Shown piece after piece: positions 1-64,000 of a stretch of 64,000 nucleotides of DNA. Position 1 is the stretch's first letter. Each line of letters opens with the position of its first letter. Where the stretch lies: contig NZ_JAQUVZ010000001.1 in the NCBI RefSeq assembly GCF_028693135.1, positions 124,001-188,000 on the forward strand. The letters are read 5' to 3'. The notes beneath the pieces were generated by a model, which worked only from the letters and a program-made list of their open reading frames with translations, was not told the origin of the DNA and did not search any database. A program made the translations under genes and the position numbers. Source of the stretch: Methanosarcina sp. (GTDB taxonomy: Archaea; Halobacteriota; Methanosarcinia; Methanosarcinales; Methanosarcinaceae).

Positions 1-756
1 GTTTCGGGCCTGTAGGGCAATAAAAAACCCTTAGTAACACTTAGTATTTGTATCGAAATAACTTAGGCAAAGAATAATTTAGTTGAAGATAAATCATTCA
101 GCTTGATAGTGAAAGTTATTTAATCATTCCAAAATATTGCCTATATTATTTCGCCGCAGATTTAGTTAAAGCAAAAATAAGTTATAATGGTTACCTTTCC
201 GCGTGTGAGGCTGGCAGGATGCAGGCGTTTCATAAATCCAGCCCGGATGAGAAAATAGCATTAGAATCACCTCGTATTTCGCCAGAGAAAAAAGAAAAGA
301 AAACTGCAAATAATTTATCCCAAACACTGCTGCCAAATAATTCAGTCAAAAAGATAACAATATAAGATTTTTATAAATAGATCCCATGGATTGTAAAGAG
401 AACTTGATGCGAATCTCAAAAGTTCATAGATATAGAAAAACAGGATGAGTGAACTATCACAATCATCAATCATAAAGGTTCAACCCTGAAAATTCAGGTA
501 ACTTGTTCTATAAAAACTGCTTTTATTCATCTAGAGATGCGTACAAGAATATAAAGTGTCCCGAAAACATTATAAAAATATATAAAAAAAATAACAAAAA
601 TAATTTATAATAGAACTACATAACCTCCAAAGATAACTCAGTATTACATAAGTAAACAAAAGTTTCGCAGATGAGTTGACCGGGCTAAAAGCCATGGCTT
701 ATAAGAACAGGAAATATTTTTCAGAAAGGAGAAATAACCTGTAGTTATAACAAATT
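1..756. other. AT-rich spacer with no supported gene
   Basis: No open frame of useful length, no RNA gene and no clear repeat was found here. The stretch is AT-rich with stop codons in all frames. It is probably upstream regulatory or decayed DNA. Confidence 0.5.
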
Positions 757-891
757 TTGAATAAAAATTCAGAGCCAGAGCTTCTAACGTCCGACAACCT
801 CAGAAAAACCATCCACTCATACAGTGAAAATGAAGAGTGGAAAATCCTCTGCACCGTGTCCGCCCCACAAAAACGCAGAGAACCAAATTGA
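757..891 (+). pseudogene. Short open frame, possible gene remnant (44 codons)
   Basis: A frame runs from a TTG at 757 to a TGA at 889-891 and encodes a hydrophilic peptide containing SDNLRKTIHSYSENEEWKIL. The composition (charged, few rare residues) is more protein-like than the surrounding DNA. There is no convincing Shine-Dalgarno site and I recognise no family. It could be the tail of a decayed gene or chance. Confidence 0.25.
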
Positions 892-905
892 AAAGGTTCA
901 AAAAT

Positions 906-921
906 ATTACGAAGACGTAAT
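906..921. promoter_or_regulatory. 16-bp palindrome ATTACG-AAGA-CGTAAT, copy 1
   Basis: Perfect 6-bp arms around a 4-bp centre. A second copy with the same arms lies at 1004-1019, 98 bp downstream, and both sit upstream of the beta-helix gene at 1254. A pair of identical palindromes before a gene is typical of a dimeric regulator's operator. The regulator is unknown and the function is inferred. Confidence 0.5.
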
Positions 922-1003
922 TAAAATTTTTGAATTACCGTATAGACCCGACATAATTAGATGTTTGAGATAAACTCGGTCTAATTAGATAGTTTAGGAA
1001 AAA

Positions 1004-1019
1004 ATTACGAATACGTAAT
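1004..1019. promoter_or_regulatory. 16-bp palindrome ATTACG-AATA-CGTAAT, copy 2
   Basis: It has the same 6-bp arms as the site at 906-921. Between the two copies the word TAATTAGAT also occurs twice (near 955 and 982), so the whole block looks like a duplicated regulatory region. Confidence 0.5.
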
Positions 1020-1040
1020 ATGGAATTTTGAGAAATATCT

Positions 1041-1323
1041 GGGAAAAAGTATACGATTATCCTGGGTTTTTTGAGTTTACTCAAATTCTAAATCCAATCA
1101 GAGGCGATACGATGCTAAAAAGACAGATCGGACCCCTATTCCTGATAATGTGTCTTAGTTTAACGGCCGTATGTGCTTTGGGAAAAAATATACTATAACC
1201 CTACAAATTTTTTGGATTTACTCAAATTCCAAATCCAACCCAAAGGTGATACGATGCTAAGAAGACAGATAGGAACCCTATTCCTAGTAATATGCCTTAT
1301 TTTAACAACCGTACCCGCTGTGT
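1041..1323 (+). repeat. Tandem duplication of the leader region of the next gene
   Basis: Two diverged copies with a period of about 140 bp are seen, roughly 1041-1180 and 1181-1323. Both contain the spacer, the ribosome-binding region, the words GATACGATGCTAA and AGACAGAT, and the first part of a signal-peptide coding sequence. The upstream copy no longer leads into a gene. Confidence 0.8.
1112..1198 (+). pseudogene. Orphan signal-peptide fragment (decayed leader duplicate)
   Basis: An ATG at 1112 opens a 28-residue frame, beginning MLKRQIGPLFLIMCLSLTAV, that ends at a TAA at 1196-1198. It matches the signal peptide of the gene starting at 1254 (MLRRQIGTLFLVICLILTTV) but stops right after the hydrophobic core. 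It is best read as what remains of a duplicated or deleted paralogue. A stand-alone secreted micropeptide is possible but less likely. Confidence 0.7.
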
Positions 1324-3215
1324 TAGGCGCACAGAATACAATAACTGTAAATGCTCCATCTGGATCAGATGCCCAGACTGCAATTAATAATGCAATAAAT
1401 TCTGCAGCATCAGGTGCAACATCAAGTAACCCGGGATATGTTCTCCTTGGTGCTGGAACTTATAAGATAAATGCACCTATAATTTTGAAATCTAATGTAA
1501 TACTAAAAGGTGCAGGCGACAGTACAATAATCTTTGCTACTAGTTCAGTTTGTAACTCCGAGGGGTCACCTGCATATGTATTTGGGTTAGAAGTTTCTAA
1601 CGTTGAAGTATCTAACCTTCAATTCAAAAGTGAAGCAACTGGACCGAGTGACGGAGGACATGGAGACTATCGAAACTGCATAAAACTCACGTCTTCGACT
1701 AATAGCAAAGTACATGACATTTTATTCACCCGCTATCTGTATGGTGACGGTGTCAGAATCGGTGACAGTTCTGGAATAGAGGTATATAATTGCAGAATGA
1801 AGTCCTCAGGACACGATGGCGTGGCATTTTTGTCCGGCACCAGGGATTCCAGAATGTATAACTGCTATGTTGAGGTTCAGACCAACACAGGGGTCAGGGT
1901 AGACAACTGTGCAAATATTGAAGTAGACCATAATACCTTCACAGGTAGTGCCGGGTCTGGCTGGTGCTGTGTTGAACTGGAAAATACACTGACAAATGTG
2001 AATGTCCATCACAACATTATGCATGATTACAAAGGATCAAGCAGCAGCGCAGGCGTTGGAAATTGGAATGCAAAAGGATCAATTAACGTTTATGATAACG
2101 TTATGTGGAACGTGTCCCCTTACATTGAGGTAGGCTCAGGCACAAACATATTAGGACCATCTGATCACAGTGTTGAGAATTGGGTAGCGAAAGGGTATGG
2201 ATATGGCTCTATTGGCAATTCTTTAACTGCTGGAACAGAGATAAAAGAAACCGAAGTTGCAACGACCAATGACCAGACTACAGTTAACGACAATACTGTA
2301 ACAGAGACGGCCTCTGCTGGAACAGAGACAAAAGAAACCGAAGTTCCAACGACCAATGACCAGACTACAGTTAACGACAATACTGTAACAGAGACGGCCT
2401 CTGCTGGAACAGAGACAAGAGAAACCGAAGTTCCAATGACCAATGACCGGACTACAGTTAACGATAATACTGTAACAGAGACGGCCTCTGCTGGGACAGA
2501 GACAAAAGAAACCGAAGTTGCAACGACCAATGACCGGACTATAGTTAACGACAATACTGTAACAGAAACTGCCTCTGCTGGAACAGAAACTGCTTCTGAA
2601 CAGGAAGTCAAAGCTGAGAAAGTATCAAATGCAACAGGCATTGTTATAGACAACCGCCTAAGGGAAGCATCTCCTGATACAGTCTACCAGGATAAGGTGT
2701 ATATTGACATAGGAGGCAGGCCTGGAGTAGGAAAGTATAGAGATCTGCTCCTGTTTGACCTGAGTGAGTATAACAATGCTGAAAATATTAGCAATGCAAC
2801 CCTTTCCCTCTACTGGTATTATCCTGACGGACGGGAAAGACCAGAAGATGCGGTTGTGGAGATATACAGGCCCGCAAAAACCTGGAATCAGGAAAATGTG
2901 ACCTGGAACAGCAGGGATAATGGTGTGCTCTGGACACAACCCGGAGGAGACTGGTTCGACATGAATAATGTCTCTCAGGGAGACGCACCGTACGCTACGA
3001 TAACCCTGAACGGAACCGATATACCGGACAACAGGTACTATGAGCTGAACGTAACCGATCTCGTAAAAGAGTACGTCAGCGACGAGTACGAAAACACAGG
3101 CTTCCTGATTAAAACCCGTAGCGAAAATGCGGATTATGTAGCATTCTACAGCAGCGAGATCGAAGATGAAAACAAGCGTCCAATTCTGAATATAGAAGAA
3201 AAAGCTGTAGCTTAA
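1254..3215 (+). CDS. Secreted beta-helix protein with C-terminal disaggregatase repeat
   Basis: Predicted extracellular polysaccharide-acting protein of 653 residues. The ATG at 1254 is chosen because it follows AAAGGTGAT and starts a clean signal peptide (residues 1-26, ending AVLGA); an upstream in-frame ATG at 1173 would bury it. Residues about 30-320 form a parallel beta-helix of the pectate-lyase-like type with many N-rich turns. Residues 326-441 are four copies of a 29-residue Thr/Glu/Asn-rich linker. Residues 466-653 form a disaggregatase-related repeat (DNRLREASP, YRDLLLFDLSEY, LSLYWYYP, GFLIKTRSENADYVAFYS). In the family this module accompanies enzymes that break up Methanosarcina cell aggregates. 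Its beta-helix differs from those of the 4225, 6334 and 30309 genes, so substrate specificity may differ. Catalytic residues cannot be assigned by eye. Confidence 0.85.
   Translation: MLRRQIGTLFLVICLILTTVPAVLGAQNTITVNAPSGSDAQTAINNAINSAASGATSSNPGYVLLGAGTYKINAPIILKSNVILKGAGDSTIIFATSSVCNSEGSPAYVFGLEVSNVEVSNLQFKSEATGPSDGGHGDYRNCIKLTSSTNSKVHDILFTRYLYGDGVRIGDSSGIEVYNCRMKSSGHDGVAFLSGTRDSRMYNCYVEVQTNTGVRVDNCANIEVDHNTFTGSAGSGWCCVELENTLTNVNVHHNIMHDYKGSSSSAGVGNWNAKGSINVYDNVMWNVSPYIEVGSGTNILGPSDHSVENWVAKGYGYGSIGNSLTAGTEIKETEVATTNDQTTVNDNTVTETASAGTETKETEVPTTNDQTTVNDNTVTETASAGTETRETEVPMTNDRTTVNDNTVTETASAGTETKETEVATTNDRTIVNDNTVTETASAGTETASEQEVKAEKVSNATGIVIDNRLREASPDTVYQDKVYIDIGGRPGVGKYRDLLLFDLSEYNNAENISNATLSLYWYYPDGRERPEDAVVEIYRPAKTWNQENVTWNSRDNGVLWTQPGGDWFDMNNVSQGDAPYATITLNGTDIPDNRYYELNVTDLVKEYVSDEYENTGFLIKTRSENADYVAFYSSEIEDENKRPILNIEEKAVA
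2229..2576 (+). repeat. Four in-frame 87-bp tandem repeats (29-residue linker)
   Basis: The units start at 2229, 2316, 2403 and 2490, each exactly 87 bp, and encode variants of a Thr-, Glu- and Asn-rich segment with the words TETKETEV and TVNDNTVTETASA. They join the beta-helix to the disaggregatase repeat. High nucleotide identity suggests recent expansion, and copy number could vary between strains. Confidence 0.95.
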
Positions 3216-3330
3216 CAGCTCAAATTCCAGGAAAAATAACTCAGCGAGTCTGGAAGTGCGGAGATAATAAAAAGACCTCCGTACCCTCCGACCTTTGAGC
3301 TCTTCCAACTTATTTTTATCATAATGAAGA
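3216..3330 (+). terminator. Possible terminator region after the beta-helix gene
   Basis: A hairpin near 3258-3286 pairs GCGGAG with CTCCGT around an A-rich loop, shortly after the stop codon. It has no long T-run directly behind the stem, so the assignment is tentative. Confidence 0.35.
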
Positions 3331-3744
3331 ATTGGTTGCCCCTTACTACATAGTTTTCTGGCATTAGAAACCCCAGCATAGGTAATGCTTTCGTGTTAAT
3401 CTGCTGTAGGCAGCAAGCTCAAGTGGGGAACTGCAAATGAAAAAAGACCGCTAGATGCCACTAAAAGCTATTTAGGACTAATACCAACCACTTAAACAGG
3501 GAGCACAAAAAAATTGGTTGTCCCCTGCTACATGGTTGATATTTTGAAATTCGAGCCCCAGCACAGCTACTGAGTTCGTGTATATTTCCGGTACGCGGGT
3601 GGGTTCAAGTGGAGAGCGGCGCGTGAAAAGAAAGAACGTGAGATGTCATTTGAGGCCATGGGTAAAAAGAAAGAGCTTGAGATGTCATTTGAGGTCATTT
3701 TGGAATAATACCAACCAATTAATCAGGGACCACCAAAAAATTCA
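3331..3744. repeat. Two degenerate copies of a ~180-220 bp noncoding element
   Basis: Copy 1 starts at 3331 and copy 2 at 3513. Both begin ATTGGTTG(C/T)CCC followed by a CTACAT(A/G)G word. They continue with a CCCCAGCA word, a TTCGTGT word and a TCAAGTGG word, and end in ATACCAACCA...CAGGGA(G/C)CAC. Copy 2 also holds an internal direct repeat around GAGATGTCATTTGAGG (near 3641 and 3679). No coding potential is seen, so this looks like a decayed mobile or tandem element. Confidence 0.7.
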
Positions 3745-4224
3745 GAGTAGATAATTTTATGCAGAAGTCGAGATAAAATAATATCGAGCATATTAACTCC
3801 GGTTTTAGAGCAAATAAATAATTTAATAGTGCATATATTTCCAAAAATACTGTATGTTGCTGTTAAAAACATAAATCTGATAACTGCACCGGAATTTATT
3901 TTCAAATATGCTCGGCTAACTAAAAAGATTATTATTCAGAAGACTTTGTTTCTTCAATATTTACACGCGATACAATTTGAATATATTTAAGCACATAAGC
4001 TTTTTGTACACTGCCGCAATCAATGATTAGTATCTGATGTTGGACCTTATATGCGTTCAAGAAAAGCCGAAAGCATGTAAAAAGTATTTTTTAATGGGGC
4101 AAAGATTAAACCTGTGAGATCACTGAGGATATCAGATTTTTTAAAAAACTCCGGTGACTATACCTTCCAGCGATAAATTTGTTTCAAGTTTGGAGGATTT
4201 AGATCTCAGGTACAGGGGTAAAAA
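3745..4224. other. AT-rich spacer upstream of the 4225 gene
   Basis: There is no supported gene. The last 30 bases contain a Shine-Dalgarno-like AGGGGT just before the ATG at 4225. The rest is AT-rich without obvious repeats. Confidence 0.4.
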
Positions 4225-5835
4225 ATGAACGGAAAAGATCTTATAAACAGACGGGGGAACAGAAAAAAAAAGGGAGTTTACATTACAGTCTTCATCTTCC
4301 TGATTGTAATAGTAACAACCACCCTTTCTATCGCGCCGTCAGGCATGACGGTTTATGTGGCTGGAGATGGGAAAGGGAACTTTAACTGTAATGGGACCGA
4401 CGACCAGATAGAGATCAATCAAGCCCTTGCATACGTCGCAGAACACCCGGAGTTTACAACCGTTCATTTGAAAGGCCCTAATACATACGTTATCTCGGAC
4501 AGTATTTTCATCGGAACCGATACCATTCTGGAAGGTGACCCTACAGCTGTGGTAAAACTTAAAGACAAAGCAGACTGGCCGGTGGTTAAGCCCCTGATAA
4601 CGCATATGGATAGTGCAGGGACCAGCAATATTACTATAAAGGGTTTTGAGATAGACGGAAATCATGACGGCAATGCAGAAAAAAAGAAAGGCGCCGGATA
4701 CTACAATCTGATCCATTTCGTTAACTCAACGAACATTCAGGTTCATGATATGTATATGCATGACAGTCATGGAGACGGATTGAAGGTTGAAAACAGTTCC
4801 AATATTCAGTTTTACGACAATATAGTATATAAGCTCGGTCACGATGGCCTTTACGGGATCCAGTCTCAATATCTGGAAGCCTGGAATAATACGATAACTT
4901 GCAGGACTAACAGCGGGCTTAGAGTATGGGATTCGAATCATGTAAAATTCCATGACAATACTATTGATTCCTTTTATCACTGGAGCGCAGGCGGTCCGGG
5001 TATTCAGATCCAGAAATCTGCAGCCGTCATGGATGATATAGAAGTATATAACAATACCATCCACAAGACTTACGGACCTGGCATCTGGCTGTTGGGCTAT
5101 GGCACCTACCCTCTGAAAGAAGCGCAGAATGTTCATATTTATCACAATACATTTTATAAAACAGGCACGAACCCAAGTATTGACTGGGTAGGAGGTATTG
5201 TAACCAGTGGGTTTAACAATACCCTGATTGAGAATAACGTGTTTGACGGCACGTATCATGCTGCTGTCGTCCTGATGTACCCGACAGACCGCTCCATAGA
5301 CATCACACCTAAAGGTACGGGGTACACAACTATTGTCCGTAATAACATCATTACAAATACGGAACGGCGCAAGAGCAAGTCAATCGGGACAGGATTTGGT
5401 GTTGTCAATTACCTCCCCGAAACCCATAGCCTTGTACTGGAAAACAACTGTTTTTACAATAACGTGGCAGGAAACTATAGAAACGCCGCATCAACGAGCG
5501 ATATTTATGCAAACCCTCTTTTCGCAAATAAGAAAGAAAATGATTATCATCTTAGATCATCAGGCGGCAGATGGAATGGGGAAACATGGGTAAAGGACAT
5601 TAAAAGCTCTCCGTGTATTGATGCAGGTTATTCCTCCTCGGACTACTCAAATGAGCCCGAAGATAATGGGAAAAGGATCAATATCGGAAGATATGGAAAT
5701 ACTGAAGAAGCATCAAAGTCAGGGGTAATGCCCGGATATGTGGCCTGGTGGAACCAGATATTTTCACCTGAGTGGAGGATTTTCAGGATACTCCTGAGGG
5801 CCTTCCTCCTATTCTACTTTAAAATTAAGATTTAA
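4225..5835 (+). CDS. Disaggregatase-like beta-helix protein without the C-terminal repeat
   Basis: Predicted surface polysaccharide-cleaving protein of 536 residues. A basic N-terminus (RRGNRKKKG) leads into a hydrophobic segment at about 16-36 that can act as an uncleaved anchor or signal peptide. The core from about 40 to 500 is a parallel beta-helix (TVYVAGDGKG, DDQIEINQAL, HDMYMHDSHGDGLKV, GPGIQIQKS, GPGIWLLGYG) closely similar to the 6334 and 30309 proteins, so the three form one family. The DNRLREASP-type repeat found in both paralogues is missing. Instead the protein ends in a hydrophobic, aromatic tail (WWNQIF to FYFKIKI) that could associate with the membrane. AGGGGT precedes the ATG. 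The family is linked to matrix disaggregation; the membrane-held role is inference. Confidence 0.85.
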   Translation: MNGKDLINRRGNRKKKGVYITVFIFLIVIVTTTLSIAPSGMTVYVAGDGKGNFNCNGTDDQIEINQALAYVAEHPEFTTVHLKGPNTYVISDSIFIGTDTILEGDPTAVVKLKDKADWPVVKPLITHMDSAGTSNITIKGFEIDGNHDGNAEKKKGAGYYNLIHFVNSTNIQVHDMYMHDSHGDGLKVENSSNIQFYDNIVYKLGHDGLYGIQSQYLEAWNNTITCRTNSGLRVWDSNHVKFHDNTIDSFYHWSAGGPGIQIQKSAAVMDDIEVYNNTIHKTYGPGIWLLGYGTYPLKEAQNVHIYHNTFYKTGTNPSIDWVGGIVTSGFNNTLIENNVFDGTYHAAVVLMYPTDRSIDITPKGTGYTTIVRNNIITNTERRKSKSIGTGFGVVNYLPETHSLVLENNCFYNNVAGNYRNAASTSDIYANPLFANKKENDYHLRSSGGRWNGETWVKDIKSSPCIDAGYSSSDYSNEPEDNGKRINIGRYGNTEEASKSGVMPGYVAWWNQIFSPEWRIFRILLRAFLLFYFKIKI

Positions 5836-6333
5836 TGCTTTCTTCAGGTGTGTTCCCAATTAAAAAATGTTAATTTATCCGGCCCCAGGAAGGAGATTTT
5901 AACTTGAAATTTCAAGTATTTGCTTTTAAGTTATGCAGTTAAATCTGCTCCAGATCCATGCAAACCTAACTGAAACTTTTTTTTGAAAGCTTATAATTAT
6001 AGATATTTATCACACCTGACAATTAAATCCTGGCAAGTCACACTAAATAATTAAAACTAAAATAAAGTGCTCTGGAATTTGAACTTTCTGCAGTGAAAAC
6101 ATAAGACGAGGCTCAAGAAAGGTTTTTCTACTAACATCAAAGATTTACTGTTTCCAGACATTAAACTCCAATAATTTGGGAGAGATAAAAAGGTACTTGA
6201 TTAAAGAATAAAGCTCTTTAGGCACCATGCTATGAGAATGATTCAAATCTTCCCTGCAAAATTTTTTGCAAACATCGACAGATAACTTTTTTTAAGCTTA
6301 GAGAGTTATGATTAGATGTATTGGGGGTACAAA
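5836..6333. other. Spacer between two beta-helix genes
   Basis: AT-rich and without a supported gene or repeat. It ends with a GGGGGT Shine-Dalgarno match (6323-6328) that decides the start of the next gene. Confidence 0.4.
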
Positions 6334-8430
6334 ATGAACGAAAATCAATGGATATATAGACAGGGAAATAAAAAGAAAAAGGGAATCCTGATCTTAATTC
6401 TTATTATTCTGGTCTCAAGTGCAACTATTGCCCTCTCAAATGCCCCGTCCGAAACGACGGTTTATGTAAATACTGACGGGAGTGGAGATTTCAACTGTGA
6501 TGGAACCGATGACCAGGTAGAGATTAATAAAGCTCTCGCATATGTTGCAGAACATCCGGAGCTTACGACTGTTCATTTGAAAGGCCCTAATACATACGTT
6601 ATCTCGGACAGTATTTTCATCGGAAGCGATACCGTTCTGGAAGGGGATTCTACAGCTGTGATAAAACTTAAAGATAAAGCAGACTGGCCAGAAGAGAAAC
6701 CCCTGATTACCCAGATAGACCGCTCGGGAATTCAGAATATTATCATAAAAGGTTTTGAAATTGACGGGAACCATGATGGAAATAAAGAAAAAGGCAGAGG
6801 AAAAGGGTACTACAACCTGATCCATATCCTCAACTACAAAAATATTCAGGTTTATGACATGTATATGCATGACAGCCACGGAGATGGGCTGAAAGTAGTG
6901 GACGGTTCCAATGTTCAGTTTTACAACAACACAATATATAAACTAGGGCATGACGCTCTTTATATTATATATTCTTCAAATGTAGAAGCATGGAACAACA
7001 AAATAACGTGCAGAACAAACAGCGGCCTCAGAGTATATAATGGGAATCAGATCAAATTCTATAACAACATAATCAGTTCCGAGGGAGAAGGTGGAGCTGG
7101 AATTGAAATCCAGAAGGCAGGTTCGTCAACAGTAATGAATGATATCGAAATCTACAACAACCTGCTATATGAAACAAATACCGCAGGAATCTGGATTACA
7201 GGTTATGGGTCCGCATATTCAAAAGACTCTGCAAAAAATGTATACATTCACAATAATAAATTTTACAAAACTGGTATTAATCCCGGTGCCGACTGGGCAG
7301 GAGGTATCGTCCTCAACGGATTTTATGATACCCTGATAGAAAACAACTTATTCGACGGATGCTACGGAGCAGCAATTGCCCATAAAGAGGTAACAAACGA
7401 GTTTTCATCTTCAGGGTCAGGCTATACAACCATTGCACGAAATAATATAATAATTAATACCCAATATAGTCCTGCAGCCGGAGAAGGTTATGCTTTTTAT
7501 AATAAATTGAAAAACACCCATTCGTTCGTCCTTCAAAAAAACTGTCTCTTAAACAATGCTGGTGGAAACTACATGAATGCCAGCTCTACATCGGATACAG
7601 AGGCTGATCCTGCACTTATCGAACAGCTGGACAAAAACGGATCTTCAGTGAAAAACCTACCATGTGCAGATGCTCTAGAAGTAGGCCCACAAGGAATGCC
7701 TTATGAGATCGATGAGCAAGACATCGATATGGGACAGGAAGAAGGTCTTGAATCAAAGATTAAAAAAGCGATCTCAAAAATGGTAAGATTTGTGAAAAAT
7801 ATCTATTTGAGTTTTACTTCGGGTATATTAAATGACGAAAATCTTAAAATCGCCTTACCTTCGGTTGTCTCAGACAACAGATTGAAAGAAGAATCTCCTA
7901 ACATTGCATATAGAGAAACCGAATATATGGATGTGGGAGAAAGACAAGAGGGTGGAAAATACAGGGAAGTCATATTGTTTGACCTGAACCAGATGGATGA
8001 AACAGACAGTATTGAGAGGGCAACCCTTTCTTTATTCTGGTATTACCCGGAAGAAACCAGGCCTAAAGACACTATTCTGGAAGTATACAGGCCGGAAAAA
8101 TGGTGTGACGAACATGTTACCTGGGAAGTAAAAGAAACAGAAACCCTCTGGCAGAATCCAGGGGGCGACTGGTACGATAAAAATGGTGTTTCTCAGGGCA
8201 GCACCCCATATGCGACAATGACCATCAAGGGCAGTGACCTTCCGGAAAACAGGTATTATGAGATAGACGTAACAGAGCTCGTTCAGGAATATACCAGCGG
8301 GAAGTATGAAAATACCGGATTCCTTATAAAAGCCAGAGTGGAAGACAGTAACTATATTGCATTCTACAGTTCGGAATGGCAAAACAAAGACCAGAGACCA
8401 AAACTTACTATAGAATACACAGGCAAGTAA
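6334..8430 (+). CDS. Disaggregatase-like beta-helix protein with one disaggregatase repeat
   Basis: A 698-residue paralogue of the 4225 protein. The start at 6334 is preferred over 6316 because GGGGGT lies 5 bases upstream and the N-terminus then aligns with the neighbour (MNENQWIYRQGNKKKKG against MNGKDLINRRGNRKKKG). A hydrophobic segment follows at about 17-38. The beta-helix spans about 40-440 (HDSHGDGLKV, LGHDALYII, RTNSGLRVYN). After a charged linker with many Asp, Glu and Lys residues, a disaggregatase repeat covers 514-698 (DNRLKEESP, LSLFWYYP, GGDWYDKNG, NRYYEIDVTEL, GFLIKARVED). It is likely an extracellular matrix-cleaving enzyme held or secreted at the cell surface. The DNA word encoding VHLKGPNTYVISDSIFIG is nearly identical in the 4225 gene, which indicates a fairly recent duplication. 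Confidence 0.88.
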   Translation: MNENQWIYRQGNKKKKGILILILIILVSSATIALSNAPSETTVYVNTDGSGDFNCDGTDDQVEINKALAYVAEHPELTTVHLKGPNTYVISDSIFIGSDTVLEGDSTAVIKLKDKADWPEEKPLITQIDRSGIQNIIIKGFEIDGNHDGNKEKGRGKGYYNLIHILNYKNIQVYDMYMHDSHGDGLKVVDGSNVQFYNNTIYKLGHDALYIIYSSNVEAWNNKITCRTNSGLRVYNGNQIKFYNNIISSEGEGGAGIEIQKAGSSTVMNDIEIYNNLLYETNTAGIWITGYGSAYSKDSAKNVYIHNNKFYKTGINPGADWAGGIVLNGFYDTLIENNLFDGCYGAAIAHKEVTNEFSSSGSGYTTIARNNIIINTQYSPAAGEGYAFYNKLKNTHSFVLQKNCLLNNAGGNYMNASSTSDTEADPALIEQLDKNGSSVKNLPCADALEVGPQGMPYEIDEQDIDMGQEEGLESKIKKAISKMVRFVKNIYLSFTSGILNDENLKIALPSVVSDNRLKEESPNIAYRETEYMDVGERQEGGKYREVILFDLNQMDETDSIERATLSLFWYYPEETRPKDTILEVYRPEKWCDEHVTWEVKETETLWQNPGGDWYDKNGVSQGSTPYATMTIKGSDLPENRYYEIDVTELVQEYTSGKYENTGFLIKARVEDSNYIAFYSSEWQNKDQRPKLTIEYTGK

Positions 8431-8927
8431 TACAATCAGAAAATCAGCAAAGCTATCATCGCAGCTTATAATAGATAAAAAATAAGAGAAGTAATATTCG
8501 CATCGACCTTTGCAAACAGGCATATAATAGGTCATACACTGTTGTTCAGCTGCCTTCTTGTTCTTGCCTGTATTTACGGGCATCAAAAACGAAGAGATAC
8601 CAGAGTATTTACCCTTGCTTCAGGCTCTTTTTTCCGATCCTCGAAGGCCAGACGTGGGGGTATCCTCAAACTTTTTTATGGCCTCTGCCTGGATGGAGTT
8701 TCCCGAAAGATTCGATTTATAAAACAGGCATTGAATAGTTGTTAAAAATGACACAGCGTTGAATACGTATAAAAAATGCTTGAAAGCTCATTCAAACCTG
8801 AATTGTCCCAGACTTTAATTACAGAAATTATGGATAGGAATAATTGGCATTTTTGCCGGAAGCTGGATAAAATAGACTGGATAAAAACAGCTTTTACCAG
8901 GAAATCTTGATAAAAAAGTCCGATAAA
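8431..8927. other. Spacer with only doubtful frames
   Basis: A 67-codon frame at 8542-8745 has no ribosome-binding site and an unusual composition, and is not supported. Nothing else is seen. Confidence 0.4.
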
Positions 8928-9030
8928 AAGAGCCCGAAGCGAAATACCCTACCTGTAGGAATGTTGTCCTCCGAGGAAGGGAACTTCATGCTGTGCCTCT
9001 GCGCCCCAAGAGTTAAACAAGTGGGCTCTT
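8928..9030 (+). ncRNA. Candidate structured RNA, possibly the RNA of a decayed TnpB element
   Basis: An 8-bp closing helix AAGAGCCC (8928-8935) pairs with GGGCTCTT (9023-9030). Inside are three small hairpins: CCTA-CCTG-TAGG, TCCT-CCG-AGGA and GAAG-GGAA-CTTC. The sequence is more GC-rich than its surroundings. The outer stem is followed by ATTATTTTTG, as in a terminator. The GGAACTTCATGC word resembles the hairpin ends of IS200/IS605 elements, so a solo TnpB guide-RNA remnant is one option. The strand is uncertain. Confidence 0.4.
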
Positions 9031-9088
9031 ATTATTTTTGTAAGGGACATACATTCCAAGAAAAATCATGAAGAAAAATTTTAGGACC

Positions 9089-10684
9089 TCAACGAGCAAG
9101 TCCTACTTTTTCATTCTTTTTCTTTTCAACCTGCATATCAAAGAGCATTCCGAAAAGGAGCATCTGAAGTCCAGCCCCCAGTACGAGGAAACAAAGCAGT
9201 GGGTAATAGGATGGTAGCGGGTTTTGAAGCAGGATCTGGAAAAGTCCCCAGAGACCAAAGATAACACTCACAGGTAGGGAAAGCATCCCAAGGAAATAGA
9301 ACAGAACCAGAGGATGGAAATCCAGAACTGTATATTTGATCCTTAGCCTCCAGAGGAAACCCCTGAAAAGCATGGGTGAAATCTTACGGATATACTTGCT
9401 GTACCTTATGGATGACTTCTCTCTGCCGTAACGGGCAGGGATTACTACGTCCATGACCCTCATACCAAAGGCGTTAAGCTTGATCAGCAGGTCATTACAG
9501 TAGCCGTAATAAGGATAAACGGAGTCCAGATCAATAACTTCAAGGGCCTGCCTGGAAATGGCTGTATATCCGTTCTGGGGGTCCATGATCTGCCAGTATC
9601 CACTCCCGATTTTAGTAAGAAAACTCAGCAAAAGGTTTCCAAAAGCCCTCCACTTGCTCATCCCTGTCATGAAATTGTCGGAGAGAAGCCGGTTACCCTT
9701 TGTATAGTCAGCCCATCCCTCGATAATCGGAAAGATCAATCTCGGAAGTTGGGCAGGGTCCATCTGGTTATCCCCGGCCATAACTGCTACAATATCCATT
9801 TCATCTTTTAGAGCAAGCTTGTACCCGTTAATTATCCCTGCCCCGACGCCTTTGTTTACTTCGTGGCGCAGATAAACGATTCTAGGATCTCCGAACTTTT
9901 TTATAATTTCTCCAGTCCGGTCAGTACTACAGTCATCGATAACATAGATCCGATCCACATACTCTGGAATCCCTCTCAGGGTTTCGCCTATAAGCAGTTC
10001 TTCATTATAAGCAGGTACTACAACTCCTATACGGGTGCTCTCAAGCTTCCGAAATGCAGGATCAACATCAAAGCTCAGGTAGTTAACCTTAAGTTTTTGG
10101 GTTTTCGCAGCAGAAAGCAGGGATTTCAAAGACATATGCTCTTTGCCTGAGCTAATATTCTGAAGCGATCTTGAGGTCACGGAAAGAAAGCCTATTTTTT
10201 CTTTGAAGGTGTTTTTCCCGTTCAGAAGCATGACTGTCTCCTGTTCGCAGGAAACCCGGCAGGGCCAGGAACCTACCGACAGGTCAAAGCCCTGCCTGAG
10301 CGGCTCGAGAACATGAGACAGCAGATCTATATCCTGCATGCAATCAGGATAGATAAGAACCACAAGCTCTGAATCAAGGGACGCCCTGTAAAGGACTTTG
10401 AGCAATGCTTCCTCTCCTCCAGCCAGGGGAACGACTCTTGCCCCCCCCAGAGCTGCCACTTCCATAGTTCGGTCAGTAGAACCTTTGTCAAGCACAAGTA
10501 CTCGGTCTGCATAGCTTGCCGCAAGCAGAACCTTGCTGCCTATGGAGGCCTCCTCGTTTTGAGCTGGAATCAAGACAGTAAACTCATGCCTGGGTGACCT
10601 ATCGGAAAGTTGAGACGGCGATGAAACCATACTGATTGGGTCGGAAATTAGAGAATTAAAACAAAGTGTAAGGGCTGAATACAA
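9089..10684 (-). CDS. Double-domain family 2 glycosyltransferase, membrane-anchored
   Basis: A 531-residue protein with two GT2 folds in tandem. The N-terminal fold (about 33-215) keeps VLIPAQNEEASIG but the nucleotide-binding region is degenerate (LDKGSTDRT, IYPDCMQD), so it may be non-catalytic. The C-terminal fold (about 218-440) is complete: VVPAYNEELLIGE, VIDDCSTDRTGEI, AGDNQMDP and QNGYTAISRQAL, as in dolichyl-phosphate sugar transferases. Two or three hydrophobic segments close the protein (about 455-520). It probably loads a sugar onto a polyprenyl carrier or extends a lipid-linked glycan at the inner membrane face. The TTG at 10684 follows GTGGAGAGGG and is the best start; an ATG at 10630 lacks a ribosome site. 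A TATA-like TTTATACATA lies upstream, near 10730-10745. Confidence 0.8.
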   Translation of the reverse strand: MYSALTLCFNSLISDPISMVSSPSQLSDRSPRHEFTVLIPAQNEEASIGSKVLLAASYADRVLVLDKGSTDRTMEVAALGGARVVPLAGGEEALLKVLYRASLDSELVVLIYPDCMQDIDLLSHVLEPLRQGFDLSVGSWPCRVSCEQETVMLLNGKNTFKEKIGFLSVTSRSLQNISSGKEHMSLKSLLSAAKTQKLKVNYLSFDVDPAFRKLESTRIGVVVPAYNEELLIGETLRGIPEYVDRIYVIDDCSTDRTGEIIKKFGDPRIVYLRHEVNKGVGAGIINGYKLALKDEMDIVAVMAGDNQMDPAQLPRLIFPIIEGWADYTKGNRLLSDNFMTGMSKWRAFGNLLLSFLTKIGSGYWQIMDPQNGYTAISRQALEVIDLDSVYPYYGYCNDLLIKLNAFGMRVMDVVIPARYGREKSSIRYSKYIRKISPMLFRGFLWRLRIKYTVLDFHPLVLFYFLGMLSLPVSVIFGLWGLFQILLQNPLPSYYPLLCFLVLGAGLQMLLFGMLFDMQVEKKKNEKVGLAR

Positions 10685-11755
10685 ACCCTCTCCACCCCCT
10701 ATGAATATGTGTTATACTATAACCCCCGGTATATGTATAAATGCAAAAATATTAAAGGATATCATTCAAAAGATAATTGGATGGAAATATATATAAAGTT
10801 AACATCTGACTGAAAATAATCTGTTAAAATATTAATAACTTAAAGTAACAATTCCTTTGTTGAAAAGAGAGTTACTGGTATATACCCCAGGTTTGACAAC
10901 TTTTAATAACTAATACAGTAGATTTCCACAAAAAGCATTGTAGCGGCGTAATGTTGTCAGAAAAAAGAAAAATATCAAAAATTAAGAAACACAAAATATA
11001 AATTTGGAGTATAGAAAAAAAACAGAATCAATAAGCTTTGTGTGTTATACTCGATGATATACATTATCCTGTGGGATTAGAAATATAAGTTTACACTCAA
11101 ACAGCAAATGAAAACCCCGTTCAGTTTTTCAAAAATTTGCATATGCTACTCAAGAGATAATTAGTATGAAGGCACCACGGCCTGGAAAAAAACTATATAA
11201 AAATTAGTTAAAATTCAAGATAATAAACCTTGTTGTATACCCTTACCCATTTACATTTCATAGCATAACTCTCAGGGACCGATAAATGGAAGAATTTAAC
11301 CGACCTGCGCGAGTAGATAAGAAAAAAAATACCATAAAAGACAATAGTACATTGTGAAAAATGATATGGTTATTGCCGGAAGAAAATATGGAGCAAAATA
11401 AACGTTGGAAAAGCCCCTTAAATTTAAGCAGTAGCCATTAAGGAAAATAATACATCCACATAGAGCTTATTTATGCTTCCGGCAATAAGGAAAGAAGAGA
11501 TCTGCAGGAACATAAAATTAAGTGGTAAAAAAGCACACCTGTATAGCCATGATCTAAAAGAGCATAAAGAAGTTCATTGGGTTTTTTATTTAAGAGGGAT
11601 TTTAAGTAAAATATAAAAATGGGCAACATCGCGCAAAAAATAAGACAGCTAAGTTCAATATATTCACGTAGTCAGAGTATACTGACAAAAAATATTGAGG
11701 TAAGGCTAAAACTTATATTCTAATAATATTTAGTAACTTAGAGGGAGACGACATA
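10685..11755. other. Long AT-rich spacer without a clear gene
   Basis: About 1.1 kb with stop codons in all frames. It holds the promoter region of the 9089 gene and a 13-bp inverted repeat (listed separately). The rest is plain AT-rich DNA. Confidence 0.5.
11370..11488. repeat. 119-bp segment bounded by 13-bp perfect inverted repeats
   Basis: TTATTGCCGGAAG at 11370-11382 is exactly reversed as CTTCCGGCAATAA at 11476-11488, with 93 bases between them. It could be a MITE remnant or a long RNA hairpin. The flanking bases show no convincing target duplication. Confidence 0.6.
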
Positions 11756-11863
11756 ATGAGGAAGACATATGCCGTCAATTGGGGAAAAAAGAGTTTGAGA
11801 TTTAACTTACCTGTATTCTGGAAGGCTTTCATACAAGGAACAATATGGAAAAAAACGAATTGA
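11756..11863 (+). CDS. Small ORF or truncated gene (35 residues)
   Basis: The ATG at 11756 follows a good ribosome site (GAGGGAG, 11741-11747) and encodes a basic, aromatic peptide beginning MRKTYAVNWGKKSLRFNLP, ending at TGA 11861. In another frame just downstream the reading continues with a plausible coding stretch (QYELEVFLYRN, ending near 11918). The frame may therefore be the start of a frameshifted, decayed gene. I recognise no family. Confidence 0.4.
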   Translation: MRKTYAVNWGKKSLRFNLPVFWKAFIQGTIWKKTN

Positions 11864-12276
11864 AACCGATCTGAAAAAGCAGTACGAACTCGAGGTCTTT
11901 CTTTACAGGAATTGATTTTTTGAGAATCTGTGTCAAATAATCCTGCCTTTTTTGCAGGAGATTAGACAAATCGAGATAATATAGAGAAGTCTAATCCTGC
12001 GGTCCTGAAGTTAAAAGCGATCGTTGACTCAGAAGCCTAGATCTGCAACTGGTGAAAAAAAGAATCCGGCAGTTAAGGACAATGCTGGGATTTAAGAAAA
12101 GGTAAAAGAGAGAAATTAAAAAAAGAAAGGAGTTAGGAGAGAAAAACAGCTAGTAAGGCTTTAAAAAAAAAGGTAAAAAATAACAGCCTGATAAAAGAAC
12201 AGTTTGGACTTATAAAAGAAAAAGACTTTGTTGGGAAACTATATAATACTAAAGAAAGTTATTATGTAGGGGTCAT
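11864..12276. other. Spacer upstream of the GT-C gene
   Basis: It contains a small CCTGC/GCAGG hairpin near 11942-11958 and A-rich DNA. A TATA-like ACTATATAAT lies at 12238-12247. The expected transcription start, about 25 bases on, falls only a few bases before the ATG at 12277, so the leader may be very short. Confidence 0.45.
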
Positions 12277-14214
12277 ATGGAATCTGTAAAAGGGCATAAA
12301 GAGAGATTTACTAGAAATCTTGACATGATTCTCAGTGTTATGGGATTCAATTTAGGTGTGTTTATTGTTTCTTTGTATTACCTGATCAATTTAAAACAGG
12401 CGGACATAGGAATTACTGTGCTTTCTGCTTGCTCAATCTATTACATATTTAGAAAAAAATTTAAAAGTGAAGCGCCCATTTCCTCAGAAAAAGACAGGTT
12501 AAAGAATGTACTCAACCTTTCCTTTTATTTTGTATTCCTGATAAGTGTGCTCATATATAGCATGAACATGTATTACAGGCCGATATCTTATTTTATACTG
12601 ATATGCATACTCGCAGGGATCATTGCTTCGGAAATCCTGTATGTAAGAGAAGGAGACAGGGTAACCTCAATACTACTGCAGATATTCCTTCTTTCAATCC
12701 TTATAAGAGCCGGAATCTATTATAATTTCCCAAGCCTCATGGGCTATGACGCTTACTTTCATGCAGGCATGGCAAAAATGATTACTGAGACGGGGGTCAT
12801 TCCTCCGATAGATATTAGCAGTAAATATTTATATTATCCTCTTGCTCACATTTTCATCTCGATAACCCAGCTTATGGGTGGACTGGATGTCAAAGACGGA
12901 ATTTTTTATTCTATAGGATTTGCCAATATTTTCATCACTGCAGGGATTTACCTTATAGGAAAAAAACTCGAAGGCCCTCAGATGGGCTTGCTTGCAGCTT
13001 TATTGATAAATTTGAATAATCACAATATTGTCAGCGGGATTACAAATATAACCCCGGGGTCCCTGGTTCTTTGCTATTTTATAATTATCCTCTATGTAAT
13101 ATTTAGCGAAAAGCCGAGCCTGGTGATGACAGGACTTGTTCTCATGACTACGGTTCTGATGGTGCTGACCCACCAGTTAACTACTTTTGTGGTTTTTCTT
13201 GCTTTAGTTTCAATTTTAGTAGGGAAATACCTGCACAACTTCCTGTATGAGAGTTTACCCTCTGCAGCAGCCGGTTTTAATTATATCCTCTTTTTTGTGA
13301 TTTGCCTGCAAACCTACTGGATGTTTACATATGTCACTCCAGAGACCTCCTTTTTTGAGATGATCGTCAAACCTCTTATGGAAGTACTTCAGATTGGATC
13401 CAGCTACTCAAGTGAAGAGCTTATCGCGGGGGCTACAGCCAATCAGGACTCACTGGAAGTACTGCTTCTTCACATAAGCTACCTTGCCCTGCCGTTCTTC
13501 GCAATAGGAGGAGTTCTTGCATGGTTTTCCCGCAGGGACGCCAAAAAAATAGATAAGTTCTCAATTGCTCTGGTAGTTGTAATTCTGTATAGTTTTGCTT
13601 ATGGAATTCCTTTAATGGGCATGAGAAATTTCCTTACAAGCAGGTGGTTCCCGCTAATAGCAGTGTTTCTGGTACTGGTAGCTGCCTCATACATATTGAA
13701 GTTAACAAGCCTGTTTAACTCTAAAAAGGCAAAAATTTCTACAATTTTTATCATAATGTTATTCTTCTCATTTGTAATGGTTACCACACCGGGTATTAAT
13801 AAAGACAATCCACTTGTAGGAAAAGAGACAACCGTAAGAAACCAGTTCAAGAACATTGAAATCCAGGCTGTGGAAACATTATCTACAGTGCACTCAGGAA
13901 ACATTCTGATGGATTCTCCCTACGACAGCTGTCTTTTTTACAGGGATCAGGGATATGATACAAGTAACGCAACATACTTCAATACAAACCAGATCGAAAC
14001 GAGAGAAATAAGTGGCGATGGTATGGTATTGTTGAGAAAATCAACCCTGGGGGAACCAATATCCATAAATGACCCGAACAGATTCGGGGTAAGCATAATC
14101 CAGCCATTGCCAGCAGAGTTCTTCAACAGCTTCGAGGCTCCGGAATATGCACTGGTATATGACAATGCAGAAGTATTTGCTTACCTTAAAGAAAAAAAGG
14201 AAGCAAAAAAATAA
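12277..14214 (+). CDS. GT-C-like polytopic membrane glycosyltransferase
   Basis: A 645-residue protein with roughly 12-13 hydrophobic segments up to about residue 505, followed by a soluble C-terminal part of about 140 residues. The first large loop carries GYDAYFHAGMAK followed by YYPLAHIF, the acidic-residue-plus-histidine loop typical of lipid-sugar-dependent GT-C enzymes (PMT/oligosaccharyltransferase type). It probably moves a sugar or glycan from a polyprenyl carrier to an acceptor outside the membrane, or polymerises exported units. The ATG at 12277 follows TAGGGGT. The flippase at 14307 lies 92 bases downstream in the same direction, consistent with export and assembly of one glycan. 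It resembles the 37197 gene in plan. Confidence 0.75.
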   Translation: MESVKGHKERFTRNLDMILSVMGFNLGVFIVSLYYLINLKQADIGITVLSACSIYYIFRKKFKSEAPISSEKDRLKNVLNLSFYFVFLISVLIYSMNMYYRPISYFILICILAGIIASEILYVREGDRVTSILLQIFLLSILIRAGIYYNFPSLMGYDAYFHAGMAKMITETGVIPPIDISSKYLYYPLAHIFISITQLMGGLDVKDGIFYSIGFANIFITAGIYLIGKKLEGPQMGLLAALLINLNNHNIVSGITNITPGSLVLCYFIIILYVIFSEKPSLVMTGLVLMTTVLMVLTHQLTTFVVFLALVSILVGKYLHNFLYESLPSAAAGFNYILFFVICLQTYWMFTYVTPETSFFEMIVKPLMEVLQIGSSYSSEELIAGATANQDSLEVLLLHISYLALPFFAIGGVLAWFSRRDAKKIDKFSIALVVVILYSFAYGIPLMGMRNFLTSRWFPLIAVFLVLVAASYILKLTSLFNSKKAKISTIFIIMLFFSFVMVTTPGINKDNPLVGKETTVRNQFKNIEIQAVETLSTVHSGNILMDSPYDSCLFYRDQGYDTSNATYFNTNQIETREISGDGMVLLRKSTLGEPISINDPNRFGVSIIQPLPAEFFNSFEAPEYALVYDNAEVFAYLKEKKEAKK

Positions 14215-14306
14215 AACTTCATTGGAAACTATTATATAAATCACCTGAGTGAAAGCCCCTATTTACGGCAAAAACTGGATTAATATATTTAATAGTTGGA
14301 ACCCCC

Positions 14307-15767
14307 ATGTCAAACTTTATCACAAACGTACTAAAGCTTATATCCGGAAGTGTTACTGCACAGGTTCTGAGTATACTTCTCATACCCATAATCACAAGAA
14401 TTTATAATCCAGATGATTTTGGGATTTTTCAGCTTTTTATGTCAATCTCAGGCATACTTGTAATTGTTTCTACATTTTCGTATCAATTTGCAATAATGCT
14501 ACCAAAGACAGAGGAAGATGCTGCAAATATCACCGCCGTGTGTGCTGTACTGGTAACTTTTACATCTTTAATAACAGGCGTATTGATTTTGCTTCTTCCA
14601 GATAATGTTGATCATATTTTCAATACTCCAGGGATTTCAAGGTATTTGCCCCTCATTCCACTAATAATATTCCTTAACGGTATGTTTTTTGTGCAAAATT
14701 ACTGGCTTTCAAGAAAAACCCGTTTTGGGGTAATTGCAGGGTCCAGAGTCTCAAACACCTTAACATCAAAGGCATTTCAAATAGGACTTGCGAAATGGAG
14801 TGTTACCCCATTCGGCCTGGTAGGAGGATTCATTGCAGGATATATATTTGCAGACATTGTAATGCTCAGGGGCATAAAAAAAGATATTCAAGTTTTCAAA
14901 AAAATATCAATAAAAAGAATGAAAGAAATGGCCATTCAGTACAAAAAATTCCCATTATTCAGTTCCTGGTCGGCGATCGCAAACACTATTTCTCCACAGG
15001 TCCCTGCTTTTTTACTTGCATACTTTTACAGTACATCAGTTGTAGGATATTTTTCACTTGCAAATCAGGTTGTAAACATGCCTATGGGAATCATTGGCAG
15101 CGCTATAGGACAGGTCTTTTTCCAAAAAGTAAGTGAGGTTAAGAATGGGAATGGAACAGGAGACCTGAAGGTCATAGTTGAGGAAGTTTATAAAAAACTC
15201 ATCTCAATAGGAATCTTCCCTATGATACTCCTGATACTTATCGGAGAGCAAATCTTCACATTTGCTTTCGGGGAAGGCTGGCACATTTCAGGTACATATG
15301 TAAAAATCCTTGTGCCATGGATGTTCTTAGTCTTTCTTTCTTCGCCTATCTCAACCCTATATAATGTATTTGAGAAACAGACCGTCTGGCTTATCTTCAG
15401 TATAACTTTACTGGGCTCAAGAGTAGTAGCCCTGGTCATCGGGGGAACTTATGGAAGCCCGGAGTTTGCTCTTGCCCTGTATAGCTTTACAGGAATTGTG
15501 TTCTGGCTCTGGAACAATGCATACCTACTGGGTCTTGCTGGAATTAGCAAGAGAAACAGCATAGAAATTCTTATAAAATATACAATAATAGGTTTCGTCG
15601 TTTCTATCCCATTAATTCTGATAAAATTAATTTCTACAAACTTTTACATAATAATATTTGCAGCCGTGGTCATGACGGTTATCTATTATGCAATAACCCT
15701 TCATGAAGATCCGATGTTCAAAAAAATGTTCTCAACTTTTATGGTAAAAGTAAGAAATAGGAACTGA
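14307..15767 (+). CDS. Polysaccharide unit flippase (MOP/Wzx-like), first of three
   Basis: A 486-residue protein with about 12-14 membrane helices. The N-terminus (ITNVLKLISGSVTAQVLSIL, then PIITRIYNPDDFG and FSYQFAIMLPKTEEDA) is the signature of bacterial and archaeal O-unit flippases. It should turn lipid-linked oligosaccharides across the membrane. It is closest in this window to the 53533 protein (RLYGPEDFGVWALYMS, RYEFSIMLPESDEEA) and more distant from the 27985 protein. It lies 92 bases after the GT-C gene, so the two probably form a unit. It ends before a strong terminator at 15917. The ATG at 14307 aligns with the family start. Confidence 0.88.
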   Translation: MSNFITNVLKLISGSVTAQVLSILLIPIITRIYNPDDFGIFQLFMSISGILVIVSTFSYQFAIMLPKTEEDAANITAVCAVLVTFTSLITGVLILLLPDNVDHIFNTPGISRYLPLIPLIIFLNGMFFVQNYWLSRKTRFGVIAGSRVSNTLTSKAFQIGLAKWSVTPFGLVGGFIAGYIFADIVMLRGIKKDIQVFKKISIKRMKEMAIQYKKFPLFSSWSAIANTISPQVPAFLLAYFYSTSVVGYFSLANQVVNMPMGIIGSAIGQVFFQKVSEVKNGNGTGDLKVIVEEVYKKLISIGIFPMILLILIGEQIFTFAFGEGWHISGTYVKILVPWMFLVFLSSPISTLYNVFEKQTVWLIFSITLLGSRVVALVIGGTYGSPEFALALYSFTGIVFWLWNNAYLLGLAGISKRNSIEILIKYTIIGFVVSIPLILIKLISTNFYIIIFAAVVMTVIYYAITLHEDPMFKKMFSTFMVKVRNRN

Positions 15768-15916
15768 AAGGAAGAAGTGAACCTGCTTATCGGAAAACAA
15801 AATCCAGTAGAAGTTAACCGCCTTAAAAGCCTCTACCAGAACTTTAGAGAAAAGAATAATTTTCATAAGCCTGCAAGAACAGGGGGTAGAGATTTCTGTA
15901 AAAAAGTAATTAAATT

Positions 15917-15952
15917 CCGATTTCGGGAAAAGATCCCGATTTCGGCTTTTTT
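15917..15952 (+). terminator. Intrinsic terminator after the flippase gene
   Basis: An interrupted stem pairs CCGA (15917-15920) and TCGGGA (15923-15928) with TCCCGA (15934-15939) and TCGG (15942-15945), with loop AAAGA, followed by CTTTTTT. The stem plus T-run supports termination on the plus strand. A 101-bp stretch behind it includes a short direct repeat GAAATTATTCCTTTCAGTAA (near 15975 and 15995). Confidence 0.75.
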
Positions 15953-16036
15953 AACTGACCCCGGTTTTCGGGAAGAAATTATTCCTTTCAGTAAGAAATT
16001 ATTCCTTTCAGTAAGAAAGTATTCCTGTTTCTTCCA

Positions 16037-17044
16037 TTATTCAGTATCTTCATGCGTAATTTGGTATAAAGTTCTCATAAGGGAATACTTTTTGCTGCGC
16101 AGGGTTACTGTATAGTAAGGGACAAGTTCCGGGGAAAACCCCATGATGAAATCCGTAAATCTTGGAATATTTGCTGCCATTACGTTCATATATTCAAAAT
16201 TTCTGGACTTCAGGTCAAGAAACTCATTGTAATACAGAAGTGCATTGGGACCCATTCGACCAAATTCAGGATTCAGAGCTGAGGTCCAGGTAACCGTGCA
16301 TTTCTTACCATAAAGGTTCAGATGAGCTGCAACGGCTTCTCCTTCAGGGGTTTCTGAGACAAACATGTACCCAATGTCTTTCTCCTGGATCAATTTGAAT
16401 ACCCTTTCAAAAAATTCCCTTGGCAGAGGAGGTTCAAGGTGCTGTTTCTCATAGACCAGGGAAAGCAAGCTGTAATAGGTTTCAGGGTCATTTGAGATTC
16501 TCGTTTTGAGTCCTGCCTCGTCTGCACTTTTAAGTTCCCTCCGGATTTTCCTTGAGATATTGCCATCTACGTTTTCTTTAAGGTTCAAATGATGCGTATA
16601 GCGCACACTGGAATCCCATCCTTTCCAGGTAAAAGGCCTTACATCCTCAAATCCAGGGGAAAGCGTGAGATGAAGGCTATCGAATCCCTGCTTGCAAAGG
16701 AATTCAATAAGAGCATCAAGAATTTCGTGAGTTTCCTGAATGCGTTTGCTAGCTTTAGAGCTGGCTCCCTCTTTTACAAGGGGCCCGCAATAATCAGTCA
16801 TATTACAGGTTGAAGTCCCTATTTTCAGCATACCTTTAATGTTCTTAATGAAAAGGGGGCATCCACCCACAAGCTCACCATTTCTGAAACAACCATAAAT
16901 CTTTAAGTTTCTTGAAAGGACATCCCTGCAGATTCCCAACCAGTCACTTGTGTGAAAGAGCGTACCAGGTTGAGCTTTTTCGACAAGCAGATCCCATTCT
17001 TTGTATTCAGACGGCATTAATTCTCTGACTTCAATTTCATCCAT
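16037..17044 (-). CDS. FemAB/GNAT-like acyl or aminoacyl transferase
   Basis: A 335-residue protein of the FemAB-like acetyltransferase group. Visible family features are an early LFHTSDWL segment, then NGELVGGCPLF, the phrase ISRKIRRELKSADEAGLKTR, and a late GNAT-like block (EAVAAHLNLYGKKCTVTWTS, GPNALLYYNEFLDLKSRNFEYMN). In bacteria such proteins add amino acids to peptidoglycan precursors. Archaea of this type lack peptidoglycan, so here it more likely aminoacylates or acylates a sugar of the surface polymer. The ATG at 17044 follows ATGGGGCTT and is preferred over 17056. It is last in the minus-strand operon that starts with the DUF354 gene. Confidence 0.75.
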   Translation of the reverse strand: MDEIEVRELMPSEYKEWDLLVEKAQPGTLFHTSDWLGICRDVLSRNLKIYGCFRNGELVGGCPLFIKNIKGMLKIGTSTCNMTDYCGPLVKEGASSKASKRIQETHEILDALIEFLCKQGFDSLHLTLSPGFEDVRPFTWKGWDSSVRYTHHLNLKENVDGNISRKIRRELKSADEAGLKTRISNDPETYYSLLSLVYEKQHLEPPLPREFFERVFKLIQEKDIGYMFVSETPEGEAVAAHLNLYGKKCTVTWTSALNPEFGRMGPNALLYYNEFLDLKSRNFEYMNVMAANIPRFTDFIMGFSPELVPYYTVTLRSKKYSLMRTLYQITHEDTE

Positions 17045-17137
17045 TTTAAGCCCCATGTAAAGACAATAATTCTTATTTTAGATAAATTATAATAATTCTC
17101 AGTAAATCTCAATAGTAGGAAGACGGATTCCAGGCTT

Positions 17138-18352
17138 TCAGCCTTTAAGTCCTGATTTGCAGACTCCGTCTACCTGTTTCGCAACACTGTACCAGCTGTA
17201 ATTTTCAGTAACATGACTTAAACCTTTTGAGCCCAGTTTCATCTTCAATTCCTGATTTTCAAGCAGCTTTGAGATCGCTTCTGCCAGAGCTTCCGGGTTT
17301 TCTGGAGGAACGGGAATTCCCCCTCCCGACGCTTCAAGTACATCGACAACCCCGCTAATCGCACTTGCAACGACAGGCTTTCCGCAAGCCATATACTCGT
17401 ATAGTTTCAAAGGGGAGAGCCCTATTTTTGCGTTTCTGGCCAGGATAAAGGGAGCGGCACAGATATCACTTGCATTGATGTACACAGGTACGCGGTCGTA
17501 GGGAACCACGCCTGTGAAAACAAACCTATCTGCAACCCCGAGTTCTCTTGAGAATTTGAGAAGCTCATTTTTCATAACCCCCTCCCCGACAATAAGAAAA
17601 CGACACTCAGGAAATCTGGAAAGTATAGAAGGAGCTGCCTTAACCAGATATTCTACTCCCTGCCAGGGAGCAAGGTTTCCCACAAAACAAATATAAGGGG
17701 TTTCCAGTTCCAGACCAAGCTCTTTCCTGCAGGCATCCTGCTCAAGAGGTTTGAACAGGGAAGTATTTGCTCCGTTGGATACTACAGTTATTTTTTCTCC
17801 TGGAATATTGTAAGAACTCTCAAGGTTCGCTTTTATTCCTGGAGTTACTGCGATTACCTTATCTGAAAACCCAAGAGCTTTTTTTAGAACCAGAATCTTT
17901 AACTTTGCTTTTGCAGAAGAAAAAAACCTGGATAAATTTACCATTTTTCCCTCTCTTAAGGCTTTTTCTTCATTGCACCTGTTTCTAATAAGGTTATTTT
18001 CGTCCTCTGGGATTCCATTTAATTCATACACAAGATTTTTGCACCTGCTTTTGCAAAAGAGCCCGGCAAGAAAGCCGAAATTTGGATTTCTGGTATACAG
18101 TACATCAAAGGTTTCGGAACCGACCAGCCCTCCAGAGCTCCGGAAATAATTGATTGTGAGGGAAAGAAGGCTTCCAGAGCGTATATAATGGCAGCGGATA
18201 TTATCCGGATGCGAGAGATTAGAGCTTTCAGTAGTGAAGATATGAATTTCATTGTCCAGCTTTGCCAGGTTATTTACAAGCTCATGCCTGTGGATAAGCG
18301 AACCATCAGCCAGGTAAAGGGGCCACACTATGTCCAGAAAGAGCATCTTCAT
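17138..18352 (-). CDS. Family 4 glycosyltransferase
   Basis: A 404-residue GT4 (GT-B fold) enzyme. The C-terminal half shows NGANTSLFKP, CFVGNLAPWQGVEYL, FLIVGEGVM, FTGVVPYDRVPVYI, and the donor-binding segment NAKIGLSPLKLYEYMACGKP ending in the glutamate-containing LYEYMACG. It transfers a sugar from a nucleotide donor to a lipid-linked glycan in the cytoplasm. The ATG at 18352 follows AAGGTGAT; an upstream GTG at 18376 is less likely. It sits 36 bases after the GT2 gene in one operon. The 34210 protein is a clear paralogue (NGANTDLFKP, NSKIGLSALKTYEYLACGKP), so both probably use the same type of donor. Confidence 0.85.
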   Translation of the reverse strand: MKMLFLDIVWPLYLADGSLIHRHELVNNLAKLDNEIHIFTTESSNLSHPDNIRCHYIRSGSLLSLTINYFRSSGGLVGSETFDVLYTRNPNFGFLAGLFCKSRCKNLVYELNGIPEDENNLIRNRCNEEKALREGKMVNLSRFFSSAKAKLKILVLKKALGFSDKVIAVTPGIKANLESSYNIPGEKITVVSNGANTSLFKPLEQDACRKELGLELETPYICFVGNLAPWQGVEYLVKAAPSILSRFPECRFLIVGEGVMKNELLKFSRELGVADRFVFTGVVPYDRVPVYINASDICAAPFILARNAKIGLSPLKLYEYMACGKPVVASAISGVVDVLEASGGGIPVPPENPEALAEAISKLLENQELKMKLGSKGLSHVTENYSWYSVAKQVDGVCKSGLKG

Positions 18353-18388
18353 ATTATCACCTTCAATAAGGAACACTTTTAAAAGAAT

Positions 18389-19354
18389 TTAAAGTGTTTG
18401 TCGCTCCTCCTGCGAGGCATCTGTAGAGTTACGGCTTAAATATCCTGAGACTCTGGATAACAGCATTCCGAGTTTTAAACTTCTGTAGTAAGCCCTTATT
18501 TCCATATCCGGGATCTTTTTCTCCCTCTTAATGGTTGAATTGAGATATCCATAGAGGTATGCAATTCCTGTGTAATAGGGAGACTTCAAAGAACGATAAA
18601 GCGTATTTAACAGAACTACAGGCAGATTTTTATCCATATAATAAGCCATCCAGCCGTTTTTTACATATCCTTTCCAGAGCCCCTCCCCTGCACTAGTCTT
18701 TCGTGTCTGGATTTCAACTACATCTGCGTACTGCTTGAGCTTCCAGCCCCGAAGAAGGGCCTTAATATTGGAAATAGAATCCGGGGAGGGTTCTACCGAA
18801 TAACCCTCAGTCTCGAGGAAACAGGATTTTCTCCAGAGCCTTCCTGTGCCACGGGGCAGATTTTTATCTGTGACTTCTCGTGATAATTTATCACCAACGT
18901 CATAGTAAACTCCTCCGCTTGCAATCCCAAGAGAGGAATCTTTTTCAAATTCATTCATTAGCTTTCCAAAATAGTTTTCCTCTAGGATGGTATCAGCATC
19001 AAGAAGACCTATGTATTCATACTCAATACCATTTTCCTTACAGTAACCCAGTGCATGATCAAATCCCTGTTTGCAGACGTAGCTATAGTGAAAGGTTATA
19101 TCCCTTGGCCTTGGAGGAAGCCTTATGCTCTGAATCCAGGAGTATTGTGCCTTCAGCCCTTCGAGAATGAGGGGAGTTTCATCCGTACTCCCATCGTCCA
19201 CTATGAGCCATAGTGCAGGTGTTACCTTCTGCCCTGTTACAGAACCAGATACATCAGGAAGATTTGCCTCTTCATTCCTTGCAGGTGTTATTAACAGGTA
19301 CTTACCATTCGAATCAGAATTTATTATCCCACCACCTGTAAATCTCTTCTCCAC
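18389..19354 (-). CDS. Family 2 glycosyltransferase (soluble)
   Basis: A 321-residue GT2 enzyme with LLITPARNEEANLPDV at about 20, the nucleotide-binding VDDGSTDET at about 52, and the metal-binding LDADTILEENYF at about 118. No membrane helices are visible, so it acts in the cytosol or on the inner membrane surface. The GTG start at 19354 lies inside the preceding deacetylase-like gene (41-bp overlap), which points to translational coupling. AAAGGGGC precedes it at some distance. The acceptor is not known. Confidence 0.8.
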   Translation of the reverse strand: MEKRFTGGGIINSDSNGKYLLITPARNEEANLPDVSGSVTGQKVTPALWLIVDDGSTDETPLILEGLKAQYSWIQSIRLPPRPRDITFHYSYVCKQGFDHALGYCKENGIEYEYIGLLDADTILEENYFGKLMNEFEKDSSLGIASGGVYYDVGDKLSREVTDKNLPRGTGRLWRKSCFLETEGYSVEPSPDSISNIKALLRGWKLKQYADVVEIQTRKTSAGEGLWKGYVKNGWMAYYMDKNLPVVLLNTLYRSLKSPYYTGIAYLYGYLNSTIKREKKIPDMEIRAYYRSLKLGMLLSRVSGYLSRNSTDASQEERQTL

Positions 19355-20354
19355 TTGTCATCCATGCCCCTTTTTCAGAGCAATACTGCAGAGCCTTTTC
19401 ATAGAGTTTAATCCAGTCTTTTCTAAAACTGCACCCGAAAACGAAGTTATGCCACAGCAAGGTAATGACCCCATTGAACCTTGCTGTTGTATCTATCAGA
19501 TCCTTTGTGCATCTCCAGGCTTCCTCAAAAGACCTGGAAGTTTTGAAAAGAGCTACATCCATTACAGTAAGCGGGATTTCCAGAATGCCGATCTCCCGGT
19601 CTTCGTTCAGATTATATGGCCTGAAAGGATGACACATACCGTTCCTGAAACCAACTGATTCACTGTACCCGAAAGTGGAATCATAGCTGAAACCGGCATC
19701 TGCAAGCAGTTCCCAGGATTCCGGAGTTTTGAACCTGAGATAATGATTACGAAAACCTATGACTTTTTTGCCCAGAACAGCTTCCAGCCTTTTTTTCTCA
19801 CGTGTCAGCGCTTCAGGGTCATCGTATGAATAATATCCCCCATGAAGGCCAGCTTCCCACCCTCTATCGGGAACTTCCCCCAGAGAGCTTTCTACATCCT
19901 CTATATCATATCTGAATCTTTTGGGGTCTTCTCTGCTAGCAAGGAAATAAAAAGAGGACTTTGCTCCAAACCCTTCCTCAAGATCCATGATTTCGGAAAA
20001 GTTAAGGTAAGGCGAGTGCTCAGGCCCTCGTGATTTCCAGAGAAACTGAGCAGCTAAACCCCGGAAATCCAGATCTTTCAGGCAATGAGCGGAGGAAAAA
20101 AGGCTGTGGGAAAGGGGAGGATAAATATCATCCATATCATGAGTCAAACACACAGCAAAGGTTTTGTTTTCCGGAAATTCAACTTCCAGCCCGTGTTCTA
20201 CCAGGTATCTGGAGACCTCAGGCTCAGAGGCGTTTCTGAGTCCTTTCTCAGAGAAAAGAAAACGCCCGTGTTTATCTAGCTTTTCGGCTAAATACTCTTC
20301 TTTTCGGGAAAAAATATCCCAGATTTTTGCGTTTTGCTTCAGTAAATCATGCAT
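19314..20354 (-). CDS. Polysaccharide deacetylase-like protein, copy 1
   Basis: A 346-residue protein with the fold signs of the polysaccharide deacetylase superfamily. The metal-binding aspartate motif is LTHDMDDIYP at about 69-78. A second motif LHGGYYSYDD follows, then FRNHYLRFKTPESWELL, then GFRNGMCHPFRPYN and LLWHNFVFG near the end. The usual H(S/T)xxH motif is altered to HGGxxS, so the exact reaction is uncertain; removal of N-acetyl groups from the polymer is the family expectation. An ATG at 20354 (after GGATGAG) is preferred to 20363. It overlaps both neighbours in the operon. A paralogue at 49871 shares all these motifs. Confidence 0.78.
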   Translation of the reverse strand: MHDLLKQNAKIWDIFSRKEEYLAEKLDKHGRFLFSEKGLRNASEPEVSRYLVEHGLEVEFPENKTFAVCLTHDMDDIYPPLSHSLFSSAHCLKDLDFRGLAAQFLWKSRGPEHSPYLNFSEIMDLEEGFGAKSSFYFLASREDPKRFRYDIEDVESSLGEVPDRGWEAGLHGGYYSYDDPEALTREKKRLEAVLGKKVIGFRNHYLRFKTPESWELLADAGFSYDSTFGYSESVGFRNGMCHPFRPYNLNEDREIGILEIPLTVMDVALFKTSRSFEEAWRCTKDLIDTTARFNGVITLLWHNFVFGCSFRKDWIKLYEKALQYCSEKGAWMTSGEEIYRWWDNKF

Positions 20355-21420
20355 AGCTCTCATCCGAAACCGCAGATACGGAAAAACTACCCTTTTTTTT
20401 AGGAATGCCCTCTATGAGCCCTACCATGAATTCGGTTACGTTAATTTTATCCCTGAGTAGGGCAGCTCTCTTGTTAGCCCAGGTCTTCTTAAGTTCAGGG
20501 TCCTTGAGAAGTTCCACAGCCTTTGTCAGGGCAGCTTCAGAATCGGTGTAATTGAAGAGCAAACCGTATTTCTCTTCGAGTTCCGAAAAGTTTCCCATCG
20601 TTCCCGCAAGGGAGGAAACATAGATAGCAGGAGTTCCGAGAATTGCGCTTTCAACAGCCATGGTAGCTCCCTCGCCCACACATAGTGTGGCATAATAAAG
20701 AAGGTCATGGATTTTTTCGGAAGGCACCCGGATTCTGTACCGGTCAAATTCTTCTGCCAGATTTCCTTCTGAAGAAATGAAGACCTTCCCGAATTTTTCG
20801 AGCTCTTTAATAAGTGCTAGCTTATTATCGATTCCATGCTGTCCCACATCATGGTGTGCGCCCCATGAAATAAAGCGCAGGATTACGAACGGTTCGCCTA
20901 CCTCCACGCCAAGTTCCCGTAAAACCTCAGGATTCGGGGAAAAATAAGCTGGATGAAGATATGCCAATTCATGATAGCCGCTGTACTTGATCTGCTTTTT
21001 TCCTGCGTCTTTTTTAAAGGATGTGGGCGTGCAGATTATATCACAGAAAGGATAGGTCATTTTCTGAGCTATTTCTGCATGTTCAGTGTCATTAAAAATT
21101 ATGGATTGTTTCCCCAGTGCCCACGCAACATGGGCAACAGCAGGAGAAAGAATGCCCATAATGAGGTCTGGATTAAACTGGCGGGCGAGATTATAAAGTT
21201 TAGACTCTCTTATGAACAGCTCTTCAAACAGGTGAATTTTGCCCTGTTTGACCTGACTTAAAACGGTATGTGGGATTTTATAGGCATCTAATAACTCTAT
21301 TACAACGTCTTTATCCCTTGAGACAACCATAACCTGGTGTCCTTTTTTTTCAAGATTCCAGATAGTGTTTTTAAAAAAATGAACGTGGGCTGGATGCCCT
21401 ATATCAACAATTACCCTCAA
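20347..21420 (-). CDS. DUF354 family GT-B-like protein
   Basis: A 357-residue protein of the DUF354 family, related in fold to UDP-N-acetylglucosamine 2-epimerase and GT-B transferases. Family marks are VDIGHPAHVHFFKN at the start, PDLIMGILSPAVAHVAW, IIFNDTEHAEIAQK, FISWGAHHDVGQHGID and GEGATMAVESAILGTPAIY. The TTG at 21420 is chosen because AGGGA lies 9 bases upstream and the protein then starts MRVIVDIGHP as in relatives; an in-frame GTG at 21429 touches that site. It is first in the five-gene minus-strand operon and overlaps the next gene slightly. Possible roles are a glycosyltransferase or a 2-epimerase. The latter would fit the Wbp-like pathway at 45.5 kb, but this is inference. Confidence 0.8.
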   Translation of the reverse strand: MRVIVDIGHPAHVHFFKNTIWNLEKKGHQVMVVSRDKDVVIELLDAYKIPHTVLSQVKQGKIHLFEELFIRESKLYNLARQFNPDLIMGILSPAVAHVAWALGKQSIIFNDTEHAEIAQKMTYPFCDIICTPTSFKKDAGKKQIKYSGYHELAYLHPAYFSPNPEVLRELGVEVGEPFVILRFISWGAHHDVGQHGIDNKLALIKELEKFGKVFISSEGNLAEEFDRYRIRVPSEKIHDLLYYATLCVGEGATMAVESAILGTPAIYVSSLAGTMGNFSELEEKYGLLFNYTDSEAALTKAVELLKDPELKKTWANKRAALLRDKINVTEFMVGLIEGIPKKKGSFSVSAVSDESYA

Positions 21421-21429
21421 GATTTTCAC

Positions 21430-22021
21430 TCCCTAACTGCTTCCCCAATCATAATTCCGTTAATTGAAGAAAAGGACAGCTTATATCACGGGAAGGCAAC
21501 GGTATAAAGGAAGGTAAGAAACGATTTTAAATGCCAAATCCGAAAACAGATCAGGCAAGATACTTTCGATAAATCAGGGATCTTTCTACTTCATCCATTA
21601 GAGAAGCAGTCCGATAGACCCTGGTTCTTCCTAAGTCCCTTTTTTCCGAACCCTACTGTTAGATAAAACGTCCCTTAAATTTCCCCTTAACTGACAACAG
21701 GATGTAGGCAACTCTGCCCCCCTCGGCTAGAGCCCACCCCATTATAGCGCCACCTAAAACTTAAATTTTTTAGTATGATATGATCATTAACAAATACTAT
21801 TATGATTAGAAGATAAATAGTTCAGAGATAAATAGTTTTGGAAACTAAGATTCTGAACTAAGATAAGTATAATTTAAAAACACGGAAAATTCAGATTTAT
21901 TCAGCCTCAAAAAAGAAAAAAAGAACCTATTAGTAACCTATTATTACTCCCCACCATTTCACAGGACAAACTCCCCAAAAGAACGAAGAAAAATATATTA
22001 AAAAGAAAAAAATCAGGGAGT
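21430..22021. other. Spacer upstream of the DUF354 operon
   Basis: No supported gene. AT-rich DNA with a GC-richer patch at about 21690-21745. It carries the promoter region of the minus-strand operon. Confidence 0.4.
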
Positions 22022-22312
22022 TTAGGGCACGAACCCTGTAAAAATAATTTCTAAGCATGCAAAGAGGAAATTGGTAACAAAACATATCAACAGTGGGTAT
22101 ATCCCCATATCAATAGAATCTATTGAAAAAGAGTCTTCTTTTAGGGAAACCAGAAGCATTTCCTTTATCCCCAGAAGAACGATTAAGCCCAGAACCGTTA
22201 TCCGGTAGAATTCAGGAACTCCAAAGTCCGTGTAAACAAAACAGATGCCTGAACCAGGAAAATTATTTCCCAGAACAAGATCTTCTGTACCCAGCATCAG
22301 CATTGAAAGCAC
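22022..22312 (-). CDS. Small membrane protein, GVPE...MGIxPLL family, copy 1
   Basis: A 96-residue protein with a GTG start at 22312 behind a strong GGGGGA ribosome site. It has two hydrophobic segments, at about 40-57 and 70-93, separated by a short acidic loop. The segment FGVPE (about 30-34), the charged KEM after the first helix, and MGIYPLL before the second helix recur in order in the minus-strand gene at 44278, so both belong to one family. No catalytic motif is visible and I know no function. Its place between the DUF354 operon and ugd suggests a role in the cell envelope. Confidence 0.65.
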   Translation of the reverse strand: MLSMLMLGTEDLVLGNNFPGSGICFVYTDFGVPEFYRITVLGLIVLLGIKEMLLVSLKEDSFSIDSIDMGIYPLLICFVTNFLFACLEIIFTGFVP

Positions 22313-22393
22313 TATAAATCCCCCAACTTGTCAGTAACGGTATTGTCATAACATGTACTAAATTCTAACTATAGAAACCTATAAACTGTCAAA

Positions 22394-22403
22394 CTATATA
22401 AAT
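22394..22403 (+). promoter_or_regulatory. TATA box of the ugd gene
   Basis: CTATATAAAT matches the archaeal TATA element. The expected start, about 25 bases downstream, would leave a leader of about 130 nt before the ATG at 22554. Confidence 0.5.
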
Positions 22404-22553
22404 ATTCAAACAAGTACGAAAAGAATAAGTATAGGAAAACCTGAAAACAGGAAATTTCAAAGATCAGGAATTGTAAAGAGATACAACCTATCAAAAAATA
22501 AATAAGACTTGGGATTGATTACCTTTTCAATTCCCGAGAAAGAGGTTCAAATT

Positions 22554-23837
22554 ATGAAAGTTTCGGTTATAGGTTCAGGGTATGTGGGTTCAGTCACTGC
22601 AGCCTGTTTTGCAGAGGCAGGACACGAAATCATCTGTGTAGATATTGACAGGAAAAAAACGGAGCAGATAAACGCAGGCATTTCCCCCATCTATGAAGAG
22701 GGGCTTGGAGAGCTTTTGCAAAAATATGCAGGAAAAAAACTCATCGCAACTACTGATTATGAATTTGCGGTCAATGAAACGGATATTTCCTTTATCTGTG
22801 TTGGAACACCTTCGGCAGAAGATGGGAGTATAGACCTTTCAATAGTCAGGGCAGCAGCAGCAAGTATCGGCGCAGCCCTGGCAAAGAAAGAAGGCTACCA
22901 TGTGGTGGTAGTAAAAAGCACCGTCGTGCCCGAAACGACAGAAAAATTTGTCCTCCCGGTCCTTGAAGAAGCATCAGGAAAGACTGCCGGAAAAGATTTT
23001 GGGGTTGCAATGAATCCAGAGTTCCTCAGGGAAGGAAAGGCAGTCCAGGATTTCATGCACCCTGACAAAATAGTTGTTGGGGCGATCGACAGAAGATCAG
23101 GAGATCTGGTTTCCGACCTCTACAGGACCTTTGAATGTGAGATCACACGTACAAGTCCGGCAACCGCGGAAATGATCAAATATACAAATAACTCCCTACT
23201 TGCAACCAAGATCTCCTTCGCCAATGAGATAGGAAATATTTGCAAAAAGCTGGGCATCGATACCTATGAGGTCATGGAAGCCGTAGGAAAGGACTTCAGG
23301 ATTTCCCCAAAGTTTTTAAATTCCGGGGCAGGCTTTGGTGGGTCATGTTTCCCAAAGGACGTAAAAGCACTGATAGGAAAAGCAAAAGCAATAGGATACT
23401 CTCCTGTACTCCTTGAGTCCGTGATAGCTGTAAATGAAAAGCAACCCCTTCTTATGACTGAAATTCTCCAGAGGAAAATAGGGGACCCTGCAGGTAAAAA
23501 GATCGCAGTCCTTGGACTTGCCTTCAAAAATGAAACAGACGACATAAGAGAATCCAGAGCAATTCCTGTGATTGCTGAACTCCTCAGGCTTGGAGCCAGA
23601 GTTTCGGCTTATGACCCTATGGCAACAGAGAACATGAAGCGCGTCTTTCCCACAATCGAATACCTTGATAAGGCCTCAGATACGCTTAAAGATGCAGATG
23701 CCTGTCTGGTGATGACTGAATGGGATGAGTTCAGGAATCTCGATTCCGAATTCCAGGACATGAAAGGAAAGATAATCATTGACGGAAGACGGGTAATTAA
23801 AGCGAAAAAGGTGGATTATGAGGGACTCTGCTGGTGA
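22554..23837 (+). CDS. ugd: UDP-glucose 6-dehydrogenase
   Basis: Oxidises UDP-glucose twice with NAD to UDP-glucuronate in the cytoplasm. The 427-residue length is normal. The N-terminal Rossmann motif is GSGYVGS (residues 7-13). VGTPSAEDGSID, VVVKSTVVPETTE, MNPEFLREG and the catalytic loop GFGGSCFPKD with Cys265 are all intact, and AVLGLAFKNETDDIRES marks the C-terminal UDP-binding domain. The ATG at 22554 follows AGAGGTT; the frame extends upstream to 22509 without a ribosome site. It faces galU, which makes its substrate, in a tail-to-tail arrangement. UDP-glucuronate is the acidic donor expected for methanochondroitin. Confidence 0.95.
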   Translation: MKVSVIGSGYVGSVTAACFAEAGHEIICVDIDRKKTEQINAGISPIYEEGLGELLQKYAGKKLIATTDYEFAVNETDISFICVGTPSAEDGSIDLSIVRAAAASIGAALAKKEGYHVVVVKSTVVPETTEKFVLPVLEEASGKTAGKDFGVAMNPEFLREGKAVQDFMHPDKIVVGAIDRRSGDLVSDLYRTFECEITRTSPATAEMIKYTNNSLLATKISFANEIGNICKKLGIDTYEVMEAVGKDFRISPKFLNSGAGFGGSCFPKDVKALIGKAKAIGYSPVLLESVIAVNEKQPLLMTEILQRKIGDPAGKKIAVLGLAFKNETDDIRESRAIPVIAELLRLGARVSAYDPMATENMKRVFPTIEYLDKASDTLKDADACLVMTEWDEFRNLDSEFQDMKGKIIIDGRRVIKAKKVDYEGLCW

Positions 23838-23848
23838 AAATCAGCAGA
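23827..23848 (+). terminator. Hairpin overlapping the ugd stop codon
   Basis: TCTGCTG (23827-23833) pairs with CAGCAGA (23842-23848) around an 8-base loop that contains the stop codon. It probably separates the convergent ugd and galU transcripts. No long T-run follows. Confidence 0.5.
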
Positions 23849-23968
23849 AACTACCTCCCCCATTTATAATCCATTTATTAGATAGTCATTTGGCTAGATA
23901 TTCTTTAATCTCACTTACTTGATACTTCTTTTATTACCATATTTTTTTATAGTCTTTACTATGAATAA

Positions 23969-24868
23969 TCACCTTTGTTCGTTCTGTTCCGCAGGAGCCT
24001 TTTCAACTGCCATGATTTCCCACAGATACTCAAGTACATCATCTCTAAGGTTTTCATTCTTAAGGGCAAAGTCCACTATGGACTTTACGTACCCAAGCCG
24101 ATCTCCGGTGTCAAACCTTTTTCCTTTGAACCTGCAAGCATAGATCATCTGAGACCTGTTCAGAAGCCTGATGCCATCAGTGAGCTGGATCTCACTCCCA
24201 ACACCGGCTCCAGCTTCCTTTATGCAGTCAAAAATTTCAGGAGTGAAGACATAGCGTCCGATTGCCCCGATATTGGAAGGAGCGGCTTCAGGAGAGGGTT
24301 TTTCCACTATATCCTCAAGCACGTACAGGGAATCATCAATAGGCTTGCCCTTTATAATCCCGTAGCTACTCAGTTTTTCGTAAGGCACCTCTTCGACTGC
24401 GATTGTTGACCTTCCGTATTTTTCAAAGTTCTCGATAAGCTGGGCAGTGCAAGGCTTATCATTAACGATAATGTCATCTCCGAGAAGCACCGCAAAAGGT
24501 TCATTTCCGATATGTTTCTCTGCCCTGAGGACTGCATCTCCCAGGCCATTGGGCTCTTTCTGGCGGATGTAGTGGATATCCACAAGAGAAGAGATGTCCC
24601 TCACCAGCTTCAGCATGTCTGTCTGGTGTTTTTTCGCAAGGTGCATCTCCAGTTCGGGAGAGTCGTCGAAGTAATCTTCAATAGCCCTTTTGCCCCTCCC
24701 AGTGATGATGATTATGTCCTCGATCCCCGAGGCTATAGCCTCCTCCACGACGTACTGGATGACGGGCGTGTCGATGATCGGGAGCATTTCCTTTGGCATG
24801 GACTTGGTGGCAGGTAGGAAACGGGTCCCGAGACCTGCAGCCGGGATGACTGCTTTCTTTACTTTCAA
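23969..24868 (-). CDS. galU: UTP-glucose-1-phosphate uridylyltransferase
   Basis: Makes UDP-glucose from glucose-1-phosphate and UTP. This 299-residue protein has the canonical pyrophosphorylase signature AAGLGTRFLPATKSMPKE at residues 10-27. It also has IIITGRGKRAIEDYFD, GLGDAVLRAEKHIG, VLLGDDI, SSYGIIKGK, VEKPSPEAAPSN, IGRYVFTPEIF, EIQLTDGIR and FKGKRFDTGDRLGY. The TTG at 24868 gives the standard MKVKKAVIPAAG start and lies 8 bases behind GGAG; the upstream GTG at 24877 overlaps that site. It converges with ugd, so both steps to UDP-glucuronate are side by side. Confidence 0.95.
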   Translation of the reverse strand: MKVKKAVIPAAGLGTRFLPATKSMPKEMLPIIDTPVIQYVVEEAIASGIEDIIIITGRGKRAIEDYFDDSPELEMHLAKKHQTDMLKLVRDISSLVDIHYIRQKEPNGLGDAVLRAEKHIGNEPFAVLLGDDIIVNDKPCTAQLIENFEKYGRSTIAVEEVPYEKLSSYGIIKGKPIDDSLYVLEDIVEKPSPEAAPSNIGAIGRYVFTPEIFDCIKEAGAGVGSEIQLTDGIRLLNRSQMIYACRFKGKRFDTGDRLGYVKSIVDFALKNENLRDDVLEYLWEIMAVEKAPAEQNEQR

Positions 24869-25003
24869 GATTAACACTCCGGATAAAGGAAAAATTTCAT
24901 TTGAGCAATTTCAGATATGTGTTGTTTACTTTACACTGCAATTATCATTAATTTTTCCCTAGAGAGATTAGGGCTCGTCATAAAATCATTTGCTAAGAAT
25001 TGA
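24869..25003. promoter_or_regulatory. Upstream region of galU
   Basis: AT-rich DNA before the galU start, expected to hold its minus-strand promoter. I could not single out one TATA box. Confidence 0.3.
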
Positions 25004-25177
25004 AGGAAAATATTTGAGGAACAAATAAAAGTTGCGCTGGCCACTCCGCCGCAAGCAAAGGGTATGTTCGCGCCACAGCTCCAAATTTCATTAAAGGAAA
25101 CAATAGCACTATACGGTTTAGTTCGAGCAGAAGTCAATAAACAAAAAAATGGAAGTGATAAATCATATTATCATTAA
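25004..25177 (+). pseudogene. Coding-like remnant between galU and the epimerase gene
   Basis: An open frame of 57 codons from just after a TGA (25001) to a TAA (25175-25177) reads with normal protein composition, including QIKVALATPPQAKGMF and LQISLKETIALYGLVRAEVN. There is no start codon in good context at its beginning; the first ATG lies inside the frame. It may be the tail of a lost gene. No family was recognised. Confidence 0.35.
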
Positions 25178-25239
25178 CGATTACCGGGGAAGTTTTCCAT
25201 CCTCACAGCAAGCTAGCGGGGCATTCGACTGAAATAAAG

Positions 25240-25250
25240 ATATTTATAAG
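25240..25250 (+). promoter_or_regulatory. TATA box of the epimerase gene
   Basis: ATATTTATAAG fits the archaeal TATA element. The expected start lies at about 25268-25272, giving a leader of only a few bases before the ATG at 25278. Confidence 0.5.
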
Positions 25251-25277
25251 TTAAAGAGAGATTATTGGAAGATTTCC

Positions 25278-26228
25278 ATGCCCGTAAAAAATAAAATACT
25301 TGTAACTGGCGGAGCCGGCTTCATAGGGAGCAATCTTGTAGACCGCCTTTTGGAAAAAGGAAACCAGGTAATCATTTTTGACAACCTGAGTTCCGGCAAG
25401 ATGGAATTTATAGAACACCATCTTGAAAACCCTGATTTCACCCTGATGAAAGGAGACCTGCTCGACACTGAAGCAATTGAAAGCGCCTGCAAAGGAATCG
25501 ACTTCGTCTTCCATGTGGCTGCAAATCCGGACGTCAAGCTGGGGGCTTCAGATACGAAAGTCCATTTCGACCAGAACATCCTGGCCACCTACAACCTGCT
25601 GGAAGCAATGAGGAAAACCGGCACCAGGAAAATAGCCTTCACCTCAACCTCCACAGTCTACGGGGAAGCGAGCATTATACCTACTCCTGAGGACTATGGA
25701 CCACTTATCCCTATCTCCCTTTATGGCGCCTCCAAACTCGCCTGTGAGGCCCTGATAACTTCATATACTCACACCTTTGATATGCAGGCCTGGATTTTCA
25801 GGTTCGCAAACATCGTCGGCCCCCGCAGCACTCATGGAATTACCGTTGATTTCATAAGGAAGCTGAAGGAAAATCCCTGCAGACTCGAGATTCTTGGGGA
25901 CGGAAAGCAGGAAAAATCCTACCTCCATATATCGGAATGTGTTCAAGCGATCCTTTTTGCAATAGAAAAAAGCAAAGAAGAAGTAAATATTTTCAATATA
26001 GGATCCGAAGACACTATCAGTGCCACAGGGATAGGAAAAGTCGTTGCAGAAGAGATGGGGCTTTCTGACGTAGAGTTTACATATACCGGAGGAAGCAGAG
26101 GCTGGAAAGGCGATGTACCGAGAATGAGACTCGGGATTGAGAAATTAAAAGCCATGGGATGGAGACCCGCCTATACCTCGGAGAAAAGCGTCAGAGATAC
26201 TGTAAGGACACTGCTTTCCGGAAACTGA
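25278..26228 (+). CDS. UDP-sugar 4-epimerase (GalE-like SDR)
   Basis: A 316-residue extended short-chain dehydrogenase of the nucleotide-sugar epimerase/dehydratase group. It shows GGAGFIGSNL (11-20) for NAD, DNLSSG (35-40), the TSTSTVYGE segment near 122-130 and the catalytic pair Tyr149/Lys153 in LYGASK. RFANIVGPRSTHGI and GDGKQEKSYLHISECVQAI complete the family pattern. It most likely interconverts UDP-glucose with UDP-galactose or the N-acetylated pair, which would supply the galactosamine donor for methanochondroitin; the exact substrate cannot be read from the sequence. The start is supported by a TATA box about 35 bases upstream. Confidence 0.88.
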   Translation: MPVKNKILVTGGAGFIGSNLVDRLLEKGNQVIIFDNLSSGKMEFIEHHLENPDFTLMKGDLLDTEAIESACKGIDFVFHVAANPDVKLGASDTKVHFDQNILATYNLLEAMRKTGTRKIAFTSTSTVYGEASIIPTPEDYGPLIPISLYGASKLACEALITSYTHTFDMQAWIFRFANIVGPRSTHGITVDFIRKLKENPCRLEILGDGKQEKSYLHISECVQAILFAIEKSKEEVNIFNIGSEDTISATGIGKVVAEEMGLSDVEFTYTGGSRGWKGDVPRMRLGIEKLKAMGWRPAYTSEKSVRDTVRTLLSGN

Positions 26229-26732
26229 GAATTTAGAAGAGGAAGCGTAAACCCTATTGGTCTTCAACCAGGAAGTATAAACATCAACTTCCCTCTAATT
26301 TTTTTCGTTAATATTAAACATTATATGCATCAATTAGACATTGTATTGGTCACTCGAAAACCGGAAAGCCCGTTAACTCTTTAGATTTGGAGGGCAATCC
26401 ACGTCAACTACCCCTGAGCTAAACTCAGGGGTTTCCTGCTGAGGGATTATGAACCCCCAGTATATACACTTAAGCCTTCAATTTCAAAGGACACATAGCT
26501 AATTTTCCGATTCTCGTACGCCTTAATTCCTTAGTCCGAGTCTGTAACCGCAATTGAGGGGAGAAAGTTACAGATTCCGAGAAAATAAGATCTAAAGGGT
26601 TCAATTCGAAAAAAGAGCCAGATACTCAAAATGTAAACGCCGTTAACAACAGTGTTTAAATACATTGGAAGTTAACATTGTAGAAAGGGGAGGACTTAAA
26701 AGTTCGCAACTAAGTATTAAGGAGTATGTGAT
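26229..26732. other. Spacer with a solo IS200/IS605-type end
   Basis: It contains the hairpin listed at 26405-26445 and otherwise no gene. A TTTAAATA element near 26655 and AAGGAG before 26733 belong to the next gene. Confidence 0.45.
26405..26445. mobile_element. Solo IS200/IS605-type terminal hairpin
   Basis: TCAACTAC is followed by a perfect 8-bp stem CCCCTGAG (26411-26418), loop CTAAA and CTCAGGGG (26424-26431), then TTTCCTGC. This order (AACTACC, stem, CTAAA, stem, TTTCxTGC) is the usual end structure recognised by Y1 transposases. No transposase gene is near, so it is a leftover end. Confidence 0.65.
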
Positions 26733-27917
26733 ATGAAAAAGAATGACTGTGCGCTCGTTCTGGGGGGATACGTCAACGGATATTCGATAATTAAGGAGTT
26801 GCACGAGAAAAAAATAGAAGAAATCATTCTTTTCGGATGTTCCAGAGAACTTGCCTCATACAGTAATAAAATAAAGAAGTTTGTGCTTATTGATGGAACC
26901 CCGGATAGCCTTCGCAGAGAGATTGAAAAGCTCCATCAGGAGTATGAAAAAATAATTATATTTCCCACTAATGACCTGCAGCTTGAAAATTTGAATACCA
27001 TTTATACTGAAATCCACTCATTCTGTTTTTTGCCCTTTAACCATGAAAACCTGCTTGCCTGCCTGGACAAGTATGTCCAGTATTCTTACTGTGAAAAGCT
27101 TGGTGTCCCATATCCTAAAACAATACTTCTCCAGAAAAAAGAAGATCTGGAAAATATCAAAACTCTCCAGTTTCCAGTTCTCCTGAAGCCAAACAAAAGG
27201 GAAGACCTGAAAATAAAGATCTTCAGAAACCTGAAGATAGGTAAGCCTGGAGATCTAAAGAAATTAAATAAGAAAATCGAAAAATATCTGGATTCTGGAA
27301 TCAAGTTTCTGGCTTCGGAAATTATTCCGGGGGATGGGGACTGTATATATGCTTATGTAGGGTACAGAGACAAGAAAGGACGGACCCTGAACGAATGGAC
27401 CGGAAAAAAATTATCTCAGTATCCTGATAATTTCGGAGTATTTTCAGCTGCTTCAAATGAGGCACCTGAAGAAGTGCTCTTACAGGGTAGAACCCTCCTG
27501 AATGGTATGGATATTCAGGGAATCGCACAGCCGGAGTTTAAATACGATTACCGTGACAAAAAATATAAGCTTATGGAGATAAACCTTCGTTCAATGATGT
27601 GGCATAGGGTAGGTAACCTATCCGGAGTTAATCTGCAGTACACCCAGTACCTGGACGCTCTGGGAAAAAAAGTAAGCCCCCAGGTGCAGATGAAAAACAA
27701 AAAGATCCATTACCTGTATATGAAACATGAAATAAAAAACCTGATAATGCGAAGGAACTATATCAAGACTTTTTTAAGGAATGTTACAGAATCAGATGAA
27801 ACCCATTTTGCTATCTATGATAAAAGAGATATAAAGCCGTTTTTAAAGGATAGCACGGATATGGCGAAAATAGATGTAAAAAAATTCCTGCGAGCACTGG
27901 GAATAACAGACTTATGA
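26733..27917 (+). CDS. ATP-grasp protein, possible carboxylate-amine ligase
   Basis: A 394-residue ATP-grasp-like protein. The N-terminal Rossmann-like part starts LVLGGYVNGYSIIKEL. The ATP-binding core includes FPVLLKPNKRED, LASEIIPGDGDCIYAYVGY and the metal-binding segment YKLMEINLRSMMWHRVGN with Glu and Asn. Such enzymes join a carboxylate to an amine or other nucleophile through an acyl-phosphate. In polysaccharide loci they often attach an amino acid to a sugar. AAGGAG at 26719-26724 supports the ATG. It stands alone between the nucleotide-sugar genes and a convergent flippase. The function is inferred from family and context only. Confidence 0.7.
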   Translation: MKKNDCALVLGGYVNGYSIIKELHEKKIEEIILFGCSRELASYSNKIKKFVLIDGTPDSLRREIEKLHQEYEKIIIFPTNDLQLENLNTIYTEIHSFCFLPFNHENLLACLDKYVQYSYCEKLGVPYPKTILLQKKEDLENIKTLQFPVLLKPNKREDLKIKIFRNLKIGKPGDLKKLNKKIEKYLDSGIKFLASEIIPGDGDCIYAYVGYRDKKGRTLNEWTGKKLSQYPDNFGVFSAASNEAPEEVLLQGRTLLNGMDIQGIAQPEFKYDYRDKKYKLMEINLRSMMWHRVGNLSGVNLQYTQYLDALGKKVSPQVQMKNKKIHYLYMKHEIKNLIMRRNYIKTFLRNVTESDETHFAIYDKRDIKPFLKDSTDMAKIDVKKFLRALGITDL

Positions 27918-27984
27918 TTTATTCAAAAGCTGAGACTAAACAGCTAATCTAGATTAATTCAATACCGAGAGAATACATGCCTGA

Positions 27985-29457
27985 TTATTTGCTGTTCGGG
28001 CTCACCTTTGCCCTGAGCAAATATCTTTTTATTAAAGACATTTCATGGTCAGTAAAACCGCCCGCCAGCAACATCACAATCACATAAATAACCGTGCCTG
28101 CCCCCATTGCTTCGAAAAGCTCAAGTATACCTGAGATAGCCAGGCTGGAAACAAAGAAATACATAGCCATTGATGCCAAAACACTTTTTGCAATGTCCAT
28201 AAAATAAAAATCAAGTTTAAAATGTTTAAGGGACATTCTCATGCAAAGTACAGCCATCATAAAGTAGGCGACAAGAGTTGAAATAGCAGCCCCGATAATG
28301 CCGACTGAGGGTATGAGAATGAGATTTATTAGCACGTTTGAGACAGCGGCAAGGATATTAATATAGGTAGTAGACTTCGTATCTTTTATAAGGAACATTG
28401 TGTTGACAAAAATCTGGAATATTCCTGCCAGAAGCCCGGCAAAAGCAATGATAGGGATTACAAACCAGCCAGAAACAAAATCCTGGGTAGTAAGAACCCC
28501 AAGTAAAGGCTTCGCAAGGGCTGAAAGTCCAAAAACTGAGGGGATGGAGATAATAAGGAAATACCTGAGAGAATGCGACATGTAGATTCTTACCTCATCC
28601 ATCCTATTCTCATCAAACAGCTTTGAAAGCTCAGGAAGGAGAATCAGCTGAAGAGGGCTTACAAAAAGCTGGATAAGGTTCCCAATTGAACACGCCGCAG
28701 AATAGACACCAACACTGCCGAGACCAAGAAAAAAAGCAATCATATACCTGTCACTTGATTCCGTAACCCATCTAATAAGGGCGTTTGGAGTCAACGGCAG
28801 AGAAAACTTCAGGTACTCTCTGATGTAAGTAAACCGCGGGATAACAAACCCGATCTGTGAAATTATGGTAATAAGGGCAATTAAAAAAATCAGACCCTGA
28901 ATCATTAACGTGGCGGTTATTACTCCAAGAAGCCCGTACCCCATTTTAAGGAAAACCAGTATAAATAACAGTTTTCCAAAGGTTTCAACAAGAGTAAAGT
29001 AAGAGAATTTCTTAATTTGTCTGAAAATCCTGAAATAAAAAAGGGATACAGACTCTATTACGTTCAGAAGAATTAAAAGGGAACCTGCCTGAACAAAATA
29101 GGTTGCTTCCGGGTCATTAAAACCGAAAGTTGCAAGTGGTTCTGCAAATATGTATAACAGGAATGAAGCAAGAAAACCTGATACTGTAACAAAAAAAAGG
29201 ATCGAATATACTGCTTCCCTTATTATTTTCTTATCGGTTTCGGAAGATAAAAATCTGACGAAACTCATCGAAAGCCCCATCAGTGCAAGAGAAGAGATTA
29301 AAGATACTGTAATATTGATCTGTGCCCAGAGTCCGTAATCATATGCTCCAAGGGTTTTTGTGATAATAGGAAGTAAAAAGAAGGTACTAAGGCTTGTAAG
29401 TATCTGAACCATCCCGATAAAGCCAACGTCCCTTGCAAATTTTTGATATGACATCAT
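27985..29457 (-). CDS. Polysaccharide flippase (MOP superfamily), second of three
   Basis: A 490-residue protein with about 14 membrane helices of the oligosaccharide flippase type. FARDVGFIGMVQILTSLSTF, LLPIITKTLGAYDYGLWAQI and LSLFYFRIFRQIKKFSYF are typical. It is more distant from the other two flippases here, so it may carry a different glycan. AAGGTGGT precedes a double ATG at 29457/29454. It converges with the ATP-grasp gene. Confidence 0.87.
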   Translation of the reverse strand: MMSYQKFARDVGFIGMVQILTSLSTFFLLPIITKTLGAYDYGLWAQINITVSLISSLALMGLSMSFVRFLSSETDKKIIREAVYSILFFVTVSGFLASFLLYIFAEPLATFGFNDPEATYFVQAGSLLILLNVIESVSLFYFRIFRQIKKFSYFTLVETFGKLLFILVFLKMGYGLLGVITATLMIQGLIFLIALITIISQIGFVIPRFTYIREYLKFSLPLTPNALIRWVTESSDRYMIAFFLGLGSVGVYSAACSIGNLIQLFVSPLQLILLPELSKLFDENRMDEVRIYMSHSLRYFLIISIPSVFGLSALAKPLLGVLTTQDFVSGWFVIPIIAFAGLLAGIFQIFVNTMFLIKDTKSTTYINILAAVSNVLINLILIPSVGIIGAAISTLVAYFMMAVLCMRMSLKHFKLDFYFMDIAKSVLASMAMYFFVSSLAISGILELFEAMGAGTVIYVIVMLLAGGFTDHEMSLIKRYLLRAKVSPNSK

Positions 29458-30124
29458 ACCACCTTAAAAAGAACTGTCTCTTTTCCGTTTATAATTAAAG
29501 GAGCTTATGAAGTAGTCGCGCGAAAATCTATTTCGTAGCCTCGATTCAGATCACTAATTATGCATAACATATAAATCTTTTTGAAAACAATTGATTATCC
29601 GGCACAGGCGTTGGCATATATATTGATTGTTTTTCGAGAATATGGGGGGATTGAACAATAATCAGTAAATGCACTTTTAATTGCAAGAGACAGAGTCCAA
29701 ATATTTTAAATTTATTCTCAGCGTTAACTTTATTCTTATAATAAGGGCACAATAATTTGAATTCATAGAAACACCTTTAATGAGGGAATAATTCTGAATT
29801 CGAGAACGGGGAATCTAAAGATATTTTCGCCGTTAACTTTTAGGTTATGTGAATAACGTTCTCTTCTGGAGAAATCGGGCTCCTTCTAACCCCATGAAGA
29901 GATTTCTACAAAGGATAAAAGCCTTTGTATTTAAATAAATTTTGAGAATAGTTTAAGAGTAGTTCATAATGAAGGCAAGCAAAACTTTCAAAAAGAGAAT
30001 TATTAACAAGTATAAAATGATCGAATGAAAATTAAAGAAGAACGTACAGAGAGTAAGAATGGGACATATAAAAATAGTCATAATAAGTAAACTTTAAGAC
30101 AGAAACATGAGAGGATATAAAAAG
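29458..30124. other. AT-rich spacer
   Basis: No supported gene. It holds the promoter side of the flippase gene and A-rich DNA. Confidence 0.4.
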
Positions 30125-30196
30125 AAGGAGGATATTCCGAAAACCGGATTGGGAAATTAACATTTCCTGCTGTCCAGAATTTCGGAGTACCTCCTT
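30125..30196 (-). terminator. Three-part hairpin after the giant beta-helix gene
   Basis: AAGGAGG (30125-30131) and TCCGAAA (30136-30142) pair with TTTCGGA (30180-30186) and CCTCCTT (30190-30196). Inside, GGAAAT/ATTTCC (30152-30167) forms a second stem. On the minus strand the structure is followed by CTTTTTAT, so it fits a terminator for the 30309 gene. It could also be part of a small RNA. Confidence 0.65.
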
Positions 30197-30223
30197 AAAG
30201 GGCGTCTAAACTTTTAGATTTAC

Positions 30224-30327
30224 TGAGCTTTTAGCTTTATTGAGCTTTTAGCTTTATTGAGCTTTCAGTTGTTATACTGAACTTTTAGCTTTATTGAGCT
30301 TTCAGTTGTTATACTGAACTTTTAGCT
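30224..30327. repeat. Tandem array of 17- and 20-bp units
   Basis: The units are TGAGCTTTTAGCTTTAT (30224, 30241), its variant TGAACTTTTAGCTTTAT (30278), and a TGAGCTTTCAGTTGTTATAC unit (30258, 30295). The array runs across the stop codon of the gene at 30309. The 17-bp period and the core CTTTYAGCTTT are shared with the array at 36960. Confidence 0.85.
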
Positions 30328-33272
30328 GAGTATACAAGTTGAAGTTTTGGAACCTGGCTTATGTCCCCGACATCGCTGCTATAGAAAGCTATATAGTTAT
30401 TGCTTTCTGTGCGGGCTTTTATCAGAAAACCGGTGTCCTCGTACTTTCCACTCGTGTACTCTTTTACGAGATCGGTTACATCCAATTCATAGTACCTGTT
30501 GTCAGGAAGGGTACTGCCTTTAAGGGTAATTGTAGCATATGGAGTGCTGCCCTGAAAAACCCCATTTTTATCATACCAGTCTCCTCCGGCATTTTTCCAT
30601 GCAATCCCGTTGTTTTTCTGATACCAGCTTACATAGCCTGGATTCCAGGAAGAAGCAGGCCTGTAAATCTCGATCACAGTATCCTCCGGTCTTGTGCTCA
30701 CTGCAGGATAATACCAGTAGAGAGAAAGGGTCGCATCACTGACTTCGGTAGAACCGGTGTACTCGCTCAGGTCAAATTGCATTAAATCCCTATACCTGCC
30801 AGTACTCATTCCACCTACATCAATATAGGGCGAACTCTGGAAAACTGAGGAAGGTGAAGCTTCACGCAGGCGGTTATCCTCTGCACCAGCAACAGTTACA
30901 TTTACAGTCACTACAGGTGTAACTGCTTGTACAGTAACTGTAGGCTCTTTCGTTGTTATTTTAAGATTTGGCTTCTTACTTTCGGTTCCGTAGTCACTGC
31001 TGTAAAATGCAATGTAATTGTTGCTTTCACTACGGGCTTTTATCAGAAAACCGGTGTTCTCATACTTTCCACTCGTGTACTCTTTTACGAGATCGGTTAC
31101 ATCCAATTCATAGTACCTGTTGTCAGGAAGGGTACTGCCTTTAAGGGTAATTGTAGCATATGGAGTGCTGCCCTGAAAAACCCCATTTTTATCGTACCAG
31201 TCGCCTCCGGCATTTTTCCACGCAGTCCCGCTGTTCCTTTTAGTCCAGCTCACATAGCCTGGGTCCCAGGAAGAAGCCGGCCTGTAAACCTCGATCACAG
31301 TATCTTCCGGTCTTGTGCTCGCTGCAGGATAATACCAGTAGAGAGAAAGGATCGCATCACTGACTTCGGTAGAACCGGTGTCCTCGCTCAGGTCAAATTG
31401 AATTAAATCCCTATACCTGCCAGTACTCATTCCACCTACATCAATATAGGGAGAACTCTGGAAAACTGAGGAAGGTGAAGCTTCACGCAGACGGTTGTCG
31501 TAGGATACTCCTACTACGGCCGATGAGGTTAATTGATTGACAACGCTTACAGCTGTTGTAGCCGAATCTTTCAGTTTGCCATCGCTTACTTCGAAAGTTA
31601 TACCGTACATTCCCCCCTGTCCGGCAGCCGGAATCCAGCTGAAAACTCCTGACTTGCTGTCAAAAGTAGCACCTGCGGGAATGCCTGAAGCAGAGTATAC
31701 AAGGCTATCTCCGTCTGCATCCGATGCGCTTACTGTAAAGGTCAGGCTTTTTCCAGCATCAACAGTAACATCCGGGATGGAATTCATCACAGGAGCCTGA
31801 TTAATTGGTGTTCCGGATTTGGATGCATATATAGTGTTTCCATATCTTCCAATGTTGACTATATTTCCGTTGTCTTCCGGCTCATTTGAGTAATCAGAGG
31901 AAGCGGATCCGGCATCAATGCATAGAGAACTCATGCTATCCTTTACCCATGTGTCCCCATTACAACGACCTGCTACTGATTTGAGATGGTAATCATATGA
32001 ACTCTTGTCTGCAAAGAGAGGATCTACATAGATATCTGTTGTCGATTTAACATTTTTATAGTTCCCGGCTATGTTGTTGTAAAGACAGTTATTTTCCAGT
32101 ACAATGGTGTGGGAACTGGTAAGGCGGTTAATCACACCGTATCCGGTTCCTGCAGCGTTTTTCGTGCGCTGGACTGTGTTTACGATTATGTTATTACGGA
32201 CAGTGGTTGTGAATCCTGTTCCTGAGGGACCGGCATTGGTATCCGTCGAATACATATTTACAACCGCCGCGTTATGAACTCCATCAAAGACGTTATTTTC
32301 AACCAGGACATTATGGAACCCACTACTCAAAACCCCACCAACCCACTCGATGCTCGGATTGGTTCCGGAACCAGAGAAGATATTGTGGTGAATATATACG
32401 CTTGACAAACTTTTATCATATGCTCCCGCAGTTCCGATAAGCCAGATGCCTGGTCCGTAGGTGTTTGTAATTACATTATCATAGATCTCGATATTATTCA
32501 TATCACCTTTTGACCTCTCAACCTGAATACCCGGGCCGCCTGCACTCCAGTCATAAAATGAATCAATGAAGTTATCATGGAACTTTACATTATTTGAGTT
32601 CCAGACCCTCAGAGCACTGTTAGTCCTGCAGGTTACAGTGTTGTTCCAGGCTTCTACATTCGAGCATTCGATTGCAAACAGGCCATCATGTCCGAGTTTA
32701 TAGACGGTGTTGTTATAAAATTTGATATTCTTACTATTTCTCATTCTGAGCCCGTCCCCGTGTCCATCATGCATATACATATCATGAACCGTTATATCGC
32801 TGGAATAGAGGAAATAAACTACATTGTAGTAGCCTCTACCCTTGGCAAGCTCAGCATTGCCATCGTGATTGACATCAACTTCGAAACCTCTTATCGTAAC
32901 ATCGGAAATCCCTGAACTGCTCATCTGCTTGATAAGGGGTACCATAGTAGCCCAACCAGCGTGATCAACCAGCTTGAGCACAGCATCTGAATCTCCTTCA
33001 AGAATAGTGTTGCTTCCAATCAGGAGAGAATCGTCAATAACATATGTGAAAGGCCCTTTGAGGTGGACAGTTGTATAAGCAGAATTTTCTGCCACCAATT
33101 TAAGGGCCTGGTTTATCTGTACATGGTCGTCTTTTCCGTCACAGTTATAGTCCCCACTCCCATCTCCAGAAACATAAATAATAGGTGCAGAAGTCTGGCA
33201 TGAAGCCATAGAAACACTTGAAACTATAAAGCACCCTATAAGGAAGAGGACTCCCAATTTTCGTTTTAGCAT
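30309..33272 (-). CDS. Giant disaggregatase-like protein with two disaggregatase repeats
   Basis: A 987-residue secreted protein. The ATG at 33272 follows AGGTGAT and opens a signal peptide (MLKRKLGVLFLIGCFIVSSV). Residues about 30-485 form a parallel beta-helix closely related to the 4225 and 6334 proteins (YVSGDGSGDYNCDGKDDHV, YMHDGHGDGLRMRN, GPGIQVERS, GPGIWLIGTAG). Residues about 490-580 form an Ig/cadherin-like module (NQAPVMNSIPDVTVDAGKS). Two disaggregatase repeats follow (about 590-785 and 797-987), nearly identical to each other in protein and DNA. Known family members dissolve Methanosarcina aggregates by attacking the matrix polymer. Here the extra repeat and Ig-like module may strengthen matrix binding. 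It is transcribed toward the flippase and ends before a hairpin at 30125. Confidence 0.92.
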   Translation of the reverse strand: MLKRKLGVLFLIGCFIVSSVSMASCQTSAPIIYVSGDGSGDYNCDGKDDHVQINQALKLVAENSAYTTVHLKGPFTYVIDDSLLIGSNTILEGDSDAVLKLVDHAGWATMVPLIKQMSSSGISDVTIRGFEVDVNHDGNAELAKGRGYYNVVYFLYSSDITVHDMYMHDGHGDGLRMRNSKNIKFYNNTVYKLGHDGLFAIECSNVEAWNNTVTCRTNSALRVWNSNNVKFHDNFIDSFYDWSAGGPGIQVERSKGDMNNIEIYDNVITNTYGPGIWLIGTAGAYDKSLSSVYIHHNIFSGSGTNPSIEWVGGVLSSGFHNVLVENNVFDGVHNAAVVNMYSTDTNAGPSGTGFTTTVRNNIIVNTVQRTKNAAGTGYGVINRLTSSHTIVLENNCLYNNIAGNYKNVKSTTDIYVDPLFADKSSYDYHLKSVAGRCNGDTWVKDSMSSLCIDAGSASSDYSNEPEDNGNIVNIGRYGNTIYASKSGTPINQAPVMNSIPDVTVDAGKSLTFTVSASDADGDSLVYSASGIPAGATFDSKSGVFSWIPAAGQGGMYGITFEVSDGKLKDSATTAVSVVNQLTSSAVVGVSYDNRLREASPSSVFQSSPYIDVGGMSTGRYRDLIQFDLSEDTGSTEVSDAILSLYWYYPAASTRPEDTVIEVYRPASSWDPGYVSWTKRNSGTAWKNAGGDWYDKNGVFQGSTPYATITLKGSTLPDNRYYELDVTDLVKEYTSGKYENTGFLIKARSESNNYIAFYSSDYGTESKKPNLKITTKEPTVTVQAVTPVVTVNVTVAGAEDNRLREASPSSVFQSSPYIDVGGMSTGRYRDLMQFDLSEYTGSTEVSDATLSLYWYYPAVSTRPEDTVIEIYRPASSWNPGYVSWYQKNNGIAWKNAGGDWYDKNGVFQGSTPYATITLKGSTLPDNRYYELDVTDLVKEYTSGKYEDTGFLIKARTESNNYIAFYSSDVGDISQVPKLQLVYSAKSSV
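30339..31495 (-). repeat. Intragenic 621-bp tandem duplication
   Basis: The coding blocks at about 30339-30874 and 30960-31495 match at a constant offset of 621 bp (207 codons). Long identical runs cover the whole NRYYELDVTDLVKEYTSG region. The duplication is in frame and adds one whole disaggregatase repeat. The very high identity means it is recent or kept uniform by gene conversion. Confidence 0.93.
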
Positions 33273-34152
33273 TGCTATCACCTGGGGTCGATCATTAAAT
33301 AATTGTTTTATATGTTTACAGGATAGAAATCCACTCCAATTTGCCGGAGTGTTAAAAATAATATTTACACTGTTAATCAATTTTTTAATAAAATTATATA
33401 ACATGTTGTAAACCTCTCCGACAAGATTTTGTTGATAGTATCCACTCTCTAAATGTTCAAGACTATAGAATAAGCCCTGGAAAAAAAATCAGACCATAGG
33501 CAATTGAACCCTATTAGATGAGCCGAATACTGGATTCAGAGTGAAATTCCTCGTTTTAAAGGGAATTTACCTCCAATATACACGAATTTCCCCCCCGCAT
33601 AAACATTGGAAATAAATTTTTTTTAAATTACTAAGTAAATTTCTATAGTCGGCATTGTAAATTAGATCGTTATAATATAAAAGTATTTGCGCGGAGTTTG
33701 TAAATTTTTTTAGACATTTAGAGACTGATCGAACACACAGTTTAAATTTATGGACAATGACGGATCAATAGATAGAGGCGTGTTATTTAAAATTATGAAA
33801 AAAAAGAGTGACGTTAGCATTTAAACCTTTGAGATTTTAGAGAGGAAAATTTTTGAGAGAAGATTAGATCAATCAACTTAAAGAGGTATTCTTTGCCGCG
33901 AGAAGAACAGATGTAAAATCCATAAAAACAAATAAGATCTTGAAGCAATAAATCAATAACATAAGCCGCAAATCAAAAATAAAAAACAACCGAAAACTAA
34001 TAAAAACCGGGAATAAAACCACACGAAAGTAAGAGTGGAATGAGAGCCAAATCATGATTAATTCAAATAACGAATAGAGAAGAAAGATAAGGCCAGAAGA
34101 AAAATCAGGCATATGGTGAAATCACAGAGAAGCTCCGTGAAATCAAAAAAGC
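33273..34152. other. AT-rich spacer
   Basis: Nearly 900 bp without a supported gene. Short frames on both strands here have low-complexity Ile/Phe/Lys composition and no ribosome site. It probably holds the promoter of the 30309 gene. Confidence 0.5.
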
Positions 34153-34218
34153 GTATCAAACAAATAGACCGCGTCGAACAAATAGACCACATCAAACAAA
34201 TAGACCGCATCAAACAAT
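34153..34218. repeat. 18-bp tandem array at the 3' end of a GT4 gene
   Basis: Three full units and one partial unit of (G/A)(T/C)(A/G)TC(A/G)AACAAATAGACC start at 34153, 34171, 34189 and 34207. The stop codon of the gene at 34210 lies in the last unit. Confidence 0.85.
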
Positions 34219-35394
34219 TTCGTGACATATATCAAGAATCGTTCTTGCAACTCCATCCCAGCTATGATTCTCGACGACATATTTACGGCCCTGTTTACCC
34301 ATCGCATCCATAGCCTTTTGATCGGAGATTAACTCCACTACGGCATTGGCGAGTTCTCGAGGGTTCTCAGGAGGTACTGAAATTCCGCCTCCAGAAAGAT
34401 CTATCAGGTCTTTAACCCCCGGAATACTGCTCGCCACAATAGGTTTTCCACATGCAAGGTATTCATATGTTTTCAAGGCAGAGAGCCCTATCTTTGAGTT
34501 TCGTTCCATTATAAAAGGAGCAACACAAACATCAGCTGCGTTAACATATACAGGAACATTCTCATAGGGAACTCTTCCGGTAAAAGTGAATTTATCCGAA
34601 AGCCCCATCTCCGAGGCGATTTTCAGCAGTTTGTCCCTCATGACCCCATCCCCAACTACAAGGAAACGAACATCAGGGAATTTTTCCAGGATAAAAGGAG
34701 AGGAATAGATCAGAAACTCAACTCCCTGCCAGGCTGCAAGGTGTCCTACAAAACACACATACTTCTTTGAATCGTCGAGCTTGAGTTTGACTCTTGCCTG
34801 TTTTTGATCCATGGGTTTGAAAAGATCGGTATTTGCTCCGTTGTTAATTACAAGAACTTTTTCTGCAGGAACCGAATATAGCCTCACAAGTTCATCTTTT
34901 AGTTTATCAGTCACGGAAACTATCCTGTCACAGTATCTGTAATTGAACCTCTCAGAACGGAGCGCCAGAAAGGAAAAAACCCTGTATGCAAAAGATTTCG
35001 AGTCCGGGTTTACCTTAAGCTCATCCATAACCAATCCGTTAACTTCAACTATCGAAGGAATCCCTAGAATTTTGCATAGGGCAATGGGGAAGAACGGAAA
35101 AGAGTTTTGACGGAGATACAGTATTTCCGGCCTGTTTGTTATGCATGAGTACAGAAGATAAAAGGATAGCATGAACTCGTAGGAGGGCTGTACAAGGTAC
35201 TTATTATCTATCACAGGCACATACTTTATTCCGGAAAAGCTATGATCTACACCTTTCTGGCCTGGTGCGAACAAAACTACATCCGTGTATTTTTTCAAAT
35301 TTCTTAAGAGTTCGAGGATGTGTATATTCGAACCTGATTTTGTAGTGAAAGAACTGTAATAGACCAGGAAAATTTTACTTACTTTTTTAACCAT
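34210..35394 (-). CDS. Family 4 glycosyltransferase, paralogue of the 17138 gene
   Basis: A 394-residue GT4 enzyme. N-terminal acceptor-side domain: KIFLVYYSSFTTKSGSNIHI and EILYLRQNSFPF. C-terminal donor domain: NGANTDLFKPMDQ, CFVGHLAAWQGVEFL, FLVVGDGVM, FTGRVPYENVPVYV, NSKIGLSALKTYEYLACGKP. It is strongly similar to the 17138 protein, so both may use the same nucleotide sugar at different steps or in different glycans. It lies head-to-head with the GT4 gene at 35596. The ATG at 35394 lacks a strong ribosome site, so the start is less certain than the rest. Confidence 0.86.
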   Translation of the reverse strand: MVKKVSKIFLVYYSSFTTKSGSNIHILELLRNLKKYTDVVLFAPGQKGVDHSFSGIKYVPVIDNKYLVQPSYEFMLSFYLLYSCITNRPEILYLRQNSFPFFPIALCKILGIPSIVEVNGLVMDELKVNPDSKSFAYRVFSFLALRSERFNYRYCDRIVSVTDKLKDELVRLYSVPAEKVLVINNGANTDLFKPMDQKQARVKLKLDDSKKYVCFVGHLAAWQGVEFLIYSSPFILEKFPDVRFLVVGDGVMRDKLLKIASEMGLSDKFTFTGRVPYENVPVYVNAADVCVAPFIMERNSKIGLSALKTYEYLACGKPIVASSIPGVKDLIDLSGGGISVPPENPRELANAVVELISDQKAMDAMGKQGRKYVVENHSWDGVARTILDICHEIV

Positions 35395-35595
35395 GGTTGC
35401 CGTTATCTGAATAGCAAAAGTAGTTAATTAGTTTATCCCACGACTCCATTCATTAATTTTCATAGGTCTGGAAGAGTAGGTTTGAAATTTATGTTCGGAA
35501 AGATAAATTCATTCATTTTGCAGAGAGATATTTATAGGAGAAACTCTCTCCTTTGAGTGTTTTTGAGGCATCCGAATCGAAAAAGGAAAAAGATT

Positions 35596-36801
35596 ATGAG
35601 AGTACTGGAAGTATGTCAGGAGTTTCCTAACAGGTATTACCCTCAACTTGGAACATTTATAAAGCAGAGCATAGATTCAATCGCAGACCAGGGAGTAGAC
35701 GTGACGGTTATTTCTCCAAAAGCTTTCGTGCTTCCTTTTTCTGCCTTTCCGTACCATAATTTTTCTAAATTGCCCGGAATTGAGCACACCGAAAAATATG
35801 ACCTTCACTATCCGCGTTATATCTATGCTATTCCCAAAAAGTATTTTTACCCCATAACCGGCGTTTCGTATGCCCATTTCGTTACCAGGTACGCCATAAA
35901 AAACATAAAACCAGAACCTGACCTGATCCATGCACATTTTTCATATCCTGATGGATACGGGATGATGAAGCTTGCAAAGAAATGGAAAGTTCCCCTGGTA
36001 ATAAGTGCTCTTGGGACGATCGAAAGAAAGATTGCCTATGAAGGGACCTATACTTCAAGGCAGATTATAGAAGCCATGAATTTTGCAGATAAAGTCCTGT
36101 CTGTCAGTGAAGACCTCAAAGTCCATATCGTGAATCTCGGGATAGACGAAAGTAAAGTACATGTGGTCCCTAACGGCGTTGATACGGAGATATTCAAGCC
36201 TGCAGGAAAAGGACAGGCAAGAGCTATTTTACACCTGCCTCAGGAAAAGAAAATTGTCCTGTTTATAGGTGCCCTGAGAAAAATAAAAGGCGTGGATTAC
36301 CTTATTGAAGCTGCAAAAAGTTTTGTGGATAAGAACACGGACCTCTATATGGTAGGCAGGGACGACGGGCTTAGAAAAAGTCTGGAAAAAAGGGCAGAAG
36401 AACTCAAAATTGCCGGCTCCATCAAATTTACGGGACCTGTAAACCATGAGGATATTCCCCTCTGGATTTCAGCATCAGATATGCTGGTACTGCCTTCTCT
36501 CTCAGAGGGAAGACCAAATGTAGTGCTTGAAGCTCTGTCCTGTGAAGTCCCTGTCGTAGCAACTGATGTTGGAGGGATTCCGGAACTGATGGTTGAGGGA
36601 GAAACAGGCTATCTGGTTCCTGCAAAAAACCCTGCCGAACTGTCAGAAAAGATTAATAAGTTACTTGAAGACGAAAGCAGAAGAGAAATGATGGGAAAAT
36701 TCGGGCGCAAAAGTATAATCCAGCGAGGACTCACCTGGGAAGCCCATGCAAAGAAGACTGTAGACATATACTCAGAGCTTCTATCGAAGCCCTCAAAATA
36801 A
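35596..36801 (+). CDS. Family 4 glycosyltransferase
   Basis: A 401-residue GT4 enzyme with MRVLVCQEFPN-like start (MRVLEVCQEFPNRYYPQLG) and HAHFSYPDGYGMMKLAK. The donor half contains NGVDTEIFKPAGKGQAR, LFIGALRKIKGVDYLIEA, MVGRDDGLRK, FTGPVNHEDIPLWISASD and LPSLSEGRPNVVLEALSCEVP. The last carries the glutamate-rich donor loop. The ATG at 35596 gives the family start; the frame extends to 35557 without support. It differs in the donor loop from the two other GT4 proteins (SEGRPN instead of NSKIGLS), so it probably uses a different sugar. A hairpin terminator follows at 36815. Confidence 0.88.
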   Translation: MRVLEVCQEFPNRYYPQLGTFIKQSIDSIADQGVDVTVISPKAFVLPFSAFPYHNFSKLPGIEHTEKYDLHYPRYIYAIPKKYFYPITGVSYAHFVTRYAIKNIKPEPDLIHAHFSYPDGYGMMKLAKKWKVPLVISALGTIERKIAYEGTYTSRQIIEAMNFADKVLSVSEDLKVHIVNLGIDESKVHVVPNGVDTEIFKPAGKGQARAILHLPQEKKIVLFIGALRKIKGVDYLIEAAKSFVDKNTDLYMVGRDDGLRKSLEKRAEELKIAGSIKFTGPVNHEDIPLWISASDMLVLPSLSEGRPNVVLEALSCEVPVVATDVGGIPELMVEGETGYLVPAKNPAELSEKINKLLEDESRREMMGKFGRKSIIQRGLTWEAHAKKTVDIYSELLSKPSK

Positions 36802-36814
36802 ACCTGTGGGAAAA

Positions 36815-36830
36815 AGCAGAGAACTCTGCT
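36815..36830 (+). terminator. Hairpin terminator after the GT4 gene
   Basis: AGCAGAG (36815-36821) pairs with CTCTGCT (36824-36830) around an AA loop, followed by TTTA. It lies 14 bases after the stop codon. Confidence 0.6.
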
Positions 36831-36959
36831 TTACCAGAACTCTGCTTCATCGATAAATTCATTTTACAGGTAGAAAAGGTTCTAAGTTGCTCTTTTGATC
36901 CACCGAAATTATACCCAGGCTGTCTTAGCTTGATCTCCTGAAAATCTCATACTATTTTT

Positions 36960-37152
36960 ACAATCTTTCAGCTTTTACAATATTTCAGCTTTAACAATCT
37001 TTCAGCTTTAACAATCTTTCAGCTTTAACAATCTTTCAGCTTTTACAATCTTTCAGCTTTTACAATCTTTCAGCTTTTACAATCTTTCAGCTTTAACATC
37101 TTAGCTTTTACAATCTTTCAGCTTTAACATCTTAGCTTTTACAATCTTTCAG
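36960..37152. repeat. 17-bp tandem array, about 12 units
   Basis: The main unit is ACAATCTTTCAGCTTT(T/A). Two shortened units (ACATCTTAGCTTTT) and one with ACAATATTTC interrupt it. It fills the gap between two convergent genes and contains no spacers. Its core matches that of the array at 30224. Confidence 0.9.
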
Positions 37153-37196
37153 ATAATGGAACTTTCTTATTTCAAAAAAAGCTAAAATACAGGCAT

Positions 37197-39218
37197 TTAA
37201 ATGCCTGTAAGTGTGTTGTTAAGATTAGAACTTCTAAGAGGTTTGCTTAACGCCGAAACGGGAGCAAAGATGTCCGCTGCCGGGTTTGAATAGATTTTAT
37301 TTGCGTTTGTAAGATTGGCCTCAAGATCAATTACGTTTTCTGGAGTATTCCTAAAGAAATAATTGTCAGATTCCTTAGTGCTACTTTCATCGCTGCCAAA
37401 GTACAAACCGCTCCTTAGAAACTCCTGAGTCCTGAATACTACATAGCCTTTGTAACTGGATAATTCGTTTACATTATCGATTCGGTAATTATCGTAAATT
37501 GAGAGGTTCATTCCCGAAGAGTCCTCAGGAATTGACGGGAGATAAAAGAACCTTGTAGTAAAGTAATCGGAATAAACGGCAGAACCCTCAGGAATGTACT
37601 TATAAACATGTTCGAAACCACTCAGTTCATTAGCAGTGAAATATTCATGCTTTGCACTCTGGCCAAGCATGTCTGAATCCGAAATGCTATAGACTGACGA
37701 GATGAAGACAAAAGTGGAGAACAGCAGAATTATAAGGGCCACTGTATTGAACTTTTTAGGGCCATATTTATCCACATAGTTCCAGAATATATAAATTCCA
37801 TATCCCATTGCGAAAGCCATGAAGGGACTGACGAAAAGCATAAACCGGTCAACCCTGAACAGGACCTTAAACTGCCAGATAGTATTGAGAGGGTTGGGGA
37901 CATAGAAAAGAAGGGTTAACAGAGCAAATAACCCGAAAACTGAAGCATAGTTTTTCCTGTAGTTTTTCAGAAGAAAGCCTATTCCGATAAGGGCAAAAAA
38001 TAAAAAGACAGATTTATCCAGAAGGCCTAGCAGACCTGTCAAGCTTTCCGCAAGTATGTCAGAACCTCCGGCAGTTAAAACTATAGTGTCCCAGAAATGG
38101 CTCTGCAAACGAGGAGTCAACCCTCTCTGCATAAACAGATAGGCTGCAAAGAACCAGTAAGCAGTATAAGTAACATTTAACAGTAGAAAGAAAGGTTTAC
38201 TGATATAGTTTTCAGACCCTATAACATACTCCGAGGCAAAGAGTATGACGAGTAATAACACGAACTGGAGTATGGAAACGTTATGGACCAGGGTCAAGAA
38301 AACCAAAACAATTACTGAAAGAGCTTTAAAAGAGAATTTATCCTCTTTGAAGTTGACACTGTAAACCAGATATAGCAGCAGAATAAACGCTACGAATGCC
38401 ATTGTGCGTGTGATAACGTTTGCACTGTAATATAGCACAATATAACTTGAAGAATAAAGCAGGCAGGAGAGCAGAGAGATTTGTCTGTTGTGTGTAATGT
38501 GATTAAATAGATAGTAAAGAAAAATTACTGTTACTGCATAAATTGGCGCGGTTATCAGGAAAAGTGAAGTTTTTGCGCTGAGGTTCAGAATTACGGCAGC
38601 TTCTGCAACAAGTATATGATATAAGGGGAAAAATGCATAGTCACTTAAGGCAGTTGAAATGGTCTGTCCAGTTACTGCAGTGAATTCCGAAAGGAAAATA
38701 TGAGGCAGAATGTCAGTGGTCCCGAAGTAAAAATCATAATTGAAGGTAACACTGTAAGTAAGGTTTACCATGATTAAAAAAGATTCCAGAAGGATAAGGG
38801 ACGGCCTGACCTCTTTAGAGAAAATTTGCAGGAAAACAGAAAGGTACATCCCCAGAATAAATACGAAATAGTACCAGGGCCGGTCTCCCTGAGATAGCAG
38901 AAGCATGACTATTGAACCAGAATAGAATATGCCAAACAGGTACGTAAGGATCTTTATGTTTATAGACGGGAAACTGTCTATATCATGCAGACTTACATCT
39001 TTTTTGTAAATGTACAATACAAAGAGGCAGGAGAGTACTGCAGGAATTCCTGTAAACAATCCACGAATTGCATAACCTGGCTTTTCGGTTGCAAACATCC
39101 ATACAAAAGTGAATATAACGGCGAGAATTATTGCTATTGGGAACAGGAAGGAAATTACCTTCATTAAACGGCTATTACCCGTGTACGTGAGTCCCGCCTC
39201 TTCGCTCAATCCGAACAT
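37197..39218 (-). CDS. Large GT-C-like membrane protein
   Basis: A 673-residue protein with about 13-14 hydrophobic segments up to residue 510 and a soluble C-terminal region of about 160 residues. The first long outer loop carries DFYFGTTDILPHIFLSEF followed by DYAFFPLYHIL, which matches the layout of the 12277 protein (GYDAYFHAGMAK then YYPLAHIF). It is therefore probably a lipid-sugar-dependent GT-C glycosyltransferase or polymer-assembly protein working outside the membrane. GGAGAT precedes the ATG at 39218. The next genes upstream are two GT2 enzymes that could make its lipid-sugar donor. Confidence 0.7.
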   Translation of the reverse strand: MFGLSEEAGLTYTGNSRLMKVISFLFPIAIILAVIFTFVWMFATEKPGYAIRGLFTGIPAVLSCLFVLYIYKKDVSLHDIDSFPSINIKILTYLFGIFYSGSIVMLLLSQGDRPWYYFVFILGMYLSVFLQIFSKEVRPSLILLESFLIMVNLTYSVTFNYDFYFGTTDILPHIFLSEFTAVTGQTISTALSDYAFFPLYHILVAEAAVILNLSAKTSLFLITAPIYAVTVIFLYYLFNHITHNRQISLLSCLLYSSSYIVLYYSANVITRTMAFVAFILLLYLVYSVNFKEDKFSFKALSVIVLVFLTLVHNVSILQFVLLLVILFASEYVIGSENYISKPFFLLLNVTYTAYWFFAAYLFMQRGLTPRLQSHFWDTIVLTAGGSDILAESLTGLLGLLDKSVFLFFALIGIGFLLKNYRKNYASVFGLFALLTLLFYVPNPLNTIWQFKVLFRVDRFMLFVSPFMAFAMGYGIYIFWNYVDKYGPKKFNTVALIILLFSTFVFISSVYSISDSDMLGQSAKHEYFTANELSGFEHVYKYIPEGSAVYSDYFTTRFFYLPSIPEDSSGMNLSIYDNYRIDNVNELSSYKGYVVFRTQEFLRSGLYFGSDESSTKESDNYFFRNTPENVIDLEANLTNANKIYSNPAADIFAPVSALSKPLRSSNLNNTLTGI

Positions 39219-39481
39219 ACTATCTCCATAACCTTAAACGATCACAACTTTATGTATTAAATTTGAAATAAAGGATTCAGAATTGACTCCTAACAGGATT
39301 ACAGGATTGGACCTGAAATAAAAGGTTTAGATTTTTTTGTTTGAAACCAATAGGATTTACAGAGAGGTCTATATTGGTTAAGAATTTTTTGCTCCAACGT
39401 ACTTCAAGCCAGGTTCAATATCTCGAACCATTTATTACATTTGCGTACCGGCAACTATGGCTACGGTAACCGGATAAATTA
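39219..39481. other. Spacer between membrane protein and GT2 gene
   Basis: AT-rich, no supported gene. Likely a promoter region for the 37197 gene. Confidence 0.35.
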
Positions 39482-40501
39482 TTAAGCATTATTCCCCGAA
39501 AGAGACCTGGTTTTTGAAAGGAGAAGGGAATTTGCAAAACTGTACAAAAAACCCAGCCCATAAGTAACGTGCTGCACAGGGATCACGAACAGCGCGATGA
39601 GGCCGTAATTTGATTTCATCTTATATATTACCTGAATAGAGGTAACAAAGACCAGAACGAAATATAAGGACATAAGTATTAGTAAAACGATTATCGGAGC
39701 TGGATATACAAGAGAAACAATAAGTGAAAATACCGCAAAAAGGATGGCAATCGAAGGCAAAAAGGCATACCAGCGAACGAATTCGCCGTGTTTTTTGAAC
39801 AGCTCACCCATCCACATACCATACTTGAACATTCGTACGGAAAATGACTTAAGGGTCCCCCTTCTGTGGTGAAGCACTTTTGCTTCTGGAATATACAGGA
39901 ATTTATGCCCGATTCTGCTTATTCTGTAATTGAGGTCCCCATCCTGGCCCACTACAAACCGCTCGTCAAAATACCCGGCTTCCCGGATTGTATTTTTTTT
40001 GTACATCGCATTGCAATTCGGGAGGGAACTGACATAATGTTTCTTTGTGGAATTTTTAGATTGGGCCGAACCCCCGGAACCCAGAAAGGTTTCCTGGGCA
40101 TGCCCTACAACCCTGCCAAACACAGGATCAGTGTCAAATATTAAGTTCGGGCCGCCAACACATGCCACATCTTCCGGGGCATTCATCATTTCACTGACAA
40201 GTGTTTTCAACCACCTGGGATCGACCTGACAGTCCCCATCCGTAAATGCGACAAGATCACCCCGGGCGTTTTCCACCCCGAGGTTCCTTGCTGCTGCAAC
40301 ATTTTTTCGTTCATTAAGAAGGAGCCTGACAGGGTATTTCTGTACGAGGTCCTGTGTTTTATCAGTGGACATGCCGTCGACGATAATAATCTCATAAGAA
40401 TCCTGAGGATAATCGAGATGAAGAAGAGACTCAATGCATTCTTCAATGAATTTTTCTTCGTTACGTATACCTACTACAACCGAAACAAAAGGATATTCCA
40501 T
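39482..40501 (-). CDS. Family 2 glycosyltransferase with C-terminal membrane region
   Basis: A 339-residue processive-type GT2 protein. The catalytic domain shows SVVVGIRNEEKFIEECIES at the start, IIIVDGMSTDKT for nucleotide binding, FTDGDCQVDPRWL for the metal, and HHRRGTLKSFSVRMFKYG before the membrane part. Three to four hydrophobic segments follow (about 240-325). It likely extends a membrane-bound glycan. It lies 21 bases after the 40523 gene in the same direction, so they form an operon. Confidence 0.86.
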   Translation of the reverse strand: MEYPFVSVVVGIRNEEKFIEECIESLLHLDYPQDSYEIIIVDGMSTDKTQDLVQKYPVRLLLNERKNVAAARNLGVENARGDLVAFTDGDCQVDPRWLKTLVSEMMNAPEDVACVGGPNLIFDTDPVFGRVVGHAQETFLGSGGSAQSKNSTKKHYVSSLPNCNAMYKKNTIREAGYFDERFVVGQDGDLNYRISRIGHKFLYIPEAKVLHHRRGTLKSFSVRMFKYGMWMGELFKKHGEFVRWYAFLPSIAILFAVFSLIVSLVYPAPIIVLLILMSLYFVLVFVTSIQVIYKMKSNYGLIALFVIPVQHVTYGLGFLYSFANSLLLSKTRSLSGNNA

Positions 40502-40522
40502 AAAATGACTCCATTTTTACAG

Positions 40523-41422
40523 TTATTGTTTTCGAATCTGTTCATTTAGAAATATCATTCTTGAAATGGAATGCAGTATGATTCCTGTAAATATCATAAA
40601 AGCCCCTATAATTGTCAGCATTACCATAAGGAGCGTTGGCCCGAAACGCAGGTATCCTCCCAGAATGTAATCCTGCAAAAATGTCAGTCCCATAAGAAAG
40701 CCTATAGAGGTCATAATCAGGCCAGGAACGGCAAAATAGTACAGGGGGCGCCTGTACTCCATATCTTTAAGGATCTGAAACAGGACCCTGGGACCATGTA
40801 TGAAAGGATGTTCACTGGAACAATCCTCAATATCATACCTGCAGTGAATTTCGACTTCCGTAAATTTCAGTTTATGGTCTCTTGCCTGAATAAGAATTTC
40901 GGAACCTGCAGACATATCAGTGCCGTTCAGATTTATATGATCAATAGCTTTTCTGCCATATGCCCGGAAACCACTCTGGGAATCAGTGACATTGAGACCG
41001 CCTGCTATGTAAGTTGCAACATCAAGTACTTTCATTCCAAACTTACGGTAAATAGGGACATTTTTTCCGTTGCCGTTGACGAACCTTGAGCCAATAACAA
41101 GGTCAAATCCCTGTTTTAGAGGCTCAAGAAGCTGGGGGATTTCGGAAGGATCGTGCTGCCCATCGGAATCGATTATGACCATAGCACCTGCGCCGAGGTT
41201 GCGGGCGGTTTCAAAACAATTTCGAAGGGCTGCTCCATATCCTCTGTTAATTTCGTGGCGGACTACGTAGGCACCAAGGGATTCAGCGATATCGACAGTA
41301 TCGTCTGTACTCCCATCGTCCACGACCACCACCCTGTCTACGTATTTTCTGCAGCCTTTGATAACCTCTGCAATGGAATGGGCTTCGTTATACGCAGGCA
41401 TGGCTGCAATAGTAATGGTCAT
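40523..41422 (-). CDS. Polyprenyl-phosphate sugar transferase (DPM1-like GT2)
   Basis: A 299-residue protein of the dolichyl-phosphate mannose/glucose synthase group. It shows AAMPAYNEAHSIAEVI, VVVDDGSTDDT, VIIDSDGQHDPSEI, GSRFVNGNGKNVP, DSQSGFRAYGRKAID and CRYDIEDCSSEHP. Two C-terminal hydrophobic helices (about 228-250 and 262-288) anchor it. It should charge a polyprenyl phosphate with a sugar, the donor form needed by the GT-C-like proteins. It resembles the C-terminal domain of the 9089 protein. It is followed closely by the 39482 GT2 gene. Confidence 0.87.
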   Translation of the reverse strand: MTITIAAMPAYNEAHSIAEVIKGCRKYVDRVVVVDDGSTDDTVDIAESLGAYVVRHEINRGYGAALRNCFETARNLGAGAMVIIDSDGQHDPSEIPQLLEPLKQGFDLVIGSRFVNGNGKNVPIYRKFGMKVLDVATYIAGGLNVTDSQSGFRAYGRKAIDHINLNGTDMSAGSEILIQARDHKLKFTEVEIHCRYDIEDCSSEHPFIHGPRVLFQILKDMEYRRPLYYFAVPGLIMTSIGFLMGLTFLQDYILGGYLRFGPTLLMVMLTIIGAFMIFTGIILHSISRMIFLNEQIRKQ

Positions 41423-42360
41423 GTGCTATCATCTACCTCTTTGATGAAAAGAATCAAAAATCTTCATGAAGCGCCTTTCTATAGAGAAAACGGCGAGATT
41501 TTCAAATACATTGAATACATTTTTCAGAGTCATCGCTCCATAAATTTTAAAGGGTTTCTATGGATCATATGTAACATAGATCTACAGCGCATCATTTGGG
41601 GGTTTATTGTGTTCCTTTTAGGGAAAGGAAAGATGCCCTGCAAGTAAGTCATAGTTTTGAATCAGACGTGTATTTGTTTTAAGATATGAACTATATAAAC
41701 ATTTAGGCACGAAAAATAATTTAGCAGTCCGTCCGATAACGAAAAATAAATCCGCCCACTTAAAAATCCCGTTCGCCAGGAAAAGAGCTAAAAAAGCTCC
41801 GATATAAATAATAAGAATCACAGCAGGAAAAGAAAAATTTATACAGATTTCGAAATCTAGAGATTTTCTTGTGAGACACATTAACAGAAAGAAAAAGAAT
41901 AAGCTGATTCAGAAAACCTTTTCAAAAAAAGTGCAGAATATTAATCTGAGCTATAAAATTCCTCAAGGAGGGCATAAAGAAGAAATACATTTTTATAATA
42001 ACATGCAGAGAAAGGGAAAGATATTTTATACAAAAGAGTAATTTGAGTAGGTTGAGTTAAAAGGACTATTGAAAAAAAAGAGAGATGATGAAGAGACATA
42101 AGCTTTACTAAATGGAAAAAAAGCCTATTTTACTAAATAGAAAAAAAGGCTCCGGAATTGAAAGTAGGGCCAATCCCCAACCTTCCAGTTCTCAACTCTT
42201 CGCAGCAGAAGGTTATAAAAGACCGGCCAGAAAAACAGCCGGAAAGGTTTTTCTGAAAACTCCCTCAAGAGAGATGTGAAATAGACAGATTAACCTTGGA
42301 TACAAAAAGGATAAAACTGGAAAGCCAGAAAAAAATTAAAATCATATTATGAGGAGTCAT
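41423..42360. other. Spacer upstream of DUF1616
   Basis: Nearly 940 bp. An 87-codon minus-strand frame at 41618-41881 has one hydrophobic stretch but no ribosome site and is not supported. Toward 42170-42230 the DNA is less AT-rich, without a recognisable gene. Confidence 0.45.
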
Positions 42361-43248
42361 ATGGCCGGGAACCAGAAGTTTCCATCTGACCTGCTGTTTG
42401 TGGTAGGCCTTGTAGTTCTTACGGATATTTTTGTACTGATTCCTGTACTCAGTGAGAGTTTTATTCGTACAGTCCTTGGCTTGCCACTGGTATTATTTCT
42501 ACCAGGGTATGCTCTTATAGCCATGCTATTTCCAACAAAGACCGGGCTTGAGGGAATTGAAAGGGCGGCACTTTCTGTTGGAATAAGTGTTGCAATTGTA
42601 CCTCTTATAGGACTTGTACTTAGTAATACATCATTCGGGATCCGGGAAGGGCCTCTACTTGTAAGCCTCTCTGTGTTTATTATCCTTGCGTGCGCAGCAG
42701 CATATGTCCGCAGGATGCAGCTTCCAGAAGACAAAACCTTTGGGATCTCTTTGAAGGCTTCTGCCAGTTCCCTGTTAGTTGAGGTTCTGGGAAAAACCGA
42801 GTCGTCAACGGAAAAGACGCTAAGGATTTTTCTGGCACTTTCCATTCTGGCCTTAGTAGGAACTGTAGCTTATGTAGCCATTGTTCCCCACGAACAGGAG
42901 CCATTTACAGAATTCTATATCCTCGGACCTGAGGGAACAGCTGATAACTATACTACAGAGTATGTGCAGGGAGAAAGTGGAACAGTCATTATAGGGATCG
43001 CAAACCATGAAAACAGAGCCGTAAACTATACAATGGATGTCAGGCTCGAAAACAAATCCCTGCAGTTGCCTGAAAACCTGAAACATATAAAACTTGAAGA
43101 CAACACAACCCTGGAAGAGCCCCTTGAGATAACCCCCTCTTTTGAAGGAGAGAATCTGGAGCTTGAGTTCCTGCTTTTCAACGAGCCTGAAGAGGATGTG
43201 CCTTACAGAGACCTGCGCCTCTGGATAAACGTTACCAGGGAGGCCTGA
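42361..43248 (+). CDS. DUF1616 membrane protein
   Basis: A 295-residue protein of the DUF1616 family of methanogens. It has four N-terminal hydrophobic segments (about 8-125) including VLGLPLVLFLPGYALIAMLFP, then a fifth helix (about 160-180). The outer domain is Glu-rich with several Asn-x-Ser/Thr sites and carries TEFYILGPEGTADNYTTEY and GTVIIGIANHENRAVNYTM. The ATG at 42361 is chosen because GAGGA sits 6 bases upstream; the upstream ATG at 42349 overlaps that site. The next gene begins 2 bases after its stop, so the pair is an operon. Biochemical function is unknown. Confidence 0.88.
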   Translation: MAGNQKFPSDLLFVVGLVVLTDIFVLIPVLSESFIRTVLGLPLVLFLPGYALIAMLFPTKTGLEGIERAALSVGISVAIVPLIGLVLSNTSFGIREGPLLVSLSVFIILACAAAYVRRMQLPEDKTFGISLKASASSLLVEVLGKTESSTEKTLRIFLALSILALVGTVAYVAIVPHEQEPFTEFYILGPEGTADNYTTEYVQGESGTVIIGIANHENRAVNYTMDVRLENKSLQLPENLKHIKLEDNTTLEEPLEITPSFEGENLELEFLLFNEPEEDVPYRDLRLWINVTREA

Positions 43249-43250
43249 AG

Positions 43251-44117
43251 ATGGAAACATATGAGAATAAGGAGATGCAAAACCCTGAACATATAGAGAT
43301 ACAAACCCCAGAGTACCGGGAAATGCATATTCCTGACAATCGGGCGACGTCCCAGCCGGAATTAAGAAACGCGGGACTTTACCTGATCATACCGATTGTA
43401 GCCATTGCCTTTGCGGAATTTATGATATTTTCCGGAAGGGTTATAGCAGCTATGGAGGTACATGCAGCCGTCCTTCTTGGGCTTTCCCTTTCCATGTTGT
43501 ATATAAAAAACGAGGATATCCAGAAGACTTACCAGGCCCTTATCCTGCTACCAATCCTGAGACTTGTAAACCTTTCAATGCCGGCATTTTATGAAGAAAC
43601 CCTTTACTCGTTTGTCTTTATCTACGGGCTCCTTACAATTCCAGTAACCATTGCACTCACCAACCAGGGGTTTACCCGAGAACAGCTTGGAGTAACCTTC
43701 AAAAAGATAGCCCTCTATATTCCGCTCGCGATAATTATGGGGCTCCTGCTTGCAGTAGGGGAATACCTCATAATAAAGACAAACTACCTCATCCCCGACC
43801 TTTCAATTCCAAACCTTCTGACGCTTACTTTTCTGATGGTCTTTTTAGTAGGTCTTATTGAAGAGCTAATCTTCAGGTCTGTTCTGCAGAACCGGCTCGA
43901 AGTGCTTCTCGGGAGCCGGGGAGGACTGATAATCACAAGCGTCCTGTTCGGATTAATGCATTCTGGGTATGGAAACATAGGGGAAGTATTCTACGCCTTA
44001 TTAGTAGGTTTTATCATAGGATATATGTTCTACAAAACCCGAAGCCTCCCTCTGGTCGCAATGATCCACGGCTTCATAAACGTCTTCCTCTTTGGAGTCC
44101 TCCCCCATCTTTTCTAA
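43251..44117 (+). CDS. CPBP family intramembrane metalloprotease
   Basis: A 288-residue protein with about eight helices and the three motifs of the Abi/CPBP protease family. These are EExxxR as Glu204-Glu205...Arg209 (GLIEELIFR), FGLMHSG with His237, and HGFINVF with His273 and Asn277. It can cleave or process membrane substrates such as prenylated or membrane-tethered surface proteins. The N-terminus (1-40) is a hydrophilic Glu/Pro-rich extension with repeats such as EMQNPEHIEIQTPEYREM. GGAGG within the end of the DUF1616 gene serves as ribosome site, and the two genes are 2 bases apart, so they are probably coupled. Confidence 0.9.
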   Translation: METYENKEMQNPEHIEIQTPEYREMHIPDNRATSQPELRNAGLYLIIPIVAIAFAEFMIFSGRVIAAMEVHAAVLLGLSLSMLYIKNEDIQKTYQALILLPILRLVNLSMPAFYEETLYSFVFIYGLLTIPVTIALTNQGFTREQLGVTFKKIALYIPLAIIMGLLLAVGEYLIIKTNYLIPDLSIPNLLTLTFLMVFLVGLIEELIFRSVLQNRLEVLLGSRGGLIITSVLFGLMHSGYGNIGEVFYALLVGFIIGYMFYKTRSLPLVAMIHGFINVFLFGVLPHLF

Positions 44118-44277
44118 ATTCATTTTTTTAAAAAAATATGAAAGTAAACCGGCAGAAAAAAAAGCAGGAAAACTTTTTTAAAAAATGGATAAGGAAAATT
44201 TCTTTAATGAGGCTTTTAAAAAAAAGATTGTTTCCTCGGGGCTGTTGTATTCAAGGCTTAAAAGGGCTTTCCAGACA

Positions 44278-44532
44278 TTAAAAGAGATCTACAAGCTTGT
44301 AAAGAATAACTGCACCGAAAGCAAACAGAAGTGGAAGAATTCCCATATTCAGAGACGTTTTCACAGAATCTCCCCAGTTCTTTGACAGAGGAAGGAAGTC
44401 TCGAAGAAGTAACAGTAAAAGCAAAGTTGCTACGGCTACTGATGCACCTTCAGGAACCCCTAGTGTAGTCATCATTGTGAGCGCACCCGAAGAAGCTGAA
44501 GTTGATGAAATTAAACTTGTAAGCGTAGTCAA
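44278..44532 (-). CDS. Small membrane protein, GVPE...MGIxPLL family, copy 2
   Basis: A protein of about 84 residues if the TTG at 44532 is used (AGAGGAG just upstream), or 65 if the ATG at 44475 is used (GGGTG upstream). It carries LGVPEGASVAV, a leucine-rich helix, RDF after it, and LNMGILPLLFAF before a second helix. These match in order the 22022 protein (FGVPE, KEM, MGIYPLL). Conservation between two distant minus-strand loci argues that both are real genes although small. It lies tail-to-tail with the DUF1616/CPBP operon. Function unknown. Confidence 0.6.
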   Translation of the reverse strand: MTTLTSLISSTSASSGALTMMTTLGVPEGASVAVATLLLLLLLRDFLPLSKNWGDSVKTSLNMGILPLLFAFGAVILYKLVDLF

Positions 44533-45518
44533 AACTCCTCTAGTTGATTCAGATCTCAGAAAGACAAATGTGCAATCTGGTATAAAAATCCTCCTCCTTT
44601 TAATTTTCGGAATTAAAGCTCTATGATCTGAAAAAAACAACCGAAAAGATGGCTATAGATCTTGAAAACCCTGAAAGTCCCGGTCCATAGAGTAAGAGAA
44701 AAAGGTTAATAATATAATAAAGATTGGGGACGGGACAGATCAGGCCTATGGCTCTAAGGTTGATGTACCCAATATTTTTAAGAAGATGAACTTCCATATA
44801 AAAATTAGAACTATAATATGGTAAACTCACGAATTAATTACACCTTTAAACACCAATTTAATGCACCTGAACTGGTTTGAGGAGTGTAGATTTTTACGGT
44901 GAGGACTATTTATCACTAATAATGGCTGCATCAGGATAATGGCATTATAACAGGAGAAGATAACAGGAGAAGATAACAGGATAAAAACAACAGGATAAAA
45001 ACAACAGGATAAAAACAATAGGATAAAAACAACAGGATGAAAACAACAGGATAAAGTCGATATAATTAAAGACGATAAAGGGATTTAAGAGGCTTAAATG
45101 CGACGATTAATGCAAATATACTAGTGTCGTGGCAGTCTTCAAGGATTGAACAATTCTGAATAGTTGTAACCGATTTTATACGATATTTTACCTTTGACGA
45201 GACACTAAAATAAAAGGAAAATTTAGCAGAAGAAATAAGGAAAAAATAGTAGATAGACAATAAACCAAATCGCTTAAATAATTATAAGGTATATTCAGCT
45301 AAGAAATTAAACACAGTTAGAAACTTATAGGGAGTGAGTAGAGGGAATAACGAAAAGCCAAAATCGTCATCTTGTCCAGCTCAGAATAATAAATTTTCCG
45401 GGTAATCCGTGGACAGGAAAACCCAAATGCAGTTAAAAATAAGAAGAGTGTTGCATTAATTTGATTCGAAGCACTCCGAATGAGTTATAAAGTACAGAAG
45501 AAAAACGGGGGGAAGAAT
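44533..45518. other. Spacer with a minisatellite before the Wbp-like operon
   Basis: About 1 kb without a supported gene. It holds the array at 44949 and an AT-rich stretch. It ends with GGGGGGAAG before the ATG at 45519. Confidence 0.5.
44949..45058. repeat. 13/14-bp tandem array, 8 units
   Basis: Two 13-bp units (AACAGGAGAAGAT) are followed by six 14-bp units (AACAGGATAAAAAC and one-base variants). No spacers are present. It is unrelated in sequence to the 17-bp arrays. Confidence 0.9.
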
Positions 45519-46187
45519 ATGAACTCAAAAGAATTCAAAATCCACAGTTCATCTAAAGTTTACGGTACCTCTGTAATCGGAAAGGATACGGCAATTCTGG
45601 AGAATGTAATACTGGGGTATCCAGAACACAGAGTCCTTATGGAGATTCTCAAACAGGATATGGAGATAGAGGACTTTGATTTTCCGGGTTGCAGTATAGG
45701 TCCAAACTCGATTATAAGAGCAGGGTCTACAATTTTTTCCAGCGTAAAAACCGGAAAAAACTTCAAGACCGGACATAATGTAATGATAAGGGAAAACACA
45801 CAAATTGGAGACAACGTACTTATCGGAACGAACGTTATCGTAGATGGAAATGTGAAGATAGGAAACAATGTCAGTATTCAAGGAAACGTCTATATCCCAA
45901 CGAATGTGGTTATCGAAGACAATGTATTTATCGGACCATGTGCTGTTCTTGCCAATGATAAATACCCTATCCGAAAAAAATACGAACTTAAAGGCCCTGT
46001 TTTGAGAAAAGGAGCATCAATAGGCGCTAACGCGACCCTGCTTCCGGGAGTGGAAATCGGGGAGGGAGCAATGGTTGCCGGAGGAGCTCTTGTGACAAAA
46101 GATGTGCCCCCATGGAAGCTGGCGGTCGGTGTACCTGCCAGAATACGAGAACTTCCAGAAGATCTTAAAGAATTAAACCGGATATGA
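45519..46187 (+). CDS. Left-handed beta-helix N-acetyltransferase (WbpD-like)
   Basis: A 222-residue hexapeptide-repeat acyltransferase. Repeated triplets such as IGDNVLIGTNVIVDGNVKIGNNVSI and an extended loop (NDKYPIRKKYELKGPVL) followed by GASIGANATLLPGVEIGEGA are characteristic of sugar-amine N-acetyltransferases. In the UDP-GlcNAc(3NAc)A pathway this enzyme acetylates the 3-amino group made by the WbpE-type aminotransferase, which is the next gene. The ATG at 45519 follows GGGGGGAAG; the frame reaches 45480 but that start has no ribosome site. It is the first gene of the four-gene operon ending at 49807. Confidence 0.85.
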   Translation: MNSKEFKIHSSSKVYGTSVIGKDTAILENVILGYPEHRVLMEILKQDMEIEDFDFPGCSIGPNSIIRAGSTIFSSVKTGKNFKTGHNVMIRENTQIGDNVLIGTNVIVDGNVKIGNNVSIQGNVYIPTNVVIEDNVFIGPCAVLANDKYPIRKKYELKGPVLRKGASIGANATLLPGVEIGEGAMVAGGALVTKDVPPWKLAVGVPARIRELPEDLKELNRI

Positions 46188-46268
46188 ACTAAACCGAATA
46201 TAAATCTATCAAAAAATCAAAGTAAAGTAATATAAAATTTTATTGATATTATTATAAGAGGTCCAAAA

Positions 46269-47351
46269 ATGATCCCAATCGCCAAGCCCCTGATGGGCAA
46301 GGAAGAGATTGATGCAGTGACGAAGGTCCTGAGTTCAGGCATGATTGCACAGGGACCAAAAGTCGAAGAGTTTGAGCTTGCTTATTCTGAGTACACAGGC
46401 TGCGAGTATTCAGCTGCTGTAAACTCCGGCACTGCCGCCTTGCATGTCGCGCTTCTTGCCCACGGCATTGGAAAAGAAGACGAAGTGATTACAAGCCCCT
46501 TCACCTTTATTGCCACTGCAAATAGCATTCTTTACACCGGGGCAAAACCTGTTTTTGCAGATATTGAACCGGATACATATAATATAGATCCCGAAAAGAT
46601 CCAGGAAAAGATTACTTCAAAAACGAAAGCCATTATGCCTGTCCACCTTTACGGACACTCTGCAGATATGAAAGCCATAATGGAAATCGCTGAAGACCAC
46701 AAGCTTGTCGTGATTGAAGATGCCTGCCAGGCCCATGGCGCAGAATGCCTCGGAAAAAAAGTTGGCAGTTTCGGGACCGGAGCATTCAGCTTCTACCCGA
46801 CTAAAAACATGACTACAAGTGAAGGCGGGATGATTACAACAAACGACAAGGAAATCGCAGAAAAATCAAAGATGATCAGGGCTCACGGCTCAAAAGTTCG
46901 CTACCTGCATGAAATGCTGGGTTTTAACCTGCGCATGACTGACATTGCAGCTGCAATAGGGCTTGTTCAGCTCGAAAAACTGGGCGGGTTTACTGCTGCA
47001 AGGCAGAAAAATGCGGCCATGCTTTCAGCCGGACTCAAAGGCATTTCAGAAATTGTACCTGCGATAACAAAACCTGGTTATACCCACGTTTTCCACCAGT
47101 ACACAATCAGAGCTCAAAAGAGGGACGAACTGGCAACTTTCCTGAAGGAAAATGAAATCGGAACCGGGATACACTACCCAATACCCATCCACAAACAGCC
47201 CTATTATATGGAACTGGGGTACAAAGATTCCCTGCCGGTCTCGGAGAAAGCAGCAGAAGAGGTTCTTTCCCTCCCTGTACATCCGGCTTTATCCAGAGAC
47301 GATGTGCAGAAGATAGTTAAGGCAACCAGAGAATTTTATGCAAACGATTGA
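46269..47351 (+). CDS. PLP-dependent sugar aminotransferase (WbpE-like)
   Basis: A 360-residue enzyme of the DegT/DnrJ/EryC1/StrS family. It carries the substrate loop [15 protein letters not shown], the cofactor site [13 protein letters not shown], the [12 protein letters not shown] motif and the Schiff-base Lys179 in [14 protein letters not shown]. It should transfer an amino group to a 3-keto nucleotide sugar. GAGGT precedes the ATG. It overlaps the upstream frame of the following oxidoreductase gene, which is expected to make its keto substrate, so the two steps are coupled genetically. Confidence 0.92.
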
Positions 47352-47398
47352 GTAATTCCCGGACAGTAATCGCATTCTCAGAAACAGGAAGTGAAACC

Positions 47399-48337
47399 TT
47401 GATCAGAGTAGGAGTAATAGGCACAGGCGCCATGGGCCAGAACCACGTCCGAATCTACAGTGAGATGGAGGGCGTGGAGCTTGCCGGAATATCGGATGTC
47501 GACCAGACCAGAGTCGAAGCCATGGCCACTCAGTTTAAAACGAAAGCCTTTACGGATTATAAAAAAATGTTTGCCGAAGGCCTCGATGCAGTAAGCGTTG
47601 TTGTGCCCACAAAACTGCATAAACAGGTGGTTCTTGATGCCCTGGAAGCGGGTCTTCATGTCCTTGTAGAAAAACCAGTTGCAGACACGGTTGAAAACGC
47701 GGACCTGATGATTAAAGCCGCAAAGAAAGCAGATAAGGTGCTCATGGTAGGGCACATCGAACGCTTCAACCCTGCCGTCATAAGGCTCAAAGAAATCATA
47801 GATTCGGGCACCCTTGGCAAGATAGTATCCATCTCTACCAGGAGAGTTGGACCTTACAACCCAAGGATAAGGGACGTTGGAGTAATTCTGGATATCGGGG
47901 TTCACGATATAGACGTCATTTCATACCTTTACGGCAAAAAGATCAGGGGTGTTTACGCCATTGCTGGTGCAGATATCCACTCTTTTGAAGACCATGCCTC
48001 AATTATCCTGCGTATGGACCATAATTTTGCAGGCGTTGTAGAAACAAATTGGCTTACCCCTCATAAGGTAAGACAACTGACAGCAATAGGAATTAAGGGT
48101 GTAGCCTACCTGGACTACATAGACCAGACAGTTGAACTTCATGACAATGGCTGGATCAGAAAAGCCAAAGTCGAGCCAAGCGAGCCCCTGAAAAATGAGC
48201 TCGTTTACTTTATAGACTGCGTTAAGACAGGTAAAGAACCTAATCCCTGTGGTGAAGATGGTAAACATGCCCTTGAAGTAGCAATGGCAGCCATCAGGTC
48301 CTACGAAGAAGAGAGACTAATTGAAGTAGAGCAATAA
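47399..48337 (+). CDS. Gfo/Idh/MocA oxidoreductase (WbpB-like)
   Basis: A 312-residue NAD(P)-dependent sugar oxidoreductase. GVIGTGAMGQNHVRIY at the start binds the dinucleotide. VLVEKPVADTVENADLMIKA contains the catalytic-site EKP motif. GHIERFNPAVIRLKEII and DVGVILDIGVHDIDVISYLYG carry the Asp/His residues typical of the family. The TTG at 47399 lies 7 bases behind AGGAAG and gives MIRVGVIGTGAMG; the longer frame from 47348 has no ribosome site. In the Wbp pathway it oxidises C3 of UDP-N-acetylglucosaminuronate. Confidence 0.9.
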   Translation: MIRVGVIGTGAMGQNHVRIYSEMEGVELAGISDVDQTRVEAMATQFKTKAFTDYKKMFAEGLDAVSVVVPTKLHKQVVLDALEAGLHVLVEKPVADTVENADLMIKAAKKADKVLMVGHIERFNPAVIRLKEIIDSGTLGKIVSISTRRVGPYNPRIRDVGVILDIGVHDIDVISYLYGKKIRGVYAIAGADIHSFEDHASIILRMDHNFAGVVETNWLTPHKVRQLTAIGIKGVAYLDYIDQTVELHDNGWIRKAKVEPSEPLKNELVYFIDCVKTGKEPNPCGEDGKHALEVAMAAIRSYEEERLIEVEQ

Positions 48338-48379
48338 ATGGAAGAATATCCTAAAAACAATACTGGAAAGTGATAAAGC

Positions 48380-49807
48380 ATGAGCAAATTGGAAAAACTT
48401 CTAAAGGAACGCGGCCCTATCAAAAAAATAGGAGTACTTGGCATGGGTTATGTAGGAATCCCTGCAGCCGTCTTATTCGCAGATGCTCCCTGTTTTGATA
48501 AAGTACTGGGCTTCCAGCGCAACTCAAAAAGCTCAGGCTACAAGATTGATATGCTCAACAGGGGAGAAAGCCCGCTCAAAGGGGAAGAGCCAGGCCTTGA
48601 AGAACTCATTGAAAAGGTCGTAAAAGCAGGCAAGTTCGAGTGTACCCCCGATTTCTCAAGGATCTCCGAACTTGATGCAGTTACACTTGCAATTCAGACT
48701 CCTTTTGCAAATCCCAGAGACCTGATACCCGATTTCAGCGCACTCATAGAGGGGATCAAAAACGCAGGAAAATACCTGAGGCCGGGTATGCTTGTAGTCC
48801 TCGAATCCACAATCACTCCGGGAACAACTGAAAGAATGGCAAAACAGATCCTTGAGGAAGAGTCCGGTCTGAAAGCAGGCGAAGATTTTGCCCTTGCCCA
48901 TGCCCCTGAAAGGGTAATGGTAGGCAGGCTTTTGAGAAACATCAGAGAACACGACCGGATAGTAGGCGGAATTAATGAGGCAAGCACAAAAAGGGCTGTT
49001 GAGCTTTACTCCCCGGTGCTCACTGTAGGAAAAGTTATCCCGATGAGTGCAACTGCGGCAGAGGTTACAAAAACTGCGGAGAACACTTTCCGTGACCTTC
49101 AAATTGCAGCAATCAACCAGCTTGCCCTTTACTGTGAAGCCATGGGTATAAATGTCTATGACGTCAGGGACGGGGTTGACAGCTTAAAAGGCGAGGGGAT
49201 AACAAGAGCTGTCCTCTGGCCCGGAGCAGGGGTTGGAGGCCACTGCCTGACCAAAGATACATACCACCTGGAAAGGGGAGTTAAGATCGGGACAGGACAG
49301 CTGGACTATCCCGAAGGTGCGGATTCAATCTACGTGCTTGCCAGAAAAGTCAATGACTTTATGCCTGAACACATGTACAACCTGACTGTTGCCGCCCTTG
49401 AGAGGCTTGGAAAGAAAATGAAGGGCTCAAAGGTTGCAATGCTCGGCTGGGCATTTATCAGCGACTCTGACGATGCCAGGAACACGCCTTCAGAACCGTA
49501 CAGAGACTTCTGCCTGAAAGCCGGAGCCAGTGTCATGGTGCACGACCCATACGTTGTCAATTATCCGGACGTTGAGATTTCGGATAACCTGGAAGAGGTT
49601 GTAAAAGGTGCGGATGCTGTAATAGTGCTTGCGGGGCACAGTGCATACTCTGAAGTGACAGCTGATTGGGTGAAGAAAGTAAGTGGGAAAACGAATCCGG
49701 TAATTGTTGATGGGAGAAATGTAGTTGAGCCGGATGAGTTTATTGGAAAAGGGTTTGTGTATAAGGGGATTGGGAGGGGAGATAAAAACTCACATGAGAT
49801 AATATGA
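48380..49807 (+). CDS. UDP-N-acetyl-hexosamine dehydrogenase (WbpA-like)
   Basis: A 475-residue nucleotide-sugar dehydrogenase. It has the NAD motif GVLGMGYVGIPAA (18-30), VLESTITPGTTERMAKQ, AHAPERVMVG, AEVTKTAENTFRDLQIA and the catalytic Cys289 in GVGGHCLTKDTYHL. This GGHC loop is of the UDP-GlcNAc/UDP-ManNAc type, unlike the GGSCFPKD loop of Ugd at 22554, so the substrate is probably N-acetylated. It would make UDP-N-acetylglucosaminuronate, the first step of the pathway encoded by the three genes upstream. A terminator begins at its stop codon. Confidence 0.92.
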   Translation: MSKLEKLLKERGPIKKIGVLGMGYVGIPAAVLFADAPCFDKVLGFQRNSKSSGYKIDMLNRGESPLKGEEPGLEELIEKVVKAGKFECTPDFSRISELDAVTLAIQTPFANPRDLIPDFSALIEGIKNAGKYLRPGMLVVLESTITPGTTERMAKQILEEESGLKAGEDFALAHAPERVMVGRLLRNIREHDRIVGGINEASTKRAVELYSPVLTVGKVIPMSATAAEVTKTAENTFRDLQIAAINQLALYCEAMGINVYDVRDGVDSLKGEGITRAVLWPGAGVGGHCLTKDTYHLERGVKIGTGQLDYPEGADSIYVLARKVNDFMPEHMYNLTVAALERLGKKMKGSKVAMLGWAFISDSDDARNTPSEPYRDFCLKAGASVMVHDPYVVNYPDVEISDNLEEVVKGADAVIVLAGHSAYSEVTADWVKKVSGKTNPVIVDGRNVVEPDEFIGKGFVYKGIGRGDKNSHEII

Positions 49808-49827
49808 AGGGGAAAATTCCCCTTTTT
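49807..49827 (+). terminator. Strong terminator of the Wbp-like operon
   Basis: AAGGGGAA (49807-49814) pairs perfectly with TTCCCCTT (49817-49824) around an AA loop and runs into TTT. It closes the four-gene operon. Confidence 0.85.
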
Positions 49828-49870
49828 AAGACGAATTTATCTTTTATATCTGTGAAGTTGGGTGAGAATT

Positions 49871-50917
49871 ATGTTTGAAAAACTGAAAGAAAACGAGGAA
49901 CTCTGGAATCTCTTTACCAGAAAAGAAGAGTACGACCTGACCTTTCGCGACAGGTATGAAAGGTTTCCATACTATCTAAGCAACCAGAGAAGTATTTTTG
50001 AGCCAAGAGTTTCCAAATTTCTGTTAGAAAACGGGCTGAAACCGCAGTATCCGGACGGAAAAAAGTTTGCTGTCTGCCTCACACATGACATCGACGCGGT
50101 TTACCCGGAAAAATTGTCTACGATTTTCGGGTCTATTAAAGCCCTTGCCAGAGGGGATCTGACCGAGACAATGAAATCCCCTTTTTCCAGGATTTGCAAG
50201 AAATGTAATCCCTGCTGGAACTTAAGGAAAATAGTGGAGCTTGAGACAAAATATGATGCAAAATCCAGTTTTTATTTTCTTGCCCTGACCCCTGAAGAAA
50301 CGGACTTTAATTATGAAATTAAAGACCTTGAATCAGAACTGGGATTTATATCCGACAGTGGATGGGAAGTTGGCCTGCACGGCGGACACGAATCTTACAA
50401 CAGCCTTGAAGACATCAAAGAAAAAAAAAGTCGGCTTGAGAAAGTCTTAGGAAAAAGGGTTATCGGGTACAGAAATCACTATTTAAGGTTTAAGGTGCCG
50501 AATACCTGGGAATTATTGAGCAAAGCGGGGTTCAAATACGATACCACACTGGGGTATCCGGACTGTGCCGGCTTTAGAAATGGGATGTGCCATCCTTTCA
50601 GACCATATAATCTGAGCGAGGGGCGTACGATCGATATTATGGAGATCCCACTGGTGATTATGGACCGTTCGTTTTTTAAAGACTACATGCGCCTTGATGT
50701 TAAAAAAGCCTGGGAATGTACGAAGCATCTTATCAATACTGTTGAACAGCATAACGGCGTGATTACTATTCTCTGGCATAATAACACATGCATTGATGGA
50801 GAGAATCTTAAATATTACGAGAAAGTCCTTGAGTACTGTGCCGGTAAAAACGCCTGGATTACCAGCGGAGAGGAAATCTATAACTGGTGGACCAGTCAAA
50901 TTGAGCCAGGGATCTAA
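49871..50917 (+). CDS. Polysaccharide deacetylase-like protein, copy 2
   Basis: A 348-residue paralogue of the 19314 protein. It shares ELWNLFTRKEEYDLTF with its paralogue's IWDIFSRKEEYLAEKL, the aspartate motif LTHDIDAVYP, LHGGHESYNS, YRNHYLRFKVPNTWELL, GFRNGMCHPFRPYN, LWHNNT and TSGEEIYNWW. The ATG at 49871 follows GGTGAG and is preferred to a GTG at 49862. It may remove acetyl groups from the polymer or its precursor. As in copy 1, the second metal motif is HGGxxS rather than the classical HSTxxH. It lies 44 bases after the terminator of the Wbp-like operon and may be transcribed separately. Confidence 0.8.
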   Translation: MFEKLKENEELWNLFTRKEEYDLTFRDRYERFPYYLSNQRSIFEPRVSKFLLENGLKPQYPDGKKFAVCLTHDIDAVYPEKLSTIFGSIKALARGDLTETMKSPFSRICKKCNPCWNLRKIVELETKYDAKSSFYFLALTPEETDFNYEIKDLESELGFISDSGWEVGLHGGHESYNSLEDIKEKKSRLEKVLGKRVIGYRNHYLRFKVPNTWELLSKAGFKYDTTLGYPDCAGFRNGMCHPFRPYNLSEGRTIDIMEIPLVIMDRSFFKDYMRLDVKKAWECTKHLINTVEQHNGVITILWHNNTCIDGENLKYYEKVLEYCAGKNAWITSGEEIYNWWTSQIEPGI

Positions 50918-51299
50918 AAAAATAAATTGACCTTCATTTACAATAATAAAACAACATCAATCGGCAGCTCAAAGAAGATTATTTCTTGTTAGAGATATGG
51001 TTGCCTCAAAATAGATTAATTTGATTGATGTTGACCCAGGGAATTCAGATTGATCGAAAGTTAACAGTGACTTTCTGTTAAAGATCCAATAATTATTTTA
51101 TCCGTATATATAGAGACTATAATCCTCTGTAAACTACCTCATCCTCTGTAAACTACCTTATCCTCTGAAAACTACCTTATCCTCTGTGAACTACCTTATC
51201 CTCTGAAAACTACCTTATCCTCTGAAAACTACCTTATCCTCTGTGAACTACCTCACGCTAAAAAAATTGGGATTTCTGCTTTTTTCACGAAAAAATAAG
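50918..51299. other. Spacer containing a minisatellite and a degenerate IS end
   Basis: The array at 51124 ends in GTGAACTACCTCACGCTAAA (51243-51262), which reads like the AACTACC-stem-CTAAA end structure of IS200/IS605 elements in degenerate form. No gene is seen. Confidence 0.45.
51124..51254. repeat. 19-bp tandem array, 7 units
   Basis: The units CCTCTG(T/A)(A/G)AACTACCT(T/C)AT start at 51124, 51143, 51162, 51181, 51200, 51219 and 51238, exactly 19 bp apart. There are no spacers. The word GTGAACTACC recurs at the IS end near 52892. Confidence 0.92.
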
Positions 51300-51700
51300 G
51301 CAGGATGCTTTTGACTTTAGTCATGAGAGGAATGCCGTCAATTTTCTGGCATTCCTTTCATGTTTGGATTTCTCCACTCTGCTTTGGAAACGAATTTCCT
51401 CCGCAGGTAACGTACTTTCGTATCTCCTCTCGCCAATGTTGGATATGCTTGTTATGTGTAACACACCGCCCCTACCTCTCAGGACTTTTAATGCTACACG
51501 ATAGAGCTACAAACTGAGGAAGCATTAGCAGGTATCATGACATTTCCAACGTAGTCAATTAAGACTCAGGCTGGTCAACCGGGGCACTATTACATGCCTG
51601 CCACTTTAGTGACGGGTAGTTGACTGTAACCATCTGGAGATATCAGCTGGGTCAATTACTCCCCACTAAAGTAGGGAGCTTGCGTTTCTAGGTCTTAGTT
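51300..51700 (-). ncRNA. Candidate TnpB guide RNA (omega RNA) region
   Basis: About 390 bases lie between the tnpB stop and the right end, longer than a simple terminator. They contain GC-rich hairpins, for example CTCCC/GGGAG at about 51661-51680 and GAATGCC/GGCATTC at 51331-51355. In characterised TnpB elements the guide RNA is made from this position, and the flanking DNA past the right end acts as guide. Here that guide would be the bases just below 51300. Placement is inferred from position and structure only. Confidence 0.45.
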
Positions 51701-52774
51701 TCCTAAGCAGAACACCATAAGCCGATTGACGGCGGCTCGAAGCATGATATTTTTTGAAGCATTGAAATCAGCATTTTCGGTATGACCACATTCAAGGCAA
51801 GCGAAAGTTTCTTGTGTTTTTCTGTTCTTTTTATTGGTATATCCACATACAGAACATTGCCTTGATGTGTTTCTAGGATCGACAAGATCAACACTAACAC
51901 CTAGAAGTTTTGCTTTATATTCAATGAAATTTCTAAGTTCGAAAAATGCCCATTTCTCATGCTTTTCTCTTTCTGCTTTCCTAACCGTAGTCCTCTGTCT
52001 AATACCTGAAAGATCTTCAAGAGCAATAGAACAGTTCGTGTCTTTAGCAGTTTGAACAATTTCTTTAGAAATACAATGATTGGTATCTTTTTTGAACCTT
52101 CGTTCTCTGCCACTTATTTTTATAAGATGTTTTTTAGCAGAATAAGTACCAACATGTTGAAGAATAGCTTTGATTTTTGAATATCTTTGTCTAACTTTAG
52201 TGCATTTGTCACCGGAATATACTTTTCCATCAGAAGAAACAGCAAGATTAACTATTCCAAAATCGACACCAATAATTCCGTTTGGATCAATTGGTTCTGC
52301 ATCTGGAAGTTCGACAACAATCATTAGATAGAAAGTACCATCTTTGTAGATAAGATCAGCTTGTCCTCTGACTCTATTATAATCAAGTTGACGATATTCG
52401 CCGTACTTTATTCCAACCTCAATTCTACCATCTAAAGTTAGAATGGAAATAAGATCAGGTCTTTTAATAGCTAAAATTCGCTGATCATAAACAATAGATC
52501 CATGAAGGTTAAATTCATGTAATACCTTTTTATCTACTTTATAACTTTCAGCTACTTTTCCTAAAGCCCTTACTACCATTTGGGAAGATAGACCATATTT
52601 CTCTCTGATCTCATAATATATTTCTTTTTGGAGAGCAATCTTTCCAAATTTCTTTTTTTTATATGCAAAGACAGAAATAAGATTACATGCCTCATTGAAC
52701 CTTTCCATAGTTTTTAATAATGAGGTCTTTTGATCATGATTTGTAATCAGTTTAGTCTTAACTGTCAATAGCAT
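51695..52774 (-). CDS. tnpB: TnpB RNA-guided nuclease (IS605 OrfB family)
   Basis: A 359-residue TnpB with all three RuvC catalytic residues: Asp171 in IIGVDFGIVNLAV, Glu253 in ALEDLSGIRQ and Asp336 in ENADFNASKNI. The zinc finger is intact (Cys307, Cys310, Cys326 and Cys329 in CSVCGYTNKKNRKT and CLECGH). An N-terminal helical/RuvC-insert region (1-160) has the usual KTKLI start. TnpB proteins cut DNA guided by an RNA from the element's right end and help keep the element in place. No tnpA is present. The ATG at 52774 fits the family start. Confidence 0.93.
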   Translation of the reverse strand: MLLTVKTKLITNHDQKTSLLKTMERFNEACNLISVFAYKKKKFGKIALQKEIYYEIREKYGLSSQMVVRALGKVAESYKVDKKVLHEFNLHGSIVYDQRILAIKRPDLISILTLDGRIEVGIKYGEYRQLDYNRVRGQADLIYKDGTFYLMIVVELPDAEPIDPNGIIGVDFGIVNLAVSSDGKVYSGDKCTKVRQRYSKIKAILQHVGTYSAKKHLIKISGRERRFKKDTNHCISKEIVQTAKDTNCSIALEDLSGIRQRTTVRKAEREKHEKWAFFELRNFIEYKAKLLGVSVDLVDPRNTSRQCSVCGYTNKKNRKTQETFACLECGHTENADFNASKNIMLRAAVNRLMVFCLGN

Positions 52775-52908
52775 ATATTGACAATATGCTTCAATAGCAT
52801 TTATAATTTAATTTATTAAATTATTGTGCCTTGTGAGAAGTTGACGAATTCCTCTCGCCATTAAAATGGCAAGCATCCTTCTTAGCTTATCGTGAACTAC
52901 CCCTGAAC

Positions 52909-53032
52909 TAAACAGGCTGTCCGACAATTACTCTCAGTAGTATTTGAATTCCTTTTTTTCCGATTTAAAGGCTTTAAATTCCTTTTTTTACATGTTTTTG
53001 CCCTGAAATTGAATTGTCGGACAGCCTGTAAA
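52909..53032. mobile_element. 116-bp MITE with 17-bp terminal inverted repeats and TAAA target duplication
   Basis: The left end at 52913-52929 reads CAGGCTGTCCGACAATT, and its exact reverse complement lies at 53012-53028. The 4-bp word TAAA flanks both sides (52909-52912 and 53029-53032). The inside is T- and A-rich and non-coding. It landed directly behind an IS200/IS605-type end (GTGAACTACCCCTGAAC). The mobilising transposase is not in this window. Confidence 0.9.
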
Positions 53033-53094
53033 GACAATAGGAATAAGTTTGCAGAATCAATAACAAGAGAACTTGAGGAAGTTGACACTTATAT

Positions 53095-53118
53095 CCCATG
53101 AAATAAAGATTTCATGGG
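53095..53118. repeat. Perfect 10-bp hairpin, IS200/IS605-like
   Basis: CCCATGAAAT (53095-53104) pairs with ATTTCATGGG (53109-53118) around AAAG. It is preceded by GAAGTTGACACTTAT and followed by GTTTATGC, as in single-stranded IS ends. It may be another solo end or part of the neighbouring element's left end. Confidence 0.55.
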
Positions 53119-53532
53119 GTTTATGCTTCTTCCTATACTTCAGGAGTTTTCTGGATATATGCTGTCACTACTGGGATAGGGGCGCTGTTGAGTCGGATGA
53201 ATATATAAAGATAATTTGTATATAATAGGAAATTGGAAAGGGAGAAGAAGGTGTCGGGTAAAAAATTAAGGAAAGGTCAGGTACTGAAACTCTGAAGAGT
53301 TAGGAATGATAAAAATATAGCTTCAATGTTTAGTTCGGGAATTGCTCTATAGTTCAATTTCCCTAACTAATCATTCCTGGCAACAAAAATTCTTGATATT
53401 ATATTTGTATTGTTCCTTAATATTTTAAAAAGGGCAAATATAACCGCAGGAATTTAAACTATCCACTTCAGAGATTTAAAAGTGTCCATTTGCCTTGCAT
53501 GAAAAACGACGCCTCTTGCCAGAGTAGTTGCT

Positions 53533-55041
53533 ATGGATGAAAAGACAGCAGAAACAGCAGAAAAGCCATCTAAAAACAAAAAGAAGGCAAGTTTTGTATC
53601 AGATGTGCTGACACTCGCAGGCGGAACAACCTTCGCTCAGATCCTTACGGTTCTGGCAGCTCCTGTTCTGACCCGTCTTTACGGACCGGAGGATTTTGGA
53701 GTCTGGGCTCTTTATATGTCTATCACGAGCATTATAAACGTGATTGCATGCCTGAGGTATGAGTTCTCTATAATGCTGCCGGAATCAGACGAGGAAGCAG
53801 TAAACCTTCTAGGTCTGAGTTTCTTGGCAGTCCTTGTTATTACCAGTTTAACCGTGCCATTTGTCTGGTACTTCAAAGCTCCGCTAATTGATCTTCTAAA
53901 TGCCCCACAAATCGGAGATTATCTCTGGCTTGTGCCTCCGTTTGTGTTTGTAAACGGGGTTTTTCTCGCACTTAACCAGTGGAACTCAAGAACAAAACTC
54001 TTCAAGAGACTTTCCTTCGCAAGAGTTTTCAGTTCGGTTTCGACCACTGCAACCCAAATAACCCTCGGAATTGCAGAACATCCCCCAACTGCAACTGGCT
54101 TAATCGGCGGCAGCCTTGCAGGTCAGTCTGTAGCGACATTCGTGCTTGGAGGGCAGATCTGGAGAGACGATAGAAAACAGATAACAAAGAGCCTGAGCTG
54201 GAAAAAAATATATGAAGGCGCTATACGGCACCGCAAACTTCCACTCATAGACAGCTGGTCTGCCCTTATGAACTCCATCTCCTGGCAACTTCCGGCTTTT
54301 CTTCTTTCAGCCTTTTTTGCTCCTGCGGTGGTTGGCTTTTATTCCCTCGGGTTCCGCCTGCTCCAGTTACCGATGAGTTTTATTGGCGGTTCGATCTCAC
54401 AGGTATTTTATCAGAGGGCATCAAGAGCAATATCAGACGGCACCCTCAGTATTCTTGTTGAAAATGTTTTCAGAATGCTTGTGCTCATAGGCATGTTCCC
54501 TATATTGGTTCTCACAATTGTCGGAAGCGATGTCTTTACCGTTGTTTTTGGGAGTGCCTGGACAGAAGCAGGAGTCTACGCCCAGATCCTGAGCCTCTGG
54601 GCATTTATATGGTTTATCTCATCCCCTTTAACCACAATATACCTGGTAGTAGAAGAACTTCACTTTGGCTTTAACTACAATTTTTTCAATCTACTGACTC
54701 GCTTCCTGTCCCTTACAATTGGCGGAATGCTCGGAAGCGCCCGTCTAGCCCTTGCCCTTTTCTCCATATCAGGCATTGTGGTGTACGGGTACCTATGCCT
54801 GAAAATGATGTATTACTCAGGGGTAAAGACCTCAAGAGCGCTGAAAATAGTATTCTCAAACCTGGTCCTCTTTACCCCTGCAGGAGCAGTCCTGATAGCT
54901 CTCAAAACAGCAGGAATAAACCAGGTCATTCTTGTTGTAATTTCCGGTTTGAGTATCGGCATTTATTATATATATATACTGAAAACCGATAGACAGGTAA
55001 AAGAGATAATAGGGGAATTAAAAATTCCGGGAAAAGCATAA
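53533..55041 (+). CDS. Polysaccharide flippase (MOP/Wzx-like), third of three
   Basis: A 502-residue protein with about 14 helices. After a lysine-rich cytoplasmic start (KPSKNKKKASFVSDV) it has LTLAGGTTFAQILTVLAAPV, LTRLYGPEDFGVWALYMS and RYEFSIMLPESDEEAVNLL. It is closely similar to the flippase at 14307 and should export a lipid-linked glycan unit. It is alone on its strand, followed by two single-pass surface protein genes. The ATG at 53533 lacks a clear ribosome site, but no other start fits better. Confidence 0.88.
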   Translation: MDEKTAETAEKPSKNKKKASFVSDVLTLAGGTTFAQILTVLAAPVLTRLYGPEDFGVWALYMSITSIINVIACLRYEFSIMLPESDEEAVNLLGLSFLAVLVITSLTVPFVWYFKAPLIDLLNAPQIGDYLWLVPPFVFVNGVFLALNQWNSRTKLFKRLSFARVFSSVSTTATQITLGIAEHPPTATGLIGGSLAGQSVATFVLGGQIWRDDRKQITKSLSWKKIYEGAIRHRKLPLIDSWSALMNSISWQLPAFLLSAFFAPAVVGFYSLGFRLLQLPMSFIGGSISQVFYQRASRAISDGTLSILVENVFRMLVLIGMFPILVLTIVGSDVFTVVFGSAWTEAGVYAQILSLWAFIWFISSPLTTIYLVVEELHFGFNYNFFNLLTRFLSLTIGGMLGSARLALALFSISGIVVYGYLCLKMMYYSGVKTSRALKIVFSNLVLFTPAGAVLIALKTAGINQVILVVISGLSIGIYYIYILKTDRQVKEIIGELKIPGKA

Positions 55042-55400
55042 AAAGTGTGAAAACTCATCGAAGATAATCAATAGGCTCGCGTTCGAAAGATTGCGCTCTG
55101 GATACAACACCTGATGAGAAATACTGATAACCATGCTATTCTCATAAATAACCGGATTCAGATTCTGCGGCAAGTCGTATAAAAGGCAATGTGAAATATA
55201 AATAGACTTTTCTGAGAGAGATAGTTATAAAAACCAGTCTGTAGTGAAACTCTTTGCCGCCGAAAGCCCGAGATATCAAAAGGAAAAACGACATAAACAT
55301 GCTGATTTATCTGCACATTATCTGAAAGTTATGTATTCAAATTAATACAAAAATATCAAAACAGAGATTCAGGATTTTGTTTTCAGAGGGGATTACTTCC
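55042..55400. other. Spacer before the first surface-protein gene
   Basis: No supported gene. AGAGGGG at 55385-55391 is the ribosome site for the next start. Confidence 0.4.
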
Positions 55401-56165
55401 ATGAAATTCGCTTCCACTTTCATCCAGAACCAGAGTAATAGAAAAAAGCTGAAACTGCTGTTCTACTTTTCAGTACTTCTATGCCTTATCCCATTTCCCG
55501 GGAATGCTGCAACTAACAGTTGGGAACTTATCCCTGAAAACCCGGTAGTTGGGGATACGATAGAGATAAGAGGAGCCGATTTCGCGGGAGAGACAGCAGA
55601 CGTGTGGGTATCCTTTGAAAAGGATGTCCAGGTTTCGGACGACAAATACGAATATCTGCTTGAGGACGTGAAAATCCCGTCCGGGTTCAATAACCGTTTT
55701 ACTGTGCAGGCAATAGGGGCCGATGACCTGAACGTGAGAGTAAAGATGATACTCTGGATAACCATAACTGGAAAAGCAAAAGAAGGAAAAGCCACGGTTT
55801 CCCAGGCAGGTGTCCCCCCAGGGACTTACAAAATCAGGCTTGATGGGAAATCAAACGCCTCTGAGGTTAAACTTAAGATTACAGGTTTCCAGCAGGTTAA
55901 GGTGGATTCGGGGGATTTCAGCTATAAGTACGACACTAAATCGATACCATCGGGCAATTTTGAGGTAAAGGTAGGGGACGTTGCAAAGCAGGTCACCCTG
56001 CATCCGGCAGAGAGCGTACCCTCGGATATGATACCTTCTTCGGAACAAAAAAAGGACCAAAAGGAAGACGGTTCCAGGGATTGGCATACCTGGAAAATGT
56101 GGATTGCGGGGATCTTAACCGGAATGATACTACTTTTGCTTTATTCAAGGATTAAAAAACGTTAA
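55401..56165 (+). CDS. Surface protein with signal peptide and C-terminal membrane anchor
   Basis: A 254-residue protein with a signal peptide (hydrophobic core about 22-36, ending PGNAAT), an extracellular beta-rich body, and a membrane helix at about 231-249 followed by SRIKKR as stop-transfer. The body starts SWELIPENPVVGDTIEIRGAD, a pattern of Ig-like domains in archaeal envelope proteins, and contains GVPPGTYKIRLDGKS. A Lys/Asp/Glu-rich stalk precedes the anchor. The ATG at 55401 lies 9 bases after AGAGGGG. I do not recognise a named family. It resembles the 56397 protein in layout, so both are probably envelope components. Confidence 0.7.
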   Translation: MKFASTFIQNQSNRKKLKLLFYFSVLLCLIPFPGNAATNSWELIPENPVVGDTIEIRGADFAGETADVWVSFEKDVQVSDDKYEYLLEDVKIPSGFNNRFTVQAIGADDLNVRVKMILWITITGKAKEGKATVSQAGVPPGTYKIRLDGKSNASEVKLKITGFQQVKVDSGDFSYKYDTKSIPSGNFEVKVGDVAKQVTLHPAESVPSDMIPSSEQKKDQKEDGSRDWHTWKMWIAGILTGMILLLLYSRIKKR

Positions 56166-56396
56166 AGTTACGGATTTCTGGAAGGCAAAAAAAGTATTTA
56201 GACACTGTGAAGAGTATTTAAGCAATTAAAATGTTCTCGACCACCCTGCAAATCTCTTTAACGGCGAACAAATGCTTTTAAATAAAGATATGAATGTTAA
56301 AGAATACTTAATTGAAAAAATAAAGATCACTGACCCTGAAAAAGAGTAAATAGTCCGGAATTAAGTAGGGAAGAGAATAACTAAGGAGTGGCGTAA

Positions 56397-57833
56397 TTGA
56401 AGAAGAGAACAGGAACACATAATGGTATTTATGGCAGAATATTCAGGTTAACCCTGACAGTTTTGATAATTACTTTTTCATTCATTTCAGTATCAGCGGC
56501 ATTTTCAGAAAAAGAGCCCTGGATTGCAGTTATTGAAAAAAATGATAACAGCATTTTTTTCGCAGACCATAATGAGAGCCTGACGGAAGGCGGCTGGATC
56601 CGTCTCAGTGGAGGAAATGAAATTCAACTTCCACAGCCCCTTAATTTCACATACAGAGGGACAGACAGCCTTAAAAGTGCGGGAACTGTCCTTGAACTAA
56701 AATCGCGTGCATATCCAGGAACTGATACGGAACTGGTCCTTACATACCCTTACTCCACCCATCCCTTTTACGCTGAAAACGAGAAAGTAAAGATGGATTT
56801 CAAAGGACCTGAAGCCTTCGGGAAGCAGAAAGTGAATATTTACCTGATCGAGGGGCTTAATGTGAATTCCCTTAAAGAAGCCTTTACGGATATCAGGGAC
56901 GGGAACGCCTTGAGCTTCAAGGAGATCTTCGACAATAGCACGGATTCTACAACCCTGGTAACAACCGCGGTCCTGGACGAAAATGGAGACCTGTCCTCCC
57001 CCCTTACTCTTGATCCTCTTCCAGCAGGCAGTTATGGAGTACTCATAATGCTTGCAGGCAACGAAAATGAAGAGCCTGAGGCTGAAAGAAAGGTCCTTTC
57101 AGCAACCTGTTTTGAGGTCATGAAATACAAACTGGAAGTAGGTTTCCCGAAGAAGATCAAAGAAGGCGAAAATCTTGAAGTCAACCTGAAACTGAAAAAG
57201 GCTCCGGCACAGGGGACCTACACATACGGCGCCCTGCTGATAAAGGAGGAGGCCTACCGCGCAGAAATAAATGTAAGCTCCAATGGGACAGTGAACGGGA
57301 CCGATATATTCGTTAACGGAATTGATATCATCAATGAATTCGGCATTAATTCCACAAACTACGAGTCCAAATTCAGCAAAAATGAACTCACGACCGAAAT
57401 CCAGACTATGATCGGAGAAGGAAACGGTACGATAAGCATAGGAGAAGAAAACCAGAACACACTCTCCCTGACAACCTTTGACCTCCCTCCAGGAGACTAC
57501 CTCCTCTTTGCAGCTGCCTATGAAAATGGCAAAGGTCTTGCAAGCATAACCCAGAAAGAGATGACGATACGTGAAGACAAAAAATCAAACGGGCCATACA
57601 AAAAACAAGAATCAAAAAACAACCTGGCAACAGAGAGTAAGAGTCCTTCCACCATGGAAACCGAGCAGCCCATTCTTGATACAGTAAGCTCACTCCGGCT
57701 CGACGATCTCGAACCTCAGATAAGAGGAAACATCCCCCAGGCAGCAGAGATCATGAAAAATCCCCCTAAGCTGGCTTCCTTTATTATAGGCTTTTTGGGA
57801 ACACTCACGATAGGAATTTCGATACTGAAATAA
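56397..57833 (+). CDS. Methanogen extracellular-domain surface protein with C-terminal anchor
   Basis: A 478-residue protein with a TTG start behind AAGGAG. It has an N-terminal signal peptide (about 16-35, ending FISVSAAFS), an extracellular body with many Asn-x-Ser/Thr sites, a Ser/Thr/Lys/Glu-rich stalk (about 395-425) and a final hydrophobic helix (about 460-476). The body contains two segments ending in LPAGSYGVLIML and LPPGDYLLFAAA, which look like two related beta-sandwich domains of the type seen in methanogen extracellular proteins. The function is unknown; a structural or adhesive role at the cell surface is likely. Confidence 0.7.
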   Translation: MKKRTGTHNGIYGRIFRLTLTVLIITFSFISVSAAFSEKEPWIAVIEKNDNSIFFADHNESLTEGGWIRLSGGNEIQLPQPLNFTYRGTDSLKSAGTVLELKSRAYPGTDTELVLTYPYSTHPFYAENEKVKMDFKGPEAFGKQKVNIYLIEGLNVNSLKEAFTDIRDGNALSFKEIFDNSTDSTTLVTTAVLDENGDLSSPLTLDPLPAGSYGVLIMLAGNENEEPEAERKVLSATCFEVMKYKLEVGFPKKIKEGENLEVNLKLKKAPAQGTYTYGALLIKEEAYRAEINVSSNGTVNGTDIFVNGIDIINEFGINSTNYESKFSKNELTTEIQTMIGEGNGTISIGEENQNTLSLTTFDLPPGDYLLFAAAYENGKGLASITQKEMTIREDKKSNGPYKKQESKNNLATESKSPSTMETEQPILDTVSSLRLDDLEPQIRGNIPQAAEIMKNPPKLASFIIGFLGTLTIGISILK

Positions 57834-58294
57834 GGCGCTAAAACCGGAAAAACAGCGGATGAAAGTTCGGGCCTGGAGAGAGCGACTGAAGAAGATCAGG
57901 AGCAATCTAACCGGGCATCCGCCGGTTTTTAAATTTTTGTTTTTAGATTTAGATTTGTTTTATATTTGAGATTATTTTTTTATTCAAGAAAACCTCCGTG
58001 AACTTTCCCAGAGAGAACTTAACCGTTTTTTAAAGGATTACTCGTGAGACCTTGAAAAACTGCACTAAAATATGTCTCAAGCACCTGCGGCTCTTTCAAC
58101 CCCTTAACTGTTCAGGTGAACCCTCCAAAAATCCTGGCTTTCATCGGGTATTTTTACTGGAAAGCCCGATGCCCCCCACAGGTGAGAATTCCGGGACAGA
58201 AAAATGGACGAAAATAGAAGATATTGAAAGGTTTAAGCTACAAAAAACTGAAAAAATATTAATTACTGAGCCAGATGTTTTGCTCAAACAGCAT
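57834..58294. other. Spacer with doubtful frames only
   Basis: The 91-codon frame at 58052-58327 overlaps the next gene antisense and has no ribosome site. Nothing else is seen. Confidence 0.4.
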
Positions 58295-58975
58295 TCAGGG
58301 AATAACTTTTGTTTTAATGAGAGATAACTCACGTTCTATGGTTGAAATCCTTTCATCAAGATGAGACCTGAAATTATCCCGGGTTAAGCGGATTTCGGAT
58401 GTTATTTCCACTCGAGCCTGATCTATTTTATTGCCCAGCACATCAATTTTTCCGCCGAGATAGTCCAGTTTTCCGCCGAGGAAATTAATTTTCCCACCGA
58501 GGGAATCCATTTTCCCACCGAGGGAATCCATTTTCCCACCGAGGGAATCCATTTTCCCACCGAGGGAATCCATTTTCCCACCGAGGACATCAATTTTCCC
58601 ACCAATGGAGTCCATTTTCTGGCCGAGGTTAGAATTAATTTCTCGAATATATCTCGCAGCCACATCCATTCTTTCATAAGTTGCTGTGGTCAGATCCTCG
58701 TCTCTGATAAGCTCAAATGTTGTATACTCACCTGTTGGCTGTTTGTAGACCACTTCTATATTTTCTACACGAATGGGATATTGAGTTATGTTAATTTTTG
58801 TGAGCAATTCGCTAATGGTGTCTTCGTCCCCTTCGCAAACAACCTGTACTGCCCCGTCATCAAGATTTTTAACATATCCGTTGAGATTTAGATTAAAAGC
58901 AATCTCATCAATGAAATCTCTGAAACCTGCTTTTTGGACTCGACCATATACTTTGATCTCGGCACGTTTCTCCAT
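58295..58975 (-). CDS. Acylphosphatase fused to an exact heptad-repeat coil
   Basis: A 226-residue protein. Residues 1-92 form an acylphosphatase domain (VYGRVQKAGFRDF with catalytic Arg19; GYVKNLDDGAVQVVCEG with Asn37), which hydrolyses acyl phosphates. Residues about 119-190 are ten heptads of the type KMDSLGG, four of them identical, and a further helical tail (about 185-226) follows. Regular Met/Ile/Leu at two positions of seven suggests a multimerising coil, but the GG pair in each heptad is unusual for a coiled coil. The domain mix is not one I know. The ATG at 58975 is without a strong ribosome site. A fossil of a related gene lies at 62480. Confidence 0.82.
   Translation of the reverse strand: MEKRAEIKVYGRVQKAGFRDFIDEIAFNLNLNGYVKNLDDGAVQVVCEGDEDTISELLTKINITQYPIRVENIEVVYKQPTGEYTTFELIRDEDLTTATYERMDVAARYIREINSNLGQKMDSIGGKIDVLGGKMDSLGGKMDSLGGKMDSLGGKMDSLGGKINFLGGKLDYLGGKIDVLGNKIDQARVEITSEIRLTRDNFRSHLDERISTIERELSLIKTKVIP
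58501..58584 (-). repeat. Four identical 21-bp repeats encoding heptads
   Basis: Units of GGGAATCCATTTTCCCACCG plus A start at 58501, 58522, 58543 and 58564 and are identical. More diverged units lie on both sides. Seven-codon units keep the frame, so copy number can change without breaking the protein. Confidence 0.95.
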
Positions 58976-59089
58976 GTGATGTATATTTTCTTAACAGGAG
59001 ATAAACCTTATTCTCTGTTCTCTCTCAAAGTACCCAAGTCCCATACAACCATTCCTGAAGTCTCGAAGGTTCCATGAAAAAACCCTCGA

Positions 59090-59119
59090 TTAACGCGAGT
59101 AAGCAGTATCGTGAGCGGC
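59090..59119 (-). pseudogene. Tail fragment of a RelE-type toxin gene
   Basis: The frame ends HDTAYSR then TAA at 59090-59092, identical to the C-terminus of the toxin gene at the window's right edge. A stop codon lies two codons upstream of the His, so only about nine codons remain. The 45 bases downstream of both stop codons also match, so a whole gene end was duplicated and then truncated. Confidence 0.7.
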
Positions 59120-59225
59120 CTACCCAAAAAACCTGCTGGAAATAAAGGGCAAAGAAGAAAATTGAGTGGGTAATAATAGGAAATCCTATTAATAGGTAAT
59201 CCTAGTATTAATGTAATATGTAAAA

Positions 59226-59234
59226 ACTATATAT
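59226..59234 (+). promoter_or_regulatory. TATA box of the ATPase gene
   Basis: ACTATATAT lies about 26-30 bases before the ATG at 59260, the spacing expected for a leaderless archaeal transcript. Confidence 0.5.
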
Positions 59235-59259
59235 GGTCCTGCCTATTATATTGATTATT

Positions 59260-60441
59260 ATGAACAGGCCCTTTATGTATGGAAAACCTGTAGCAAAACC
59301 CTATTTTGTGGATAGGGAAAATGAATCCGGGGTGCTGCTGGCTGAAATCGGGAATCTTAAGGACGGGACGTGCATGAACCTTGCAGTCCTCGGCCCGAGG
59401 AGAGTGGGTAAGACTTCCCTCATAAAGAATGTAATTCTGGAACTTGAAAACGAAGAAAAGGTAATCCCGGTTTTCATTGACTGCCTTTCGATGCCTTCCA
59501 TAAGGCGTTTTTCCAGTGTTTTTGTGGAGAATGCCAAAAAAGGGTATGTTGAAAAAACCAATGACGGAGCATACCTCACAAAACTTAATGAGTATCTGAA
59601 AAAAAGCGTTTCAGAGATTCTTTTAAAATTCTCCCAGCTGGACATCTCCATTGCTTCCTATATCTCGATAAAGTTAAGCATGGAAGACCCGAAAGCCGAA
59701 GAAGCTATACTCTTTGAAAATGCCCTGAATTACCCTGAAGAACTTGCAAAGAGTAAGGATGTATATTTTGTCGTATTCCTGGACGAATTTGCCGAGCTTG
59801 CGGAGAAAGAAAGAGACGAATTTCTAAAACTCCTGAGGACGGTTATCCAGCAGCAAACAAGGGTTATGTATATCTTTTCAAGCTCTGCCATGACCTATAT
59901 GAATGACATGGTATACCACAATAAAAGCCCTTTTTATAGGCAGTTGAAACCTGTTTTTATAGGACCTATTCCCGGGGATTGTGCCCGGAATTTTATAAAA
60001 GAACGGTTTTCCCTTGCCAGCTACTCTATAGGGGAAAAAGCTCTGGATGTGATGATGCAAAAAAGCAATTGTTTACCGGACTACCTCCAGCGCCTAGGAG
60101 ATGCTCTGCTTGACACTGCAAAAAACAATCCTATAAATGAAACCGATGTCTTTCTGGCCTACGAAGAAATTTTTGTAACCCTTGACCCCACCTTTTCCCT
60201 GGTCTTTGCAAGGCTGGGCGAGAATTCAAAAATTTATTCCGACATCGTAATCTCAACCGCCAGGTTCGCCAAACCTTCCCTGATTGCAAGAGATGCAGGA
60301 ATTCCTCCGGGTTCCCTGTACTATTACATACCCTACCTGATCAACCTGGGACTTATAAAAAAAATAGAGCCAGGCCAATACTGCCTGACTGATCCGATTT
60401 TCAAAGACTGGATAATCAGGAAGTTTCAGCTGGAAAATTGA
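59260..60441 (+). CDS. Archaeal AAA-type ATPase
   Basis: A 393-residue protein of the archaeal ATPase family. It has YFVDRENE at the start, Walker A GPRRVGKTS at about 46-54, Walker B VVFLDEFAEL, a sensor-like IFSSSA, and a C-terminal winged-helix part (IARDAGIPPGSLYYYIPYLI, GLIKKIEPGQYCLTDP). The start at 59260 is chosen because a TATA box lies about 28 bases upstream and there is no ribosome site, consistent with a leaderless mRNA; the ATG at 59233 overlaps the TATA box. It is followed by MntA and HepT in the same direction but 120 bases away. Family members often belong to mobile or stress-related loci; the specific role is not known. Confidence 0.8.
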   Translation: MNRPFMYGKPVAKPYFVDRENESGVLLAEIGNLKDGTCMNLAVLGPRRVGKTSLIKNVILELENEEKVIPVFIDCLSMPSIRRFSSVFVENAKKGYVEKTNDGAYLTKLNEYLKKSVSEILLKFSQLDISIASYISIKLSMEDPKAEEAILFENALNYPEELAKSKDVYFVVFLDEFAELAEKERDEFLKLLRTVIQQQTRVMYIFSSSAMTYMNDMVYHNKSPFYRQLKPVFIGPIPGDCARNFIKERFSLASYSIGEKALDVMMQKSNCLPDYLQRLGDALLDTAKNNPINETDVFLAYEEIFVTLDPTFSLVFARLGENSKIYSDIVISTARFAKPSLIARDAGIPPGSLYYYIPYLINLGLIKKIEPGQYCLTDPIFKDWIIRKFQLEN

Positions 60442-60561
60442 ATCCCGAATTTATCAATCCGGCATGAAAAGACGTGATTTTTTTGCAGCCTATGAAGGAG
60501 CAAACCCGGAAAATTGTGAAGCTTGCACAAATTATAAACAGAAGTAAGCATAAAGTCATAA

Positions 60562-61017
60562 GTGATCAGCTTTATGCAGCCCGTTATTCCACAATCAGAT
60601 ATTAAACAGCTTGAACAGAAGCTAAGTGACTTTTTTTCAAGAGTTGAGAGCGTTACATTAGCCTATCTTTTCGGCTCAACTGCCAGGGGAGAAGCTAACT
60701 GCTTGAGCGACACAGATATCGCTGTGCTTTTTGATGATACTCTTTTACAAAAGGAAGCTTTTGACCTCCAGCTGGGATTACTAAGCGAACTTACAGTCCT
60801 TCTACAAACGAACAATATAGACCTTGTGGCACTCAATGATTCCCCTCTCCTTTTGACATACAACATTATACGTGACGGGATCATTTTAAAGTCCGATGAG
60901 CCTTTAAGGGTAAAATTTGAGACAAAAATCATGTCCAGATACCTGGACGAGCGGTATCACATTGAGAGGCATGCAAAAGAAAGCCTGAAAAGGATAGCAG
61001 AGAGCGGGTTTCGATGA
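60562..61017 (+). CDS. mntA: MntA-type nucleotidyltransferase antitoxin
   Basis: A 151-residue minimal nucleotidyltransferase. The active-site signature GST(10)DxD is present as LFGSTARGEANCLSDTDIAV (Gly38-Ser39, Asp50, Asp52). In MntA/HepT pairs it neutralises the HEPN toxin by adding AMP to a tyrosine of the RX4HXY motif. The GTG at 60562 is annotated; an ATG at 60574 is also possible. Its last codons overlap the hepT start by 4 bases, as is usual for this pair. Confidence 0.9.
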   Translation: MISFMQPVIPQSDIKQLEQKLSDFFSRVESVTLAYLFGSTARGEANCLSDTDIAVLFDDTLLQKEAFDLQLGLLSELTVLLQTNNIDLVALNDSPLLLTYNIIRDGIILKSDEPLRVKFETKIMSRYLDERYHIERHAKESLKRIAESGFR

Positions 61018-61436
61018 TAAAAGAGATAAACTTCAAACTCGAACAGCTTGGGGAGTATGTCAGCGCCCTCAGAGAATATCAACAGTACGATATAGAGGAG
61101 ATAAGGAATAACCGTACTTTGAGGGGAGCGGTTGAAAGGTATATGGAAGTCTCCCTTGCCTGCATGATTGATATCTGCGAGATGATCGTTTCCAGCGAGA
61201 AATTGAGGCGGCCGGACACTTACAGAGAAGTTATCCTGGTACTTGGCCAGCACAAGATTCTCCCAGAGGAGTTTGCCAAGAAGCTGGCACCTGCTGCCGG
61301 TTTCAGAAATGTGCTTGTACATATGTATGCAGATATCGACCTGGGGAAGCTTTACTCTCACCTCCAAAATGACATTGACGATCTGGAACTTTTTGCCGGA
61401 TACATTGCAAAGTACCTGATTTCCAAATACGAATAA
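61014..61436 (+). CDS. hepT: HepT-type HEPN ribonuclease toxin
   Basis: A 140-residue all-alpha HEPN protein (DUF86 type). The RX4HXY motif is intact as Arg98 to Tyr105 in FRNVLVHMYADIDL. It would cut RNA or tRNA unless modified by MntA. The ATG at 61014 overlaps the mntA stop. It is the downstream member of a complete pair. Confidence 0.92.
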   Translation: MIKEINFKLEQLGEYVSALREYQQYDIEEIRNNRTLRGAVERYMEVSLACMIDICEMIVSSEKLRRPDTYREVILVLGQHKILPEEFAKKLAPAAGFRNVLVHMYADIDLGKLYSHLQNDIDDLELFAGYIAKYLISKYE

Positions 61437-61785
61437 TTATGGTAGTGTCAGCCAAGTTGTGCTGCCCGAATTGCGCCTCGGGAGTACGCGGTCTGTTTCG
61501 CTTCGCTCAAGCAGACTAAATTTTAAAAACTTGATTTTTATATTTCACCTGCCGGCGGACTCCGTCCCAAAACTCCCCCGGCACAACCGGAGCCAAATTC
61601 AGCTTCAAAACCGCACCTCTCCCTGCCAATCCCTTTCCAACCCCGAGTTTCGCTTCGGGATCTCAGGAAATTGGAGATTTTCCGGGAGTTACACTGCAAG
61701 TACAACAGCATGCGGTCCGTTTCACTCGCAGGGCTCGCTCAAGCGGACTAATAATACTCGATTTTTATTTTCTCCAGCTCAGGAA
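61437..61785. repeat. Interspersed repeat region, family R1
   Basis: It contains a GC-richer unit at about 61465-61520 (CCCGAATTGCGCCTCGGGAG and CGCTTCGCTCAAGCAGACT) and the segment TTTTAAAAACTTGATTTTTA...CCTGCCGGCGGACTC. Related segments recur at about 61706-61780, 62596-62700 and 63617-63720. It is non-coding. It probably marks repeated rearrangement of this island. Confidence 0.75.
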
Positions 61786-62201
61786 TTAAAGATAATTTAA
61801 GTCCATCACGTCTACAACGAGCTTCGCCTTTTCCAGCATTTCCTGATCCAGAGTGACCAGGGGTATATCAAATTCTTTTGCAACCTGTATCACTATGGCA
61901 TCCATACCCCTTACCCCGATCTCAGCTGCAATTTCAGCTGCATCTGCCGCACTTTCAGCATCAAGCCCCATGAAACTGATCGTATTTATTGCAAGCAGGT
62001 CATTCCTGACCCTGAGGGCAAGTTCCTTTGACCCTGTCCTTCTTTTTAAAGCGGCAGTGACCTCAATCAGGACCGTATAAGGCTCGATGGCAATGTGGCT
62101 GCCATCTTTTACTTTCCGCAAGACATCCTTTGCAGCAAGATGGCTTTTTTCCTGCTTTCGCAAAGCTGTTAAATCACGGAACTGTCCAGGCATATATCCA
62201 T
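61786..62201 (-). pseudogene. vapC: VapC-type PIN toxin, broken by a one-base frameshift
   Basis: The ATG at 62201 starts a canonical VapC N-terminus (MDICLDSSVI, with the first catalytic Asp), then hits a stop four bases on. In another frame, from near 62165, the rest continues intact to 61786: TALRKQEKSHLAAKDVL, EVTAALKRRTGS, VRGMDAIVIQVAKEFDIPL and LVTLDQEMLEKA. Adding one base at ATTTAA restores a complete PIN protein of about 137 residues. The four acidic positions are present once the frames are joined. The start lies 4 bases after the putative antitoxin stop. It could be a true null allele or an assembly error. Confidence 0.82.
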
Positions 62202-62205
62202 GAGA

Positions 62206-62427
62206 TTACCAGCTCTTTTCCCTCTGCGCCCGTATTTCATCAACAGCCGAAACATCCGTCCACAGGTCCGAGATTTCCTCGGAGGCTTCCATCAGGTCCT
62301 CCCATGCCCGATCAGAGCCTTCTGAACCCTTTTTGCCGGATTCGATGCCGAAAACCAGCTTCTTGATCTCGGAAAGTTCACGGGACATGTGGGCCAGATG
62401 TTTTTTAAGGGTGTCCATATCCTCCAC
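62206..62427 (-). CDS. Putative VapB-type antitoxin
   Basis: A 73-residue acidic helical protein (MSRELSEIKKLVFGIESGK, AWEDLMEASEEISDLW) directly upstream of the vapC frame with a 4-base gap. The GTG at 62427 lies 8 bases after GGAGGA and is favoured. It is a small helical protein of the kind found before VapC toxins. It has no clear DNA-binding ribbon at its start, so the family is unsure. Confidence 0.65.
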   Translation of the reverse strand: MEDMDTLKKHLAHMSRELSEIKKLVFGIESGKKGSEGSDRAWEDLMEASEEISDLWTDVSAVDEIRAQREKSW

Positions 62428-62479
62428 TTACGCAGTCCTCCGTAATTTAAAGCTCCTTTGATGAATCCAGAAATGTTCC

Positions 62480-62557
62480 TTATGATATTACTATGAAATC
62501 CCTGAAACCTGCCTTCTGGATTTGCCCGGAGATTATGATTTCGGCAAGTTTTTTCAT
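62480..62557 (-). pseudogene. Fossil 5' end of an acylphosphatase gene
   Basis: A frame of 25 codons from ATG 62557 to TAA 62480 reads MKKLAEIIISGQIQKAGFRD, matching the start of the 58295 protein (MEKRAEIKVYGRVQKAGFRD). The DNA around the ATG is also similar (TTTTTCATGTGAAACATATTTTC against TTCTCCATGTGATGTATATTTTC in pieces). The rest of the gene is gone. Confidence 0.8.
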
Positions 62558-63134
62558 GTGAAACATATTTTCCGTAATAGAATATATAAATTCGTGCTCC
62601 CAAGAGGACTAAAATTTTAAAAACTTGATTTGTATATTTTACCTGCCGGCGGACTCCTCCCAAAAACTCTCCCGACACAACCTGATACAGGTTCAGCTTC
62701 GAAAACACGGCGGACAGTTTCAGTCCAGCTGCACCCCGAAGATCTGCCGCCTTTTTCCCTGAGCTAACGAAAAAACCCCGGTTTAAACTGACGTTTTTTT
62801 CAAGACCTGAGTTGTATATTTACCCAGTCCCGGCCCTCTTCCCCAAACTCCCCCAACGCAACCGTGCAGGAATCTCAGCAAACCGCCCTTTCTGACCCCT
62901 CAAAACCCTCACCAGAAAACTCCTAAACCCTCTGTTAGATAAATTAGAGGATACAGGCACGATCTTTTTTACAGCTTATTACATTCATTTTAGCCTGTTT
63001 TGAATACATTCTGGTTAAAAAATATCGGCTGGACGGCAAAAGGAGAGCATCAAAACATTGACCACAGGATATGCAGGAAATTGTAGATAGAAGTGAGGAT
63101 AATCAGGGTTTGATTATGGAAGAAAATTGGAGAA
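62558..63134. repeat. Repeat-rich spacer
   Basis: R1-type segments at about 62596-62700 (AAGAGGACTAAAATTTTAAA, CCTGCCGGCGGACTC) and a more diverged one at about 62795-62880. No gene is supported. Confidence 0.55.
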
Positions 63135-63392
63135 CTAAAAGTCCCTGTAGACTTTGCTCCGATGAGCCACGCTGATAACATGTATGATTAATCTGTCATC
63201 TATAATTTCAAGAATTACGCGATATTTGCCGGTGCGATAGCTGAAAAAAGGATTCCCTTTTAATTTTTTCACATGAGAATGAGGGTCGCTGCTTATGTAT
63301 TCCAGATTTTCAAGAATCTTTTCTACAACATTTTCTGGAAGGTTCTTCAAATCCCTCCTCGCTCTGGAAGAAAACAATATGGAATATCCCAT
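63135..63392 (-). CDS. relE: RelE/ParE-type toxin
   Basis: An 85-residue toxin: YSILFSSRARRDLKNLPENV, VKKLKGNPFFSYRTGKYRVI and IDDRLIIHVISVAHRSKVY. The Arg/Lys pattern and the final H-x-S-x-x-Y are normal for RelE, which cuts mRNA on the ribosome. The ATG overlaps the antitoxin stop (TAATG), showing a coupled operon. Confidence 0.92.
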   Translation of the reverse strand: MGYSILFSSRARRDLKNLPENVVEKILENLEYISSDPHSHVKKLKGNPFFSYRTGKYRVILEIIDDRLIIHVISVAHRSKVYRDF

Positions 63393-63568
63393 TAAAAACC
63401 AAGCTCTTTCTTAACTTCCTCTAAAGTGTAAACCCTGCCATGTTTTATGTCTTCGAGGGACTCTTCTATAGCTTCTTTCTCTACTGAGCTAAGAGGTTCC
63501 GGATCCACGGCAGAACTGCAAGAAGCTGATTTTCTTCCGGCTGGGGTCCTGCGTCTATAGTTTACCAT
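63392..63568 (-). CDS. relB: RelB-type antitoxin
   Basis: A 58-residue protein with the start at 63568 (MVNYRRRTPAGRKSAS). The C-terminal half (EESLEDIKHGRVYTLEEVKKELGF in pieces) is the toxin-wrapping part common to archaeal RelB relatives. There is no ribosome site. A T-rich TATA-like stretch about 24 bases upstream suggests a leaderless transcript. The frame upstream to 63613 is not needed. Confidence 0.85.
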   Translation of the reverse strand: MVNYRRRTPAGRKSASCSSAVDPEPLSSVEKEAIEESLEDIKHGRVYTLEEVKKELGF

Positions 63569-63616
63569 ATAAAAGAATATAGAGCAGGAATAAAATATTA
63601 ACATTTTGGTCAACTG

Positions 63617-63680
63617 CCCGAATTGCGACTCGCCCGAATTGCGACTCGCCCGAATTGCGACTCGCCCGAATTGCGCCTCG
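63617..63680. repeat. Four 16-bp tandem repeats
   Basis: CCCGAATTGCGACTCG at 63617, 63633 and 63649 and the variant CCCGAATTGCGCCTCG at 63665. The last runs into the R1 repeat (GGGAGTACGCGGTC) also seen at 61465. The array expanded from that unit. Confidence 0.93.
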
Positions 63681-63879
63681 GGAGTACGCGGTCCTTTTCG
63701 CTGCGCTCAAGAGGACTACTTTTTGGCGTAGAATTATATTTATCTCAAGCGGATTAAGAAAGAAAAGGAGCAATTTAACCTGGAGATAACCGATTTTCAA
63801 AACTAAATCTTTAGTTTTTGCTGCCCGAGTTCCAGATAACCATTCCTGAAGTATCGAAGGTTCCATAAAAAACCCGCGA

Positions 63880-64000
63880 TTAACGTGAGTAAGCAGTGTC
63901 ATGATGTGAAAAACTAACCAGGGTCACGGACTTTTCGTTCTCGTCTACGTTGAAAATCAGGACAAAGCTTTTAAGGATATGCACTCTGCGCAGACCACAA
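63880..64000 (-). CDS. RelE/ParE-type toxin, partial (5' end outside window)
   Basis: The minus-strand frame from the window edge to TAA 63880-63882 reads RRVHILKSFVLIFNVDENEK then SVTLVSFSHHDTAYSR. This is the C-terminal beta-strand part of a RelE/ParE toxin with its final His-Asp-x-x-Tyr. It differs from the RelE at 63135. Only the last 39 codons are inside the window. Its end and downstream DNA match the fragment at 59046-59113. Confidence 0.75.
   Translation of the reverse strand, partial: CGLRRVHILKSFVLIFNVDENEKSVTLVSFSHHDTAYSR

Follow-up and report, generated by a model that had tools for sequence, protein, structure and literature searches.

A 64,000-nucleotide stretch of Methanosarcina sp. 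DNA, hereafter the window, carries two small open reading frames (ORFs) that had been predicted to encode related membrane proteins. This locus raises two questions: whether these frames belong to a real protein family, and which membrane machinery such proteins might serve.

Two homologous small membrane proteins

Both ORFs are present on the minus strand at the predicted positions (Table 1), and their products are homologous, with 31% identity over 68 aligned residues (E = 4e-6, single comparison); the family profile described below finds copy 1 at E = 8.5e-19. Used as a query, each copy retrieves the other and three more from the same genome, which thus holds five family copies, including two further ones on the contig of the window and one on contig C42. 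The GTG start of copy 1 at 22312 is preceded by GGGGA at a normal distance. The start of copy 2 is less certain because GAGGAG lies just 2 nt upstream of the TTG at 44532; its frame stays open as far as a TTG at 44640. The genomic contexts are as first described, with copy 1 divergent from ugd and copy 2 tail-to-tail with a CPBP gene, 160 bp from the CPBP stop. No Rfam match was found within positions 21300-45500 of the window. Between the GT2 and DUF1616 genes, the minus strand has an 87-aa ORF that includes a hydrophobic stretch (41618-41881).

Table 1 Features of the window discussed in the text
Feature	Coordinates	Strand	Remarks
Glycan-type DUF354 gene, on the 3' side of copy 1	20347..21429	-	PF04007, E 2.3e-25
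Family copy 1	22022..22312	-	96 aa, initiated at GTG; subfamily linked to ugd; CPBP absent within 5 kb
ugd (UDP-glucose dehydrogenase family), divergent from copy 1	22509..23837	+	PF03721, PF00984, PF03720
DUF1616 membrane protein	42349..43248	+	PF07760, E 6.2e-94; 2 bp upstream of CPBP start
CPBP/Rce1-like glutamic intramembrane protease, proposed family partner	43251..44117	+	PF02517, E 1e-19
Convergent intergenic region, CPBP stop to copy 2 end	44118..44277	.	160 bp
Family copy 2	44278..44532	-	84 aa; TTG start as originally proposed
Secreted protein with C-terminal TM anchor, in a surface-protein cluster recurring beside the family	55377..56165	+	Clusters with surface proteins; no family over cut-off
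TIGR04279-domain surface protein, same cluster as 55377..56165	56397..57833	+	TIGR04279, E 6.9e-116

The order of elements common to both copies is G-[VIL]-P-E, a helix, a basic-acidic pair, MGI[YL]PLL and a second helix. The pair is KE in copy 1 and RD in copy 2, and the basic residue therefore comes first; the original prediction had the order of elements right but gave this pair the reverse polarity, acidic before basic. In the family alignment, a serine/threonine (S/T)-rich N-terminal stretch precedes a transmembrane (TM) helix whose last residues are KE; next come a loop resembling ILSASxxWNxxLxxS and a second helix that contains PLLxxFxAIVxFK. Methanosarcina relatives carry G-[LVI]-P-[EQ]-[YF]-G after the S/T-rich stretch. 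This GLPEYG element fades in distant members (GVAEIG, SAPQLG), whereas the KE pair, the loop and the second helix are kept. Basic residues are almost confined to the segment joining the helices and to a single place within the second one, a placement that weakly favors a topology with both protein ends outside the cell. Threonine runs occur in the N-terminal tail of phylum-level members (L285:7663-8025, L257:6920-7171 and L258:872-1135), and their composition suggests a glycosylated or linker-like tail. An AF2 model of copy 2 comprises two helices, residues 28-46 and 55-83 (mean pLDDT 68.5, pTM 0.37), and an AlphaFold model of a consensus-like relative reaches a mean pLDDT of 77.7 and a pTM of 0.52; the helices score in the eighties, and the packing between them is not reliable. 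A fold comparison gave no match at E ≤ 0.001, a result that carries little weight for a two-helix model.

An archaeal family under purifying selection

The two ORFs belong to a genuine family of membrane proteins with two helices, which has no name as yet and extends across methane-producing and methane-eating archaea. Copy 2 has matches (E ≤ 0.01) in 84 of 111 genomes of its taxonomic family; a 40-row profile finds members in 154 of 237 genomes of the class, representing 28 of 39 genera, and a 56-row profile in 105 of 392 genomes sampled from the phylum. Named records with a member include Methanosarcina, Methanolobus, Methanohalophilus, Methanococcoides, Methanomethylovorans, Methanoperedens, ANME-2 and Methanophagales. 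All named matches are archaeal, save Methanosarcina-like copies on two metagenome-assembled contigs labeled as bacteria (L233, Syntrophomonadaceae bacterium; L244, Clostridia bacterium), which are probably mis-binned archaeal contigs.

Both copies are under purifying selection, with a median pairwise dN/dS of 0.25 among 15 orthologs of copy 1 and 0.22 among 25 orthologs of copy 2; about half of all differences among orthologs fall at third codon positions. Further homologs and purifying selection were the two points on which the original prediction of an unnamed family hinged, and both came out in its favor. At curated cut-offs, no Pfam, NCBIfam or PDB sequence family covers the members; relative to the libraries searched, the family is new. 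In the records seen, annotated members are labeled as hypothetical proteins. Among the abstracts and passages available on DUF1616, methanochondroitin clusters, archaeosortase, the small proteome, CPBP/CAAX proteins, TIGR04279 and exosortase, we found no description of the family. A Ribo-seq study of M. mazei covers, in its available text, proteins of 70 aa or less (PMC11456600) and for that reason would not list family members.

Family copies are found mostly on chromosomes. They also occur on six archaeal plasmids (NZ_CP009519, NZ_CP009523, NZ_CP009525, NZ_CP009527, NZ_CP009529 and NC_014254), and in the two Methanosarcina plasmids that we examined they lie near polysaccharide genes and integrases. 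A viral or phage origin was considered and rejected because viral contigs and phage records gave no family match.

Pairing with one CPBP subfamily

The protease encoded opposite copy 2 is a CPBP protein by its PF02517 score (71 bits against a curated cut-off of 22.4). Its catalytic motifs EExxxR, FxxxH and HxxxN are intact: among 35 relatives, E204, E205 and R209 are invariant, and F233, H237, H273 and N277 are conserved at 90% or more, within the motifs FGxMHS and HGxxN. The DUF1616 and CPBP genes probably form an operon.

We compared the occurrence of the family with that of this CPBP subfamily across the 237 class genomes, using a CPBP profile threshold (E ≤ 1e-30) fixed before the result was seen. 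Both were present in 146 genomes and both absent from 76, with only 15 discordant genomes (8 with the family only and 7 with CPBP only). The corresponding phi coefficient of 0.86 exceeds those for DUF1616 (0.57), TIGR04279 (0.36) and PF00148, an unrelated nitrogenase-superfamily control (0.24); because the 237 genomes are related, no valid P value attaches to the co-occurrence. Within single genera, the split was 20 both, 6 neither and 1 CPBP only among the 27 genomes of g11, and 19 both, 12 neither and 1 CPBP only among the 32 genomes of g25. Copy numbers of the two also correlate, with a Spearman coefficient of 0.89 over the 237 genomes and 0.93 in g11, and are equal in 93 of the 146 genomes with both; agreement is poor in Methanosarcina itself (0.40). 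A mirror-tree correlation (r = 0.48 over 50 pairs) was not separable from shared ancestry and was dropped as evidence.

Gene neighborhoods were examined at 81 hand-picked, non-random loci (80 and the window) containing 100 family ORFs, a few of which are fragments or alternative frames. Of the 100 members, 62 have a CPBP gene within 5 kb, 53 a surface-protein gene, 39 a DUF1616 gene and 34 a GT2 gene. The nearest CPBP gene is tail-to-tail with the family gene in 57 of these 62 cases, on the same strand in four and divergent in one; 46 of 50 directly adjacent pairs are convergent. Among the 38 members without a CPBP gene in this range, 21 have flanks cut short by a contig end, and the other 17 have full 5-kb flanks. 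The convergent layout is present in five taxonomic families, and in families f3, f4 and f5 the 3' ends overlap in 9 of 14 convergent pairs, one of which involves a CPBP fragment. A partly overlapping set of 64 named loci gave 41 convergent cases among 46 nearest CPBP genes. Outside the class, a CPBP match stands beside the family gene in six of eight loci examined, three convergent and three divergent, and the C42 copy of the Methanosarcina sp. genome follows DUF1616 and CPBP on one strand. We regard the pairing of the family with one CPBP subfamily as well supported.

Surface-protein genes are the other recurrent company. Secreted neighbors with TIGR04279 and PGF-pre-PGF domains, and with C-terminal helices that have basic ends, recur beside the family, and a second TIGR04279 match lies at C58:180595-181569. 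Annotated genes on the Methanohalobium evestigatum plasmid run in the order TIGR04279 protein, hypothetical protein (the family member), type II CAAX endopeptidase and DUF1616. Exosortase (PF09721) and EpsI-like (DUF3485) genes occur within 5 kb of 4 of the 100 members from the class and of 3 of the 8 examined outside it, in several families. In f7 genomes, a secreted family of ~300 aa with a WLPCCxGG end and further cysteines recurs beside the family gene (L132:1519-2448, L133:9877-10818, L138:8326-9291 and L139:2716-3603; one member has no Pfam match).

Proposed role and known systems

The family is probably a dedicated partner of the CPBP protease because it travels with that protease and with surface-protein genes; that the partnership serves archaeal surface-protein maturation is a reading to which we give about even weight. 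The original prediction that these proteins regulate a membrane complex remains an inference, and its target has shifted: glycosyltransferases in general are not favored by the neighborhoods (GT2, 34 of 100), and the candidate is CPBP (phi 0.86; 57 of 62 tail-to-tail). As a partner, the small protein would use its conserved loop and second helix to bind CPBP within the membrane, with its S/T-rich tail outside the cell, and, in the manner of BofA with SpoIVFB, would gate the protease or present substrates to it. Copies without an adjacent CPBP gene, copy 1 included, would need to act on a CPBP encoded elsewhere or to have changed role. A bolder version, which we hold only tentatively, makes the family an unrecognized core sorting component throughout the phylum, a small membrane gate that acts with CPBP, and in some lineages with exosortase-EpsI, to process surface proteins, its tail-to-tail genes yielding overlapping, co-regulated transcripts.

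The strongest competing explanation, itself rather unlikely, is that the small protein is a dedicated CPBP substrate, either cut in or near its first helix, with release of a short peptide or of the whole S/T-rich tail, or removed to control its level. Roughly one-to-one copy numbers (310 family against 274 CPBP matches) and tandem family duplicates beside a single CPBP gene would fit a substrate, S2P proteases are described as cutting small membrane proteins in the available text of PMC10470546, and the first half of the protein (S/T-rich stretch, GLPEYG, helix and basic residue) resembles a tripartite sorting tag. However, it is the GLPEYG region that distant relatives lose and the KE pair, loop and second helix that they keep, and the family profile scored below 10 bits, in both directions, against the C-terminal tails of neighboring surface proteins. 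Homology to sorting tags was rejected on this comparison, for which reason we claim no resemblance to PGF- or PEF-CTERM. The layout of PGF-, PEF- and PEFG-CTERM tags also differs, in that a second helix follows the motif in the family and the motif is lost in distant members; among 56 members, no Pfam or NCBIfam sorting-tag model scored over its cut-off, the one PEFG-CTERM match having E = 0.03. We place the choice of partner over substrate near an even balance, favoring partner because the family is tightly paired with a CPBP whose catalytic motifs are intact, because conservation centers on the loop and second helix, and because a conserved cleavage-like motif is lacking.

Copy 1 points in another direction. 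Its flanks, a DUF354 gene on the 3' side and a divergent ugd on the 5' side, are kept in 14 of 14 Methanosarcina orthologs examined, and this fixed position, together with plasmid copies among polysaccharide genes and GT2 genes within 5 kb of about a third of members, would suit a small protein that serves the surface-glycan machinery in general and has CPBP only as a frequent neighbor. Against this improbable alternative, CPBP is the more frequent neighbor, and the small protein co-occurs with it far more closely than with any other family tested. The copy 1 subfamily may nonetheless have taken on another role, and the CPBP model is weakest there. CPBP proteins include bacteriocin-immunity proteins, and convergent overlapping pairs and plasmid-borne copies exist, but a small membrane toxin or bacteriocin-like peptide neutralized by CPBP is very improbable given the old, largely vertical distribution over many genera, the purifying selection, the absence of matches in viral contigs and phage records, and neighbors that are surface-protein and glycan genes.

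A dedicated CPBP partner would bear on a protease group whose roles in archaea are scarcely known, according to the available text of PMC9263693. A small protein that tracks one CPBP subfamily offers a direct handle on CPBP function in the genetically tractable Methanosarcina, and archaeal surface-protein sorting may gain a further component in this family.

Several known systems invite comparison. The myxosortase MrtX is a CPBP glutamic protease used in surface-protein sorting, and the available account of such proteases describes no small two-helix partner (PMC11980579). The window CPBP has sub-cut-off similarity to models of myxosortase and CPBP sorting proteases, and the surface-protein tails compared with the family showed no cysteine tag of the MYXO-CTERM type. 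Fusions of exosortase with CAAX proteases were noted in 2006 (PMC1569441, available text), and seven loci have exosortase and EpsI genes near the family gene; most members, however, lack a nearby exosortase (4 of 100 with one in the class sample). In Staphylococcus lipoprotein acylation by LnsAB, a CPBP-fold protein likewise requires a second, separately encoded protein, but LnsB is described as a protein without the catalytic residues of CPBP, and LnsA as an NlpC/P60 enzyme rather than a small membrane protein (PMC7387801, available text). The nearest model for how the family could work is BofA of Bacillus subtilis, a TM segment of which is described as occupying the active-site cleft of SpoIVFB (PMC9042235, available text). 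SpoIVFB belongs to the S2P metalloproteases rather than to the CPBP proteins, and the likeness is one of description: BofA, itself a small membrane protein, is devoted to a single intramembrane protease, as we propose that the family is to CPBP.

Follow-up and report, generated by a model that had tools for sequence, protein, structure and literature searches.

Sequence comparison indicates that acylphosphatases bearing a long heptad-repeat tail form a distinct family, apart from the sampled tail-less acylphosphatases, and that the tail is a real part of the protein, under purifying selection about as strong as that on the head. The member described here is encoded in the window (the whole 64,000-nucleotide stretch of Methanosarcina DNA that was analysed) by a reverse-strand open reading frame of 226 codons, in which an acylphosphatase domain, a heptad tail and a C-terminal helix follow one another in that order (Table 1). 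An earlier sequence-only reading had described the protein as an acylphosphatase with a heptad coil attached, and both halves of that description are borne out: the head by its PF00708 match together with Arg19 and Asn37, and the tail by a pronounced seven-residue periodicity. The same reading knew of no family with this build, which proved mistaken, as a large family exists in methanogens and ANME-type archaea. We lean towards interpreting these proteins as active oligomeric enzymes mounted on a rod that repeat recombination can adjust, and weigh this below against three alternatives.

Table 1. Features of the coil-tailed acylphosphatase gene and of two neighbouring genes (positions in the window).
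Feature	Position	Strand	Evidence
UDP-glucose/GDP-mannose dehydrogenase	48380..49807	+	PF00984 and partner domains; 8.5 kb from the coil-tailed gene
Polysaccharide flippase-type protein, part of the adjoining surface-glycan cluster	53533..55041	+	PF13440, E 1.3e-22
Coil-tailed acylphosphatase gene, 226 aa	58295..58975	-	Open reading frame; orthologues of the same layout; full-length coding constraint
Acylphosphatase domain, residues 6-88	58712..58960	-	PF00708, E 6.2e-20; PDB acylphosphatases by sequence and predicted fold
Putative catalytic Arg19 codon	58919..58921	-	R in 77/78 tailed members
Putative catalytic Asn37 codon	58865..58867	-	N in 76/78 tailed members
Lys15 codon, replacing the phosphate-loop Gly of canonical acylphosphatases	58931..58933	-	K/R/E/M/N/Q/D in 74/78 tailed members
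Helical linker, residues 93-119	58619..58699	-	Helix predicted from residue 95; conserved ATYERMDxAxRYxRExNSNL
Nine heptads KxDxxGG/N, residues 120-182	58430..58618	-	Repeat and periodicity analysis; 6-10 units in orthologues
Four identical 21-bp units, residues 134-161	58493..58576	-	Direct reading of the units
Tenth, degenerate heptad and C-terminal helical cap, residues 183-226	58298..58429	-	Cross-genus conservation; dN/dS 0.08-0.23

The acylphosphatase head and the family it defines

PF00708 is the only Pfam family to exceed its own cut-off in this protein (71.7 bits, against a cut-off of 22.5), and comparison with PDB sequences aligns the head over its whole length with solved archaeal acylphosphatases. 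Arg19 and Asn37 coincide with the conserved arginine and asparagine of the family. Structure prediction likewise assigns the head to the alpha/beta acylphosphatase fold: an AlphaFold2 monomer model built from five close sequences is fair to confident in this region, and its best structural matches reach TM scores, normalised by target, of 0.84-0.89, including 4oj3 (TM 0.89, rmsd 1.7).

The phosphate loop is where the tailed proteins depart from convention. Canonical acylphosphatases carry a VQGVGFR-like loop, whereas the loop here reads GRVQKAGFR and departs from the consensus GxVQGVxFR, to which the domain family is not strictly bound. Glycine occupies the position of Lys15 in 44 of 55 short proteins, and most of the short proteins without it are relatives of the tailed ones; in the tailed set it is replaced in all but four of 78 proteins, by Lys (31), Arg (27), Glu (8), Met (3), Asn (3), Gln (1) or Asp (1). 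The combination of an altered loop with retained Arg and Asn may mean that the phosphate chemistry is kept and the substrate is handled differently. Alternatively, the head might be non-enzymatic, binding a ligand or a protein while the coil serves as a structural or sensing scaffold. The near-universal replacement of the loop glycine would suit such a role, as would the lysine found in place of Arg19 in one Methanosarcina member (L003) and the large number of copies that ANME- and Methanothrix-type genomes carry, which is odd for a housekeeping enzyme. We nonetheless regard a purely binding head as unlikely, because conservation of the arginine and asparagine at the frequencies listed in Table 1 would be difficult to account for if the head did not catalyse a reaction or at least bind phosphate, and tail-less members with the same altered loop also retain both residues.

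Within Methanosarcina the gene is accessory, with strong matches in 8 of 24 same-genus genomes; the others yielded weak matches only, mostly to the canonical acylphosphatase or to long frames of HypF size. More broadly, a profile of the Methanosarcina type recovered long acylphosphatase frames throughout the class, with up to ten matches per genome, and relatives were placed on named Methanosarcina and Methanothrix contigs. A broader profile detected such long frames across numerous methanogen-type and ANME-type families within the phylum, and short canonical frames in families that we take, from their lineage, to be haloarchaea and Archaeoglobi. A search of the open-access literature gave no published description of a coil-tailed family. 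A mobile or phage origin was considered and rejected, as viral contigs, phages and plasmids gave acylphosphatase heads alone and no coil-tailed relative.

We gathered 136 distinct proteins, including 78 with a gap-free tail of at least 50 residues (median 123, maximum 211). In a tree of the heads, based on 95 columns and a canonical set drawn mainly from the best Pfam matches, 77 tailed proteins of type A and nine short proteins, 86 rows in all, group in a single fork with support 100/97, and the 45 tail-less canonical heads branch apart from it. As the nine short proteins sit inside the tailed fork, they are probably tail losses or products of truncated contigs. Two divergent tailed proteins, of a second type (B), fall elsewhere on a long, unsure branch. 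Heptad sequence also varies by clade, with KxDxxG-type, KQDQMLE-type and SVxLGE-type repeats, and KIDQMNE is a further heptad seen in the family; runs with the GGK signature are most regular in Methanosarcina and occur in a few other members too. Two further architectures were noted among the relatives, namely a protein of 442 residues that combines an acylphosphatase head with what appear to be membrane segments (L175:4846-6174), and a coil-tailed acylphosphatase preceded by a PAS-like N-terminal part (L157:1138-2073).

The heptad tail: repetition, constraint and length

From residue 120 the tail reads KMDSIGG, KIDVLGG, four copies of KMDSLGG, KINFLGG, KLDYLGG and KIDVLGN, all following the general form K-[MIL]-[DN]-x-[LI]-G-[GN], and then KIDQARV. 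The claim of ten KMDSLGG-like heptads was thus slightly generous: nine units are good, and the tenth departs from the pattern. That four of the heptads are encoded by identical 21-bp units held true on direct reading, units 3-6 being copies of AAAATGGATTCCCTCGGTGGG, and Tandem Repeats Finder reports a period of 21 with 8.5 copies (score 230). The seven-residue period is not a product of chance, as self-identity at lag 7 is 0.41 (z = 14.6 against 500 shuffles), compared with 0.10 for the best of lags 4, 5, 6, 8, 9 and 10; lag-7 periodicity likewise exceeds z = 3 in 67 of the 78 tails.

The apolar positions expected of a coiled coil are present, with Met, Ile or Leu at one core position and Leu or Ile at the other. 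Where a is Met or Ile and d is Leu, a parallel dimer fits at least as well as a trimer; the trimeric or fibre-like rod that the sequence-only reading suggested might cluster the enzyme is a conjecture. The two glycines per heptad, at e and f, are unusual and disfavour helix. The AlphaFold2 model (mean pLDDT 57) places helices at residues 95-151 and 160-224 with low confidence, its pLDDT falling under 50 at residues 91-126 and 131-199. A long, lone coil chain modelled without its partner often receives low confidence, so this part of the model neither proves nor excludes a coil.

In comparison with eight orthologues, dN/dS was similar along the protein, at 0.05-0.21 in the coil, 0.09-0.22 in the head and 0.08-0.23 in the C-terminal cap. 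Close relatives retain the tail under this constraint, so the test that the sequence-only reading had set itself, that close relatives might lack the tail, does not overturn it. Its expectation that repeat number can change in frame is likewise upheld among the Methanosarcina orthologues, which carry six (L008), seven (L007), eight (L004), nine (L003, L005 and L033) or ten (L006) heptads, such that repeat number shifts between species in whole, in-frame steps; the four identical units in the window suggest a recent expansion. Heptad counts from short-read drafts need care, as draft assemblies break inside the repeat, with runs of N inside the coil repeat in L010, L036 and L141, and a contig of L011 that ends within it. 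Some members (L014, L015 and L016) have lost the tail altogether and, together with the lysine at Arg19 in L003, this indicates that neither feature is strictly required.

These observations bear on the proposal that the tail is neutral or selfish repeat growth on an ordinary housekeeping acylphosphatase, in which case the coil would be functionless and the head would simply remove acyl phosphates as usual. The expansion-prone 21-bp units, freely varying repeat number and occasional absence of the tail all speak for such growth. Functionless sequence would, however, be hard to reconcile with the low dN/dS of the coil, with a heptad register and C-terminal cap that are conserved across genera, or with a seven-residue period that persists despite unrelated heptad sequences. 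The family also has its own loop signature and branch, and the genome studied here already carries a canonical, tail-less acylphosphatase (L002). We therefore consider neutral growth improbable, and a little more so than a binding head.

Surface-glycan neighbours and exchange between paralogues

The dehydrogenase and flippase-type genes of Table 1 belong to a neighbourhood that also includes a sugar aminotransferase, a hexapeptide transferase and, at 34-41 kb of the window, glycosyltransferases; the dehydrogenase, flippase, sugar aminotransferase and glycosyltransferases share one side of the coil-tailed gene. Across 20 coil-tailed loci, UDP-glucose/GDP-mannose dehydrogenases made up 4 of 100 neighbours, and none was listed for 100 control-region genes. 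In complete genomes, 5 of 21 loci lay within 10 kb of a dehydrogenase, against 0.34 expected (0 of 20,000 shuffles reached this), and with one complete genome per genus the shuffled-position p was 0.0025-0.0027 at 10 kb; these shuffle p values are optimistic, because the dehydrogenase was the most over-represented neighbour family and was chosen after seeing the data. In the first set, 8 of 16 genomes had a UDP-sugar dehydrogenase gene no more than 10 kb from a coil-tailed one, and the draft genomes G257, G436 and G274, which had no part in the choice of hypothesis, show the link. In a second set, for which the hypothesis was named beforehand, the link recurred in 9 of 30 genomes (five Methanosarcina, G025, G232, G306 and G327), with Methanosarcina and the sister genus of G025 as new lineages. 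The association is missing at most ANME-type and many Methanothrix-type loci. Together these results lend moderate support to a glycan-related role for part of the family, and not for all of it.

Several broader associations were considered and rejected. A general enrichment of glycosyltransferases does not hold, as family 2 glycosyltransferases numbered 3 of 100 both near the loci and in the control. A fixed operon partner is not apparent either, since neighbours vary by locus, and although glycan genes and PIN domains recur, no constant pair does. HepT/MNT, PIN and ParE genes flank the window gene on its other side, but no constant pair of this kind accompanies its relatives, and a toxin-antitoxin link was rejected; in the window these toxin-antitoxin-type genes comprise a nucleotidyltransferase and HepT-like pair, a PIN gene and a ParE-like gene (60562-61436, 61786-62193 and 63135-63392). 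Besides the dehydrogenases, only archaeal AAA ATPases are enriched near the loci (five AAA_14 and three ATPase_2, with none listed in the control), and genes of ATPase_2 or AAA_14 type adjoin coil-tailed acylphosphatases in the window (59233-60441) and at L177 and L180. The glycan cluster itself contains an IS605 OrfB/TnpB-type (Cas12f-like) gene at 51695-52774, beside which lies an array of 19-bp tandem repeats (51122-51253). Other tandem arrays in the window lie at 2227-2587 (87-bp units), 30209-30327 (37 bp), 36956-37152 (17 bp) and 63616-63680 (16 bp).

Heads and tails appear to have been exchanged among paralogues. Genes of the B type, which are coil-tailed and in most cases carry V-H-x-x-GYR, were seen at L084:5278-5853, L089:9027-9617, L090:8759-9313 (whose protein falls below Pfam detection), L094:705-1319 and L098:8727-9335. 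In L084 and L089 the B-type gene (VHGVGYR or VHDVGYR) adjoins ordinary members with a matching tail: heads of the L084 pair are 25% identical, tails 71% and the last 45 residues 84%, and the corresponding values for the L089 pair are 30%, 87% and 100%, with a common DNA block 95.5% identical over 222 bases. Matched tails are not a rule, as the B-type tail does not match that of its neighbour in L090, L094 or L098. The reverse pattern is seen in G259, where four copies in two places (L169:4975-9310 and L170:5088-5834) have heads no more than one base in 276 apart, and tails that vary both in length and in sequence. This mixing is most simply put down to gene conversion, and matched-tail paralogues may, as a further reading, co-assemble.

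A coiled-coil ruler like that of WbdD, in which the head would remove or transfer a phosphate on a lipid-linked or nucleotide-sugar intermediate while the rod set the distance to a membrane or polymerase, is attractive and weakly supported, and is the least probable of the three alternatives: the dehydrogenase association, the one-sided glycan cluster, a rod length that varies by heptads and the precedent of WbdD, where the length of the coil determines that of the glycan (PMC5082667), speak for it. Against it, the association is confined to certain lineages and was in part found post hoc, the end of the tail showed no recognisable membrane anchor, many copies are located elsewhere, and an acylphosphatase is neither a kinase nor a methyltransferase.

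Proposed mechanism and relation to known systems

The interpretation that we favour, if with reserve, is an active oligomeric acylphosphatase whose rod is adjustable by repeat recombination and which may operate at a site of glycan assembly. The tail would form a parallel coiled coil of two or three chains, holding at least two active heads at the end of a rod some 15-20 nm long, on an estimate of about 130 helical residues at 0.15 nm each. The heads would hydrolyse an acyl phosphate or a similar phospho-substrate, the identity of which may be altered by the Lys or Arg of the loop. Heptads are gained and lost in frame, most simply via recombination between the 21-bp units, so that a change in rod length leaves the protein intact. 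The tail may also choose partners, given that paralogues within an array can have matched tails under different heads, and a role at a glycan-assembly site is favoured because the gene lies beside UDP-sugar dehydrogenase genes in several lineages. A more speculative extension, which we think improbable as a whole, is that methanogens and ANME archaea deploy this expanded family, with its altered phosphate loop, as enzyme rods of adjustable length at surface-glycan assembly sites, where matched tails allow mixed oligomers and recombination within arrays yields variants. What acylphosphatases do in the cell is not well established. A family that has grown to as many as ten copies per genome, with a changed loop and a constrained coil of variable length, offers a set of natural variants for telling apart by experiment the effects of head chemistry, oligomer state and rod length.

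The acylphosphatases of Sulfolobus solfataricus and Pyrococcus horikoshii (PDB 2bjd and 1w2i) resemble the head in sequence, fold and putative catalytic Arg and Asn, but are enzymes of about 90-100 residues with a VQGVGFR-like loop and no tail, whereas the present protein combines VQKAGFR with a tail of some 130 residues. The closest published trace of coil-tailed acylphosphatases that we found is a table row for subfam0779 of the Red Borg, an acylphosphatase with the seven-residue tandem repeat KLVEGQN (PMC9879509). It likewise joins an acylphosphatase annotation to a perfect seven-residue repeat, and the element that encodes it belongs to an archaeon that oxidises methane anaerobically; the likeness is one of description alone, and that study treats such repeats as mostly disordered and describes no coil-tailed family. 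Oligomerisation has precedent in the acylphosphatase protein cage (PDB 4hi2 and 6krb, with the related 4hi1 from Vibrio cholerae), which assembles via the head of a chain of about 90 residues with no coil tail, unlike the tail-mediated oligomer proposed here.

A parallel in architecture is WbdD of E. coli O9a, a proposed coiled-coil ruler whose coil has been shown to be trimeric and which has a C-terminal membrane contact (PMC5082667, PMC3482155). Both systems would place enzyme heads on a coil, the length of which is critical in WbdD, in a glycan context, but the kinase and methyltransferase domains of WbdD are unrelated to acylphosphatase, the sole domain above its cut-off here. If the glycan link is true, these proteins would provide an example from the archaea of an enzyme positioned by a coil.
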